Shown: in pieces, positions 1-44,069 of the stretch
Layout: each line of letters starts with the position of its first letter
Position numbering within the stretch: the stretch's first letter is position 1
IMG/VR virus record: IMGVR_UViG_3300036826_000136
Coordinates: 1 to 44,069 of that record
DNA: 44,069 bases
Origin: a virus
Direction: 5' to 3' (one strand)
Notes under the pieces: model-generated
The model's input: the letters and a program-made list of their open reading frames with translations, nothing else
Databases searched by the model: none
What the model was told of the DNA's origin: nothing
Position numbers and translations under genes: made by a program

Positions 1-150
1 TTGCCAAGGCCATCGCCCTCCACGAGATACGGCCCGCTTATAGGCAACAATATCGTCTCCATCTTCACACCCCACTTTCACCAGGCGCGGAAGCTTTATG
101 TCTGGCGGATTTTGGTTTTTCGGGTAGGGCGTCTGATACCACTCAGGCAT
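1..150 (-). CDS. Probable cell-wall lysin / peptidoglycan-binding protein, N-terminus only
   Basis: Only the first 50 codons are in the window; the gene runs off the left edge. It starts with ATG at 150 and overlaps the end of the upstream gene by 8 bases. The visible protein begins MPEWYQTPYPKN and contains a stretch resembling IVAYKRAVSRGGRWPW. From memory, such a stretch occurs in phage and actinobacterial lysin-type proteins ahead of a peptidoglycan-binding domain; this is not proven here. Its place directly after the tail fibre genes fits a lysis module. No catalytic domain can be seen, so the function is an inference. Confidence 0.6.
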   Translation of the reverse strand, partial: MPEWYQTPYPKNQNPPDIKLPRLVKVGCEDGDDIVAYKRAVSRGGRWPWQ

Positions 151-337
151 CGCTTTTTGCCTCCTCATCTCCGATCTCATCAGCAGGTGGACGGAGCCAG
201 GGGCCAAGATCCCGATAGCCCTCCAGAATCTGCTGTGCCACATTGGCCACAGCAATACGAATCACATCATCGTCAAACATCAGCTCATTTATGAATACCT
301 GAATTTCCTCTTCAGCCCTTCTTATTTCTTCTTTCAT
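143..337 (-). CDS. Small acidic hypothetical protein
   Basis: A 64-residue acidic protein, mostly predicted helix (MKEEIRRAEEEIQVFINELMF near the start). No family is recognised. I chose the ATG at 337, preceded by GGGGTGACG; an in-frame GTG at 343 is the alternative. It lies between a tail protein gene and the probable lysin gene and overlaps the latter by 8 bases, so it is probably co-translated with it. Its position before the lysis genes would suit a tail accessory or lysis-related factor, but there is no transmembrane segment, so a holin role is not supported. Confidence 0.6.
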   Translation of the reverse strand: MKEEIRRAEEEIQVFINELMFDDDVIRIAVANVAQQILEGYRDLGPWLRPPADEIGDEEAKSDA

Positions 338-348
338 CGTCACCCCAA

Positions 349-1305
349 TCAGTCTTTCAAAAGCCGCAAGAAAATAGGTGATTTGTCTCCCGGTATCAGA
401 CCGGGGCCAGCACGAGTGTAGGCATCACCACTACCTGACAAAAATCCTCGTACTCCGAATGCTTTGGTACCGGCTGTTGGAACCCAGCGCTTCCAGAGGT
501 TGATTCCATTCTCGGCACCCGTGGCTGAGGACATCCTTTGCCTGCCTATCTCCGGGCCGGGAGTAGAATCAATATAGAGGACAAAAATAGCCTCCAGGTC
601 TGTCCCCGATGTCCAGTCCACCAAAGGAACATAGCAGTGCAGCAAATAGGTGGTCAAGCCGTCAACGGTAATAGCCGGTGCAGTTACAATTTCATTAGCA
701 GTACCGTCAGTAGTCGCTGTGATATGGACATCGCTCGTGTGCTCGGTGTGACTAATCAGACTACTCACCGCAACGGCTCCCAGCCCGATCTTGGTATCAC
801 GGCGAACCTTGGTGTCGATGCCAGCAGAGGAAATTGTAGACCCACTGACGAGGACATTAGCCAGCAGTGTTGTATTGGAAGGGATCGCTGCCGCGCCTGA
901 CAGGTTCGTGAGATCGGCCCCTGCGGTCGGTGTCCCGGCGATGACTTTAAACTGCCCTTTCTTTCCAGAGCCGACCGGATCATCCTGAGATTCGTCAGTG
1001 ACCAGAAAAACAACACGATCGACTCTAGGCTGAGCAGCAGGAGCGGTGAAATTGTTAGCCCAGTCGGGATTGGTAGCACCGGATTTGGACAGGGCTGAGT
1101 TTTTGACACAGCGCACATCTCCGGGGCCGTACTGGACATAGGCCCTGCCAGCCGTCACCTGCACACCCAGAGTGGCCGGGGACTGCGGCTGTACCTGGAC
1201 ATCACCGGAGACTGCTCCCGGTGAAAAAAGATCAGACAGCCATTCGTAAACGACATCGTAGTCGAACCAGATGTTCGGATCCTTCAATGGAAAAACTTGT
1301 AGCAT
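349..1305 (-). CDS. Tail or baseplate appendage protein
   Basis: A 318-residue protein, rich in Ser, Thr, Gly and Ala and probably mostly beta strand. The first 110 residues (MLQVFPLKDPNIWFDYDVVY, then VTAGRAYVQYGPGDVR) resemble the N-terminal attachment part of phage fibre proteins, and the C-terminal half looks like a compact beta domain. Its ATG overlaps the stop of the collar-fibre gene (TAATG), so translation is coupled. Following the collar fibre, it is probably another receptor-binding or adaptor subunit at the baseplate periphery. No enzymatic motif was seen. Confidence 0.65.
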   Translation of the reverse strand: MLQVFPLKDPNIWFDYDVVYEWLSDLFSPGAVSGDVQVQPQSPATLGVQVTAGRAYVQYGPGDVRCVKNSALSKSGATNPDWANNFTAPAAQPRVDRVVFLVTDESQDDPVGSGKKGQFKVIAGTPTAGADLTNLSGAAAIPSNTTLLANVLVSGSTISSAGIDTKVRRDTKIGLGAVAVSSLISHTEHTSDVHITATTDGTANEIVTAPAITVDGLTTYLLHCYVPLVDWTSGTDLEAIFVLYIDSTPGPEIGRQRMSSATGAENGINLWKRWVPTAGTKAFGVRGFLSGSGDAYTRAGPGLIPGDKSPIFLRLLKD

Positions 1306-2270
1306 TACGGCGTATGCACCGCCGGGTAGACACGGATGATCCAGTTGAGCGTGATGAAGGCTGGCCGATCTTGATTATTTGTATCTCCCGATGTTTTTGC
1401 ATTGACCTGAATGTCCGAGGGGTCAGAAGCCGAAGGGCCAATGTGCGCAGGATTGATCGGCCGGTCATAGAGGTGATGGTGTGAGGCCGCACGTTGCGCA
1501 TTGGCCAGGCCGTCGTTCTTGTTGAGTGCGTTGTGATGGACATGCGCTCCTACACCGACGATCATCCGTCCCTGGATGTCGGGGATGTTGAAGCTGGATC
1601 CTGAGCCCCCGAAGGCATAGCCGAGGACATTGAACAGCGCCGCGTAGGTTGTGGTGGAAAGCGAGCGGCCATTGCAGATCATGTAATTGACAGGCTCGGA
1701 GCTACCAGGCCAGGCCGAGATCAGTCCTACCTGGGGATCAACTGCTCCCCCTCCACCACCCCCGCCCCCACTAACGCCAGGAATGGTAATATCAAGACGA
1801 CCGGAAGCTGGATTGTCGGTGACGGTTACACCAGATCCCTGGAAGTTGAGCGTATTGCGGGAAGGCATGGTGCTGCCCTCATCCTGAATGGCAATTACAG
1901 CCCCGGCTAGGTTTGTACTCCAGACCGGGACAGCATCAGTGCCGAGGTTGATCTCCAGACGGTTCGTGGACGAGTTGACGATGACCAGACCATAGGGTCG
2001 AGAGCCTGCCGGGATAGCGTCCCTCTGCGCCGTCGTAAACTGACCGGGCACGATCCCGCCCAGCCCTCGGACAATGCCGTCTGCGCGTAGAGCAGCAGAG
2101 AGGCGGGCCTCCGATGCCCCGTACTTCAAGAGCTGGATGGTGCCGTCCCCGATGCGGACTGTAGCCAGGTCGATCGTCTGCGTGAAATCAGACAGACCAG
2201 CAGCAGCATCCTGAATCGCGTTCAAGTCTCCGGCATAGAGGCGACCGTTAGGGGCAGCACCAGTTGCCAC
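1305..2270 (-). CDS. Tail fibre with collar domain
   Basis: A 321-residue protein. The N-terminal half carries the baseplate-binding part. An eight-glycine run near residue 170 forms a flexible linker. The C-terminal part is a phage tail collar domain (Pfam Tail Collar family): ICNGRSLSTTTYAALF is followed by FNIPDIQGRMIVGVG, a His-rich stretch (SHHHLYD), and the typical ending PAFITLNWIIRV. Proteins of this family form short tail fibres or collar-like adhesins (compare T4 gp12) and bind host surface structures. The gene follows the tail protein I gene and precedes a second appendage gene. The family call is firm; the receptor is unknown. Confidence 0.85.
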   Translation of the reverse strand: MATGAAPNGRLYAGDLNAIQDAAAGLSDFTQTIDLATVRIGDGTIQLLKYGASEARLSAALRADGIVRGLGGIVPGQFTTAQRDAIPAGSRPYGLVIVNSSTNRLEINLGTDAVPVWSTNLAGAVIAIQDEGSTMPSRNTLNFQGSGVTVTDNPASGRLDITIPGVSGGGGGGGGAVDPQVGLISAWPGSSEPVNYMICNGRSLSTTTYAALFNVLGYAFGGSGSSFNIPDIQGRMIVGVGAHVHHNALNKNDGLANAQRAASHHHLYDRPINPAHIGPSASDPSDIQVNAKTSGDTNNQDRPAFITLNWIIRVYPAVHTP

Positions 2271-2303
2271 AAATGTTTTTACTTTTTGAATTTCAATCGC
2301 CTC

Positions 2304-4205
2304 CTATCCGGTAAGGATATCCCGTCCGGTATTGTAGCGTTGCTGTATTTGTTCTGGAGTCAGCCAGTTTTGCGAGAGCGAGACATAGCCTATGTTGCCC
2401 TGGAAGGTTGAGGAGTTGAACCCATCGTCACCAATCCACAACGGCGTGCTAGTGCTGACACACGTTCCAGCAGAATCGACCACAGTCTGATCTACCGCAT
2501 TTATGTAAATCTTGACATTTGACCCGGCCTTCTGGACGACCAGATAGTAAAGACTGTTGTCAAGGTAATTGCTGGAGTGGGCCAGAAGTACCCCACCAGG
2601 AATCGCCACCCGGATCTGATCTCCACCCACTTGCACAAAGAAAGCACCGACGCCCTTGGAAACCAGATAGCCGTTGACACCAGCAGCAGTACGCTTGAAC
2701 CAGCACTCGAAGCACCAGTTGTCACCGAGGTCTAGTCGAGGATGATCAGGTACCTGAATCCGCCCACCGGCAAGAAGAACGTTCTTGCTCGGCCTGGCTG
2801 CAATCGGTACCGAAGTTAAAATTGTCAGATCATCCACTGCGGCCGTACCTTCCGAAGCCATCAGGATCGGTCTGACCGTAGTCAGATTAGCATGAGTATT
2901 GTCAGTCCCCTCTATGACCTTGAACCACTGGCCACCGCTTCTGCGCCAGGCAGTAACTTTGCTCTTATCGTAGAAAATACCGAGGTCATCCCCGGCTAGA
3001 AACGTGGTCGCTGTTCCACCCAGGGTAGAGATCGTTCCATTGATGACGCGATTAATGGAAATGTTGGCATTGCCGCCCGGGAAGCTGAGCACGACCTTGT
3101 ACCAGTTGTCCGTTCCTCCCCCGGTGGGATCACCCAGACCTATCTGTATCTGCTGGCCGGACGGGGGAAGTGTCGACACCTTGACCGAAACACCAGAGGG
3201 GAAGGGATAGGAAGCTGAAGAGTAATACGTGGTGCTGGCTACACCGCCGATATTCTTGGCCTGATTAGAACGCACCGCCCAGGAGCCGATCCACGTCGTC
3301 CAGCCTGTCATCGGCGGGCCTTGATCAGCCCGGTTGAAGTTATCAATTACAGAGCCGGCGCTGATGTAATTAATAGCTGGCTGTTGGTCGTTGACCAGCA
3401 AGGCCAGGTTGTCAAGCGTGTAGGCCCCACTGTACGTCCCGTGCAATGCATCGTAGGCGTAGTCGAGCGCCAGCGTACCCGTAGAAGCTACATCGTTCAG
3501 CTTCCAAAAGCCGTTTGGCTCCAGCATGTCGTAGGTCTCCCACTCATAGTTGAGCGGAGACGGCTTGCCGGTCGTGATCAGTCGGGTAATCCCAGCCGGG
3601 GTGAAATGGTCAAGATCCCGCTGCAATGCAAATACATCCGGTGTAAAATCCGAGTCGATACAGACGTTGTAGCGGAAGCGAGGGATGTCCTCGTAGATCC
3701 GGTACATATCCTTGACCAGCCCGGGCTCGCCGTAGATCGGCACACCGGGGACTCCTGCTACTCCACCCTCCGGGCCGAGATCGACGCCAGGCGGGAACAG
3801 CTTGATCGGCTCGCCATAGGCCAGCGAGAACAGATAGCTCTCCACGATGTTCCTGCGCTGTGTTCTTGTAAATGGGCCTTTGCGCAACCTGGCCAGTACC
3901 GCGTCTCTACGCTGCTGGAGCGTCTGATTAGGCGGATTCATGGGCAGCCCGACTTCGCGCTCCCACTCGTCCAGGAATTGCGAGGAGGTCTGTGCGAAAC
4001 GCTCAGCCCAGATCAGATCGAGCTGATCCTGGCCAAGCTGAATCCAGTCTGAGAAGATTCTGCGCAGAAGCCCCCAGTTGGAATCCTGATTGCCGGGAAA
4101 GAACTTGGGTGGCTCCTCGGCAATGAAACTCCACTCAGCATCGGTCAGCGGTTTCTCAGCCGGGAGTATCGGTTGCTGTGTAATTGGATTGAGTTCTGTG
4201 GTCAT
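2304..4205 (-). CDS. Baseplate/tail protein I-like protein with appended LamG-like domain
   Basis: A 633-residue, three-part protein. Residues 1 to about 215 resemble tail protein I or the YmfQ/DUF2313 group that follows baseplate J in many myoviruses (WAERFAQTSSQFLDEWEREVGL, then QRRDAVLARLRKG). A middle part begins VIDNFNRADQGPP and has a counterpart in the glycosidase-like gene at 27482-29395. The last 150 residues resemble a LamG/concanavalin-type carbohydrate-binding fold (NWCFECWFKRT, IYINAVDQ, GNIGYVSLSQNWLTPEQI). Known members are usually much shorter (about 200 residues), so the C-terminal two thirds are an addition, probably for glycan binding at the baseplate edge. Confidence 0.8.
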   Translation of the reverse strand: MTTELNPITQQPILPAEKPLTDAEWSFIAEEPPKFFPGNQDSNWGLLRRIFSDWIQLGQDQLDLIWAERFAQTSSQFLDEWEREVGLPMNPPNQTLQQRRDAVLARLRKGPFTRTQRRNIVESYLFSLAYGEPIKLFPPGVDLGPEGGVAGVPGVPIYGEPGLVKDMYRIYEDIPRFRYNVCIDSDFTPDVFALQRDLDHFTPAGITRLITTGKPSPLNYEWETYDMLEPNGFWKLNDVASTGTLALDYAYDALHGTYSGAYTLDNLALLVNDQQPAINYISAGSVIDNFNRADQGPPMTGWTTWIGSWAVRSNQAKNIGGVASTTYYSSASYPFPSGVSVKVSTLPPSGQQIQIGLGDPTGGGTDNWYKVVLSFPGGNANISINRVINGTISTLGGTATTFLAGDDLGIFYDKSKVTAWRRSGGQWFKVIEGTDNTHANLTTVRPILMASEGTAAVDDLTILTSVPIAARPSKNVLLAGGRIQVPDHPRLDLGDNWCFECWFKRTAAGVNGYLVSKGVGAFFVQVGGDQIRVAIPGGVLLAHSSNYLDNSLYYLVVQKAGSNVKIYINAVDQTVVDSAGTCVSTSTPLWIGDDGFNSSTFQGNIGYVSLSQNWLTPEQIQQRYNTGRDILTG

Positions 4206-5621
4206 CTAGGTTACCGTGACGGTGCCGGGGATGAATTTCTGAGTGGAGGACGAGGTTTGATTTGTCGTCGGTGATGTGACGACTACATCCAGAACACCAG
4301 GCAAGCCGTAGACCGCATCGACAATCGCCGCCACGTAAAGAGTACCGCCGACTGGGATGCCCTCGATCAGGTCGGCAATTGCCTGCTGTATCGAAGGTGT
4401 AATGTCGACGAGGGTGTGAGTGGTATCAGGAGTCACGTCCACTGTCACCGGCCGGATGCTAGGTGTAAACGTAGAGACGTGGATGGTGATGTTGGCGATG
4501 TCCTCGGCCTTGAGGAAATTGTAAACCTGCGTGACGATACTGGGATCGGGAATCGCACCGCCTGGCCCTGCAATCCTAACCGTGACATGACCATTCGTTG
4601 GTACACCAAGGTTGTCGTTTTCAAAGACGGTGGCAGATTCCACACCTTCAATCGACTCGGCCCAGGATTCGAGGTCGGCTGCAGAGCCGGTCTGTGGATC
4701 GGCAATAGCCGTCATCAGCCTGATCCGATAGTCCTCCAGCTCCTCCGGATCGGATCCGCCGGTAAAGGCCATCAGATTTGTTACATCTGTAAAACCGGAG
4801 GGAAGGTCGATGATGATGTTGACCATACCGGGGACGATGTTTCCATCCGTGCCTACGGACTCGGCTATGGCACCGACCGTGACCGAATGAGCCGTATCCA
4901 CCACAGGAGCGGATGCGCCTAGAGAAGCGTCCAACACGTTATCGGTAAATGTGGTGGCCGTGTTGTTGGCCAGCGTGGTCACGAGCAGGTATGGCCCACT
5001 GCCGTTCTTCTGTCTGTAAATCTTGCGCGAGATAGTTCCCGGCCCACCGATCGGGATAGCAGTCAGGTCGATTTGCTGAGCTGTAACTGCCGTGGCATTG
5101 GAATCAATGCTCTGCAACGACTCCCCGGAGGCCGTCACATACGTGACCGCGTACTCATAGGTACCGGACAGATTCCCCGCCGTCGCATTCACGGCCGAGA
5201 CAGGAGGTGTCGGCGTCCCCGGAGAGGGAATCTGTGCGTCACCCATCAGCTCAAAGGCGATGGGCTGTAGACCGAATCCCCGTGGTGCTCCTACCAGCGA
5301 CCCAGCAGGAGCAAAATCACCATCGCCGCCGGTCAGCGTTACTTGACCTGACGCATACGTACCCAGCTTGCGCGGGACGGCATACATCTCACCGAACATC
5401 GCCAGGGCAGCACCAGAGGCTGTCTGGGGGAAGCAGTCCTGGAGAAGAAGTTGATTGGCCAGCAGGACATTTTCAATCTGCCCTGACTCAATCGCAAACA
5501 GGATATAGGTAATGCCGTCCGTGCCGATGTAGGCATCCGAGATCGCCCCTTGCAGCTCGGCCAGCATGTCTACCGTAATTTGCTGCCGGGACTGGTAGAG
5601 CGCAGTGTTGTTGATTGGCAT
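4206..5621 (-). CDS. Baseplate J-like protein with inserted beta domain
   Basis: A 471-residue baseplate wedge protein of the gpJ / T4 gp6 type. The N-terminus (ALYQSRQQITVDMLAELQ) and the core VNIIIDLPSGFTDVTN, GSDPEELEDYRIRLMTAI and VESATVFENDNL are typical of the family. Between about residues 136 and 245 there is an extra beta-sandwich resembling fibronectin type III (YEYAVTYVTASGESLQS, RKIYRQKNGSGPYLLVTTL). Such an insertion is not part of a minimal J protein and probably projects from the wedge. The gene follows the gp25-like gene by a few bases and abuts the tail protein I gene, the standard P2-like order. Confidence 0.88.
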   Translation of the reverse strand: MPINNTALYQSRQQITVDMLAELQGAISDAYIGTDGITYILFAIESGQIENVLLANQLLLQDCFPQTASGAALAMFGEMYAVPRKLGTYASGQVTLTGGDGDFAPAGSLVGAPRGFGLQPIAFELMGDAQIPSPGTPTPPVSAVNATAGNLSGTYEYAVTYVTASGESLQSIDSNATAVTAQQIDLTAIPIGGPGTISRKIYRQKNGSGPYLLVTTLANNTATTFTDNVLDASLGASAPVVDTAHSVTVGAIAESVGTDGNIVPGMVNIIIDLPSGFTDVTNLMAFTGGSDPEELEDYRIRLMTAIADPQTGSAADLESWAESIEGVESATVFENDNLGVPTNGHVTVRIAGPGGAIPDPSIVTQVYNFLKAEDIANITIHVSTFTPSIRPVTVDVTPDTTHTLVDITPSIQQAIADLIEGIPVGGTLYVAAIVDAVYGLPGVLDVVVTSPTTNQTSSSTQKFIPGTVTVT

Positions 5622-5630
5622 AGTGCTCCT

Positions 5631-6032
5631 TTAGGGAAGCGTCACCGAGAGTCGGATCAGCTCACCAGGCAACGGGGCAACGTCAGGCGTCAGCCACAAG
5701 TAATCGACAATGACCTGGATCCGATCAAGCGGCTGTGGAATGATGTGGATGTCCCTGATTTGAATTTCATTACGGATCGGATCAAGAGCCTCACGCACCA
5801 GGCCGTCGATATCACCTTCAGCCTCGGGCATGTCCTCGGACAGAACCAAGTCGAGACGGCTGCCCAGTGTGCCTGCTTCATCGAACAGCCAGGAGCCACG
5901 CAGCATTCGCAAGCGCGTGATGATGCGCTGATTTATCAACTCGATCCCGTCAACATAATCGAGGTCACGGTTAGAGGCAAAGAGCAAATCACCCGCCCGA
6001 CTCATGGCGATATCCCAGGGAATGTCAATCAC
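5631..6032 (-). CDS. Baseplate wedge protein, gp25/W-like
   Basis: A 133-residue protein, the usual length for the GPW/gp25 family. Conserved features include the N-terminal strand region DIAMSRAGDLLFASNRDL, the helix GIELINQRIITRLRMLRGSW followed by D-E-AGTLGSRL, and the C-terminal strands IQVIVDYL. Known members have a lysozyme-like-sized but non-enzymatic fold that links sheath and wedge. The start ATG overlaps the stop of the upstream gene, and baseplate J follows within 10 bases. The family call rests on pattern and position together. Confidence 0.8.
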   Translation of the reverse strand: MIDIPWDIAMSRAGDLLFASNRDLDYVDGIELINQRIITRLRMLRGSWLFDEAGTLGSRLDLVLSEDMPEAEGDIDGLVREALDPIRNEIQIRDIHIIPQPLDRIQVIVDYLWLTPDVAPLPGELIRLSVTLP

Positions 6033-6418
6033 TCTCCCTCATCAATGGCAAAGTTGGTGCTGTTGAGAGCACCGAGACAACGGGGCATCCTGTTCGACCC
6101 CATTTCCCTAACGACGATGACCAGCTCTCCGACCTTCGGCACCTTCAGCCTGGCCGTGGCTATCTTCACATCGGTAAAATAGTCGCCCCAGCCCCAGCCG
6201 GTGTTCTTCGGTGTCTCGTCGTAGTATTTCACTTCATACTCGAATCCATAGAGCGGAATCGGAACATCCTCCAGCTCTTTGATCCAGACCAGCCTGTTGT
6301 TGAGATCGTTCTTAGTAACGCGACTGATGATTACAGGGTCGCTGCGTCGTCCAGCAATTTCCTTCGTCAGCTTGGTGACGAACTCTCTGATCGAATCCCA
6401 TTCGTGATCTTCAAGCAT
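6029..6418 (-). CDS. Baseplate spike or plug-like protein
   Basis: A 129-residue protein. After an N-terminal helix (EWDSIREFVTKLTKEIAGRR) the rest is beta-rich, with a short aromatic/Gly stretch NTGWGWGDYF and a strand-rich end KVPKVGELVIVVREMG. Position between the hub (upstream) and the gp25-like wedge (downstream) is where gpV/gp5-type central spike or OB-fold proteins sit in P2-like and T4-like tails. No repeated spike motif was seen, so the role is inferred from order. Its ATG overlaps the last base of the hub gene. Confidence 0.6.
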   Translation of the reverse strand: MLEDHEWDSIREFVTKLTKEIAGRRSDPVIISRVTKNDLNNRLVWIKELEDVPIPLYGFEYEVKYYDETPKNTGWGWGDYFTDVKIATARLKVPKVGELVIVVREMGSNRMPRCLGALNSTNFAIDEGE

Positions 6419-8691
6419 CAGTAGCCAATGTGAATGTGATCCCAGTGGTCAGTAGTGATATGACAGGTATTTCCGCTGCCGTGTTCGGTATCCCACTGCT
6501 GGCAGGCTACGTCACTATCATCGTGGCCATTTCCATTACAAATGATCTGAGTCGGCAGCAAGCCTTGATCACCCAGACCTTTGAGGAATTGCATGATCGA
6601 AATAGTTACATCTTTTGATCCAGACCATTTGACAGGCTGAGCGCCAGTTTTCACCGTACCAACAAGGTCTACATCCACAGCCAGCCCCAGAGGATGCCTG
6701 CCCGAATTGCAGTGATGATCTTCGACAATGGCAAAAGTACCGAGGCTGTAACCGGAATCCATCAGCGTGGAAAGGACAGCCGGTACTCGCCAGTCCAAAT
6801 ACACATCATTGCCGCACTGATTATGAAGAGTCTGCCCTTGGACAACTCTCGACAACTGATCATGCTCGTTGTTGCCAAGGCGGATCCTGCCAGCGGCCTC
6901 ATAGTCGAGAACTCGCTGAGCCCAGTAAGGTGCCGACTTCTTGTTTTTATCAGCAGTGGGCGGCTTACCTGCGCCACCAGGAGGAACGGTGCCGGGTGGC
7001 CAGCCTCCCGGTGGAGGTTGCGGCTCTGAGCCGGGGATAGGAGTGCAGTCCAGGGCATCCCCGGCTAGGCCCAGAATTTTCTCTACACGACCACGGATGT
7101 CTGGAGCCCACTCAGGACAGCAATACTTTGGCCCGACATCCTCAATAGTATTGTTTTTTCCGCTCTTGTGATATGTACCGCTGAACGCCTTAGCATACTC
7201 CAGGTAAACATCACACCAGGAGTTAGAGCTAAAATCATAGGTATGGCCGGGACTACAATTCCAGCCCCAGGTATTGAACCAGCCGCACATCGACGTACCC
7301 AGGACACCCTCCAGGCGAGCGATAGCCGCAATCCAGACTGGATTCATGCCACCCTTGACGCCCTGCTCGACCATGCACTTACCCGTACCATTCATCGGTG
7401 AGTTAGGTTTCTCATCGCTAATGTATTTGTTAATGGCTGCGGCCAGCTTGTCAGCATCGACGATGTTCAAATACTGAGCGTTGCTCATGTCGCAGGTACC
7501 GTTGGGGCCTTTTCCTCCACCCTGACCGGGATTCAACGGCGCAGGAGCAGTACCCTTTCCCTGCTGTTGCACTGCGGTCGTCCACTGAGGATCGTCAGGA
7601 GTGCGCTGCGACAAAGCAAATCCTTCTTCGCGCAAGCGCACCTCCTGGACAAACCCGGAGGCATCACCACGCACCGTAGTGCCGACAATGAAAAAGGTAC
7701 CGTTGATGGCATAGGCGGGCAGGCGCACGGTACAGAGCGTATTGCGCTCAATCAGAAATCCAGGATCAGGAATCGTCACTACCAGCTCCAGGGCTCCCAC
7801 CTTGGATTCGTAAATTTCCTCGTCGGCAACCTTGCGCGCGCCCTTGGCATTGGTGACCGTACTGTTCTCGATGATCTTCACCGGCTTACGTAGCCAGTCC
7901 TGGATCTGCGTGTCGTAGGACGTGACTACCTGACGGCTGTTGTCGTCAGCCTGCTTACCCCAGACAACCTGTGCCTGCCAGATCCGCTGTTGAGCCGACT
8001 TGTGAAAGCTAAAATTTGTGATCGGCAGCTCATCATTCTTGAGAGGGACGGTGCCGAATGCGTACTTGGCCTGGCCTGATGTGAGCAAGGCCGAGGTCAG
8101 GGTACCGTCGGGCTCACACCACAGCCACAGTTTTTCCTTGCGGATCAGTCGGTACCAAAATTCCCAGTAGGTCTCCGAGCCATCGGTGTACTGACGCTTA
8201 GGCCCACCGGGAACAGGAGCCAGATTGAATTTCTCAAAACCCAGCTCCTGAGCCTCTTGCCTGATGATCTCGGCAGCATTCAGACCCCGGTAGGTCTGGG
8301 GGATGTGAACAGAGTCGGTGGCAATCGAGGACAGATCCCTGCCGGAGAGCTGAATCGTGCCACTCTCGGTATAGGAGACATCATCGGTAATGCCGGTCAT
8401 CAAATACACAATATCTGCACCGGCACCGAAAATCTGCACCCTGATCTCGGTATTGCGCGTCAGGGCATCGTTGAGATCCCCGTCGATATTGCCCAGCTCC
8501 AGCGACCAGGAATCAGCGTCGGTGTCGATCGCTGTCTCCACGTTGTACTGCTCGACGCGGTGAACCGTCTGCGCCTTGTAGCTGCCACTACCTTCCCACT
8601 TGGACGTGAGTACGGCCTTGACCTGCGTGGGATCCAGAACACGCGGGCTCGGCGTGCTCAGAGGCTTGCTGGCCTCCTGTGCTACGGGCAC
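6418..8691 (-). CDS. Baseplate hub (gpD-like) with two C-terminal cell-wall-degrading domains
   Basis: A 757-residue protein. Residues 1 to about 375 resemble the gpD/late control hub family (ISSIATDSVHIP-like region, QTYRGLNAAEIIRQEAQELG, and VVWGKQADDNSRQVVTSYD). A Pro/Gly linker follows. Residues about 405-560 look like a glucosaminidase or transglycosylase-type domain (NPVWIAAIARLEGVLGTSM, NTWGWNCSPG, several Cys). A second Pro/Gly linker leads to residues about 600-757, which resemble an M15-type peptidase: GRHPLGLAVDVD followed by the metal-binding ending DHWDHIHIGY (His752, His754). This would cut both glycan and peptide parts of peptidoglycan during DNA injection. Most hubs carry at most one such domain. 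Confidence 0.85.
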   Translation of the reverse strand: MPVAQEASKPLSTPSPRVLDPTQVKAVLTSKWEGSGSYKAQTVHRVEQYNVETAIDTDADSWSLELGNIDGDLNDALTRNTEIRVQIFGAGADIVYLMTGITDDVSYTESGTIQLSGRDLSSIATDSVHIPQTYRGLNAAEIIRQEAQELGFEKFNLAPVPGGPKRQYTDGSETYWEFWYRLIRKEKLWLWCEPDGTLTSALLTSGQAKYAFGTVPLKNDELPITNFSFHKSAQQRIWQAQVVWGKQADDNSRQVVTSYDTQIQDWLRKPVKIIENSTVTNAKGARKVADEEIYESKVGALELVVTIPDPGFLIERNTLCTVRLPAYAINGTFFIVGTTVRGDASGFVQEVRLREEGFALSQRTPDDPQWTTAVQQQGKGTAPAPLNPGQGGGKGPNGTCDMSNAQYLNIVDADKLAAAINKYISDEKPNSPMNGTGKCMVEQGVKGGMNPVWIAAIARLEGVLGTSMCGWFNTWGWNCSPGHTYDFSSNSWCDVYLEYAKAFSGTYHKSGKNNTIEDVGPKYCCPEWAPDIRGRVEKILGLAGDALDCTPIPGSEPQPPPGGWPPGTVPPGGAGKPPTADKNKKSAPYWAQRVLDYEAAGRIRLGNNEHDQLSRVVQGQTLHNQCGNDVYLDWRVPAVLSTLMDSGYSLGTFAIVEDHHCNSGRHPLGLAVDVDLVGTVKTGAQPVKWSGSKDVTISIMQFLKGLGDQGLLPTQIICNGNGHDDSDVACQQWDTEHGSGNTCHITTDHWDHIHIGY

Positions 8692-8707
8692 CTATGGCTC
8701 CAGGAGC

Positions 8708-8796
8708 CCCTGTAAGCCGTTCTAAGCCCCTCCAACGCCTCCATTGGGGTCGAGGCACACCCATACCGATGGAGAGGCTTAGAACGCCTTACACGG
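8708..8796. repeat. Palindromic element, copy 1
   Basis: Two 26-bp arms at 8708-8733 and 8771-8796 are inverted repeats matching at 23 positions, separated by 37 bases that can form a smaller CTCCAT/ATGGAG pairing. The element fills the gap between the 58-residue gene (stop at 8801) and the hub start (8691). The sequence AGGAGCCCCTGTAAG (8702-8716) recurs exactly, on the opposite strand, in copy 2 near 30.87 kb. The core GCTTAGAACGCCTTA recurs exactly near 36.57 kb. There is no U-run, so it is not a typical terminator. Confidence 0.8.
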
Positions 8797-8800
8797 CTTC

Positions 8801-8977
8801 TCATAGCAAGCTCTGCAGGTAGGCCGAGTCGATGTAGGCGTCGAATTGCGCATAGCGCTTCTTCCGGGGCGCACGCGGATTGATCAGGAGCCAGGTCTTG
8901 TACGCCTCGATGGCCTGAGCATGACGCTGCTTGGCCAGCGCCTTCTTGCGCGGTCTAGTAAGCGACTCGCGTTCCAC
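8801..8977 (-). CDS. Small basic tail-region protein
   Basis: A 58-residue, Lys/Arg-rich helical protein (VERESLTRPRKKALAKQRHA at the start, RKKRYAQFDAYIDSAYLQSLL at the end). It starts with GTG at 8977 behind AGGTGG and overlaps the end of the LysM gene by 23 bases. It ends 4 bases before the right arm of the palindromic element. No family is recognised. Overlap with the upstream gene, a usable ribosome site and clean coding composition support it as real. Its place between the LysM protein and the hub suggests a small tail accessory factor. Confidence 0.65.
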   Translation of the reverse strand: MERESLTRPRKKALAKQRHAQAIEAYKTWLLINPRAPRKKRYAQFDAYIDSAYLQSLL

Positions 8978-9788
8978 GAGGCCACCTGTGGTAGATCAGC
9001 TCATAGGGTTTTACAGTCGAGCCCGGATTGTTCTTGGAAATAACCTCCGTGTTGAGTTCCACCAACTTGGAGGCTTGGTCGGCGTCCCCATAGACGTACT
9101 GCGCAATCATGCGGAAGGTGTCCACGCCGTCGATGACCTGGAAGAAGCGAGCAGAGCGCGCCTGTGCCGAGCGAGTAGCGGTCAGCTCTGAGCGGCCCAT
9201 CTCATAGGGCTCATCTTCCGGCCCGATCGGGACAGAGCGCCCTGACCGAAATTGCATCGTCGCCAGGGACTGAGATCCCCGCGCCGTGCTATGAGGAGTG
9301 GCAACAGTGGAAGGACGACCGCTGAGCGTGTCGATCCCTGCCGTATCGAGCACACCGGCAACCTCATCACCGCTGCCCACCTTGAGGAAGGAAATCGAAT
9401 ACTCGATGGAGTGACTGCGATCATCCGGCGAATGCGAGAAGTCATAATTCTCGGTCTCGACGTACTGCTCGCGGGGAAAGACGCCAGGAGCCCTGAGAAT
9501 CTTCTTCTTGGTCGAGTGCAGCACGTCGATCAGGCTGGACATCCAGCGCGGCGAGGAGATACCGGGCAGTGTCCCGTTCAACTCGATGTGGCCCTCATCG
9601 AAGTGGATGACATTGGCAGCGACTACATTGTCCCCGATGTATTTGTGAATTCCGATCTGGGAACTACCGGAACGACGGAATCCTTCCGGGCCGATCGGGA
9701 AGGTGAAGGTCATGCCTCCGGAGATGATCGTCGGAGGCTGAAACGTGAGCTGGCTGTCCGGGATTAGCTTGGCAACGGTATCGCTCAT
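8955..9788 (-). CDS. LysM-containing baseplate/tail protein
   Basis: A 277-residue protein. The N-terminal 140 residues form a beta-rich domain (GGMTFTFPIGPEGFRRSGS, HFDEGHIELNGTLPG). The last 60 residues look like a LysM motif (VDTFRMIAQYVYGDADQASKLVELN). In contractile tails and related injection machines, a LysM protein encoded between tape measure and hub connects the tail tube to the hub (compare P2 gpX and Afp7-type proteins). Its ATG overlaps the tape measure stop by 4 bases. The combination of motif and gene order makes the call good. Confidence 0.8.
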   Translation of the reverse strand: MSDTVAKLIPDSQLTFQPPTIISGGMTFTFPIGPEGFRRSGSSQIGIHKYIGDNVVAANVIHFDEGHIELNGTLPGISSPRWMSSLIDVLHSTKKKILRAPGVFPREQYVETENYDFSHSPDDRSHSIEYSISFLKVGSGDEVAGVLDTAGIDTLSGRPSTVATPHSTARGSQSLATMQFRSGRSVPIGPEDEPYEMGRSELTATRSAQARSARFFQVIDGVDTFRMIAQYVYGDADQASKLVELNTEVISKNNPGSTVKPYELIYHRWPRGTRVAY

Positions 9789-12532
9789 CTGGGATCCTTC
9801 GGGCCGACTGTAATTGTGACCTTCTTCCTACCCACGTTCTTCTTGATCGCTTTCTTCTGCCCGCGCGTCTGTGGATGCGGCCCACCCTGCCAGACCTGAG
9901 AGGGATCGAAGTGCAGCTTGGCCTGATCCTTCTTCTTCGTCTCGTCGGTGAGATCGACGGTAATGGAAATATCTCCATCGAGCTGCACGCGCTTGTCTTT
10001 CGTCAGCTCCTTGAGCAGCCGTTGGTTGTGACTTTCCAGATTGGCCTCAGCGCGACGAATCGCTGTCGGGCTTCCTCTGAGCGTCCTATGTAGAAATTGC
10101 GTTCCTTGAGGTGAGAGGTTGCCGCTGGCTGCCTGCTGCTCAAGAAAGGAAATGAGTGGATGGTCACTGCCGGGACGAAAGGGCAGGGTTTTGAAATTGA
10201 CACGTTGCTTACGGTCTGTCGCAGCAACCAGGCCAAGACTCTGCAAGACCGTACTACCACGCACATCCTTGACCAGATTTTTCAACTCCTCGGGACTCGG
10301 CAAGCCTTTGTGAGTAGCCAGCCATTGCTCAAACTTGCCCATCTTCATCATGCCCATCGGGCCACTGGTAACACGGAGCACCTGCTGGAGGAAGGCAACT
10401 CCCTGCGGGCTGAGATTGCCCTGCATGGCCTGTCGTGCCATCGCTGAGATAAGAGGATGCCTACCGCCCGGATCCGTTCCGCTCTTGGGCTGCTGCTCCC
10501 GATCCGCTGCCAGGAAGCGAACCTGCCTGGCCTCGTCTACCGTCATACCCAAACGCCGCGCGTTCTGTCTATTTTCTCGCTCCCGTCTTTTTCCTTCTTC
10601 ATCGCTACCGATCAGTTTGTGAACAATCGTGCCCCCAATCCCTCGCTTGCCTGTTCGAGGATCAACGTCATGCAAAAACGCCCACCAGTCGCCATGACCA
10701 GTGACGTTCTTGCCATGAAACATATTTCTCAGCTCGATGGCCAGCCCTGCAGCAAAGGCCAAAGGCAGAGCACGCCCGAACAATCTCAACAGCCGACTAT
10801 TGCCACCGGCAGCAACGATGGGAGGAATCCCCGTACCGCCGGTCAGATCGCCAACAGCACCAGCCACTCCAGTGGGGCGACCCATCAGCGACCCTACAAT
10901 TACAACATACAGCGGGTCTATCGGAGACGTTCCCGGGCCTCGGCTACTCAAGAGAGCCTGTGCCGCCAAGAAATTCACCACGGTACGTGGCATTCTTCCA
11001 CCCGCCAGCAGCGCCCCTAGCCCACCCTCAGCTCCAGCAGCGGCCTCTGCTGCCCCTCCTGCCCCACCACGCCTAAGGATTTTCATAATCGCGCCGCCGA
11101 CCTTGCTAAAGATCCCCCTACCGATACCCAGACGTGAAGCGCCCACGCCAATCCCAATCGCAGCCAGCAGTCCTTCACCGATATGACGAATCGTGTTGTG
11201 ATCCGCCGTAAAGGTAAATGTGCTAAATACCTTCTTGGCCGCAGTTTTAAGTCCGGGCACATTCATAATGTCGGTCATTATCGTCTGCCGGATACCGCCG
11301 ATTGCCTGAGCCATCGACTTCAACGGTTGATCGGCCTGGTACTGCTCCCATTCCTTACGCAGATACTCGCCGTCATTTTTGCTAGCATCTGTAATTTGAT
11401 TAATCAGGTTTGTCAACTGGGTCGGGTCATTAGCACCTTTCACCCAGGACAGATAGGCAGAGAGGAAGGCACGTTGAGCAAAGGTCTGCGGAACGAGCTG
11501 CTGGATCAGCTCACGGCCCTTGCCTGAAATACCCAGACCGCCCAGTCCTTCGTTCTCAATCCCGGCCATTCCCTCCATGCGCATGATCGCTTCAGCGCGA
11601 TCACCGCCTTTGACCCCTCCGGCTGCCCGAACAGCCTCAAACATTTTCACCAGATTGTCGAAGCCCTTATTTTGTCCGAGCTTGTCCGGTGACAGGCCGA
11701 TCCCTCGGAAGGCAGCCTGCGTATCCTTGGTCATGTGCTGCATGCCACCGATCAGGCGGATCAGGTAAGCGTTACTGCGACCAATTTGTCCCGGAGTCAA
11801 ACCGGAGACCACACCGGCACCAGTCAGGCCGAGTACCTGCTCCGGTGTCATCCTGGCCGAGACACCAGGAAGTGTCTGTGGAGCGAGCTGCTGAATGAGC
11901 TGTGGTGCAATTTGTGGCCCGCCCGGGACGGTCTGGATCAGCTTGACCCACTCGGCCATCAGGCGTTGAGCCACCTTCGGATCTTTTACATTCTGACCGA
12001 AGATGCGCGGCAGGGTAGTGGCTACACCGGCTAGTGACTCAGCAGGAGTCTGGGCTAGCTGAGCGGCTTCCAGGATCGGCCGTGCGATTCCTGTAATCGC
12101 TTGAGGGCTTTGCATGCCGCTGATGGAGGAAACGATGTTCGTAACCGCCGCGACCACATCCTGCGAGGATGAAAGTGTTTCCACCCCCAGCCTGACCATG
12201 CTCGACGCCAGCTCATCGACACGACTGCGCAGTGTGCCCAGACCAGTCTGGCCCTGATCGGCAGTAATGGTAATCAGGGCAAGCTGCGACTGGAATTGCG
12301 ATGCTCCCCGGACGAGGTTGAACAATCCATAGACCGCTCCCCCGGCGAAGGCATAGCGCAGTGTGGTGCCGATCGCTCTGAATTGCTGATTGAGCAACCC
12401 GGTCTGCCGGGTAGTGCCCTGGACAGTATTTCCTAGCTGCTTGAATACACCAGACGCCCGACCAACGCCAGTGCTTAGCCCAGAGGTGTCAGAGACCCAG
12501 GCAGTGACCAGTTTGCCGACGACGGTACTCAT
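9785..12532 (-). CDS. Tape measure protein
   Basis: A 915-residue protein, the longest in the tail module. It sits directly after the frameshifted chaperone pair, the hallmark position. The N-terminus is GKLVTAWVSDTSGLSTGVGR, followed by long helical stretches. A hydrophobic Ala/Gly-rich segment lies in the middle (LLAAIGIGVGASRLGIGRG and further toward residues 535-600), as is common for tape measures that insert in the membrane during ejection. Two short repeats occur near residues 700 and 795 (HPLISAMARQAMQGNLSPQG and HPLISFLEQQAASGNLSPQG). At roughly 0.15 nm per residue the length would suit a tail of about 135 nm. The C-terminus is very basic. Confidence 0.9.
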   Translation of the reverse strand: MSTVVGKLVTAWVSDTSGLSTGVGRASGVFKQLGNTVQGTTRQTGLLNQQFRAIGTTLRYAFAGGAVYGLFNLVRGASQFQSQLALITITADQGQTGLGTLRSRVDELASSMVRLGVETLSSSQDVVAAVTNIVSSISGMQSPQAITGIARPILEAAQLAQTPAESLAGVATTLPRIFGQNVKDPKVAQRLMAEWVKLIQTVPGGPQIAPQLIQQLAPQTLPGVSARMTPEQVLGLTGAGVVSGLTPGQIGRSNAYLIRLIGGMQHMTKDTQAAFRGIGLSPDKLGQNKGFDNLVKMFEAVRAAGGVKGGDRAEAIMRMEGMAGIENEGLGGLGISGKGRELIQQLVPQTFAQRAFLSAYLSWVKGANDPTQLTNLINQITDASKNDGEYLRKEWEQYQADQPLKSMAQAIGGIRQTIMTDIMNVPGLKTAAKKVFSTFTFTADHNTIRHIGEGLLAAIGIGVGASRLGIGRGIFSKVGGAIMKILRRGGAGGAAEAAAGAEGGLGALLAGGRMPRTVVNFLAAQALLSSRGPGTSPIDPLYVVIVGSLMGRPTGVAGAVGDLTGGTGIPPIVAAGGNSRLLRLFGRALPLAFAAGLAIELRNMFHGKNVTGHGDWWAFLHDVDPRTGKRGIGGTIVHKLIGSDEEGKRRERENRQNARRLGMTVDEARQVRFLAADREQQPKSGTDPGGRHPLISAMARQAMQGNLSPQGVAFLQQVLRVTSGPMGMMKMGKFEQWLATHKGLPSPEELKNLVKDVRGSTVLQSLGLVAATDRKQRVNFKTLPFRPGSDHPLISFLEQQAASGNLSPQGTQFLHRTLRGSPTAIRRAEANLESHNQRLLKELTKDKRVQLDGDISITVDLTDETKKKDQAKLHFDPSQVWQGGPHPQTRGQKKAIKKNVGRKKVTITVGPKDPR

Positions 12533-13281
12533 CTAGCGCTTGAAGCCTCGTGATGTCGTCCGCTGTAGATCAATCTCCCAGTCCTCATCGTCCTCACCCG
12601 GTCGGTAGACCAGCTCCTGCAGCTCCTCGGGCAAATCAGCAATAACCGACACCGGCTCCCCACAGATTTCACACGTATCCTGATTGAATTTGGTCATGCA
12701 GTGGGTGTGGATCTTTGCAATTCGTTCGTCATAGTCGATGAGTTGGTTGAGATAGATCCAAGTAAGTTGTCCGTGAGTGGCTCTGGACTCAATGCTAAAA
12801 GGAGCCGTTTCACCGCGTACCATTGCCTTCCAGACAAATCTTTCCAGTCCATTTCCTGCAAGGCTTTTTTTAGCTTGTCCAGCTCCTCATCACCAAGACC
12901 GTCAACGGAGGGCGATGTCCTGTCCACCATCTCGAAGTAGGCATCAATCAGAAAATTGATGTCCTGCACCTCCAGAGTCTCTCCAACTTCCTTGCCGGTC
13001 TTGAATACCTTTTCCAGTGTGTCGGGGCTGCGGATGGAGTAGGCCAGAACCTCGGCTATCTGCATCCGCTCGCGAAGCTGCACACCAATGTCGCCATCGG
13101 GCACAGTCAGTTGTGCCCCCAGCATCATGCAGTTGATGTACTCCGATTCCAGCAGTGGCACCAGGGCCACTCTCACTTCCGGGTCTGAGAGCAATTCAAA
13201 ATAGGCACAGACTTGCTGACCGAGCCGCATTTTGGTCAGTCTGCGCTCTGTGAGAAACTCACGGCTGATCGCCGTTGCCAC
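12533..13281 (-). CDS. Tail assembly chaperone GT fusion made by -1 frameshift
   Basis: The long product of a programmed -1 ribosomal frameshift. Ribosomes read frame 0 from 13281 to the slippery run at 12871-12865, where lysine codons AAA-AAA follow an A, giving the canonical A-AAA-AAA heptamer. They then slip back one base and continue without a stop to 12533, giving 249 residues (139 before and 110 after the shift). The added part contains a CEICGE motif and an acidic end. In lambda and most long-tailed phages the G and GT proteins coat the tape measure during assembly. The gene directly precedes the tape measure. Confidence 0.8.
12694..13281 (-). CDS. Tail assembly chaperone G-like protein
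   Basis: The unshifted product, 195 residues, mainly helical (REFLTERRLTKMRLGQQVCAYF at the start, DEELDKLKKALQEMDWKDL before the end). It has the position and overlapping downstream frame of lambda gpG. The ATG at 13281 overlaps the end of the zinc-ribbon gene by 23 bases. After the slippery site the frame 0 tail runs another 57 codons to the stop at 12694. No enzymatic motif is expected or seen. Confidence 0.8.
   Translation of the reverse strand: MATAISREFLTERRLTKMRLGQQVCAYFELLSDPEVRVALVPLLESEYINCMMLGAQLTVPDGDIGVQLRERMQIAEVLAYSIRSPDTLEKVFKTGKEVGETLEVQDINFLIDAYFEMVDRTSPSVDGLGDEELDKLKKALQEMDWKDLSGRQWYAVKRLLLALSPEPLTDNLLGSISTNSSTMTNELQRSTPTA
12865..12871 (-). promoter_or_regulatory. Slippery heptamer for -1 frameshift (A-AAA-AAA)
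   Basis: On the coding strand the frame 0 codons are CTA AAA AAA GCC, giving a seven-A run in the X-XXY-YYZ register. The -1 frame is open from here to 12533, although its first ATG is only at 12823, so a fusion is more likely than separate initiation. The arrangement directly upstream of the tape measure gene is the standard one for G/GT chaperones. Confidence 0.8.
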
Positions 13282-13567
13282 TTATCCTCCCTTCCAGCTC
13301 TGCCCTCAGCGTCATCGTCTCTTGGTGCATGCTCCATTGGACGGGCACTCCAAAGAAGCCGGTATTACATTCGAGGCAGTAGAACTGGACTGCAAATTCA
13401 AAAAGACGGCCAGTAGCTTCGCTCACGTCCGTCTTGACTCGGGGATTGACCTTGTTGCAGTGCGGGCAGACAGGAGGGCCGACTTCCATCTGGATGACCG
13501 GATCTTCGGCCAGGTGCTCCAGAGCGGAAACGGCCCTCCGCATCAGCTCCCTCGTTTCTGAGTCCAC
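13259..13567 (-). CDS. Zinc-ribbon tail-region protein
   Basis: A 102-residue protein with two CxxC knuckles (CPHC near residue 34 and CLEC near residue 64), a likely zinc ribbon. The N-terminus is a helix (TRELMRRAVSALEHLAEDP). It starts with GTG at 13567, whose G is the last base of the tail tube stop codon, and it overlaps the next gene by 23 bases. This tight coupling between tube and chaperone genes suggests a role in tail assembly. A longer in-frame reading to 13711 is possible but would lie inside the tube gene. The family is not recognised. Confidence 0.7.
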   Translation of the reverse strand: MDSETRELMRRAVSALEHLAEDPVIQMEVGPPVCPHCNKVNPRVKTDVSEATGRLFEFAVQFYCLECNTGFFGVPVQWSMHQETMTLRAELEGRISGNGDQP

Positions 13568-13980
13568 TAGGGCCGATCTGGGTTCTTGATCCCTACATAG
13601 CCCGGAATGGAAATGTCGGCGTCGATCGTGACCTGATCCAACGTCGAGCGCATGGAGATCCGGTTCCAGTTGCAGCCCGTGTAGGTAGCTGTTCTGGATC
13701 CGCGTGTGCATTTCACTTCAAAGTCCTTCATGGCCAGCAACGTCTTTTCGTCATTCATGCCCGCAGCCTGACCGGCCTTGAGCAGAATGGCCGAGAAGCT
13801 GACCGTGCCCTCATCTGCCTTACGCAGACGCCGAAGGACAGGGCCATCAGTACCGAACGCTCCCTGGTACGTGATTTCCTGCCGCAGCTCCTCAGTCATT
13901 TCCTGAGTCGCTGTGAAATGCACACCGCCCTCAAACTCCAGGTTGAGGTTAACAGCAGTCAGACCTTCGAGCCACGCCAT
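13567..13980 (-). CDS. Tail tube protein
   Basis: A 137-residue protein of the size and strand-rich pattern of myovirus tail tube subunits (P2 gpFII / T4 gp19 type). Features include an N-terminal NLNLEFEGGVHFTATQEM, a central SFSAILLKAGQAAGMNDEKTL, and the C-terminal strands DQVTIDADISIPGYVG. It follows the sheath gene with one small gene in between and precedes the chaperones. A ribosome site (AGGAGG-like, in CCTCCT read on the other strand) is just upstream of the ATG at 13980. It forms the inner conduit for DNA. Confidence 0.78.
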   Translation of the reverse strand: MAWLEGLTAVNLNLEFEGGVHFTATQEMTEELRQEITYQGAFGTDGPVLRRLRKADEGTVSFSAILLKAGQAAGMNDEKTLLAMKDFEVKCTRGSRTATYTGCNWNRISMRSTLDQVTIDADISIPGYVGIKNPDRP

Positions 13981-13996
13981 TTATTTCACCTCCTTA

Positions 13997-14464
13997 TCAG
14001 GTAACAGTGAAGTCACCCGGCACTGTTGCCGCCGAGCCACGAACACGGATCCGCACCGGGCCGGTGAAATCAGCCGGGTACGTCACCGAAGATGAGCCAG
14101 TGTTGGGGACAGAGCGAACGTTGCGCCAGGTACCCTCGCCGTCGAAGTTAGCCTCGTCATCAGGCACCCAGGCGTCAACACCCACTTCCTCGCCCTCGGT
14201 ACCAACTGTATTTTGGTTCCAGTTGAACCCGAGTGTGACTCTCTGGAAGAAATCCAATTCCTCTTCCTCGGACACAGGAGGCTCGGTATCCGGTGGCACC
14301 TCGGGCTGATCCGGTGGCTCTGTCTCCGGTACATCCGGCGGCAGAACGATCGGGTGCTCGGGATGAGGCTCCTCGCCAGGCATCTCGATGGGATGCTCTG
14401 GATGTGGCTCCTCTCCTGGCATTTCAATCGGGTGCTCGGGATGCGGTTCGTCGGTGCTTGACAT
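13997..14464 (-). CDS. Repeat-bearing tail protein with PHPEHPI tandem repeats
   Basis: A 155-residue acidic protein starting with ATG at 14464 behind GAAAGGA. Residues 5 to about 43 are three nearly identical 13-residue units (E-P-H-P-E-H-P-I-E-M-P-G-E type), repeated also at DNA level. A Pro/Glu-rich stretch follows, then from about residue 80 a beta domain (NFDGEGTWRNVRSVPNTG, then PVRIRVRGSAAT) that looks immunoglobulin-like. It lies between the sheath and tube genes and is not part of the minimal set there. The His/Pro repeats might bind metal or extend from the tail surface; both are guesses. The longer ORF to 14662 overlaps the sheath gene and is not believed. Confidence 0.75.
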   Translation of the reverse strand: MSSTDEPHPEHPIEMPGEEPHPEHPIEMPGEEPHPEHPIVLPPDVPETEPPDQPEVPPDTEPPVSEEEELDFFQRVTLGFNWNQNTVGTEGEEVGVDAWVPDDEANFDGEGTWRNVRSVPNTGSSSVTYPADFTGPVRIRVRGSAATVPGDFTVT

Positions 14465-14474
14465 ATTTTCCTTT

Positions 14475-15608
14475 CTAGACAGAGATGATGAGCTGTGCGG
14501 AGACGAGAATCGTCTGCACGCCCCGGACAACAACGCCAGTGAAGGAGACGATGATCTGCCGCATGTCCGGCGAAGCAGTTGCGGACACGTTGTAGCCCAG
14601 CGTTCCGTCTGGCTGCACGACGGCTTGAACCCAGTCCTGCCGCAGGAGCAGCAGAGACTCAACGCCGGAAGCGATCAGGTTGCGCGTGGTCTCCGTATTG
14701 CCACGACGCAGATAGCCACCTGCGTAGATGTAATTCTTGACATCGACAAAGACCTGATCCACGATCAGACGAGTGGACAGTGCATCGTAGGTCGAGTCGG
14801 TCACCCAGGCCATACGCAGGTGAGTCGTCATCACACCGCCCGGGGTGAAGCTCGGCTGCAGCGGGGAGACACCGCCCTGGAGCAGATCCTCGTAGTCGTT
14901 GGTGGCCACGCCGGAGACGATCTTCTCCCGGAAGATCGGAAAACCGGAAGCATCTTTTTCAATTCCGGTCAGGAAGGGGATCGTCCACAGGTCGAGGTCA
15001 TTGGACGGATCAGAGTTCTTGGAAACCTCCGCAGCAACGCAAGCCGCTGTAAAAGGCCCAGCTTGAAGGACACCCTGTTCGTCGTAGACACCAGGGCCGA
15101 CCAACACACCGCGCTTACTGGCAATCGCACCGGCGGCTGTGATGTAAGTCGCCTTTGGAGTGGCTGTAGCCAGACCGACGATACAAAACTGCTTGTTCTG
15201 TACTTGCTCGGCCGCTTCACAGGAATCAGCGAGGGCAGCATGATCGGCCTGAGCCGTGGAGTCCGTGAGCCGGATCCTGATGTTCCTGTCTCCGGCCATG
15301 TTGTCCCAGACTGTCTGCCGATCGGTGAGCAGTGGCGCAGTGCCCTTCTTTGACGCCGCCGCAATTACAGGAGACGATCCCCTGTTAATTACAGCCGAGC
15401 AAAGCAACGTCAAGGACGATGCTGGCCCGAATGCAGTTACAGCATCCCCGATGGTCTTGATCTGATACGGCACACCTACCGCTGCCGAACCAGCCGCGTC
15501 TGCCTGACCCTCGATTCCGACTGGAAGGAAAATCGGCTGAGCCGCGACGGCAGTAAGGGTACTACCGTCAAGAACCTCCGGGTACAACTGAAGTGAGCTT
15601 GTTGGCAC
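14475..15608 (-). CDS. Tail sheath protein
   Basis: A 377-residue contractile tail sheath subunit. Typical signs are the N-terminal strand PEVLDGSTLTAV, a middle stretch SKRGVLVGPGVYDEQG, and the conserved C-terminal domain: RMAWVTDSTYDALSTRLIVD, an inserted helix pair (GGYLRRGNTETTRNLIASGV), and the closing strands that interlock neighbouring subunits (SPDMRQIIVSFTGVVVRGVQTILV). It starts with GTG at 15608 behind GAGGAGG. It defines the phage as a myovirus. Length is short compared with T4 gp18 and similar to P2-like sheaths. Confidence 0.88.
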   Translation of the reverse strand: MPTSSLQLYPEVLDGSTLTAVAAQPIFLPVGIEGQADAAGSAAVGVPYQIKTIGDAVTAFGPASSLTLLCSAVINRGSSPVIAAASKKGTAPLLTDRQTVWDNMAGDRNIRIRLTDSTAQADHAALADSCEAAEQVQNKQFCIVGLATATPKATYITAAGAIASKRGVLVGPGVYDEQGVLQAGPFTAACVAAEVSKNSDPSNDLDLWTIPFLTGIEKDASGFPIFREKIVSGVATNDYEDLLQGGVSPLQPSFTPGGVMTTHLRMAWVTDSTYDALSTRLIVDQVFVDVKNYIYAGGYLRRGNTETTRNLIASGVESLLLLRQDWVQAVVQPDGTLGYNVSATASPDMRQIIVSFTGVVVRGVQTILVSAQLIISV

Positions 15609-15628
15609 CTTGAAAAACCTCCTCTCGG

Positions 15629-16294
15629 TTAATCGAGTAGAATCAAGTCAGGCAGCAGTACAAGCTCTGCCTCGATACCGATGTCGTCTGGAATGACAAT
15701 CTCAAACGGCGTCGGCGTCCTGCTAAAGACACGAACTCTCAACTCGCAATTCAACATCCGGAAAACACGGATGTCCCCGATCGTTTCCGTGGCAAAATTG
15801 CCACCCATGAAGCTCAGTAGCTCAACCTGGCCATCACCCCCATCGGTTGCTGTGCGCAGAGCGTTTGTAGCCTGAGCGCCCTGGAAGAGATTGAGAAGCA
15901 CCTGATAGGCCCTGAGACGCGCTGTAGAGCCTCCTGCGCGGTCGGCAGTCCAGATCCCGACATCGAAGTTGATCTCCTGCCTGCGGCCCTCCTGCTCGAA
16001 GAGGACACCGAGCAGAGGATCGCTGATTCGCTTGGCCGTGTTGTCACCGAAGCCCAGGACAGAGCTTTCGATGGTGTCAATTTCAAAATGGATCACCGTC
16101 TTGCCCAACGGCACCATTTTCATAATGTGGTCGGTCTCCGGAAACTCCATGATGATGTCGTAGACTTCATGGCCCTTGTCGAATCCGGCAATGTGGACAG
16201 ACTTGTCGAAGCCGTTGAAGGCGTAGTCCTGAATTCCTCTAGTTGCTGACTCCAGCCAGGTCTCAGGAGCAAATTTGGTAACAGGGCCAGCCAT
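15629..16294 (-). CDS. Tail terminator or sheath-initiator region protein
   Basis: A 221-residue protein of beta-rich character (KSVHIAGFDKGHEVYDIIMEF, then KTVIHFEIDTIESSVLGFGD and an ending rich in Leu: IEAELVLLPDLILLD). It lies directly before the sheath gene, where tail completion or terminator proteins are encoded in many myoviruses. No specific motif was recognised; the role is inferred from order. Its ATG overlaps the stop of the upstream gene by one base. Confidence 0.6.
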   Translation of the reverse strand: MAGPVTKFAPETWLESATRGIQDYAFNGFDKSVHIAGFDKGHEVYDIIMEFPETDHIMKMVPLGKTVIHFEIDTIESSVLGFGDNTAKRISDPLLGVLFEQEGRRQEINFDVGIWTADRAGGSTARLRAYQVLLNLFQGAQATNALRTATDGGDGQVELLSFMGGNFATETIGDIRVFRMLNCELRVRVFSRTPTPFEIVIPDDIGIEAELVLLPDLILLD

Positions 16295-16965
16295 CAGGAG
16301 AGGATCATCGGTGTGCCCATGACACCGAAGCCTGGTATCCCAGTCATAGGTGCAGACGGTGCGTGCATGTACCAGCGCAGATTCCTGGCGCGCGTACCCG
16401 GCTGCCCCGGTCTAGGGTAGAAGGTGTTGGCCCAGACCCGCGACTCTAGCGATGTCCGGTAGGTAGAAGTCATCACCTTGCGGAAGGCCAATTTCATCAC
16501 TGGCCTACGCACCTTGCGCGTGGCAGTCTGATGGAGACCGAACTCGATGTAAAAAGCCTCGCGAGAGTCGTTATACATGATCCAGTAGCCGGTACGTATT
16601 TTTTTCACCTGCCAGCCCAGGTAGTAGCGCCAGGTGATTCTCGGTACAGGAGTCACCCAGGCCCTGCGGGTGTCCTTGGGGTCACGCTTCCAGCCTGCGC
16701 TGTATTTCTGCGCAAAACCCATGTCCAGCGTGGCCAGCATCCGGCAGAGCTGATCGGCTGCCTTGGGAAAGAGCCGAGGCCGGTATTGCACCCACCGGAG
16801 CAGCTCCTCGATCGCCTCCAGGGACTCCAGGGTGATGTCCAGCGGTCTCTTACCCGGGACATTTTCATACATATAGCTCTGTTTGATATTGAACTGCCCG
16901 CCGTAGGGGCCACCAGTGACCGTCCGCGCCCTGCTACCCATCTGAGTCCGGAAATTGGCTGCCAT
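16294..16965 (-). CDS. Neck / head-tail joining protein
   Basis: A 223-residue basic protein rich in Arg, Trp and Tyr. Its central part (RITWRYYLGWQVKKIRTGYW, FYIEFGLHQTATRKVRRPVM) resembles HK97 gp10-like neck or minor tail proteins in which an E-x-G pattern precedes a basic stretch. Position between the probable stopper and the tail completion protein supports a neck role. The first ATG overlaps the previous stop. Confidence 0.55.
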   Translation of the reverse strand: MAANFRTQMGSRARTVTGGPYGGQFNIKQSYMYENVPGKRPLDITLESLEAIEELLRWVQYRPRLFPKAADQLCRMLATLDMGFAQKYSAGWKRDPKDTRRAWVTPVPRITWRYYLGWQVKKIRTGYWIMYNDSREAFYIEFGLHQTATRKVRRPVMKLAFRKVMTSTYRTSLESRVWANTFYPRPGQPGTRARNLRWYMHAPSAPMTGIPGFGVMGTPMILS

Positions 16966-17462
16966 CAGAGCGGATCCTGGTTGATCAGCCTCAGCCCCAC
17001 CTCATAGTGATGAAATGGGTTTCCATCGGCCGGGTCAGGGATCAAGTTCGTGTTGACGACCATGAAGCGGCGATTCACGTATTCGATCCAGTCCTCCCCA
17101 GAGGTTGACCAGTCAGAGAAGTCGAGCGTGATCCCTTGCCAGTCGCAGGGGAAGATGCCCAGGTGGTCGTCCTCCTCGATCTGCCCGAACAGCACCAGCA
17201 GCTCCTCAGAGCGCAAGCGGGTAGCCCGTGTGGACTGGATCGGCTGCACAAAAGCTTTCACCTGATAATGCTTGATGTCGGTACCGGGGAGAAAGCCAGC
17301 CTCATTACATATCGGCTCAACCGTATGGTTCAAATGCCATATAGGATCTCGATAGCCCTCTGGGGTTCGGCAAGGACAGGGCAAGGTCGAGTCATCTCGA
17401 TGGAAGATTACATCGGAGCCCGACACGTTGAGCAAGTCCAGAAACCGAGGCACATTGCTCAA
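16965..17462 (-). CDS. Head closure / stopper-like protein
   Basis: A 165-residue protein. The N-terminal part has a Cys pair and a further Cys in a pattern (LPCPCRTPEGYRDPIWHLN, PICNEAGFLPG) seen in phage neck proteins that follow the connector. The rest is beta-rich (HYQVKAFVQPIQSTR, FSDWSTSGEDWIEYVNRRFM). It follows the connector gene by one base, the position of head closure proteins. The Cys residues might bind metal. Family call from pattern and order only. Confidence 0.6.
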   Translation of the reverse strand: MSNVPRFLDLLNVSGSDVIFHRDDSTLPCPCRTPEGYRDPIWHLNHTVEPICNEAGFLPGTDIKHYQVKAFVQPIQSTRATRLRSEELLVLFGQIEEDDHLGIFPCDWQGITLDFSDWSTSGEDWIEYVNRRFMVVNTNLIPDPADGNPFHHYEVGLRLINQDPL

Positions 17463-18161
17463 CTAGAGAACCTCCACCAGCAGGCGTGTCTGATCCAGCT
17501 CTGCGCCGAACAGTCGCGGTTTCCCAGTCCCACAGAGCCCATTATCGTTAGCCAGGGCCATCAGAGCCACGACGCTGTAGTCAAGGCCGAGATCCTTGTT
17601 GGCCGCAGCAATGAGAGCCTTAATTGCATCTTGCCGCCCCTTCAGTGCGGTATCGCTGATTTTTTGACTGACAATTCCAGCGATGTATTCCGAAGCCGTA
17701 ACTGCACCCGCGCCAGTGACCACATAGCACATGGCCAGGGTCATGTTGGTCAGGCCACGGGTCTGAGTCGGCGTCATCTGTTCGGCAGGCCCGTAGGGAT
17801 CAATCCCCATCTGGTACAGGGCAGCCTCAGCCTCCTGGACAACGATCTCCCGGTTCAACGTGGGATCCCTGAGCATCACCCTGTCCACGATCGCACCCAG
17901 GGCAGTCTGCGTATCGCCCTTGACTGGCTGTGAGAGATCGCTCGTGGCTCCCTTGGAGTCGATCCACTCGATGGCGAACCAGTTGGTCTCACTGACAGCA
18001 TTGGCCGTCGTGTACTCAGAAATGTAATCCGGGTAGCTGCCGATCCCGGTAACGGAATCGATGATCGTGAACGGGCCAAGAGAACTCGAAGATTCGTAGA
18101 TGTGCAGCGATACCAAGTCCTGCACATCCGGTGCCACAAACTCAAGATGTACGGATGCCAT
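17463..18161 (-). CDS. Head-tail connector/adaptor with N-terminal Ig-like domain
   Basis: A 232-residue protein in two parts. Residues 1-75 look like a fibronectin-type beta domain (SLHIYESSSSLGPFTIIDSV, WFAIEWIDSKG). Residues 80-232 are helical (RVMLRDPTLNREIVVQEAEAAL, TRGLTNMTLAMCYVVTGAG, QDAIKALIAAANKDLG), as in gp6/gp15-type adaptors that bind below the portal. The ATG is 3 bases from the stop of the upstream repeat protein gene. The connector call is inferred from helical content and order. Confidence 0.6.
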   Translation of the reverse strand: MASVHLEFVAPDVQDLVSLHIYESSSSLGPFTIIDSVTGIGSYPDYISEYTTANAVSETNWFAIEWIDSKGATSDLSQPVKGDTQTALGAIVDRVMLRDPTLNREIVVQEAEAALYQMGIDPYGPAEQMTPTQTRGLTNMTLAMCYVVTGAGAVTASEYIAGIVSQKISDTALKGRQDAIKALIAAANKDLGLDYSVVALMALANDNGLCGTGKPRLFGAELDQTRLLVEVL

Positions 18162-18163
18162 AG

Positions 18164-20293
18164 CTACCTCTCGTACCAGATCGGTTTAACAGCACTGATG
18201 AGTACATTTTCATACATACCAACTGAGAGCAGAATATTGTCTTTCCTGCCAAATTCATTCAGGATCAGATGTGGAGGAATCCCGTCAAGCGTGAGGATGC
18301 CCACAGGAGCGTCCACAAAGACGTTGATGATCTGGCCAGAGATCGGTGGAACTCCAGTCAGAGTCAGTGAGCCCACAGGCACCTGGAAGCGCACAGTGCT
18401 CCCTGGAGGCACTCCTGCCAGCGTCAGCAGACCAGCAGAAGCGACGACAGTGCTCCCGCCGGAGAATGCCGGGTCTGCAGCTATCAGATTGAGAATTCCA
18501 GCCGTAGCTGAAATAACACCGGATACCGGAAAAGTTACAGTAGAGATTGTGAGTGTGAGTACCCCTGCCGTAGGCTGAACAAATACCGTACTGGCTACCG
18601 TGATCGTCGGTGTGGGAGCAGTCAGATTAAGAACACCCGCAGGAGCTGCCGTCTGGGTAACGACTCCCGCTGTGGGCGCAACAGCAGTCAGGTTGAGCAC
18701 ACCAGCAGGCGCTGTAGCTCCCTGAGAAATACTCAACGACGGCGCGGAGGCCGTCAGACTAAGGGTGCCCGCAGGAGCTGCGACTACTGTTGCTGAAACG
18801 GGAGTCGGAGCAGGAGCTGTAAGATTGAGAACACCGGCCGTGGCAGTGACAATGCTGTTTGCCGTCGCATAACCTGTAAGGCTGAGCTGAGTGCTAGGAA
18901 GCAGCGAACTCCGACCATAGTTGTAATGCGCAAGAATCTGAGCCGGTGTCAGAACAACGTTGTATAGGGCGATTTCATCGACCGCACCATTATGGAACCC
19001 GCTGACGCTATAGGGAGCTGCGCAGATTCGCAACGGCATCGTAGAGCTAGGAACAAAAACAGCACTCATGGGCGCGCCTGCTGATACCCCATTTATATAA
19101 AAGCGCCCCGTGGTACCGTCATGCGTAAAGACCGCGTGGTACCACGTACCGGAAACCATATTTACCCCATTGACAATTTTCTGAACTGATCCATCTCCCC
19201 AGACAAGGTACAAAAGCTGCGTATTCGACTGTTTGATAAATCCCCAGCCAGTCATATTTCCAGAGCTAACTGTGCAGACGACAAAAGTGTAAGCCGTGGG
19301 GTTTCCACCATCCCAACGAACCCAAGCCTCCGCAGAGAACGGAGCACTGGGGTTGAGCGCAGCGGCGTAGGGGGTATTCAGGTATGCACTCGTACCGTTG
19401 AATACAACAGCATTGTCACCGGCAAGCAGCGGCCCTGCCGAGCCCAGAGTAGGCGAACCGAACGTTGTAAAATTGCGACCCCCGATCCGATCTACCATCG
19501 GGCCTGTCGTCTCTTCCAGCCGCCAGTAGGCAATAGGCGAATCCTTCATCACCACATCCTGATACGAGTCGCTTTGTGCAACTACCTTAGGGACAGGTGT
19601 TGGCGCTGTAGCCGTGAGGCTAAGCTGACCTGCCGTAGCCGTAACCGTTGCGCCAGCAGACGGAGGTTTGAAGGCGACAGTAGCGGAGAACCCACTGTCT
19701 ATAGTATTACAAGTCCAGTCACAAAAATAGCTACCTGAGGTAGTCTTACGATCAGCAGCGGGACAGAACACCCACGCCTGATCGCCGTCATTTGCGTAGC
19801 GATTCGTAAATCCTTGGCCAGTAGAAATGAGATCGGCACCACCGTAGGTGACTCCGTTGGCCAGCACCAGTCCCGCCGCAGTGACCGTGACCGTAGGGGA
19901 CTGAACTACTGTGTTGATGGACGGTGAATTCAGAGTGGTGTAGCCGAATACGTCAAGAGCGGCTGGGCCTACATACTCAAAAACACAGGGGATGACTGTT
20001 ACCCCTGCCGAAACAAACGTCACAGTTGTGGCACCGGCGGCAGCATTGGCAAAATAGAACGTCTGCAAACGCCAGGCATTCAACCCTCCCATCGATGCAG
20101 AGTAAGGGCTGCCTACTGCTGTCCATGCCCCATTTACATTATCTGACACTGTGCAGGCTTGAGTAGTCGAATTCCAGAATACATGACCGACTAGCAAATT
20201 GCCAGCCGCCACGTTACTGGGAAAAACGAGAGACTGTGGCGAGCTACCTACCGAGGCAATCGTTTTCTTCTGGACGAAATCACCGAAAGCCAT
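18164..20293 (-). CDS. Large repeat protein with AG-x-L-x-L repeats and an inserted LamG-like domain
   Basis: A 709-residue protein. Residues 1-210 form a beta domain (SLVFPSNVAAGNLLVGHVFW, SDNVNGAWTAVGS). One repeat (TAGQLSLTATAP) comes next. Residues about 240-465 are a LamG-like domain (SPIAYWRLEETTGPM, FSAEAWVRW, WYHAVFTHDGTTGRFYING, VDEIALYNVVLTPAQI). Then about ten more repeats of the type AGVLNLTAPAP or VGSLTLTGVPP run to the C-terminus, spaced about 18-25 residues. The ending (NILLSVGMYENVLISAVKP) is similar to that of the upstream neighbour. No enzymatic motif was found. It sits between head and neck genes and is probably a virion surface fibre or glycan-binding decoration. Confidence 0.75.
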   Translation of the reverse strand: MAFGDFVQKKTIASVGSSPQSLVFPSNVAAGNLLVGHVFWNSTTQACTVSDNVNGAWTAVGSPYSASMGGLNAWRLQTFYFANAAAGATTVTFVSAGVTVIPCVFEYVGPAALDVFGYTTLNSPSINTVVQSPTVTVTAAGLVLANGVTYGGADLISTGQGFTNRYANDGDQAWVFCPAADRKTTSGSYFCDWTCNTIDSGFSATVAFKPPSAGATVTATAGQLSLTATAPTPVPKVVAQSDSYQDVVMKDSPIAYWRLEETTGPMVDRIGGRNFTTFGSPTLGSAGPLLAGDNAVVFNGTSAYLNTPYAAALNPSAPFSAEAWVRWDGGNPTAYTFVVCTVSSGNMTGWGFIKQSNTQLLYLVWGDGSVQKIVNGVNMVSGTWYHAVFTHDGTTGRFYINGVSAGAPMSAVFVPSSTMPLRICAAPYSVSGFHNGAVDEIALYNVVLTPAQILAHYNYGRSSLLPSTQLSLTGYATANSIVTATAGVLNLTAPAPTPVSATVVAAPAGTLSLTASAPSLSISQGATAPAGVLNLTAVAPTAGVVTQTAAPAGVLNLTAPTPTITVASTVFVQPTAGVLTLTISTVTFPVSGVISATAGILNLIAADPAFSGGSTVVASAGLLTLAGVPPGSTVRFQVPVGSLTLTGVPPISGQIINVFVDAPVGILTLDGIPPHLILNEFGRKDNILLSVGMYENVLISAVKPIWYER

Positions 20294-22368
20294 CAGGGCA
20301 CCACGATCTTCAAGCCGTCAACCGAAGTAATGTAACCTGGAGAAATCCCTACGGAGAGAATGTAATGATCATGGCCGAGGACAGGCCGGATGATGTGAAC
20401 CGTGGTCACAGCAAAGTTGAGAACCCCGGATTGCTGTTTCGTGGCAATAGCCGGGAAGGGAGTCGTCCGGGCCAGAGTCAACAGGCCATAGGGAGCACGC
20501 ACGATACTGGCGCGCAGTACCAGCGGAGCAACAGCCAGCAGGTTCAACAAGCTCGCAGTAGTAACAGATGTAATCCGAAGAACTGACGCACTACCGCCGC
20601 GCAACGTGACCAGACCCACAGGAGCCCGCGTAACGGTCACGGTCGAAGAAGAGGGGGCAACGCCTGTCAGCGTCAGAATCCCAGCAGGAGGCTTTGCTGC
20701 TAGCCCCGCGCTAGGCACGGACACAGCCAGACTGAGAACACCAGCGGCCGCGATCGGGCCGACACCAGGAGCCGGAACAGTGCGGGCCAGGTTGAGGATC
20801 CCCGGTGGGGTAACGGTAATTCTCTTGAACGTCGGCGTGGTACTGACCAAATTGAGAATCCCTGCAGTCGTGCTCAGAACTGACTTGAAAACTACTGAGC
20901 TGGCAGTCAGTGTCAGACGACCAGCCAGCGCAGACACAACCGACGCGACTAGGAAGTTGACAGGGGGAACAGCAGTCAGGGTGAGAATCCCGGCCGGTAC
21001 AGTGTATTTAGCTAACGATGAAGCTTTTGCTGCTGAGGCTGTCAGGTTGAGAACTCCAGCAGTCACCGGATACGCAGCCTTGACCAGCGGTATCGCCACC
21101 GAAAGAGTCAGAGATCCCGCAAGTGTAATAATGCGCGAGCCCGCAGAGAACACAGGACTGGCTGCGGTAAAATTCAACACTGCTGCTGGAGTCACAATGC
21201 GAACCAGCACACTGACCAAGGGGTTAGCAGCAGCCAGGTTGAGAATACCGACGGGCGCAATCTTTTTCAGACCCGGCTGTGGTGCTGTTGCAGTCAGGGT
21301 CAGAATCCCAACTGGCGCAATTACCTTAGAACCCATGACCAGGCCAGGACTGACTACTGCCAGGTTGAGAATCCCCGCAGGAGATGCGGAGATCGTTTTC
21401 GACATCCGTGGCGTTGGCGGGCTGGCAGTGAGGCTGAGCGAGGCAGGAACGGCCACAACCGTCTGCCCACCCGATGCATTCGCTACTCCCGACGTGAGAG
21501 AAAGCGAGCCGACCGGAGCAGTTACTTTCAGTGTCGGTGCCGGTGTAGTAGAAGCGAGATTGAGCCTAGCGGCTGTAGCTGGAACGAGCCCTGACTGAAT
21601 TACAGAAACAACCGGAGTCGTACTGGCCAGGGATAGCGAGCCCGCCGGAGCCACAAAGGTACGCTTGAAGGATGGATCGGCGCTGGCCAGATTCAACAGG
21701 CCAGCAGTAGCAAATGTAATAACCTGGACAGGAGGAATCGGGAAGGCTGCTTCCAACAGCGTCCAGCCGATGTTGGAAGTCGTACTAGCCTGGAAGTTGT
21801 ACGTCCCCGTAGCGGCTACCTGACGGGCATAGATTTCCGTTCGCTGATTGGAGAAGTTGCCCGTGTTGCCCACCTGTGTCCAGCCACTTGAAATACCAGT
21901 CAGGTTAGCCGGGGCCGAAGCGCCCCCGGTACCGAATATCGTGAACAGCATGGCATCAGCAATCGTGGTCGTCAGGAACTCACCAGAGTCCGGCCTGATC
22001 GCGGGAGTGATGTCGAAGCCAAGCGCTGTGTCGTTGACCGTAAGAGCGCCTACGCTGTCGCAGGAGACCGCCACACAGGTACGGATTACCGTCCCAGTAT
22101 CACTGATCGTGATGGTATCACCGACTACCAGTGCCGCCGTTATCTTCGAGATCCAGAAGCTTGTAAAATAGCTCCCGGATCCCGAGATGTGGCTCATCAC
22201 GGTCGTGTAGGTATTTCCTTTACTGTCCGTGAGCGTGCAGTCAGTCGTGTTCGTCCCTGCACGAGTCATGGCCACAATTACAACAGAATCAATGGCTACC
22301 GCCGACCCTATCGTTATGACAGGGTTTGCTGTAGAGACGTTTCTGGTACCGAGCTGAGTTAATGCCAC
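20293..22368 (-). CDS. Giant AG-x-L-x-L repeat protein
   Basis: A 691-residue protein. Residues 1-215 form a beta domain (CTLTDSKGNTYTTVMSHISG, SSGWTQVGNTGNFSNQRTEI) of the same general type as its downstream neighbour. From about residue 220 there are by eye 21 tandem units of about 20-23 residues with the core [AP]-[AV]-G-[IVL]-L-[NTS]-L-[AT], such as PAGILNLAVVSP, VGILTLTATAP and TAGVLNLTASA. The C-terminus YILSVGISPGYITSVDGL matches that of the neighbour. At DNA level the units recur as imperfect TTGAGAATCCC-like blocks on the plus strand. The regular beta repeat suggests a long rigid fibre. Function is unknown. Confidence 0.75.
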   Translation of the reverse strand: MALTQLGTRNVSTANPVITIGSAVAIDSVVIVAMTRAGTNTTDCTLTDSKGNTYTTVMSHISGSGSYFTSFWISKITAALVVGDTITISDTGTVIRTCVAVSCDSVGALTVNDTALGFDITPAIRPDSGEFLTTTIADAMLFTIFGTGGASAPANLTGISSGWTQVGNTGNFSNQRTEIYARQVAATGTYNFQASTTSNIGWTLLEAAFPIPPVQVITFATAGLLNLASADPSFKRTFVAPAGSLSLASTTPVVSVIQSGLVPATAARLNLASTTPAPTLKVTAPVGSLSLTSGVANASGGQTVVAVPASLSLTASPPTPRMSKTISASPAGILNLAVVSPGLVMGSKVIAPVGILTLTATAPQPGLKKIAPVGILNLAAANPLVSVLVRIVTPAAVLNFTAASPVFSAGSRIITLAGSLTLSVAIPLVKAAYPVTAGVLNLTASAAKASSLAKYTVPAGILTLTAVPPVNFLVASVVSALAGRLTLTASSVVFKSVLSTTAGILNLVSTTPTFKRITVTPPGILNLARTVPAPGVGPIAAAGVLSLAVSVPSAGLAAKPPAGILTLTGVAPSSSTVTVTRAPVGLVTLRGGSASVLRITSVTTASLLNLLAVAPLVLRASIVRAPYGLLTLARTTPFPAIATKQQSGVLNFAVTTVHIIRPVLGHDHYILSVGISPGYITSVDGLKIVVP

Positions 22369-22728
22369 TTACTCAGTGGGAAGTTCCTCGACACTCTCCA
22401 CTTGCCACTGGCTTGCCATGATTTCATCAAGGTTGTCCCACTCAGCTTGAAATTCCTCGTCAGTGATGTCCCCGTCCTGGAGCTTCTGCTCCAGCTCCTG
22501 ACGCTTCTCAGGAGATTGCCAGGAAGCCGTTGCTTCCCTGAGAGCTTGCTGCTCTGCACGGAGCTGTGCCGTCTTTTCGTTGGAGGCAATAACGTGGTGA
22601 TAGCTGATGTTCTCCCTCGTGACCGTCCTCTCCTCTGAGTCAGGAACGGCCGGATCAGGGGGAAGCGTCTCCTCGTACTGGTAAGGAGTACCTTCTGGCG
22701 GACGCATTACAACTTGATAGTAGCCCAA
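22369..22728 (-). CDS. Hypothetical protein with coiled-coil C-terminus
   Basis: A 119-residue protein. I place the start at TTG 22728, preceded by GGAGGAGAATAAA, rather than at the first ATG upstream, which lies inside the preceding gene. The N-terminus (LGYYQVVMRPPEGTPYQYEE) is strand-like. Residues 50-110 are strongly helical and charged (NEKTAQLRAEQQALREATAS, SPEKRQELEQKLQDGDITDE). It follows an unknown gene by one base and ends just before the giant repeat protein. No family is recognised; a chaperone or fibre-assembly role for the repeat protein is possible but unsupported. Confidence 0.65.
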   Translation of the reverse strand: MGYYQVVMRPPEGTPYQYEETLPPDPAVPDSEERTVTRENISYHHVIASNEKTAQLRAEQQALREATASWQSPEKRQELEQKLQDGDITDEEFQAEWDNLDEIMASQWQVESVEELPTE

Positions 22729-22729
22729 T

Positions 22730-23113
22730 TTATTCTCCTCCGATCTTCTGCACCTTGTACGGCTCACGTTCGGTGTACTTCACCTGCACATCACGATCCA
22801 GGTTTTCACCGATTGTAATTTGCGCTCCTCGCATCCGTTCCACCAGCCAGCGAGGAATCGTCAGTGCCTCTGCTCCGGTGTTCTGCTGGATGACCCAGGC
22901 GAAGCAGATAGCCACGTTGGCGACCGACTCCATTCCGTATTTCAGACTGGCCACTTCTGCAGACAGCTCTTTGATTTGAGCTGCCTGCACCTTGACCATC
23001 TCTTCAGGCGTAGGCAGCTCAAATCGACCTTCCTTCGTTTTTGCAGGAGGCCAGACCCCAGCCGGAGCTTTGACAATCACTTCATTCGGACTGGGGCGGA
23101 TTATCCGGCTCAC
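22730..23113 (-). CDS. Hypothetical protein of the head module
   Basis: A 127-residue protein starting at GTG 23113, which overlaps the stop of the previous gene as GTGA. The N-terminus (SRIIRPSPNEVIVKAPAG) is strand-like. A helical segment (MVKVQAAQIKELSAEVASLK) and a hydrophobic stretch (ANVAICFAWVIQQN) follow. No known motif. Gene order (after the capsid and a capsid-associated protein) suggests a virion or assembly protein. Confidence 0.6.
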   Translation of the reverse strand: MSRIIRPSPNEVIVKAPAGVWPPAKTKEGRFELPTPEEMVKVQAAQIKELSAEVASLKYGMESVANVAICFAWVIQQNTGAEALTIPRWLVERMRGAQITIGENLDRDVQVKYTEREPYKVQKIGGE

Positions 23114-23559
23114 GCTGCTACAGCTTTCAGCGCCCCCGTCGCGTCCCACTGGATTGTAAATGTCCCGGCCGTGACAGAGACATTCCCGGCAAAGTCCACA
23201 TAGCCCATCAGCGGACTCGTCGTTGCGGTACCCGTATCTTTCCTGATGATCGCGAAGGCCGCTGTAATTGTCGCGGAGGTTGCCGACCAGTCCGTCGCAA
23301 TCAGTCTGACCTCATTCGTCGCACCGTTGTAGCTCGTGCTTCGTCCCGGCAGAGCCAGTCCACCGGACACGTAGGTACCGCTGGCCCCGACCTCATTCGT
23401 GGCCGAGGGGCTGAAATAGTGGTCAGTGTCCTGATTGGGAGCGTAGGAGGACGTGTGCAGGCTGACCTTGATCGAATCTGTTACCCAGTCGATCCGCTCA
23501 GCAGCAGTAGCGCCCCACTGGCCCAGTGCTGTCAGTCCGTACCATTTAGTCGAAGCCAT
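23110..23559 (-). CDS. Capsid-associated structural protein
   Basis: A 149-residue beta-rich protein (KWYGLTALGQWGATAAERID, SIKVSLHTSSYAPNQDTDHY, GYVDFAGNVSVTAGTFTIQW). From memory this pattern is found in many phage genomes as a conserved protein coded near the major capsid gene, often annotated as a minor head or tail protein. It follows the major capsid gene by 10 bases. Probable role is capsid decoration or a fibre base; no enzymatic residue is apparent. Confidence 0.7.
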   Translation of the reverse strand: MASTKWYGLTALGQWGATAAERIDWVTDSIKVSLHTSSYAPNQDTDHYFSPSATNEVGASGTYVSGGLALPGRSTSYNGATNEVRLIATDWSATSATITAAFAIIRKDTGTATTSPLMGYVDFAGNVSVTAGTFTIQWDATGALKAVAA

Positions 23560-23569
23560 TTCACATCAC

Positions 23570-24616
23570 CTACGGAAGGGTGATCTTCTGGACGGAATTG
23601 GCCATGTCCGCGTACAGGCCCCGGCGCGCCCTTCCTACTTGCTGCCCTTCGATCAAGCGGGAGATGTCAGGCGGGCCGATGTCGATGCGCAGATCGTGAT
23701 GCACGAACTCCTTGAAGCGCTGCTTGGGGAAGATGAAATAGCACGTCCCCGTGGTCACACCCGGATAGGTGATCAGCTTGACGCCGTTCTGGATCGAGGA
23801 GCCGTTGTAGTAGATGATGGTGTCCACGGGCACCCGGGCCAGTGGATTGCCCTGAGAGTCCCTTACAGGGGCGAGTAGGGCATCCTCGATCTTGAAGCGA
23901 TCGGCCTCATTGGCGAGGATGATGCTGGGCGTGCGCTGCGGAGTGGCCTGCACCGCAGCTACATAAGCAGCCTGGAAGGTGAGCAGAACCTTCTCGCTGA
24001 GAGTTGCGCCCGTGGCGTTAGCCGCCGTCGAGTTCCCACCCGCATAGCTGAAGCCGGTGATCGGGCTGATGTGCAGATGGTTGAGGAGGTAATTGTAGCT
24101 TCGACCGAAGGCCCGGTTGTTGAGCGTGATGTCCCAGGTCTTGTCGAACTCAATTACATCCTCAGTCCACTCGAAGCCCGCCGCATAGGTCTGAATCGAG
24201 ACGGTAGCCGGAACACCCTTAGCCAGCGTACCGAATACAACCTCGCCACCCTCAAACTTCTCCAGGAAGTGAACGTTGGCCTGGAGGGTGTACTCGTTGA
24301 GCTGAATTACACCGCCGGGGAAGGGGCCGGGGATCATGTCGTAGATCGGGCCGTAGAGGAGCGGTACCTCAGCGAGACCGAAATCGACATCGACCCTGAC
24401 CTTCTCCAGCAGATCCATCGAGCCAACAGCGGTTGTGATCATTTCCGAGATCGGCCGCTTCAGCTCAACCTCATACATCTCGTCCAGGAAGGCGTCTACC
24501 TGAGCCTGCATCTCCCGAACGTTGTAAATCCGAATCGGGCCGTAGTCTGTCCGCCGCACCTCAGGTTTCCACACCTGATGTGCCAGCTCGACAAACTCCT
24601 CTGTTGCGATCGCCAT
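23570..24616 (-). CDS. Major capsid protein
   Basis: A 348-residue protein of the HK97-fold major capsid type. Signs are an N-terminal segment without a clear signal (VELAHQVWKPEVRRTDYGPI), an E-loop-like region, the stretch DRFKIEDALLAPVRDSQGNP, the conserved IIYYNGSSIQNGVKLITYPG and FPKQRFKEFVHHDLRIDIG, and an ending rich in capsid-typical strands. It lies downstream of the protease-scaffold gene and a small decoration gene, the usual order. Shells would be built from several hundred copies. The family cannot be fixed further from sequence alone. Confidence 0.82.
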   Translation of the reverse strand: MAIATEEFVELAHQVWKPEVRRTDYGPIRIYNVREMQAQVDAFLDEMYEVELKRPISEMITTAVGSMDLLEKVRVDVDFGLAEVPLLYGPIYDMIPGPFPGGVIQLNEYTLQANVHFLEKFEGGEVVFGTLAKGVPATVSIQTYAAGFEWTEDVIEFDKTWDITLNNRAFGRSYNYLLNHLHISPITGFSYAGGNSTAANATGATLSEKVLLTFQAAYVAAVQATPQRTPSIILANEADRFKIEDALLAPVRDSQGNPLARVPVDTIIYYNGSSIQNGVKLITYPGVTTGTCYFIFPKQRFKEFVHHDLRIDIGPPDISRLIEGQQVGRARRGLYADMANSVQKITLP

Positions 24617-25003
24617 TTAGGATCCTCCGTTTAGAGCCCGCACACCGACGTAGTTATTTGCATCCTTGGCCTCCTCGACCTTGCAGGCCGGGGGATCTCC
24701 GGCCGTACCTGCCGTGGCCTGGAGATCAGTCAGGCAGTCACAGAACTGCGGGTTTGTAGCCAGTGAGGCCGTAGTCCAGTAGAGCAGTGCTCCCTTGGCA
24801 GCGGCTAGACCAGCCGGGATTTTCACATACCAGATCCGCTCAGCCGTCTCAATGGCCATGTTACGGATCGCATCCGAAGCGCCGATGGTGTCCATCGCAA
24901 AGCCGTTCCAGCCCTCGATCCGGTACAGCTCACCGAAGGTCACGGCCTTGGTGGCCGGAACCGCCACGTTTACAGCTCGTCCATCTGTTTTCAACTGGCC
25001 CAT
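24617..25003 (-). CDS. Capsid decoration protein, DUF2190-like
   Basis: A 128-residue protein resembling DUF2190 or lambda-D-like capsid stabilisers, with repeated beta-strand blocks: AVNVAVPATKAVTFGELYRI, GASDAIRNMAIETAERIWYV, IPAGLAAAKGALLYW and ANNYVGVRALNG at the end. It lies directly before the major capsid gene. A ribosome site (GGAGG in AGGAGGGATCT) precedes the ATG at 25003. It probably binds the outside of the shell at the threefold axes or equivalent. Confidence 0.75.
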   Translation of the reverse strand: MGQLKTDGRAVNVAVPATKAVTFGELYRIEGWNGFAMDTIGASDAIRNMAIETAERIWYVKIPAGLAAAKGALLYWTTASLATNPQFCDCLTDLQATAGTAGDPPACKVEEAKDANNYVGVRALNGGS

Positions 25004-25034
25004 CTAGATCCCTCCTGTTCGGGGAGTGGTGGTG

Positions 25035-25355
25035 CTATGACGTTGCATCATCTTCTTCCAAGCGCGTGATGAGATCAGCCTTGAGGGCATTGGAGTCGTA
25101 GACGATCTCGCGATTGTCCAGCTCAGCTTTCAGATCAGCCACGGTCATGTCGCTGTAAAACATGGCCTCTGCAGTCGGCTCCTCGGCATCACCAACGACT
25201 CCCTGCTGGAGAGTGCCATCCTCGTTGACCGTGGCCACCATACCTGCCGCCAGGATCGTCTCAGCCCCTTCTGTGAGCGGAAGCCAGCCGACCGACTGCT
25301 CACCTTCGACCGGCGTGTACTCACTGGGCGGAACAACTACCGGATCCATGTCCAT
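25035..25355 (-). CDS. HeH/SAP-type helix-extension-helix protein 1
   Basis: A 106-residue acidic protein. The first 70 residues are beta-like (VGWLPLTEGAETILAAGMVA). The last 40 are a helix-extension-helix motif (MTVADLKAELDNREIVYDSN, then ALKADLITRLEED) of the HeH/LEM or SAP-like group, which in some proteins binds DNA or nucleoprotein. It is clearly related at its C-terminus to the next gene upstream, with which it forms a tandem pair. Between the protease and capsid genes it could be a head-assembly or internal head protein. Confidence 0.7.
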   Translation of the reverse strand: MDMDPVVVPPSEYTPVEGEQSVGWLPLTEGAETILAAGMVATVNEDGTLQQGVVGDAEEPTAEAMFYSDMTVADLKAELDNREIVYDSNALKADLITRLEEDDATS

Positions 25356-25358
25356 TAA

Positions 25359-25775
25359 TTACACTCCTGCATCGTCATCTTCCAGCAGACTGATGAGATC
25401 AGCCTTGCTGGCATTGCTGGCATAGCTGATGCCTCGGTTGTCCAGCTCGGCCTTGAGATCGGTAACAGTCATGGCGTTGTAATCGACAGACTGAACCGTA
25501 CCTCCATTCCCTGAATCCTCACCATCGGCAGCAGGCTCCGACAGCTCATCCTGCGCGTAATCAGGAGAAAGCTCCATTCCTGCCTCTTCCGCAACCTCCA
25601 GCGACACCATCACCTGCCCCGATGTCGCAGGGTCAGGAGAAGCATACGCGCCTGGAGTCAGAATTACAGGCTCCATCTCCACTTCTTGATCCTCCGGTCG
25701 CAGATTTGGATTGTTCATATCCACATCGCTCGGATTGACCACATCGGGGGTCGGCTCCGGCACTGGTTCGGACAT
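25359..25775 (-). CDS. HeH/SAP-type helix-extension-helix protein 2
   Basis: A 138-residue acidic protein. Residues 1-100 are Pro/Asp/Glu-rich and probably disordered. The last 37 residues repeat the helix-extension-helix motif of the neighbour (MTVTDLKAELDNRGISYASN, then ASKADLISLLEDD). It starts at 25775 behind a strong AGGAGG site and ends 4 bases before the next gene. The pair of C-termini is close enough to indicate a gene duplication. Head-internal protein or scaffold helper is possible; nothing proves it. Confidence 0.7.
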   Translation of the reverse strand: MSEPVPEPTPDVVNPSDVDMNNPNLRPEDQEVEMEPVILTPGAYASPDPATSGQVMVSLEVAEEAGMELSPDYAQDELSEPAADGEDSGNGGTVQSVDYNAMTVTDLKAELDNRGISYASNASKADLISLLEDDDAGV

Positions 25776-25777
25776 TT

Positions 25778-26905
25778 TTACCTCCTCGCCCCTACTTTGC
25801 GAACCCGGATACGATCATCTTCATATCCAGCTTCGATCTTGCGCGGATCGCGCCGGGAAGAACCGTTGGCCATGCTCCGGCCACTGCCCTCCATCTCATC
25901 GACCATGCGCTTGAGATCGTCGTCGGCGTTGATCTGCTCGTTGACAAATTCCTCTACCTTGTCCTCCGCAACTGATGTGGAAACCATCTCCGCGACCAGT
26001 ACGCGGCGCACGAGCTTACGAGTGCCCTCGTCCTTGAATTTCTTACCGAGAACGTCATCGAGGATCTTCTCGCGGGTTTCCTTAGCCGTACCGTGAACCT
26101 TGGTCATCAGACTGCCCAGAACGTCGAGCACGTCGGCCTTCTCGTCTAGGCCGAGCTTTTCCCTGATTCCTTCGAGGAGGCTGGCGTTCCCTTCGGCTTC
26201 CACAGCCCCTTCAGCCATTTCCTGAACCTTTTTATCAAGGGGATCCCTCACCTTCGTCTCGATCTCCTTGACGAGTAGAGGCGCGTGCTGCCTCAGCTCA
26301 TCTTCAGTGAGCGCAGCAATGTCTTTCGGCTCCACCGTCCCTCCTTCGTCCATTTCACTTGTCAGCCCTCCTACCAGCCGTGCAGACATCCCTGCCTTGC
26401 GTGGCCGTGATAGGTCGATTGACTCCAGTTGAAAATCTGTTACCTGACTTCCTCCCCTCACCGGCTTCATTGCCGCCTTCCCCGACCAGGAGACGGTACG
26501 AACGAGCTTGCGAGACAAATACTCACGGCCCTTGGTGTCGGGGAGGACGTATGCCTTGGCGTACATCTGACACTTGTCCGACATCACGTTGAGACGAGCC
26601 TTGAGCCACTGGAGCTGAATCTCCGGGAAGCTGTAGCCGTCGTCCTCAGGCTTGATGTGGCCGAGGTAGCCGACGACAGGCTCGCTGGAATTGTTGATTT
26701 GCTCACAGACCTTGTTGAAGATTTCAGGAGACCAAATGCGCCCGTTCTTGGACGTACCGGATTCGATGACGAAAGTGGCGAATTTAGGATCTGGGTCTCC
26801 CTCGGCCACTGCACTGACCGTATCCTGATCAAGCACGACAAGCGTCCCCGTCGAGCCCATCTCAGCCACGATGCAGTCAAATTGATCTGTAATTTCTTCG
26901 TACAT
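25778..26905 (-). CDS. Prohead maturation protease fused to scaffold-like coiled coil
   Basis: A 375-residue protein. Residues 40-190 resemble a phage prohead serine protease: SGTSKNGRIWSPEIFNKVCE, the candidate catalytic His83 in VGYLGHIKPEDDG, a strand WLKARLNVMS, and the candidate nucleophile Ser139 or Ser141 in RTVSWSGKA. Residues 215-350 are long charged helices (KDIAALTEDELRQHAPLLVK, AEDKVEEFVNEQINADDDLK) like a scaffold domain that would be cleaved off. The C-terminus is basic. It stands upstream of the capsid genes as usual. The protease assignment is moderate because the catalytic set was judged by eye. Confidence 0.75.
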   Translation of the reverse strand: MYEEITDQFDCIVAEMGSTGTLVVLDQDTVSAVAEGDPDPKFATFVIESGTSKNGRIWSPEIFNKVCEQINNSSEPVVGYLGHIKPEDDGYSFPEIQLQWLKARLNVMSDKCQMYAKAYVLPDTKGREYLSRKLVRTVSWSGKAAMKPVRGGSQVTDFQLESIDLSRPRKAGMSARLVGGLTSEMDEGGTVEPKDIAALTEDELRQHAPLLVKEIETKVRDPLDKKVQEMAEGAVEAEGNASLLEGIREKLGLDEKADVLDVLGSLMTKVHGTAKETREKILDDVLGKKFKDEGTRKLVRRVLVAEMVSTSVAEDKVEEFVNEQINADDDLKRMVDEMEGSGRSMANGSSRRDPRKIEAGYEDDRIRVRKVGARR

Positions 26906-26907
26906 CG

Positions 26908-27300
26908 CTAGCGCTTCTTGATTCCGCCCGAACCTGTTGGCCGTGGAGGGCGAATGACCTTCTTGGCCGAACCCACAGAGCGCGTCGGATCCGGAGCACG
27001 AACGATCCGGGGATTTACCGGCCCATAGAGATCGACGTGAATGTTGGGATCCGCGATCATCTTGTCAGCAACCGGGAGCGATGTTCCCCGGGCCGGATCC
27101 CTCTGCATGACTCGACGCACCGAGGTTTTCCCATCCTGGGGGCCAGCGATGAGATGACCGAATCCAGGACGACCGACCTGATTAGCGTTCTCCGAGGACA
27201 GTCGGCGCACAGAGCCGGTGCTGTAGATCCCTGAGTTGTCGTTGCGGCGCGCAGAACCCTTCTTCGGGCCTGGCCGCTGCATTCCCTTCGCTCTCGCCAT
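26908..27300 (-). CDS. Basic structural protein (Arg/Lys/Pro-rich)
   Basis: A 130-residue basic protein with little predicted structure. It begins MARAKGMQRPGPKKGSARR, has a central stretch (IADPNIHVDLYGPVNPRIVR), and ends RPPRPTGSGGIKKR. It lies between a 55-residue basic gene and the protease gene and is separated by 1-2 bases from both. No family is recognised. It is one of several basic proteins coded in the head module; binding to DNA or to acidic head surfaces is inferred from charge only. Confidence 0.65.
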   Translation of the reverse strand: MARAKGMQRPGPKKGSARRNDNSGIYSTGSVRRLSSENANQVGRPGFGHLIAGPQDGKTSVRRVMQRDPARGTSLPVADKMIADPNIHVDLYGPVNPRIVRAPDPTRSVGSAKKVIRPPRPTGSGGIKKR

Positions 27301-27301
27301 A

Positions 27302-27469
27302 TTACAATCCTCTCGTTGCGTTGATGGTGCCCTTCGGCCTCATACCTTTCCTGGGGCCTGACTTGGCCTGTTTTCCAATACGCACCACACCGACACTGGG
27401 GTTAGCCGACTTGAGAACCGCCCGAGGCGGCGGGGTGATCTTGTGAATCGTTCCTCTGGAAAGCGCCAT
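27302..27469 (-). CDS. Small basic protein, 55 residues
   Basis: A short gene. The ATG at 27469 has AGGGGGTGTAA in front, and the stop at 27302 is one base from the next start. The protein is basic and Pro-containing (ALSRGTIHKITPPPRAVLK at the start, QAKSGPRKGMRPKGTINATR near the end). The codon pattern and the tight packing between neighbours support translation. It resembles its downstream neighbour in composition. No family is recognised. Confidence 0.65.
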   Translation of the reverse strand: MALSRGTIHKITPPPRAVLKSANPSVGVVRIGKQAKSGPRKGMRPKGTINATRGL

Positions 27470-27481
27470 TTACACCCCCTC

Positions 27482-29395
27482 TCAGTTGGCGTAGAGCAGT
27501 AGCATTCCCGACACCGGCGGCATCGTGATCGAGTCGAAGATGATCGTCCCATCCGGCTGAGCATAGGCCCGTCCTGGCTCCAGGGTAACGACCTGCGAAG
27601 TGATCGAGGCCGGATTAACAATCGCGAGGCCAAGAGTGTATTTACGAATCCAGGCCCAGCCTTCACTATATTTGGTACCAAGAGGAAGGCCAAGGTCGAT
27701 CTGCCACTCTTTGTACTCGTAGGGATCAGCAGGGCCGTAGAAGGGCTCCCAGATGAAAGCAGAGCCATCCCTGCCATTCCACTCCAGGTAGAAGCTGCCC
27801 TTACCGTACAACTGCGCATTTTCCCAGCCGGGTGAGTCTGCCAGCCAGCCATCCCCGTAGAGAATCGGGTAGACGTTCTTGTTGAAGGGGATGATGGCAG
27901 CATCCATCAGTGAAAAGTCGTCTATGCGCCAGTCATCCTCTTCAAAAACAAGTGCAGGCCGAATTCCCTCAAAATCAGCAAATGTCCCATCCGTAGCTGC
28001 AGCAATCTGTTTCAAGTCCGTGCCGCGCTGTCTCCAGAGCTGAATCGAGGTATTGTCATAGTAGGCGATGGCTATATCCCCGACCTGGAACCAGAGGGTG
28101 TCGTCACTGATATTTTGCTCAGACAGCATTGTTGCCACACCACTTTTCCAGACCCAGAGGCGATAGCGAAACGTATCACTTGCCCAGACCGGAGGATGCT
28201 GGGTGCGAATGTCAAGCTGATAGCCGTTGGCGTTTCCCGGCTGATCGGTCAGGTAGATTTGAAAATAGTTGTTGATCGGGCTAGCAGGAACGGCGGCGAT
28301 CGTGACCCCGATGGCTAGAGGAAACTTGAACGTCTGAGCGTTCCAGTAGGAGCCCATGAAACCGCCGGGGTAATAGCCGCCAGCCTGATTGCCAAGAACA
28401 GACATTCCAGAGGTGCCACCCCATGTCCGCCAGTTACCCGCCAGGGCAAGACCAGGCGCACCCTCATTAGCCCGGTTGAAATTATCGAGAAGCGTATTGA
28501 CGGTGAACGTGGCCTTATCAGTCTGACCAATGCGAATGTAAACCTGGCAGACATCCTCCCAGCCGTTCGGGCCAGCATTGTCCACTTCGTTCATCTGGTA
28601 ATTACCACCAGCGATACTGGGATCGTTGTTTTGGTACTTGGCATAGTTCTCGATCAGGAAGGCATCCATGAATTGCAGCCAGTCAGCCAGTGAGTTGTTC
28701 TCGTAGGGCCATTGATGTTGAACGTTGCAGCACGTCTCAAACCCGGCCGATCTCAACGCCGGGCCGATATAGGAAATTTGAGAACGCACCTTGGCCTCAT
28801 AGGCCGCTCGATCAGCGCAAGTGTCATAGGGGTAGGAGGCAATCCCGGCTGTGTTGAAGTTCACGTCATCCAGCATCACCCCTGACCACATGCCACCACG
28901 CAGCTCATTGAGAAGGTACTGGGTAAATTCCTGCTGGTAGGAGGCCAGGCCAATGTCGATCAGAAAGACGCCGGGAAAGTACGGATTCTCGATCCTCGCC
29001 CCGCCCTTTTGCATGAACCACTCCGGGTGCGTCGAATCCATGTAATTCCAGTCTATGTTCATCCCGTGCTCCATGCCAGCCTGGTAGGTCGGCACATAGG
29101 ACGAGTTGAAATAGGCCAGAGTCTTGACACCGGCTTTCTTCAGACGAGCGGCAAGATCACGCTCGAAGGCATGGATGATGATGACCTTGGCACGAGTGAA
29201 GCCCTCGACGGCAGTGGTCGAATCCCCGGTCTGGATGCGCAGCAGACCCGTATTCACCCAGGGAGAGCCATTGAAGGGTACAGCGGGTGGAAATTCCGCA
29301 TTCGGAGGCATGGTCAAATTTCCATACTCCTGCAGGGACGGATACCCGCTATAGGCGAGCGGGAACGGATCAGGGAGGGCAAAAGGCAGCGTCAT
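27482..29395 (-). CDS. Glycoside hydrolase-like TIM-barrel protein (GHL15-like) with FNRA domain
   Basis: A 637-residue protein starting at ATG 29395, 8 bases after the upstream stop. Residues 60-300 look like a TIM-barrel of the putative glycosidase group GHL15: LKKAGVKTLAYFNSSYVPTY, STHPEWFMQKGG, a strand GVFLIDIGL, and SGVMLDDVNFN with Asp176/Asp177 as candidate catalytic acids, plus an IENYAKYQNN segment. From about residue 305 a beta domain begins LLDNFNRANEGAPG, related to one in the baseplate gene at 2304-4205. The last 150 residues form another beta domain. Location among head genes is unusual; it may be a capsid-surface enzyme or a non-catalytic glycan binder. Confidence 0.7.
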   Translation of the reverse strand: MTLPFALPDPFPLAYSGYPSLQEYGNLTMPPNAEFPPAVPFNGSPWVNTGLLRIQTGDSTTAVEGFTRAKVIIIHAFERDLAARLKKAGVKTLAYFNSSYVPTYQAGMEHGMNIDWNYMDSTHPEWFMQKGGARIENPYFPGVFLIDIGLASYQQEFTQYLLNELRGGMWSGVMLDDVNFNTAGIASYPYDTCADRAAYEAKVRSQISYIGPALRSAGFETCCNVQHQWPYENNSLADWLQFMDAFLIENYAKYQNNDPSIAGGNYQMNEVDNAGPNGWEDVCQVYIRIGQTDKATFTVNTLLDNFNRANEGAPGLALAGNWRTWGGTSGMSVLGNQAGGYYPGGFMGSYWNAQTFKFPLAIGVTIAAVPASPINNYFQIYLTDQPGNANGYQLDIRTQHPPVWASDTFRYRLWVWKSGVATMLSEQNISDDTLWFQVGDIAIAYYDNTSIQLWRQRGTDLKQIAAATDGTFADFEGIRPALVFEEDDWRIDDFSLMDAAIIPFNKNVYPILYGDGWLADSPGWENAQLYGKGSFYLEWNGRDGSAFIWEPFYGPADPYEYKEWQIDLGLPLGTKYSEGWAWIRKYTLGLAIVNPASITSQVVTLEPGRAYAQPDGTIIFDSITMPPVSGMLLLYAN

Positions 29396-29402
29396 CGAGG
29401 GC

Positions 29403-30044
29403 CTAGATAGCTCCCATCCAAACTGCAAAGCCCTGGTAATTCTGGGTGAGATCAAGTTGATCCGGCAGATCAGCGAGATGTACGGAGCCAAAGGGCGACG
29501 GATTGCCAGGCAAATTGTAGGCAGCAGGCTCTGGGCTCTTACCGGCCAGAACCACTTGCCTGCTCGAATTACCACTGGCCAGGGCAAAAGCATAAGCGCC
29601 CTCGGCCGGGATCGTGTAGGGGGACTGAAGATTGGCCGTCTGCACAAGCCCGGACTGACTGGGATCAAAGGCCACACCTGCAGCCGTCGTAGCGGCTTTC
29701 GTCCCCAGAGAGCCTTCGACGCTGTAGATACCGGCCCGGTAGACCGTAGGGAGCGCCCCTGAGCCTGTCGGCGGCAGTACACTGCAAATGGCAATTCCAG
29801 TAACCACATCGCCTTCGTAAAACCCGATCAGGGTAAAATAAACGCTGGCTGGGCAGTAAACTGCAACACTATCCTCGATCGGCCAGGACTGACCCTCATA
29901 GCCCAGGGATTCGGTAACGATGTGATCCGGTGAATTACCGCTGCCAGTATCGGTACCGCCACTCCCGCTCACTTGCGTCCTCTTCATCGGAGGTACCGGC
30001 TTGATAATTTTTGTACCCGGGGCGAGAGAGCGTGTTCGAGGCAT
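29403..30044 (-). CDS. Virion decoration-like protein
   Basis: A 213-residue protein. Residues 1-40 are basic, then Gly/Ser-rich (MPRTRSLAPGTKIIKPVPPM). The remaining 170 residues are a beta-rich domain (EDSVAVYCPASVYFTLIGFY, TVYRAGIYSVEGSLGTKAAT, GAYAFALASGNSSRQVVLAG). The ATG overlaps the previous stop as TAATG. The arrangement, a basic anchor followed by a beta domain, would suit attachment to an acidic capsid surface. The family is not recognised. Confidence 0.65.
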   Translation of the reverse strand: MPRTRSLAPGTKIIKPVPPMKRTQVSGSGGTDTGSGNSPDHIVTESLGYEGQSWPIEDSVAVYCPASVYFTLIGFYEGDVVTGIAICSVLPPTGSGALPTVYRAGIYSVEGSLGTKAATTAAGVAFDPSQSGLVQTANLQSPYTIPAEGAYAFALASGNSSRQVVLAGKSPEPAAYNLPGNPSPFGSVHLADLPDQLDLTQNYQGFAVWMGAI

Positions 30045-30127
30045 TATCGCCTCACCGTACTGACCATACGAACATGCAATTCACGGACTCCGGGCCGATT
30101 ACGCTTTTTTCTCTTGATCTTCGCCAT
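30044..30127 (-). CDS. Micro-protein of 27 residues, very basic
   Basis: Its ATG at 30127 overlaps the preceding stop by one base (TGATG), and its stop at 30044 overlaps the next ATG by one base (TAATG). Seven of the first eleven residues are Lys or Arg (MAKIKRKKRNRPG), and the protein ends MVSTVRR. Coupling on both sides makes translation plausible despite the length. It belongs to the basic set of the head region. Confidence 0.5.
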   Translation of the reverse strand: MAKIKRKKRNRPGVRELHVRMVSTVRR

Positions 30128-30330
30128 CAACGCCTCTTTCTCCTTCTTCCTGCTGCCGACATCTTGGCCATTTTACGTTTCCCGTACTTTTTTCTTCCTA
30201 TGTACGCTGCCAGAGCCTTGGGATTGCGGACACCCTTTCGGCCCTTCAATTGCCTCGTCAATTTCCTGAACCTGGCCCCCGAACCCAATTTTGCTTTGCG
30301 TCCTGTACTCTTTTTCCTTCTGCGTGCCAT
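30127..30330 (-). CDS. Arg/Lys-rich small protein with RNPK-AA-GR motif
   Basis: A 67-residue protein with about 40 percent Lys plus Arg. It starts MARRRKKSTGRKAKLGSG, has a motif GVRNPKALAAYIGRKKYGK, and ends AAGRRRKRR. The motif is related to that of the 47-residue protein on the other side of the homing endonuclease (ARNPKQVAATVGRRR). I chose ATG 30330, five bases after GAAGGGG; GTG 30333 is possible. The first 158 bases overlap the 3' part of the endonuclease gene in another frame. Strong charge suggests DNA binding or condensation in the head; this is not shown. Confidence 0.7.
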   Translation of the reverse strand: MARRRKKSTGRKAKLGSGARFRKLTRQLKGRKGVRNPKALAAYIGRKKYGKRKMAKMSAAGRRRKRR

Positions 30331-30775
30331 CACGGCCCCTTCGATTCAAAGCTGCCATCTCTTGCACTAGATAGCGCCGATATTCAACTGTCTCAAGAGG
30401 ATGTCCAGCACGTCCTACAAGTTTGTGGGTTTTTATCATCGCAAGCGCAACATCAGCCTGCTTTTGCTTTAGCTTCAAATACGGATAGACATTTCTAAGC
30501 AACCGTAACGCCTTTTTGCTAGAAACCTTCCACTGATAGTGCGTTCTGTTATTTCCAGTACCTTCAACAGTAAAAACATGCCCTTCAGGGAAATTTTTGA
30601 CCAAATAATCAATTAGGCGCTTATCCGTATTGGAAATTGAGATAACAAGGTTCCAATTCTCCCACTTACGAACGCCAGGCTTCGGCTTGACGTGAATCAG
30701 CATGATGCTGCCCTCGCCGTCCACAATCCCCGCCAAATAGGCCCGATCTACTGGTTTGAGCATTTTCTTGACCAT
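30173..30775 (-). CDS. LAGLIDADG homing endonuclease
   Basis: A 200-residue protein with one LAGLIDADG motif near the start (YLAGIVDGEGSI, residues 13-24, acidic Asp19/Glu21). It has the typical following pattern (NLVISISNTDKRLIDYLVKN, THYQWKVSSKKALRLLRNVY, PYLKLKQKQADVAL) and the closing region (EYRRYLVQEMAALNRRG). Single-motif enzymes of this family usually act as dimers. It is free-standing, visibly richer in A and T than its neighbours, and its last 53 codons overlap the next gene in another frame. These are signs of insertion. It sits between two genes for related basic proteins; its target is probably nearby. Confidence 0.85.
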   Translation of the reverse strand: MVKKMLKPVDRAYLAGIVDGEGSIMLIHVKPKPGVRKWENWNLVISISNTDKRLIDYLVKNFPEGHVFTVEGTGNNRTHYQWKVSSKKALRLLRNVYPYLKLKQKQADVALAMIKTHKLVGRAGHPLETVEYRRYLVQEMAALNRRGRDGTQKEKEYRTQSKIGFGGQVQEIDEAIEGPKGCPQSQGSGSVHRKKKVRET

Positions 30776-30801
30776 AGAACCGATCCTACACCCCCCTAGA
30801 T

Positions 30802-30893
30802 GGCGCTGTAAGCCCTTCTAAGGCCCTCCGGGGGTAAGGATGGGACATCTCCACCCTCAGAGCCAGGAGGGCCTTACAGGGGCTCCTAGCGCC
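30802..30893. repeat. Palindromic element, copy 2
   Basis: Arms at 30802-30829 and 30866-30893 are 28-bp inverted repeats matching at 23 positions, around a 36-base centre starting with GGGGGTAAGG. The right arm overlaps the last codons of the 47-residue basic gene, and the left arm lies 27 bases from the homing endonuclease start. CTTACAGGGGCTCCT (30873-30887) is the exact complement of 8702-8716 in copy 1. Overall length (92 bp) is nearly that of copy 1 (89 bp). Confidence 0.8.
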
Positions 30894-31029
30894 TTCTACG
30901 TCGTACTCGTCTCCTGCCCACCGTCGCTGCCACCTGCTTCGGGTTTCTCGCTCCACGTCCAATCGCCCCATAGCGGCGACGTTTGTACTGCTTCTTCACC
31001 CTCAGCTTGGCAGGACGGCCACTCTTCAT
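30886..31029 (-). CDS. Arg-rich small protein, 47 residues
   Basis: A short gene whose ATG overlaps the portal stop (ATGA). The protein is extremely basic (MKSGRPAKLRVKKQYKRRRY at the start), contains ARNPKQVAATVGRRR and ends VRRRRR. The RNPK motif links it to the protein at 30127-30330. Its 3' end forms part of the right arm of a palindromic element. Translational coupling to the portal and the shared motif support it as real. A protamine-like or head-interior role is suggested by charge only. Confidence 0.7.
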   Translation of the reverse strand: MKSGRPAKLRVKKQYKRRRYGAIGRGARNPKQVAATVGRRRVRRRRR

Positions 31030-32522
31030 TCGTTCTTTCCTTGCTGCCCTTGCGTAACCGGGACGTTGCGCGGATTGCCGCTGCCGTTGGGCGTAGGCTC
31101 CGGAAGCGTGTTGAAATTATCCTTGGCGTCGGTAGCCTCCTGTCCGGGGTTCTTCATCGCTGGCAGGAAGGGCCTGACGATCTCCCGGTAGGTCTCGTCG
31201 GAGATGATCTGCCTCTGGGCCAGAACCTCCAGGGACATGACCAGCATCTGCATGCCCTGAGCCATGTTGGTCAGCTCGTCGGCACGCTGCACGTCCCAGG
31301 AGATGGCCGGACAGACAACCGGGCGGTTGTTGGCCAGCATGATGATCTTGAGCAGCTTCTGGATCGGCTCCACGTAATTTTTTCGCTTGCGGTCGATTTT
31401 TTTCATAAAGGGGACAGTTTGCGCGTTGTTGCTCTGATTGGCAGAGCCGGGCTCGATCAGCATGAAGGCCCAGCGGGGAGTCTCGGAGGCGACAACGATG
31501 CAGTCGATCAGGAAGGTGAGCAGCTCCTTGGAGTCGTTGAGCACCGAGCGAGCCTCCACGAAGGAAGCATCCTCGGTCGCCTGCAAGAAAAGAATCTCAC
31601 GGCCTTGCCAGGAAATCTCGGCCCGGGCCTTGATCGTGCCCGTCTCGGCATCCCAGGCTTCGGGGAAGTTGTTGCGGATGAAGGTGGAGACTTCCTCCAG
31701 CTTGAACATGATCTTCGGCACTGAATGGTATTTGTGGGCCTGCAGGGACTGGCACATGACATCGTGGAAGGCACGGATGAAGGGCAGCAGAGGCTCCAGA
31801 TCCGATTGCCCGCCGGACAGGGAGCTGTCGTATTCGTTCCAGACTTCGACCAGGGGGACGATGCCCCAGGTGTTGGGGCGGGCCATGTCCTCCAGCCAGC
31901 GGCGGTCGGTACGGTCGAAGTAGCGGTAACCCTCTTGTGAGATAATCTCCAGGATCTCATGCTCCGTCTCTTTGGGCAGAATCCCGTTGACCAGATCCTC
32001 TTCTTCCTCCACGAAGAGGACGTGGCGGGTGATGAAGGCTTTTTCAATTACATCCTTGTTACCCGGATCGTATTCCAGAACGACACGCTCGGGGTCTACG
32101 ACCTCCAGCCTGCCGTACTGGCGCTCCTGAAGCGTCATCAGTGGATTGTCGAGATCGGGGAACTTGACGTAGACGATGGTCTTGCTATCACGCATTGCGT
32201 TCCGCAGCATCTCCTGGATTGGCTCCAGCCAATAGTCCTTGAGACAGGTGTTGAGGAAATCGTCCAGATCCGCGTCCTCGGTAGCAGCTTGGGGCTGTCC
32301 GGTGAAATTCACAGCAAGGTCGATGACCGGCTTGCAGAACTGAGCACCCAGCGACCATTCCGTACCCTCGTTGCGATAGAGGGAGCGAGCTTCGTCGTAA
32401 TGGATCAGTGTGCCGTCATAGCGTGGCCGGTCACCCCAGAATTTCATCGTTAGCGAGCGCGTCAGCGAGCGCAGCCCTGACCAGGGCCAGCCCCAGGTAG
32501 GCATGATGCCGCTGGGGAACAT
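31026..32522 (-). CDS. Portal protein
   Basis: A 498-residue protein with the length and pattern of a phage portal. It has an N-terminal GLRSLTRSLTMKFWGDRPRY, the region YRNEGTEWSLGAQFCKPVID, a clip/wing region with LEVVDPERVVLEYDPG, and a helical stem/crown region (AEISWQGREILFLQATEDAS, KELLTFLIDCIVVASETPRW, MLIEPGSANQSNNAQTVPFM). It follows the TerS-like and TerL genes in the standard order. I use ATG 32522 after the upstream stop; in-frame GTG or ATG codons up to 32564 lie inside the upstream gene. Twelve copies would form the DNA channel at one vertex. Confidence 0.82.
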   Translation of the reverse strand: MFPSGIMPTWGWPWSGLRSLTRSLTMKFWGDRPRYDGTLIHYDEARSLYRNEGTEWSLGAQFCKPVIDLAVNFTGQPQAATEDADLDDFLNTCLKDYWLEPIQEMLRNAMRDSKTIVYVKFPDLDNPLMTLQERQYGRLEVVDPERVVLEYDPGNKDVIEKAFITRHVLFVEEEEDLVNGILPKETEHEILEIISQEGYRYFDRTDRRWLEDMARPNTWGIVPLVEVWNEYDSSLSGGQSDLEPLLPFIRAFHDVMCQSLQAHKYHSVPKIMFKLEEVSTFIRNNFPEAWDAETGTIKARAEISWQGREILFLQATEDASFVEARSVLNDSKELLTFLIDCIVVASETPRWAFMLIEPGSANQSNNAQTVPFMKKIDRKRKNYVEPIQKLLKIIMLANNRPVVCPAISWDVQRADELTNMAQGMQMLVMSLEVLAQRQIISDETYREIVRPFLPAMKNPGQEATDAKDNFNTLPEPTPNGSGNPRNVPVTQGQQGKNE

Positions 32523-32532
32523 CTCGGTAATT

Positions 32533-33126
32533 CTAGTTCTCAGACTCACCGGCGGATGCCTCAAGCAGCGACTCCATCTGCTCGATTAGCTGTGCAGCCT
32601 TCTCCTGCACCTCGGGGGAGGCATTGCGCAGGGAGTCGGTAATTCCGTCGTCGGAGAAGGTGGTCATCTGCTCCTCGGTCTTGTGCACGGTGGCCTCGGA
32701 GCGGGACATCTTCGGCAGCCCGCAGCGATCGAGGATGTCCGAGGCAGCCTGCAGGATCCACTTGTCGTCCGTGGAGGAGCGCATGACATCGACAATCGCC
32801 TGCACGGCCTCGATCGAGTAGGACTGCAGGAGGTTGTAGGCGGCGGCGGGGATTTTCTCCCTCAGCTCGACCAACAGCTCCTGCATGTCCGGCGTGCGCA
32901 TGAACTCGTTGACCTGCGTGTGGGCGAGACCGACCACGGCACCAATTTGCTGATTGCTGTAACCGGCGATTTTGAGAATGGCAGCCATCTCCTTGAGGTG
33001 CTGCTCCTCGCCGGTGACCAGCTTGCGACGGCGCTCGTGGGTGAGCTTGTACTGACGGCGGATGCGGTTGCTGCCCTCCTCCAGGATCAACTGCCTGGAC
33101 TCGGGATCGCGTGGAGTTCTAGGCAA
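32533..33126 (-). CDS. Small terminase subunit-like protein
   Basis: A 197-residue protein. The start is TTG 33126, 8 bases behind GGAGG; the TTG overlaps the end of TerL by 8 bases. A helix-turn-helix region lies near residues 50-75 (ILKIAGYSNQQIGAVVGLAH), then a helical oligomerisation part (LREKIPAAAYNLLQSYSIEA) and the segment WILQAASDILDRCGLPK, which is common in small terminase subunits. The acidic C-terminus would contact TerL. Such proteins recognise the packaging start site. The order TerL-TerS-portal is reversed relative to most phages, where TerS comes first. Confidence 0.7.
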   Translation of the reverse strand: MPRTPRDPESRQLILEEGSNRIRRQYKLTHERRRKLVTGEEQHLKEMAAILKIAGYSNQQIGAVVGLAHTQVNEFMRTPDMQELLVELREKIPAAAYNLLQSYSIEAVQAIVDVMRSSTDDKWILQAASDILDRCGLPKMSRSEATVHKTEEQMTTFSDDGITDSLRNASPEVQEKAAQLIEQMESLLEASAGESEN

Positions 33127-34795
33127 CGAAATTACCTCCTCGTTGAAATGCCTCACCCAGGGCAGCAGGGACGGCCAGGCCGGGATTCCTGAGCGTGGCC
33201 ACTGTGCAGAACATATCGGCGTGGTGCCAGTGGTCGAGATTGCGGTTCTTTTTCCACCTGGCCACCATCCGGCCCTGGACATCCTCCTCCTCGACCCTGA
33301 CCTGCTGGATCATTTGGTAATAGAAACCGTTGTATTCACGGTTCTCGATGTTCTCCCCGATCTCGCGAGCGTAGTGGGGGAGGATGACCTGCCCGTGGAT
33401 GTACTGGTAGATGACGGTGTCGAAGGCCAGGGTGCGGTCGATCACGCAGCGAGCCGCCTCCCGGTGCTTGATCGTGTGCCAGTGAGCGATCTCCTCCGTC
33501 TGCGGACGATCCTGCTCGAAACCGAGCCAGACCCGGCCAGGGTATTTCAAAGAGAGATCCCGAGCCGCTCTTTTTTCCGGATGAGCGTCGATCACGCACA
33601 TGAAGCCGATCAGGCCGCTGAGGAAATTATCGAGTTCGCTCCATTCGCGGAAGATCCGAAAGGCCCACGCTTTGCGGTGCCCGTGGCGGGTGAGGGTGTC
33701 TGCACGGACGTGCAGATGGGTGCCCACATCCACCCCAACGAAAACGGGGCCTTCCGGGATCCCGCCCTCTCGATGTCCTGAAACCCGACACTTGTCCAGG
33801 ATCTCGGGCGTCAGTTGGTCTCCCTCGGCGACATAGGGGAGACCAAGGTTGTTGTTGAAAAAAGACTTGAGCCGCTTGGAATCCCGCTGCCCGGCGAAGT
33901 AGCCCTTGAGGATGTCGGTCAGCGGCTGCGTGGGCGAGTTGAATTGATTGATGTGGTAGCCACGCAGATGACCGTTGAGATTCTGGGGAGTCCAGCGACC
34001 GAACTCGTTGAGGGCAAAGCGGTGCCTGTCCTGGATCTGCTGGCGGCAGTGCTGGCAGACGAGCACAGACTCATCGGGGGTATCCCCCAGTTTTACATTT
34101 TCATCGAAATTGAAAGCCTGGAAGCGACCGCAGTGCGGGCAGGGGACTTCCCAGTGGTGCTGATCGGAGGCCCACCAGGCATCCTCGGCATCGACCCCAT
34201 GACCGGGGGCGGTGGGAGTAGAGAGTTGGACGAGCTTCTTGATCCTGGAGCCGTCCATGCGGTGGCGGGCGTCATCGAGGTTTTCCTCGATCATGCGATC
34301 GCGCTCGTCCCAGACTTCGACATCGACAGGAATTTCCTGCAGCTCGCGATTGATATTGGTACCCCGGATGTAAACGGAGATGCCGTCCCGGGTCTGCTTG
34401 TGCAGGCGGTTATCGACGGTGGAGAAAATCTCCCTGATCTCCGGATTGCTCTCGATGATGGGGTCGATACGGGCCTGCACGAAGGGGACTGCTCCCGTCT
34501 TTAGCGGCAGGAGGTAGAGGTGGTGCCAGCGGCGCTGTGTCGTCCAGTGCAGCGTGCGGGTGAGGAAGGTGACGGTGAAGGCCATCTGCGCCGCCTTGGG
34601 GATGATGATTTCATCGGACATATCCCTGATCACGGCCGTGACGTACTCCCGACCCGCAAGGCTGAAAGGTTTGCCGTCCACTCTCAGTCCCATACTGAGT
34701 GCCCACTCATCGGGGCGTGCTAGTTGCCTGACCTGAGAGAATTGCTTCCGTTTCCTGAGCGATTGCCTGCTCGGAGCTGAAGAAGCCGACGACAT
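33119..34795 (-). CDS. terL: Terminase large subunit, GpA-like
   Basis: A 558-residue packaging motor of the GpA family. Signs are the N-terminal RPDEWALSMGLRVDG, the ATPase region (DEIIIPKAAQMAFTVTFLTR, Walker A equivalent; DVEVWDERDRM, acidic Walker B-like), a zinc knuckle pair (CPHC, CQHC around residues 243 and 279), and the C-terminal nuclease part with VFVGVDVGTHLHV and later acidic residues (VIDAHPE, HHADMF). I place the start at ATG 34795. The frame stays open to GTG 34891, but that extra part is read from a purine/pyrimidine tract and looks non-coding; a GGGGGAG sits before the GTG, so the longer form cannot be excluded. Confidence 0.82.
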   Translation of the reverse strand: MSSASSAPSRQSLRKRKQFSQVRQLARPDEWALSMGLRVDGKPFSLAGREYVTAVIRDMSDEIIIPKAAQMAFTVTFLTRTLHWTTQRRWHHLYLLPLKTGAVPFVQARIDPIIESNPEIREIFSTVDNRLHKQTRDGISVYIRGTNINRELQEIPVDVEVWDERDRMIEENLDDARHRMDGSRIKKLVQLSTPTAPGHGVDAEDAWWASDQHHWEVPCPHCGRFQAFNFDENVKLGDTPDESVLVCQHCRQQIQDRHRFALNEFGRWTPQNLNGHLRGYHINQFNSPTQPLTDILKGYFAGQRDSKRLKSFFNNNLGLPYVAEGDQLTPEILDKCRVSGHREGGIPEGPVFVGVDVGTHLHVRADTLTRHGHRKAWAFRIFREWSELDNFLSGLIGFMCVIDAHPEKRAARDLSLKYPGRVWLGFEQDRPQTEEIAHWHTIKHREAARCVIDRTLAFDTVIYQYIHGQVILPHYAREIGENIENREYNGFYYQMIQQVRVEEEDVQGRMVARWKKNRNLDHWHHADMFCTVATLRNPGLAVPAALGEAFQRGGNFVA

Positions 34796-34807
34796 CGAAT
34801 GCAGTCT

Positions 34808-34873
34808 AGTGGGAGAGGAAAAAAGAGAGGAGGGAGAAAGGAGGGGAGAGAGGGAAGGGAGGAGGAGGGAGCG
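34808..34873. repeat. Polypurine tract upstream of terL
   Basis: About 66 bases on the plus strand are almost only G and A (blocks such as GGGAGAGGAAAAAAGAGAGG), so the leftward transcript carries a long C/U run just before terL. There are no exact tandem units. Mirror-symmetric purine tracts can form triplex structures. The tract could also act as a spacer or as part of a packaging signal; its place between the 62-residue gene and terL is the only hint. Confidence 0.7.
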
Positions 34874-34924
34874 AGTTGCAGAAGCCTCCACTCCCTCCCC
34901 CGGGGGGAACAGCGAGGTTAGCTG

Positions 34925-35113
34925 TTAGCGTCTGCGCCTGCGGGTACGGGTTCGAGTTCGATAAGTGGAGTTTACCCGCTGTTTCCGTGATTTACCTTTT
35001 CCACGTTTATTTGCCAATGCAAAAAAGACCTGCCTGCCCTTCTTTGCGCCATACTGCTTCTGCATGGCTCGATAAGCCTTGCGGGCTCCCTTGTTATAGG
35101 ACTTGATGGGCAT
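34925..35113 (-). CDS. Basic small protein with YGAKKG motif
   Basis: A 62-residue protein. The start ATG 35113 is preceded by GCGAGGAGG. The first 40 residues contain KAYRAMQKQYGAKKGRQVFF and ALANKRGKG, a pattern I recall from small proteins of many phages. The last 22 residues are a basic tail (RTRTRTRRRRR). It is the first gene of the leftward packaging block and lies back to back with the plus-strand genes. The Arg-rich tail suggests nucleic-acid binding. Function is unknown. Confidence 0.75.
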   Translation of the reverse strand: MPIKSYNKGARKAYRAMQKQYGAKKGRQVFFALANKRGKGKSRKQRVNSTYRTRTRTRRRRR

Positions 35114-35142
35114 TGGAGCCTCCTCGCAACGGAGATGCGGAA

Positions 35143-35475
35143 GTGGTGCTCGGTGCAGAGCTGTTGAGCGTAGTCGAGAGGTGGGTGCGGGTAGAGTCGA
35201 TCGAGCACCCCTGGGACACGTATGGGCAAGCCTGGGTGGGCGCAGTCAGAGACGTAATAACACCATTGCAATGGCTGGCTGCAGAGGCGGGCTACACACT
35301 GCGCTCGCTGCACAGGATCACCCACCAGGAGTACGTAGGATTGAGGGCAGCGGACAGGATCCTGACAGCGATCGGCTGGCAGCATATGTTGGTGAATGGT
35401 GAAATTCATGTGGTGCCCAATCCCAGTTGGTCGCAGGAAGGCTGGATGCGCTGGATGAAGGAGCGAGGATGCTGA
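35143..35475 (+). CDS. Putative small DNA-binding (HTH-like) protein
   Basis: A 110-residue protein on the plus strand. I place the start at GTG 35143, 8 bases after GGAG; a TTG at 35113 is the other option. The middle (WLAAEAGYTLRSLHRITHQEYV followed by LRAADRILTAIG) looks like a short helix-turn-helix of the kind found in actinobacterial phage proteins, where a repeat of the type R-I-x-x-x-x-Y-V precedes A-D-x-I-L-T-A-I-G. The end has NPSWSQEGWMRWMKERGC. It and the next gene are the only rightward genes. Opposite orientation to the packaging block suggests a regulator; this is inference. Confidence 0.7.
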   Translation: MVLGAELLSVVERWVRVESIEHPWDTYGQAWVGAVRDVITPLQWLAAEAGYTLRSLHRITHQEYVGLRAADRILTAIGWQHMLVNGEIHVVPNPSWSQEGWMRWMKERGC

Positions 35476-35729
35476 GGAAGCTAGCCTTTGAAGTCAGTGC
35501 CGAATCCCCAGAGCGGGCAGAGGAGGAGCTAGAGCGGATAAGCCAGATCCTCAGTAAGGCCCTGCGCGATGCGCAAGTGGGCAAGGAAGAGTGGGAGTGC
35601 ATCTTCGACGCCATCGTCAAAGAATCATCGACAGTCTGGCTAGGCCGCCGCAAATTCGAGCCAATGGAAATTCCCCAAAGCGGGGAAGAAGAAACCCTCT
35701 ACTGGCCGTATAGAGGAGTGGAGAAGTAA
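35469..35729 (+). CDS. Hypothetical plus-strand protein
   Basis: An 86-residue, mainly helical acidic protein (LRKLAFEVSAESPERAEEEL, ERISQILSKALRDAQVGKEE) with an aromatic end (ETLYWPYRGVEK). The ATG at 35469 overlaps the stop of the previous gene (ATGCTGA), with GGAGCGAGG in front, so the two are translationally coupled. An in-frame GTG or ATG further upstream (35427) would lie inside the previous gene. The family is not recognised. Confidence 0.7.
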   Translation: MLRKLAFEVSAESPERAEEELERISQILSKALRDAQVGKEEWECIFDAIVKESSTVWLGRRKFEPMEIPQSGEEETLYWPYRGVEK

Positions 35730-36430
35730 CCCCGTTGATCTACCCAAAAAATTTTCCCAATTACATTTGGTAATTCATAGATGGTGTGCTACTACGCCCA
35801 CACAGAATTACAATGTGAAACTCATTGGCGGTGTACCTATACGCCCCCCGGCCCGATCGTCTGCTTGTAAGTGCCCACTCACCTTCCCGGTAAACCCTCC
35901 CGGTATCCCCTCGGACAAATACATTTGTAAGTGGTGACTTACATCATCCTGAATTACCTGTGAAATTGTGGTTTCGTGTGGCCCATGAAGGAGCCATGAT
36001 TGAGAGACGAGAGAACAGGGGTTCATCCTCAGTAGTACCCCAAGGGTTAGATAGGGGGACAATTTCAAGCCCGCCCTGGGGGAATTCCTGAGAGAATCAG
36101 TGAGGGAACATCACTTCCTCATTCTCTTCCTGCTACTGGCAAGGGAGAAAGCCTGTGAGGTCTCTTGCAGGGACGGTTCTTTCTTGGCCCGCATTGGAAG
36201 AATTTCTATCCTTGGGAATTACCAAATAGAGCCGAAAGGAGAGGGTACTGTGCTCCTGCTGGCTCCTCTGTTCCTGCTAGCTCTCACTCAGGCCCGCCCT
36301 GGGCAATTGCTTATGTAATCCACTGGCTAGCGCTGGCCCTACCGATGCTTGACAGCGCGGCTTCAGGAGCCTCCCCTGCTGCGCTAGGGAAACGCCGACC
36401 TAGCGATCTTCCTTCACCTTGCTTCACCCA
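35730..36430. other. Non-coding region between plus-strand genes and terminator
   Basis: About 700 bases with no convincing gene. It holds several short hairpins, for example GTAAGTGGTGACTTAC at 35929-35944 and GTGTGCTACTACGCCCACAC near 35782-35801. TTGTAAGTG occurs twice (near 35865 and 35927), and two TGTAATT-family heptamers are at 35759 and 35806. One 31-codon plus-strand frame (35997-36092) has GGAGCC in front but is too weak to call. A plus-strand terminator closes the region at 36431. Confidence 0.6.
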
Positions 36431-36456
36431 AGCCCCGGTTTCCGCCGGGGCTTTTT
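36431..36456 (+). terminator. Rho-independent terminator, plus strand
   Basis: Perfect 8-bp stem AGCCCCGG / CCGGGGCT with a six-base loop followed by a run of T. It lies 700 bases after the two plus-strand genes and faces their direction, so it probably ends the rightward transcript. Confidence 0.85.
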
Positions 36457-36508
36457 CTTGCTCCTGCGCTCTTGCCAGGGAGAGACATCACCCTGGAATG
36501 CCCCTAGA

Positions 36509-36603
36509 ACGCCACAGGAGCGATTCTCACGCCATCCTACGCGGGATGTGGGTCAGTTGGTCATCTAGGCGGTTTCAGGAGCTTAGAACGCCTTAGAACG
36601 CTC
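36509..36603. repeat. Degenerate copy of the palindromic element
   Basis: The right part GCTTAGAACGCCTTAGAACG contains the 15-base core GCTTAGAACGCCTTA, identical to copy 1 (8777-8791). The left part contains CCTAGAACGCCACAGGAGCG, which pairs only partly with the right part. Position is in a non-coding stretch between the two terminators. Confidence 0.5.
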
Positions 36604-36638
36604 TGTTGTCCCTGGTGACAACTACGTGAGCAAGAAAA

Positions 36639-36659
36639 AAGCCCCGTTTTGCGAGGCTT
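36639..36659 (-). terminator. Rho-independent terminator (works leftwards, possibly both ways)
   Basis: Stem AAGCCCCG / CGAGGCTT (one G-T pair) with a five-base loop. On the minus strand a run of six U follows; on the plus strand there is a shorter U run. It lies about 50 bases after the last gene of the leftward block with the DUF932-like gene. Confidence 0.8.
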
Positions 36660-36678
36660 TTCTCGATTCGTTCCTACC

Positions 36679-36699
36679 TGTGCGTTTTGCATGGCTCCC
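36679..36699. repeat. Left copy of a perfect 21-nt inverted repeat
   Basis: TGTGCGTTTTGCATGGCTCC plus C is found again, reverse complemented, at 38810-38830. The two copies frame the gene block 36708-38739. Confidence 0.8.
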
Positions 36700-36707
36700 T
36701 GCTTTCC

Positions 36708-36965
36708 CTACGATCCTGCCCGGAGCCGCTCGATTCGCTCCATGTAGGCTCCCGGCCGTGGCTGCGCTGACGTGAGCCACTTGCCGTAAACGTCCCACCC
36801 GGGCCATTCAAGACGGAATGCCTCCCACAGCCGCAAGCGCAAGCCTGCTAGGTGGCTATGCTGTGGATCGCTCGGGTGATACTGCTCTGCCTCGTCTCGC
36901 AAGAGATTCGCCAGCTTTTCCACGTCATAACAGCGCGGATAGAGCCAGTCTGGACGATTTTCCAC
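36708..36965 (-). CDS. Hypothetical protein, Trp/Arg-rich
   Basis: An 85-residue protein starting at GTG 36965, 8 bases after GGGGAGG; the longer frame to ATG 37040 lacks such a site. The sequence (NRPDWLYPRCYDVEKLANLL, RLRLWEAFRLEWPGWDVYGK, AYMERIERLRAGS) is rich in Trp, Tyr, Arg and helix. The family is not recognised. It follows the DUF932-like gene and ends before the terminator, so the two are probably in one transcript. Confidence 0.65.
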   Translation of the reverse strand: MENRPDWLYPRCYDVEKLANLLRDEAEQYHPSDPQHSHLAGLRLRLWEAFRLEWPGWDVYGKWLTSAQPRPGAYMERIERLRAGS

Positions 36966-37060
36966 TTTGTAATCCTCCCCGTGTGTGTCTGGAACTAGCA
37001 GGCTGCTAGCTCCGGGATGACTCCCCGTGACGGGAGCCACCCGCAGCTACTTCCTACTTC

Positions 37061-38071
37061 CTACGCGCAGACATCCGCCAGCACGCGCAAAACTTCCGTG
37101 TCGGCTGCTGCCTGCGATCCGTTCACAGCGTTTTCCATGTTGCGCACAGCGCGCGGGATACCCTTACGTACCTGTGCGTAGTGATGCGACCATGTGTTAA
37201 ACGCCTGCAGGACACCGAGTGCCGTACCTTTCCACTGCGCGGCTCGCTCGTCATGGCGATAGAGCGCCATCATCTGATCCTGTTTGGTAATAGCCACTGT
37301 CCTACCGCGTCCCTCGTCTTGCGGAACAGGCACAAGGATGTCCAGGGCCTTCGTCCACTGGCTCTCAGACACTTTCCACGCAGCGAGCCTCTCTAGCTCT
37401 TCTGCGAAGTCATCCGCCAAGGAGTAGACAAGCTGGAGAGCCTCTCGCGCATCCTGCAGCCGCATACCGCTGTATTTGGTATGCCGCAGCCGGAAAGCTT
37501 GATCCCGTTCGCCAAGCGCAGCCGACAGCGTGTTATCGCAGACGACGGCCGTCACGGTGCGCTTGTAGGTCGTGGCAAGCGAACCGTCAAACGATGTGCA
37601 GGCCAGAAGATGCGGCCGGTACTCCATTCCGACAGCCGAGGAATTCTCCTCCACTTCCACGCTCACCCAAGCCTGTGCCCGATTGCGCAGCAGACCGGCC
37701 GAGCCAATCTGCAGCGTGTCGTCCAGGATCGTCGCCACGTTCGACAAGAGCCATTCGCTGTACTGATGGCCCTGATAGCCACTTTTGAAAACGCCGAGGA
37801 CATCGCCCGTGTCGGACGTTACCAGCGCTTTCCGATCGGGAATGCCGACATAGGACAGAATGCCGTCCGTCTCGATCGTGGTGAATAGCTCACGCTCCTC
37901 GACTGTGAAATCGAACAGCCTGCGCTGAACGTCGTCCACGGGGATGGCTCCAGGGTAATGATTCGACTCTTCTCCCTGCTCCGTCTCCCGGTAGTGCCAA
38001 GCATGGCCGCGCTTCTCAGTGAATCCGATCAGCGTATGCGTGTTGAGCCATTTGCTCGACTCTTGCGACAT
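37061..38071 (-). CDS. DUF932 / phage-plasmid-like protein (TIGR03299 type)
   Basis: A 336-residue protein resembling DUF932 proteins found in phages and plasmids. Signs include an N-terminal Trp/His-rich stretch (GFTEKRGHAWHYRETEQG), a conserved central part (DRKALVTSDTGDVLGVFKSG, YQGHQYSEWLLSNVATILD), WVSVEVEENSSAVG, the segment LLACTSFDGSLATTYKRTVT with VVCDNTLSAALGE, and a helical C-terminal half (DFAEELERLAAWKVSESQWT). Family members are often expressed early and have unknown biochemical function. A hairpin GGATAGA / TCTATCC at 38093-38116 lies in the leader, and the operon begins upstream with three micro-genes. Confidence 0.75.
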   Translation of the reverse strand: MSQESSKWLNTHTLIGFTEKRGHAWHYRETEQGEESNHYPGAIPVDDVQRRLFDFTVEERELFTTIETDGILSYVGIPDRKALVTSDTGDVLGVFKSGYQGHQYSEWLLSNVATILDDTLQIGSAGLLRNRAQAWVSVEVEENSSAVGMEYRPHLLACTSFDGSLATTYKRTVTAVVCDNTLSAALGERDQAFRLRHTKYSGMRLQDAREALQLVYSLADDFAEELERLAAWKVSESQWTKALDILVPVPQDEGRGRTVAITKQDQMMALYRHDERAAQWKGTALGVLQAFNTWSHHYAQVRKGIPRAVRNMENAVNGSQAAADTEVLRVLADVCA

Positions 38072-38092
38072 TGTGAAACCTCCCGTGTGCGT

Positions 38093-38116
38093 GGATAGAA
38101 CGGTATTGCTCTATCC
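38093..38116 (-). promoter_or_regulatory. Leader hairpin upstream of the DUF932-like gene
   Basis: A perfect 7-bp stem (GGATAGA / TCTATCC) with a 10-base loop lies 22 bases before the DUF932-like start. There is no U run, so it is not a terminator. It could be a processing site, operator or leader structure. Confidence 0.4.
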
Positions 38117-38201
38117 CGTCTGGCTCCTTGTGAGAGCCACGCGGGATAGCCGCAGACAACGGGGAGACTTGAAGCAGAGCAGCTCCGTTCGCATTACCTG
38201 T

Positions 38202-38483
38202 CTAGAGTGTTAGCTGCGGGTCTGGCCCGAGCAGGATCGAATTTTCGTTCGGCTCCTCAATGGTGTCGTCCATGCAGGGACGACGATTCACTAGCTCCAG
38301 CACCGAGGCCGGAGCCTGCAGATACGGGTGGTAATAATCGCTGTACGCCTGCTCCCGATCCGTGTCGAACGTGAAGCTTCGCCCGGGCACATTGTCCCGA
38401 ACGACGATTCGCAAGTCTCCCTGCCGATCCTGGAGCAGCACGAGCGAGCCGATACCGTCCACCCGCCGACCAAGCAGGATCAC
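38202..38483 (-). CDS. Hypothetical beta-rich small protein
   Basis: A 93-residue protein starting at GTG 38483, which overlaps the stop of the previous gene (GTGA). The sequence (VILLGRRVDGIGSLVLLQDR, DLRIVVRDNVPGRSFTFDTD, YYHPYLQAPASVLELVNRRP) is strand-rich in its first half and ends acidic. The longer frame to 38678 covers two other genes and is not believed. No family is recognised. Confidence 0.65.
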   Translation of the reverse strand: MILLGRRVDGIGSLVLLQDRQGDLRIVVRDNVPGRSFTFDTDREQAYSDYYHPYLQAPASVLELVNRRPCMDDTIEEPNENSILLGPDPQLTL

Positions 38484-38584
38484 TCTTGCTCCTCGGCCGG
38501 TGTGACCCCTAGCACGAGCAGGACACCGAGTGAGACTGCGAGGCAGGCTATTACCACTGCCGCGCCGATCAGATTCGCGATCAC
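38480..38584 (-). CDS. 34-residue single-pass membrane protein
   Basis: A micro-gene with a strong ribosome site (GGAGGAGGAG) before GTG 38584. The product is almost all one hydrophobic helix (LIGAAVVIACLAVSLGVLLV) with a short acidic end (TPAEEQE). It overlaps both neighbours by four bases or so, so translation of the three is coupled. A membrane-active role in host takeover or lysis control is possible; nothing else can be said. Confidence 0.65.
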   Translation of the reverse strand: MIANLIGAAVVIACLAVSLGVLLVLGVTPAEEQE

Positions 38585-38739
38585 TGCTCCTCCTCCTGTG
38601 ACGGAGGAGGAATGCGACCGGCTCCAGGAGGAGCCATACCGGCCGCCGTTCGATTGCCGTACAGCCGCGATGCGGCACGCTCCTGAAAACGGAGCCATGC
38701 TGCCTCGCTCTTGCGCAAGTTGCTTCCCGTGTGAGTCAT
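38581..38739 (-). CDS. 52-residue hypothetical protein
   Basis: The first gene of the micro-gene group. ATG 38739 lies 12 bases after GGAG, and the stop TGA is inside the start of the membrane micro-gene (GTGA). The protein is basic at first (THTGSNLRKSEAAWLRFQER), then Pro-rich and acidic at the end (GRIPPPSQEEEQ). No family is recognised. Coupling with its neighbours is the main support. Confidence 0.55.
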   Translation of the reverse strand: MTHTGSNLRKSEAAWLRFQERAASRLYGNRTAAGMAPPGAGRIPPPSQEEEQ

Positions 38740-38809
38740 TCGTGAACTAGCTCCATTCCGGAGCTGCTCTCATTCAAGTCTCCCCCATGCCTGCGAATCG
38801 GCTCCATGC

Positions 38810-38830
38810 GGGAGCCATGCAAAACGCACA
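38810..38830. repeat. Right copy of the 21-nt inverted repeat
   Basis: GGGAGCCATGCAAAACGCAC plus A is the exact reverse complement of 36679-36699. It lies upstream of the micro-gene group, so the two copies frame the whole leftward block of five genes. Confidence 0.8.
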
Positions 38831-39541
38831 CATCAGGGGATTACCGATTAGTGCGCTGGAGTCCTAACGGCCGTGAGGCGGTTTCGTGAATCCCTTGCGG
38901 GGCACTTGACGTCCTCCAGCTATGTCCGCCCCGCGCCTGCGAGGCAGGCAGAGCTTACACCCTGCACAGGAAATTGCAAGCCCTACCGTCGCGGGCGCAA
39001 TTATCGGGACAGTCTAATTTCTTGACAGACGGGCTCGGGGCTGTTACCGTTAGCCGCAGCATGATGTAATTAGTAGCGGTAAGTAGCGGGTCGGATTAGA
39101 GCGCAGGATTATAATTACAATCTATAGCAGATTGTTTTTGTATTCCTGCAGGGATTGGCCGGGACTATCGCCAGCTCAATTCCATCCCATTAATTACATC
39201 ATCTCAGCGAAATACGGGTTTGGCAAATTGAGCCACCCGGGAGCGGGTCGCCCTGACACCAGCCAGACACCGGAATTTTTGCTCAATTTTTTGGGCCTCG
39301 GCCGGAGAGGAGGGATGCTCGGCAACGTGGAGGCCTGGTCTGCCGCGCGGACAGGGGAGAGAACCCACGTGGACTCTCCTCTCCAGTCGTCTGGCCCGCT
39401 TACGATCCTAGCAGCTCTCTGTGCATTCCTCTTGCGTCGGCGCGTCGGCAGTTGTGGAGCTAGGATCACCTGGCCCGGAGGCTGAGGGAGCTTCCTGTAG
39501 TTATCTGTACCAATACGGCCAGTATCCCGGTGCGCGGATGA

Positions 39542-39628
39542 CACAGGAGGCTCTCTGAGCCCCTGCGAGGCCCCGGGGGTAGGTCTGACTAGGGTTCGAC
39601 CTACGATCGCCTGAGAATGGCTCCTGTG
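39542..39628. repeat. Structured element related to the palindromic family
   Basis: The outer arms CACAGGAG (39542-39549) and CTCCTGTG (39621-39628) are complementary. An inner perfect stem GTAGGTC / GACCTAC (39579-39585 with 39598-39604) encloses a 12-base loop. The stretch AGCCCCTGCGAGGCCCC followed by GGGGGTAGG resembles the left half of copy 2 near 30.82 kb. Length (87 bp) is like the other copies. Confidence 0.5.
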
Positions 39629-39755
39629 CCCGTACAGAGGCATATTCCCGTGACTGCTCAGACTTGGCGCTCGGAGCGGCGCGGCGTCAGAATTCGAGAC
39701 CGACGTTAATACCGACGCCGATCCAGGGCAGGCAATTAACTAGAGGAAAAGCAAA

Positions 39756-39783
39756 GAGCCCCGGGATGTGAGTCCCGAGGCTC
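39756..39783 (-). terminator. Terminator of the leftward accessory operon
   Basis: Stem GAGCCCCGGGA / TCCCGAGGCTC, ten pairs and one mismatch, with a six-base loop. On the minus strand it is followed by a short T-rich run. It lies about 105 bases after the oxygenase-like gene, the last of the 44-39.9 kb cluster. Confidence 0.75.
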
Positions 39784-39889
39784 TCGCTTGTGACTTACCC
39801 GGACGGTCTCAGCCGTTAATGGTGCCGGGTCATCACGCTCCGATATGGGGATAGCCGCATCGGAACTTTGACACACACAGGAAGAACCT

Positions 39890-40384
39890 TCACAGTAGCA
39901 CAGGCTGGAAGATAGCGGCGACCGTAACTCTCAGTACATTCTTTTTCAGCGGCGTCACTCGATGTTCCCACTGGCTAGGAAACACTACTAGGTCTCCATA
40001 AATAGCAGGACAGAGAGTAGGCATCCTGGCAATCGGGTTTCTTCTCGGTTTCTTTATTTGTAGCGCGCCGCCGTCTGTCTTGTAATCAAGGTTGCTGAGA
40101 AAGAGCGTGGCGCTGAGTGTGTCCGGCCTGCCTTCCCTATGCCATCCAAAGTCATGGCTCTGGCGCGTGAGGATGTGAACCCTGCAGCCGCCGACGCCTG
40201 ACATCAGCTCCATCGGATGATCGGCCAGCGTGGAGGCGATACCCTCCAGAGTCGGCGCGAGCTGTTCCCACCAGGGGATACTCGTACGGTCTCGCATCTC
40301 GGGCTTGTCACCTGGCTTCAGATCCTCGGCCAGCCAGCCATCGGAAACAAAATTGATAAGCGGAGCAAGAGTCAGTCGGATCAT
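39890..40384 (-). CDS. 2-oxoglutarate/Fe(II)-dependent oxygenase-like protein
   Basis: A 164-residue protein with the jelly-roll pattern of this family. The proximal metal site is H82-R-E84 (FGWHREGRPDTLSATLFL), an HxE variant of the usual HxD. The distal His is H141 in VVFPSQWEHRVTP, and R152 in NVLRVTV would hold 2-oxoglutarate. DGGALQI is also typical. Substrate is unknown: phage members of this fold can act on proteins, nucleotides or DNA bases. It is the last gene of the accessory operon, overlapping the membrane protein gene by four bases. Confidence 0.75.
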   Translation of the reverse strand: MIRLTLAPLINFVSDGWLAEDLKPGDKPEMRDRTSIPWWEQLAPTLEGIASTLADHPMELMSGVGGCRVHILTRQSHDFGWHREGRPDTLSATLFLSNLDYKTDGGALQIKKPRRNPIARMPTLCPAIYGDLVVFPSQWEHRVTPLKKNVLRVTVAAIFQPVLL

Positions 40385-40563
40385 CTTTTTTCCTCGGTCG
40401 CCTTATCCTGCTCCTCTTTCCAGATCCGTGCCCGTAAACGCTCGCCCGCTTCCCATTGCCGTATCTGCTGCTCCCTACTTGGGCCAATGATCCCAAGCAA
40501 GAGCACAATACCAATACCTACAAATACGACCAAGAAGATCATGTCATAAACAATTCCCATCAC
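40381..40563 (-). CDS. Small membrane protein
   Basis: A 60-residue protein with one N-terminal transmembrane segment (DMIFLVVFVGIGIVLLLGII) and a charged helical tail (REQQIRQWEAGERLRARIWK). It starts with GTG 40563 or ATG 40560, directly after the preceding stop, and overlaps the oxygenase-like gene (ATGA). The tail would face the cytoplasm. Possible roles are superinfection exclusion or lysis control; there is no direct support. Confidence 0.65.
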   Translation of the reverse strand: MMGIVYDMIFLVVFVGIGIVLLLGIIGPSREQQIRQWEAGERLRARIWKEEQDKATEEKR

Positions 40564-40806
40564 TCAGTTCACCGGCCTTGCGATGATTGCATCGGCCTCT
40601 TGCTCAGACCGGATGCGCAGGATTACTGCCTCTGCTGTTTTCACAGACATCTTAGTGCCAAGTTGAAAACCGACCTCATACATCTGTCTGTCTGGAGTAA
40701 TGACAAGAGCAGCCATCGGGGCCAAGAAGGATTGCACATTCTTGAACTCTACGATGTACTCTCCATCCCCGTACATATAACCGCCTAGATAATTTACCGT
40801 TGCCAT
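40564..40806 (-). CDS. Hypothetical beta-rich small protein
   Basis: An 80-residue protein (YLGGYMYGDGEYIVEFKNVQ, PMAALVITPDRQMYEVGFQL) ending in a helix (EAVILRIRSEQEADAIIARP). ATG 40806 is preceded by AAAGGGGATAGC, the leader shared by many genes of this cluster. Two GTAATT boxes lie upstream (40825 and 40851). The family is not recognised. Confidence 0.7.
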   Translation of the reverse strand: MATVNYLGGYMYGDGEYIVEFKNVQSFLAPMAALVITPDRQMYEVGFQLGTKMSVKTAEAVILRIRSEQEADAIIARPVN

Positions 40807-40858
40807 GCTATCCCCTTTGGTCGAATTACCTTATAGCCCTACGGTAGCATAATTACAT

Positions 40859-41203
40859 CTAGCTGTCAGCCTGAACGTAGTAGGTCTGACCAAGAAACTC
40901 CACAGTCATGTAATCCCTCTTCAGCGCGTCGGCTGCTGCTTCCCAGTCAATATGATAGAGCGGCCACCCGATTTCCCTAGGAACAGCACCGATGTCCTCG
41001 GCTAGCTCTTGCGCATACTCCGTGAAATAGTCCTCCCGGATCAAAGTTGCCCCGTCGTACCAGTCCGGGATACCATCGTCAATCAGAGATTCGATTGCCT
41101 GCAACCGCTCACGTTCCTCCTCCCCAAGATCATCCTTATCCTGGAGAAGCAGATTCAATTCGTCAATCAGACACCGGCTGTCAATAATCCTATCGTCAGT
41201 CAT
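40859..41203 (-). CDS. Conserved acidic protein, antirestriction-like in character
   Basis: A 114-residue acidic protein starting at ATG 41203 behind GAGAGGGGATAGCAAA. The C-terminal half (GATLIREDYFTEYAQELAED, WPLYHIDWEAAADALKRDYM, VEFLGQTYYVQ) is a pattern I recall from small phage and plasmid proteins, including ArdA-like acidic proteins that mimic DNA. The N-terminal part is a helix pair (RCLIDELNLLLQDKDDLGEE). ArdA proteins are longer (about 165 residues), so function is only suggested. A promoter with TTGACA and TATCCT lies just upstream. Confidence 0.7.
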   Translation of the reverse strand: MTDDRIIDSRCLIDELNLLLQDKDDLGEEERERLQAIESLIDDGIPDWYDGATLIREDYFTEYAQELAEDIGAVPREIGWPLYHIDWEAAADALKRDYMTVEFLGQTYYVQADS

Positions 41204-41246
41204 TTTGCTATCCCCTCTCGTTCGCTGATTACATCTTACTCGCTCT

Positions 41247-41275
41247 AGGATACACAATTACACTTTACCTGTCAA
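41247..41275 (-). promoter_or_regulatory. Sigma70-like promoter P1
   Basis: On the minus strand TTGACA (41275-41270) and TATCCT (41252-41247) are 17 bases apart. The stretch from TTGACA through TGTAATT matches promoter P2 in 19 of 20 positions. The stop codon of the 53-residue gene lies inside TTGACA. It faces the gene at 40859-41203. Confidence 0.75.
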
Positions 41276-41433
41276 GACTCCTCGCGCGGCTGTACTGCGA
41301 CAAATTCCCAAGGGCTACCGTAGACGTGACTCAGTGCGTCGCCATCGCTCTCTGCAACCTCCTCCTCACTGAATGGCCCGTACAGCGTCAGACCGTCAAA
41401 GGCATTACCGACTGCCAAAATATAATCCTTCAT
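41272..41433 (-). CDS. 53-residue acidic hypothetical protein
   Basis: A short gene with the shared leader GAAAGGGGATAGCAAA before ATG 41433. The protein (MKDYILAVGNAFDGLTLYGP, FSEEEVAESDGD, WEFVAVQPREES) is acidic and looks like a small alpha/beta fold. Its length and FDGLTLYGPF pattern recall small phage proteins that bind host factors, without proof. Its stop is embedded in promoter P1. Confidence 0.7.
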   Translation of the reverse strand: MKDYILAVGNAFDGLTLYGPFSEEEVAESDGDALSHVYGSPWEFVAVQPREES

Positions 41434-41447
41434 TTTGCTATCCCCTT

Positions 41448-41900
41448 TCAGGCCCGAACCCAGGCGTCGAATTCATTTATATAAACAGATTCAATCATCT
41501 CTACAGGAATGTAATCGGCAGTAGCGCGAGCATAGCGCTCGAAGCGTCTCCACCTTGCCAGGTCGATCGCATCCCAATCCTCCACATCGCTGAGACCGGC
41601 TACCGCAGCCCAGCCTCCAGAACGGCCCTCACTGTAGACTTTGACACTATTATCGGGCCAGATTTCCTCGGCCTCCTGCTGAAGATCCTCCCACCTGTAC
41701 TCACAGGTGCCCCAAAAGAGCGAATCAATCTGCTCCTCACTTACATGCTGTTCGATCCACTTCTGTGTGAAGTGAGGATTGGCATTCGGGTTTTCCTTCT
41801 GCCACTTGGGCAAGCCCGACCACAAACCGCTATGCACCTTCACGTTCGCGGCAGGCATCCCGCTGCGTGAGTCAACGTCCTGTTTCGTATACGTCCGCAT
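41448..41900 (-). CDS. Hypothetical Trp-rich protein
   Basis: A 150-residue protein starting at ATG 41900 after the shared leader GAGAGGGGATAGCAAAA. It is rich in Trp and acidic residues (LWSGLPKWQKENPNANPHFT, YRWEDLQQEAEEIWPDNSVK, VYSEGRSGGWAAVAGLSDVE). The GRSGGWAAVAGL stretch recurs, as I recall, in small antirestriction-like or host-interaction phage proteins. The family is not proven. The longer frame to 41948 lies inside the upstream gene. Confidence 0.7.
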   Translation of the reverse strand: MRTYTKQDVDSRSGMPAANVKVHSGLWSGLPKWQKENPNANPHFTQKWIEQHVSEEQIDSLFWGTCEYRWEDLQQEAEEIWPDNSVKVYSEGRSGGWAAVAGLSDVEDWDAIDLARWRRFERYARATADYIPVEMIESVYINEFDAWVRA

Positions 41901-42111
41901 TTTTGCTATCCCCTCTCTCAAACCGCGCAGTGAGAATATCGTTCTCATTGTTAATTGGAAGCCCTGGGTCAGCCAGGCTGAAGCCAGCCGCAGGAGTTAC
42001 ATAGAAAATACTACGCTCTCCTAGCTTGTCCCAAGACAGGACAACAAAACCGACAGGCGTCTCTACTAGCACCTGCTCCCGGGGCTCTGTGAGCTTAACA
42101 GTTACGGCCAT
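41872..42111 (-). CDS. Hypothetical beta-rich protein
   Basis: A 79-residue protein starting at ATG 42111 after GAGAGGGTGGGATAACTGAA, a variant of the shared leader. The sequence (TVKLTEPREQVLVETPVGFV, VLSWDKLGERSIFYVTPAAG) is strand-rich. It overlaps the next gene by 29 bases. The family is not recognised. Confidence 0.65.
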   Translation of the reverse strand: MAVTVKLTEPREQVLVETPVGFVVLSWDKLGERSIFYVTPAAGFSLADPGLPINNENDILTARFERGDSKNADVYETGR

Positions 42112-42116
42112 TTCAG

Positions 42117-42353
42117 TTATCCCACCCTCTCGAACGGCGACGAGAAATGCAGCAGCGCACCGGGAGGGAACGGGGCCTGTAGATCCTCCCCAAACCATTC
42201 CTGGAGCCGCTCAAGCGTATCGGGCTCCTCGTCCACGTCTATGCGCGTATCTGTCTCGAAGCAGTGAATCAGGTAGGTATTCACGAACCCATGCTTCCAC
42301 GCTGCATCAAACGCTACGCGCTTATTTCCTTTTACAATCAGTGACCTTCTCAC
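42117..42353 (-). CDS. Hypothetical small protein
   Basis: A 78-residue protein starting at GTG 42353 after GAGAGGGGATAGCC. It is basic at first (RRSLIVKGNKRVAFDAAWKH) and acidic later (DTRIDVDEEPDTLERLQEWF). It stands first behind promoter P2. The family is not recognised. Confidence 0.65.
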   Translation of the reverse strand: MRRSLIVKGNKRVAFDAAWKHGFVNTYLIHCFETDTRIDVDEEPDTLERLQEWFGEDLQAPFPPGALLHFSSPFERVG

Positions 42354-42389
42354 GGCTATCCCCTCTCACTCGAATTACACACTGAGCGG

Positions 42390-42418
42390 AGTCTACAGAA
42401 TTACACTTCACCTGTCAA
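42390..42418 (-). promoter_or_regulatory. Sigma70-like promoter P2
   Basis: Minus-strand TTGACA (42418-42413) and TAGACT (42395-42390) are separated by 17 bases. The -35 box and first half of the spacer (TTGACAGGTGAAGTGTAATT) match P1 except at one base. It reads toward 42353-42117 and the genes after it. A second TGTAATT (42379-42373) lies downstream of the -10 box. Confidence 0.75.
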
Positions 42419-42431
42419 GCCCGTGCTATCG

Positions 42432-43454
42432 TCACCGTGTCCAGCTATAGGCTCGACTCGGGTGAAGCAGTAGCGGGAGACTTTCATCTCCTACTATTGT
42501 TTCCTCGATCCAAACCTGCCTATGCATCTTCAGAGAGGGATAAAATTGATTGCGCCAATGACCGACACGATAGTGGCGATAGTGCAGCTCGCGTTTTCCC
42601 TCACCATTTTCTTTCGGTATGCGTACTGATTCTCGCCGCAGTCTGACCACGAGCACGCCCAGGTTCTCCACATCCCGGCGGATGGCACGCTTCCTGACAC
42701 CGCGTGGTGCATCAATTTTTTGGACGACTGCGACCTTCTGAGCCATCATCCGGAAGAAGGTCTGCAGCGTGGCCCAGAGGCCCGCGTAATACTGCCTGAA
42801 GGCAGGATCGACAAGACGGCCCAAGCGATCTCCAGTCTCCGGGAGCGCATCCACCACCGCCTGTGTATCTGCCATCTCCTGCTCGAAGCTGAGACCAAAG
42901 GTGAGCTGCGTATGGTGGAACAGAGACCACTTTGTCTCACCTGCCCACGCTCCACCCATCTTTTTCAATTCAAGATATGGCTCCAGGAAGTCATCCAGGC
43001 CGACATCATCGTCGTGACTGTAAATAGAGAAATGGACGCCATCACGTTCTTTGCCAGTGCCCATATCGACTGCGCGCGTATGCGCCCAAGCGATAGCTCT
43101 CGCAGCGGCGCGGCCCGCATAGCTATCGTAAACAATCAGAGGCGACCCATCCCCGGGGGTACCGAGGATGGCAAACCCGGGGGCGATGAAGAGGTCGGAT
43201 TCCACGAACGGCTCGGGCTGGAAGCTCTCAGCGGCGTGAACGATCAGATCCTTGACCTCACCGGATATCCACATCGGAGCCCCGTATTTCATTTTGCCAG
43301 CTTCCAAAGCACACATCACCTCGGGCTCCAGAGCAGCGCAGCCGTACTTTTCTAAATTACTCTTTTGCCAGCCAGTAGCAAAACTATGGCCCGGCTCGCT
43401 AGTCCAGAACTGAGCCAGCTCGGTCTTGGCATCCAGTGCGTCGTACCAACTCAT
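42432..43454 (-). CDS. Conserved phage hypothetical with HWRNQFYPS C-terminal motif
   Basis: A 340-residue protein starting at ATG 43454 after AAAGGGGATAGCA. The N-terminal 200 residues are an alpha/beta region (ALEPEVMCALEAGKMKYGAP, DSYAGRAAARAIAWAHTRAV). The C-terminal part (RVGHWRNQFYPSLKMHRQVW, IEETIVGD) matches a motif that I recall from actinobacterial and actinophage proteins of unknown function. It is the largest gene of the accessory cluster. Promoter P2 follows it. No enzymatic residues can be named. Confidence 0.7.
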   Translation of the reverse strand: MSWYDALDAKTELAQFWTSEPGHSFATGWQKSNLEKYGCAALEPEVMCALEAGKMKYGAPMWISGEVKDLIVHAAESFQPEPFVESDLFIAPGFAILGTPGDGSPLIVYDSYAGRAAARAIAWAHTRAVDMGTGKERDGVHFSIYSHDDDVGLDDFLEPYLELKKMGGAWAGETKWSLFHHTQLTFGLSFEQEMADTQAVVDALPETGDRLGRLVDPAFRQYYAGLWATLQTFFRMMAQKVAVVQKIDAPRGVRKRAIRRDVENLGVLVVRLRRESVRIPKENGEGKRELHYRHYRVGHWRNQFYPSLKMHRQVWIEETIVGDESLPLLLHPSRAYSWTR

Positions 43455-43472
43455 TGCTATCCCCTTTTGAAA

Positions 43473-43655
43473 TTAAGCCCTGCGGAAGAAAATCTTAGCC
43501 AGCTCATCGGCCTGTGCCTTGGCGATGTTGAGCCCGAAGGTCAGCCGACGTAGATGGGCCATCGCCGGATCATCCAGCTTGGGGTCGTGCGGTACGGTTC
43601 GGTCGTACCACTCCTGCATGGACTCTTGCTCCGTGGCCCATTCGTAATCGCTCAC
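43473..43655 (-). CDS. Hypothetical helical protein
   Basis: A 60-residue protein starting at GTG 43655, behind AGGTGAC and overlapping the previous stop (GTGA). It is helical (EWATEQESMQEWYDRTVPHD, AMAHLRRLTFGLNIAKAQAD). The family is not recognised. Confidence 0.65.
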   Translation of the reverse strand: MSDYEWATEQESMQEWYDRTVPHDPKLDDPAMAHLRRLTFGLNIAKAQADELAKIFFRRA

Positions 43656-43942
43656 GTTCGTGTCACCTGCTTAATCGGTACCGTGCGCTCGTCAACTGGT
43701 TCCACCACAATTACACTCAGTTTCGTCTCCTTTGTATTTGTCGGCTCGAACAGCAGAGTTAGATTCGCACCCTCCAGGGCATGATCGTCACATAGGTATG
43801 CGTTGCTTTCCGGTGCAAACATGGCAGCAGTCTTGCTCTTGTCCGGGTGCCCGTTATGCCAGACCCGACAGCGAACACCGATCCGGTTTTTCCCTTCTCG
43901 GGCACAGTTGTGGACAATACAGAACGGATAACTGTCACTCAT
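43652..43942 (-). CDS. Putative zinc-binding small protein
   Basis: A 96-residue protein with C8, C13, C25, H29, C51 and H54 spaced as a possible zinc-binding set (FCIVHNCAREGKNRIGVRCR, YLCDDHALEG). A strand-rich C-terminal half follows (NLTLLFEPTNTKETKLSVIV). ATG 43942 overlaps the upstream gene. A protein- or nucleic-acid-binding role is inferred from the Cys/His pattern only. Confidence 0.65.
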   Translation of the reverse strand: MSDSYPFCIVHNCAREGKNRIGVRCRVWHNGHPDKSKTAAMFAPESNAYLCDDHALEGANLTLLFEPTNTKETKLSVIVVEPVDERTVPIKQVTRT

Positions 43943-44069
43943 ACTCCCTCATCTTTCTCCGTTGCGCTAGCTCGTCTGGCATCGGATCAGGAATGGTCGG
44001 GTCAGGATGATTGAACTCCCAATCCCGCATCCATATTTCCATTATCTCGTTTATTTCCTCTTGCCGTCT
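43935..44069 (-). CDS. C-terminal end of a hypothetical gene
   Basis: Forty-four codons are visible up to the stop at 43935; the gene begins beyond the right edge. The sequence is charged and helical with a Pro/Asp stretch (DPTIPDPMPDELAQRRKMRE). It overlaps the next ATG by eight bases, in line with the tight packing of this cluster. Confidence 0.6.
   Translation of the reverse strand, partial: RRQEEINEIMEIWMRDWEFNHPDPTIPDPMPDELAQRRKMREYE

Follow-up and report, generated by a model that had tools for sequence, protein, structure and literature searches.

The window (the whole stretch of DNA analysed, 44,069 nucleotides of the IMG/VR virus record IMGVR_UViG_3300036826_000136, 56.3% G + C) contains a tail gene (1305-2270), a capsid-like protein gene (phrog_3116; 23570-24616, minus strand), which was used to find relatives, a portal gene, the terminase large subunit gene (TerL; 33119-34891, minus strand), which was used for the family search and the tree, and a gene encoding a 2OG-Fe(II) oxygenase. 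Two promoter-like sequences, P1 (TTGACA-N17-TATCCT, 41247-41275) and P2 (TTGACA-N17-TAGACT, 42390-42418), both on the minus strand, are its only two close sigma-70 matches. Nothing was returned by a megablast search against known phages using the first 25 kb of the window, or by an Rfam search of the window.

The heptamer TGTAATT in the window

TGTAATT was counted 32 times, 21 on the minus strand and 11 on the plus strand, for a Markov expectation of 1.9 (order-1) or 2.7 (order-2) copies, i.e. a 12-17 fold enrichment. The original prediction had put these values at about 30 copies, 2-3 expected and a ten-fold excess. Its 21 leftward copies (AATTACA on the plus strand) were all recovered and every site that it listed is real, with one position corrected from 22275 to 22276; its count of about 9 opposite copies was too low, those at 1682 and 4179 having been omitted. 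Against the Markov background, TGTAATT ranks first among all 7-mers in the window; it is also first of the 105 arrangements of its own letters, and the reversed pattern (TTAATGT and its complement) has 0 occurrences.

Plus-strand copies are located at 1682-1688 (within the tail gene), 3365-3371, 4179-4185, 9809-9815, 11390-11396, 14729-14735, 22814-22820, 23263-23269, 26888-26894, 29041-29047 and 39065-39071 (intergenic). Minus-strand copies are located at 1893-1899, 3345-3351 (forming a near-inverted pair with the copy at 3365), 10898-10904, 15363-15369, 15387-15393, 21598-21604, 22276-22282, 24152-24158 and 24305-24311 (both within the capsid-like gene), 25357-25363, 25662-25668, 32046-32052 (within the portal gene), 35759-35765, 35806-35812, 39113-39119, 39192-39198 and 40851-40857 (these last five intergenic), 41256-41262, 42373-42379 (directly downstream of P2), 42399-42405 and 43709-43715. 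As originally noted, both promoter-like spacers are occupied, at 41256-41262 in P1 and at the same relative position (42399-42405) in P2, i.e. two out of two for an expectation of 0.03. The intergenic copy at 40851 has, on reading the sequence, an upstream CTGACA at nearly the distance of the -35 elements of P1 and P2.

The copies inside genes (22/32) were compared with a null in which synonymous codons were shuffled while every protein was kept unchanged, which gave 2.5 ± 1.3 coding copies (z 14.6); for TGNAATT, 51 coding copies were observed for 16.5 ± 3.5 under the same null. Codon choice alone is thus insufficient, as had been argued from the use of more than one reading frame, which was also recovered: the sense copies read xxT-GTA-ATT in 12/12 cases (one of the two other frames would include the stop TAA), and of the 10 antisense copies, 4 read AAT-TAC and 6 ATT-ACA. 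That the heptamer is a DNA-level signal present in coding and non-coding DNA, beyond codon use, is strongly supported. No consensus extending past the heptamer was found around the window sites. Their spacing is random (CV 0.96), and the TGNAATT density (1.5 per kb) is low for the family to which this phage belongs.

A phage family with dense and evenly spaced sites

The phage of the window belongs to a myovirus family, whose common trait it shows only mildly: almost all contigs examined in this family are saturated with a site of 6-7 bp, found as TGNAATT, TGAAAT[TC], TGAAA[AT] or TGA[CA]AA at up to one per 100-200 bp. Dense genomes carry roughly 5-9 sites per kb and up to about 600 per genome: TGNAATT occurs 421 times in the 74 kb of G002 (0 reversed controls) and 252 times in G006 (5 reversed controls), and TGACAA 426 times in G004 (against 48) and 369 times in G017C84 (against 37). 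The enrichment exceeds both Markov and codon-shuffle nulls in the window and its relatives (z about 15-25), and coding and non-coding site densities in the relatives are nearly equal. Motif fitting by EM converged for G001-G004, G006-G008 and G011; in the window, G005 and G009 it picked up codon periodicity instead. Among 40 TerL-bearing contigs, the motif class tracks the TerL tree and enrichment is weakest in short contigs (e.g. L012, L050); the motif is absent from G012 (L084), which was recovered only via its DUF932 gene. The best explanation of these variants is a family site with the core TG-N-A-A-[T/A]-[T/C], of which the heptamer is the version of the window phage.

In denser genomes, site spacing is more even than random. 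The spacing CV is 0.62 in G004 for a null of 0.94 ± 0.04, the variance/mean ratio of site counts is about 0.3-0.4 in intervals of 250 bp to 4 kb, and gaps under 45 bp are depleted; among hexamers with at least 100 occurrences, TGACAA is the one with the lowest CV, in G004 as in G017C84. The evenness appears only when strands are pooled, per-strand spacing being that of random relabelling, so that the selected property ignores orientation. Site conservation in related phages, suggested as a check of the original prediction, was examined between G004 and G017C84: density is kept, but about half of the positions have moved (184/358 and 184/329 sites kept, versus 29% of control hexamers). Sites present only in G017C84 fall within 45 bp of a shared site less often than expected (11 versus 46.8 ± 5.6) and are enriched near sites present only in G004 (90 versus 63.6 ± 5.6). 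Since new sites keep away from retained ones and gather near lost ones at constant density, coverage is selected rather than individual positions; this pattern of genome coverage has good support. Enrichment at the DNA level, even spacing irrespective of strand, compensated turnover and a motif that drifts along the phage tree are all directly computed. The part of the literature covered contained no description of phage motifs that are both saturating and evenly spaced.

A candidate reader and comparable known proteins

A cassette was found in 6/6 near-complete relatives, encoding a small winged-HTH protein of the MerR type (82 aa in G003) whose C-terminal tail is a Gly-Arg-Pro (GRP) AT-hook, a HIRAN-like protein and a histone-like AT-hook protein. 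It lies about 5-20 kb upstream of terL in these relatives. The window is devoid of it and ends about 9 kb upstream of terL, before the place of the cassette in its kin, so that the window phage can only be presumed to carry it. The winged-HTH protein is the best candidate for a reader of the motif, which we infer to be phage-encoded. Its AlphaFold2 model (pLDDT 78.9) is predicted to adopt the MerR-type winged-HTH fold, the nearest structures being CadR (Z 8.0, 1.5 Å over 57 residues), RacA (Z 7.5) and GlnR (Z 6.7, 1.5 Å over 57 residues); BldC is among the top Foldseek rows, in which no E-value passes 0.001, and the Pfam matches (MerR_1, HTH_17, HTH_31) are all below cut-off. The recognition helix reads WIRKLE or WIRRLE in phages with TGNAAT-type motifs and WLRKLE in those with TGAAAA and TGACAA, a concordance of motif and helix changes in six genomes that represent non-independent lineages. 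The AT-hook protein is modelled as mostly disordered with two helical domains, and structure searches with this model gave no convincing match. Homologs of this protein were not found among annotated phages. A capsid-profile search for cellular hosts returned two MAG contigs only, and across 199 genomes of the phylum of the MAG, the AT-hook protein matched only the MAG contig itself.

Structural neighbours of the candidate suggest how the site may be read. GlnR and TnrA bind the consensus TGTNA-N7-TNACA (PMC9948412). They are MerR-type winged-HTH proteins acting on TGTNA half sites, and the TGTAA of the heptamer matches one half, but their sites are inverted pairs with a 7-bp gap whereas those of the phage family are mostly single. 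GlnR and TnrA have the fold predicted for the candidate, whose winged HTH is proposed to contact TG(N)A through the major groove, while its AT-hook or wing would recognise the A/T half from the minor groove. The BldC protomer site is AATTXXXX(C), its A/T part being read in the minor groove (PMC5859096). BldC has the fold predicted for the candidate and combines AATT reading with a major-groove contact; however, it forms filaments on promoter direct repeats, whereas the phage candidate has a GRP AT-hook tail and putatively hundreds of single sites. Head-to-tail tandem filaments of the BldC type (direct repeats about 9 bp apart) were rejected, as site pairs less than about 45 bp apart are depleted, not enriched. 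RacA, which also has the fold predicted for the candidate, organises DNA from dispersed sites, but these are GC-rich whereas those of the family are A/T-rich. DNA is also coated by Lsr2, by H-NS-type proteins and by phage-encoded nucleoid proteins, some of which make AT-hook-like contacts. These nucleoid proteins respond to A/T-richness or shape and are not known to go with a single word enriched across the genome, as is seen in the family.

Interpretation and alternatives

We consider, with a probability of about 60%, that the sites have spread family-wide for a phage-encoded, sequence-specific protein that coats the genome, with the winged-HTH protein as candidate reader and the AT-hook protein as partner. 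The sites would then probably be docking points for this protein, whose job would need a site in every stretch of DNA. Once bound, it would coat, organise or shield the genome, and probably keep host RNA polymerase off phage DNA until needed; the neighbouring histone-like AT-hook protein is its likely partner, and at the P1 and P2 spacer sites of the window the same protein would be a repressor.

The reading first suggested recalls the cluster A mycobacteriophages, in which a lysogeny repressor blocks the initiation and elongation of transcription. Their stoperators are 13-mers that number more than twenty per genome, lie in promoters and short intergenic spaces, and follow the direction of transcription; reversal abolishes their function (PMC9283540). 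Like these sites of the L5 repressor, the family sites are short, asymmetric, dispersed in phage genomes and also present at promoters, such as the P1 and P2 spacers where operators would be expected; but stoperators are a few dozen mostly intergenic 13-mers, whereas the family sites are 6-7 bp long, up to about 600, in genes, orientation-blind and evenly spaced. The claim that sites are mostly one-directional was not upheld: the weak leftward excess in the window is not significant for TGTAATT (21:11, binomial p = 0.11) or TGNAATT (41:25, p = 0.06), and orientations are about 50:50 in relatives (208:213 in G002) though their genes run mostly one way. The stoperator reading is therefore unsupported. 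Hundreds of sites in the kin, at up to one per 100-200 bp, with most copies in genes, similar coding and non-coding densities and evenness seen only across pooled strands, and the finding of no integrase or lysogeny repressor among the Pfam/PHROG matches examined, further make it quite unlikely. No preference of the motifs for promoter spacers was found in relatives. What stands of the first interpretation is a DNA-level signal in genes and spacers with two promoter copies; one-directional, transcription-tied stoperators do not.

The reader might instead be a host nucleoid or regulatory protein, whose sites the phages would have enriched to recruit it. No recognised reader gene lies on the window contig and the motif classes could mirror host clades, but the motif follows the phage phylogeny and all six near-complete phages carry the cassette, two proteins of which bear AT-hooks. 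Moreover, in the one MAG that holds a member (labelled Acidobacteria, with uncertain binning) TGNAATT occurs only 435 times over about 4.5 Mb, and no comparable enriched word is seen in the sampled MAG contig C32, so that we regard a host reader as unlikely. Of the other functions evoked originally, uptake and methylation signals fit worse than a strand-blind DNA-covering protein, and so do primase and Chi signals. The sites could be targets of a DNA-modification enzyme shielding the genome from nucleases, for which even, compensated coverage would be suitable, and a 2OG-Fe(II) oxygenase is encoded in the window and in G002, together with a glycosyltransferase-like protein in the latter. A cellular parallel is HIP1 GCGATCGC of cyanobacteria, a palindrome tied to (orphan) methyltransferases: it is likewise an extremely frequent short word kept genome-wide, with alternative words in some lineages, but the family word is non-palindromic, A/T-rich, found in phages and without recognised methyltransferase in the scan of non-core proteins of G002 and G004 (the window being incomplete). 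No oxygenase was found among the scanned non-core proteins of G004, the genome with the most even sites, and what the asymmetric variants share is an A/T-rich core, not a single modifiable base in a fixed context, which leaves modification highly unlikely. Primase starts or Chi-like sites would suit these phages, which carry genes for a primase, a DnaB-like helicase, Pol III alpha and RecA of their own. Signals of this kind are strand-specific and should be even per strand, whereas the per-strand CV equals the relabelled CV, and their probability is very small. Smallest of all is that of context-dependent mutation, codon or dipeptide bias without function: sense-strand copies do favour particular codon pairs, but mutual avoidance of near sites, under-dispersed counts and compensatory turnover cannot arise by mutation bias, nor does it fit the codon-shuffle z of about 15-25.

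Beyond the coating protein itself, a more specific and tentative proposal, somewhat less probable than not, is that this soil-phage lineage keeps its genomes covered by a lattice of sites, hundreds in number, evenly spaced and indifferent to orientation, which the winged-HTH/AT-hook protein reads with its histone-like partner. This would be a phage chromatin addressed by sequence, in which word and reader co-evolve. If true, a phage would impose a genome-wide code of one word every 100-200 bp, inside genes, addressing a DNA-covering protein. Such a code would be much denser than stoperators and would differ from the coating by H-NS or Lsr2, which relies on shape. The lattice may explain how these phages shield or organise their DNA, the natural variants (TGNAATT, TGAAAT[TC], TGAAAA, TGACAA) together with the proteins that match them would allow direct tests of how a reader co-evolves with hundreds of sites, and the motif would provide a sequence signature for finding further such phages in metagenomes. 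A partial overlapping palindrome, TGNAATTNCA, is specific to TGNAATT phages, with for example 33 convergent pairs in G002.

Excess of the heptamer in the window

Among the 7-mers of the 44,069-bp window, TGTAATT is over-represented, as the original prediction had held, and ranks first (32 copies, 21 minus and 11 plus, against 2.7 expected under an order-2 Markov model); its reversed word is absent there. When synonymous codons were shuffled with the proteins kept fixed, 2.5 +/- 1.3 of the 22 coding copies were left, which bears out the claim that codon choice is insufficient as an explanation. The site coordinates first listed were correct except for one, and two copies had been overlooked; the sites had also been described as mostly one-directional, a bias without significance on recount (p = 0.11). 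The TGNAATT set numbers 66 copies in the window, a mild member of its family in which the sites are randomly, not evenly, spaced. GGTACC and CGGTACC are likewise in excess (CGGTACC/GGTACCG 24 versus 3.3, order-1 Markov; the 24 GGTACC-type sites include 8101, 8151, 19112 and 19138).

Nearly all genes of the window are leftward, and their products include a GpA-type terminase, a portal, a capsid-like protein (phrog_3116), sheath-like, baseplate and tail-collar proteins, a DUF932 protein and a 2OG-Fe(II) oxygenase. A tRNA-Ser(GGA) predicted at 7259-7342 (minus strand), within a baseplate-hub-like gene on the same strand (6418-8691), is possibly a false positive.

Motif variants, spacing and turnover in relatives

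No near relative was found among annotated phages; relatives were obtained from IMG/VR (51 by TerL, 25 by capsid), with genes called by a simple longest-ORF method, and are presumably soil phages, judging by metagenome identifiers and general knowledge. The near-complete ones (genomes G001-G005 and contig G017C84) encode a DnaB-like helicase, Toprim primase, Pol III alpha, RecA and an XPB-like helicase (genes checked in part per genome); an intein with an HNH-like part splits the XPB-like helicase gene of G002 (L093:7629-9842). Certain palindromes are strongly avoided in several of G001, G002, G003, G004 and G006 (CGATCG, GCCGGC and GAATTC-containing 7-mers; CGATCG in G004, 1 versus 68), which looks like restriction avoidance. 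One relative is located in a MAG labelled Acidobacteria, the sampled DNA of which lacks motif enrichment; in contig C31 of the Acidobacteria-labelled MAG G017 (L135), the 7-bp unit CCAAAAT is tandemly repeated in several stretches, at about 7109-7176, 11815-11882, 12669-12731, 14179-14231 and 17336-17392.

The family carries the word signal more strongly than the window. Its leading words are TGAAATT and TGTAATT, plus TGCAATT and TGGAATT (jointly TGNAATT), and in other clades TGAAATC, TGAAAAC/T or TGACAA. Over whole contigs, TGNAATT occurs 421 times in G002 (74 kb) and 252 times in G006 (43 kb), versus 0 and 5 for reversed controls, and TGACAA 426 times in G004 (64 kb) and 369 times in G017C84 (71 kb), versus 48 and 37 expected; dense genomes have about one site per 100-200 bp, and codon-shuffle z is about 15-25 for most of these genomes. 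The variant tracks the TerL tree (40 contigs): TGACAA is used by the clade G004/G017C84/L052/L056, TGAAATC by L037, L041, L043, L046 and more weakly L050, TGAAATC/TGAAAAC by G001, L039 and L055, and mainly TGNAATT by the remaining contigs. No comparable enrichment was found in Lambda, T7, Caulobacter phage Seuss or one MAG contig.

Spacing is more even than random in G004, G017C84, G006 and G008 (CV 0.62, 0.65, 0.71 and 0.74; null near 0.95), with short gaps depleted and long ones rare, and the count variance/mean in G004 is 0.31-0.41 at all scales from 250 bp to 4 kb; evenness is weaker in G001-G003. Between G004 and G017C84 (41.6 kb of aligned coding DNA, 70% nucleotide identity), 51-56% of sites are kept, versus 29% for control hexamers. 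Sites present only in G017C84 avoid the 45 bp around shared sites (11 versus 46.8 +/- 5.6) and cluster near those present only in G004 (90 versus 63.6 +/- 5.6; small alignment shifts may inflate the nearest bins, the excess still being there at 16-30 bp), so that density is conserved more than position. The site set is thus dense, orientation-blind, compensated and changing with phage lineage, and is selected for coverage.

Mutation bias cannot yield such evenness. Evenness is a property of the pooled strands, per-strand spacing matching random relabelling, which makes signals tied to one strand (primase, Chi) or to one direction less likely. Stoperators, with more than 20 sites, are 13-mers and direction-dependent (PMC9283540), and are an unlikely identity for the family's sites, which are orientation-blind. 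A system of the HIP1 type, a palindrome tied to a methyltransferase (PMC4390886), is likewise improbable, and a BldC tandem filament was rejected, since sites seldom lie within about 45 bp of each other. The nearest working likeness is a nucleoid-associated protein, from which the family system differs by its unusually specific address; no earlier description of such a system was found in the open-access literature searched, the coverage of which was incomplete.

A candidate reader of the sites

A three-gene cassette is present in 6/6 near-complete relatives. It encodes a small protein (82-130 aa) with a C-terminal Gly-Arg-Pro (AT-hook core), a HIRAN-domain protein (5/6, by name or alignment: G001, G003, G004, G005 and G017C84) and an AT-hook protein (about 250-300 aa). 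The last starts with a helical, Rho_N-like domain and has a conserved core of three helices and long Lys/Arg/Ala/Pro tails, with RGRP AT-hooks in several cases. The small protein is predicted to be a MerR-type winged HTH, its closest solved folds including CadR, RacA, GlnR and BldC. TGTNA is read by GlnR/TnrA (PMC9948412), and BldC contacts an AATT-like minor groove and one major-groove base pair (PMC5859096); this fold has precedents for both motif halves. In phages of the TGNAAT type the recognition helix has the sequence WIRKLE/WIRRLE, and in those with TGAAAA or TGACAA it has WLRKLE, a match to the motif change that is suggestive only. The cassette lies about 5-20 kb upstream of terL in relatives (figures for G002 and G004 assume that the record wraps around) and the window ends about 9 kb upstream of terL, so its absence from the window is expected, and the window's own phage may carry it.

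From co-occurrence in six related genomes and the fold precedents, we infer that a phage protein, putatively of this cassette, binds single sites as isolated units, in keeping with the avoidance of pairs below about 45 bp, and with its AT-hook partner would cover the genome so as to compact, shield or silence it.

Promoter-like sequences, leader and a possible distant parallel

The only two close sigma-70 matches in the window, P1 (41247-41275, minus) and P2 (42390-42418, minus), each hold a site at the identical spacer position (expected 0.03), so the same protein could additionally repress initiation there. No promoter excess of sites was found in relatives, which makes coverage, not promoter control, the common denominator. 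Directly 5' of early-gene start codons, AGGGGATAGC occurs in six copies on the minus strand between 40814 and 43463 (43463, 42362, 41912, 41444, 41214 and 40814) and is a repeated translation leader; no repeated leader of this type was found in relatives. The leader resembles the start-associated sequence known from mycobacteriophages of cluster K.

Two distant capsid relatives, Bacillus phage BSP7 (L137) and Weizmannia phage Youna2 (L141), have an evenly spaced word of their own, CTGCGG (50 versus 8.2, CV 0.68, in BSP7; 40 versus 11.9 in Youna2), at a density near one per kb. This may be the same strategy, relying on a different reader. Both also carry queC/D/E-like and folE-like genes.
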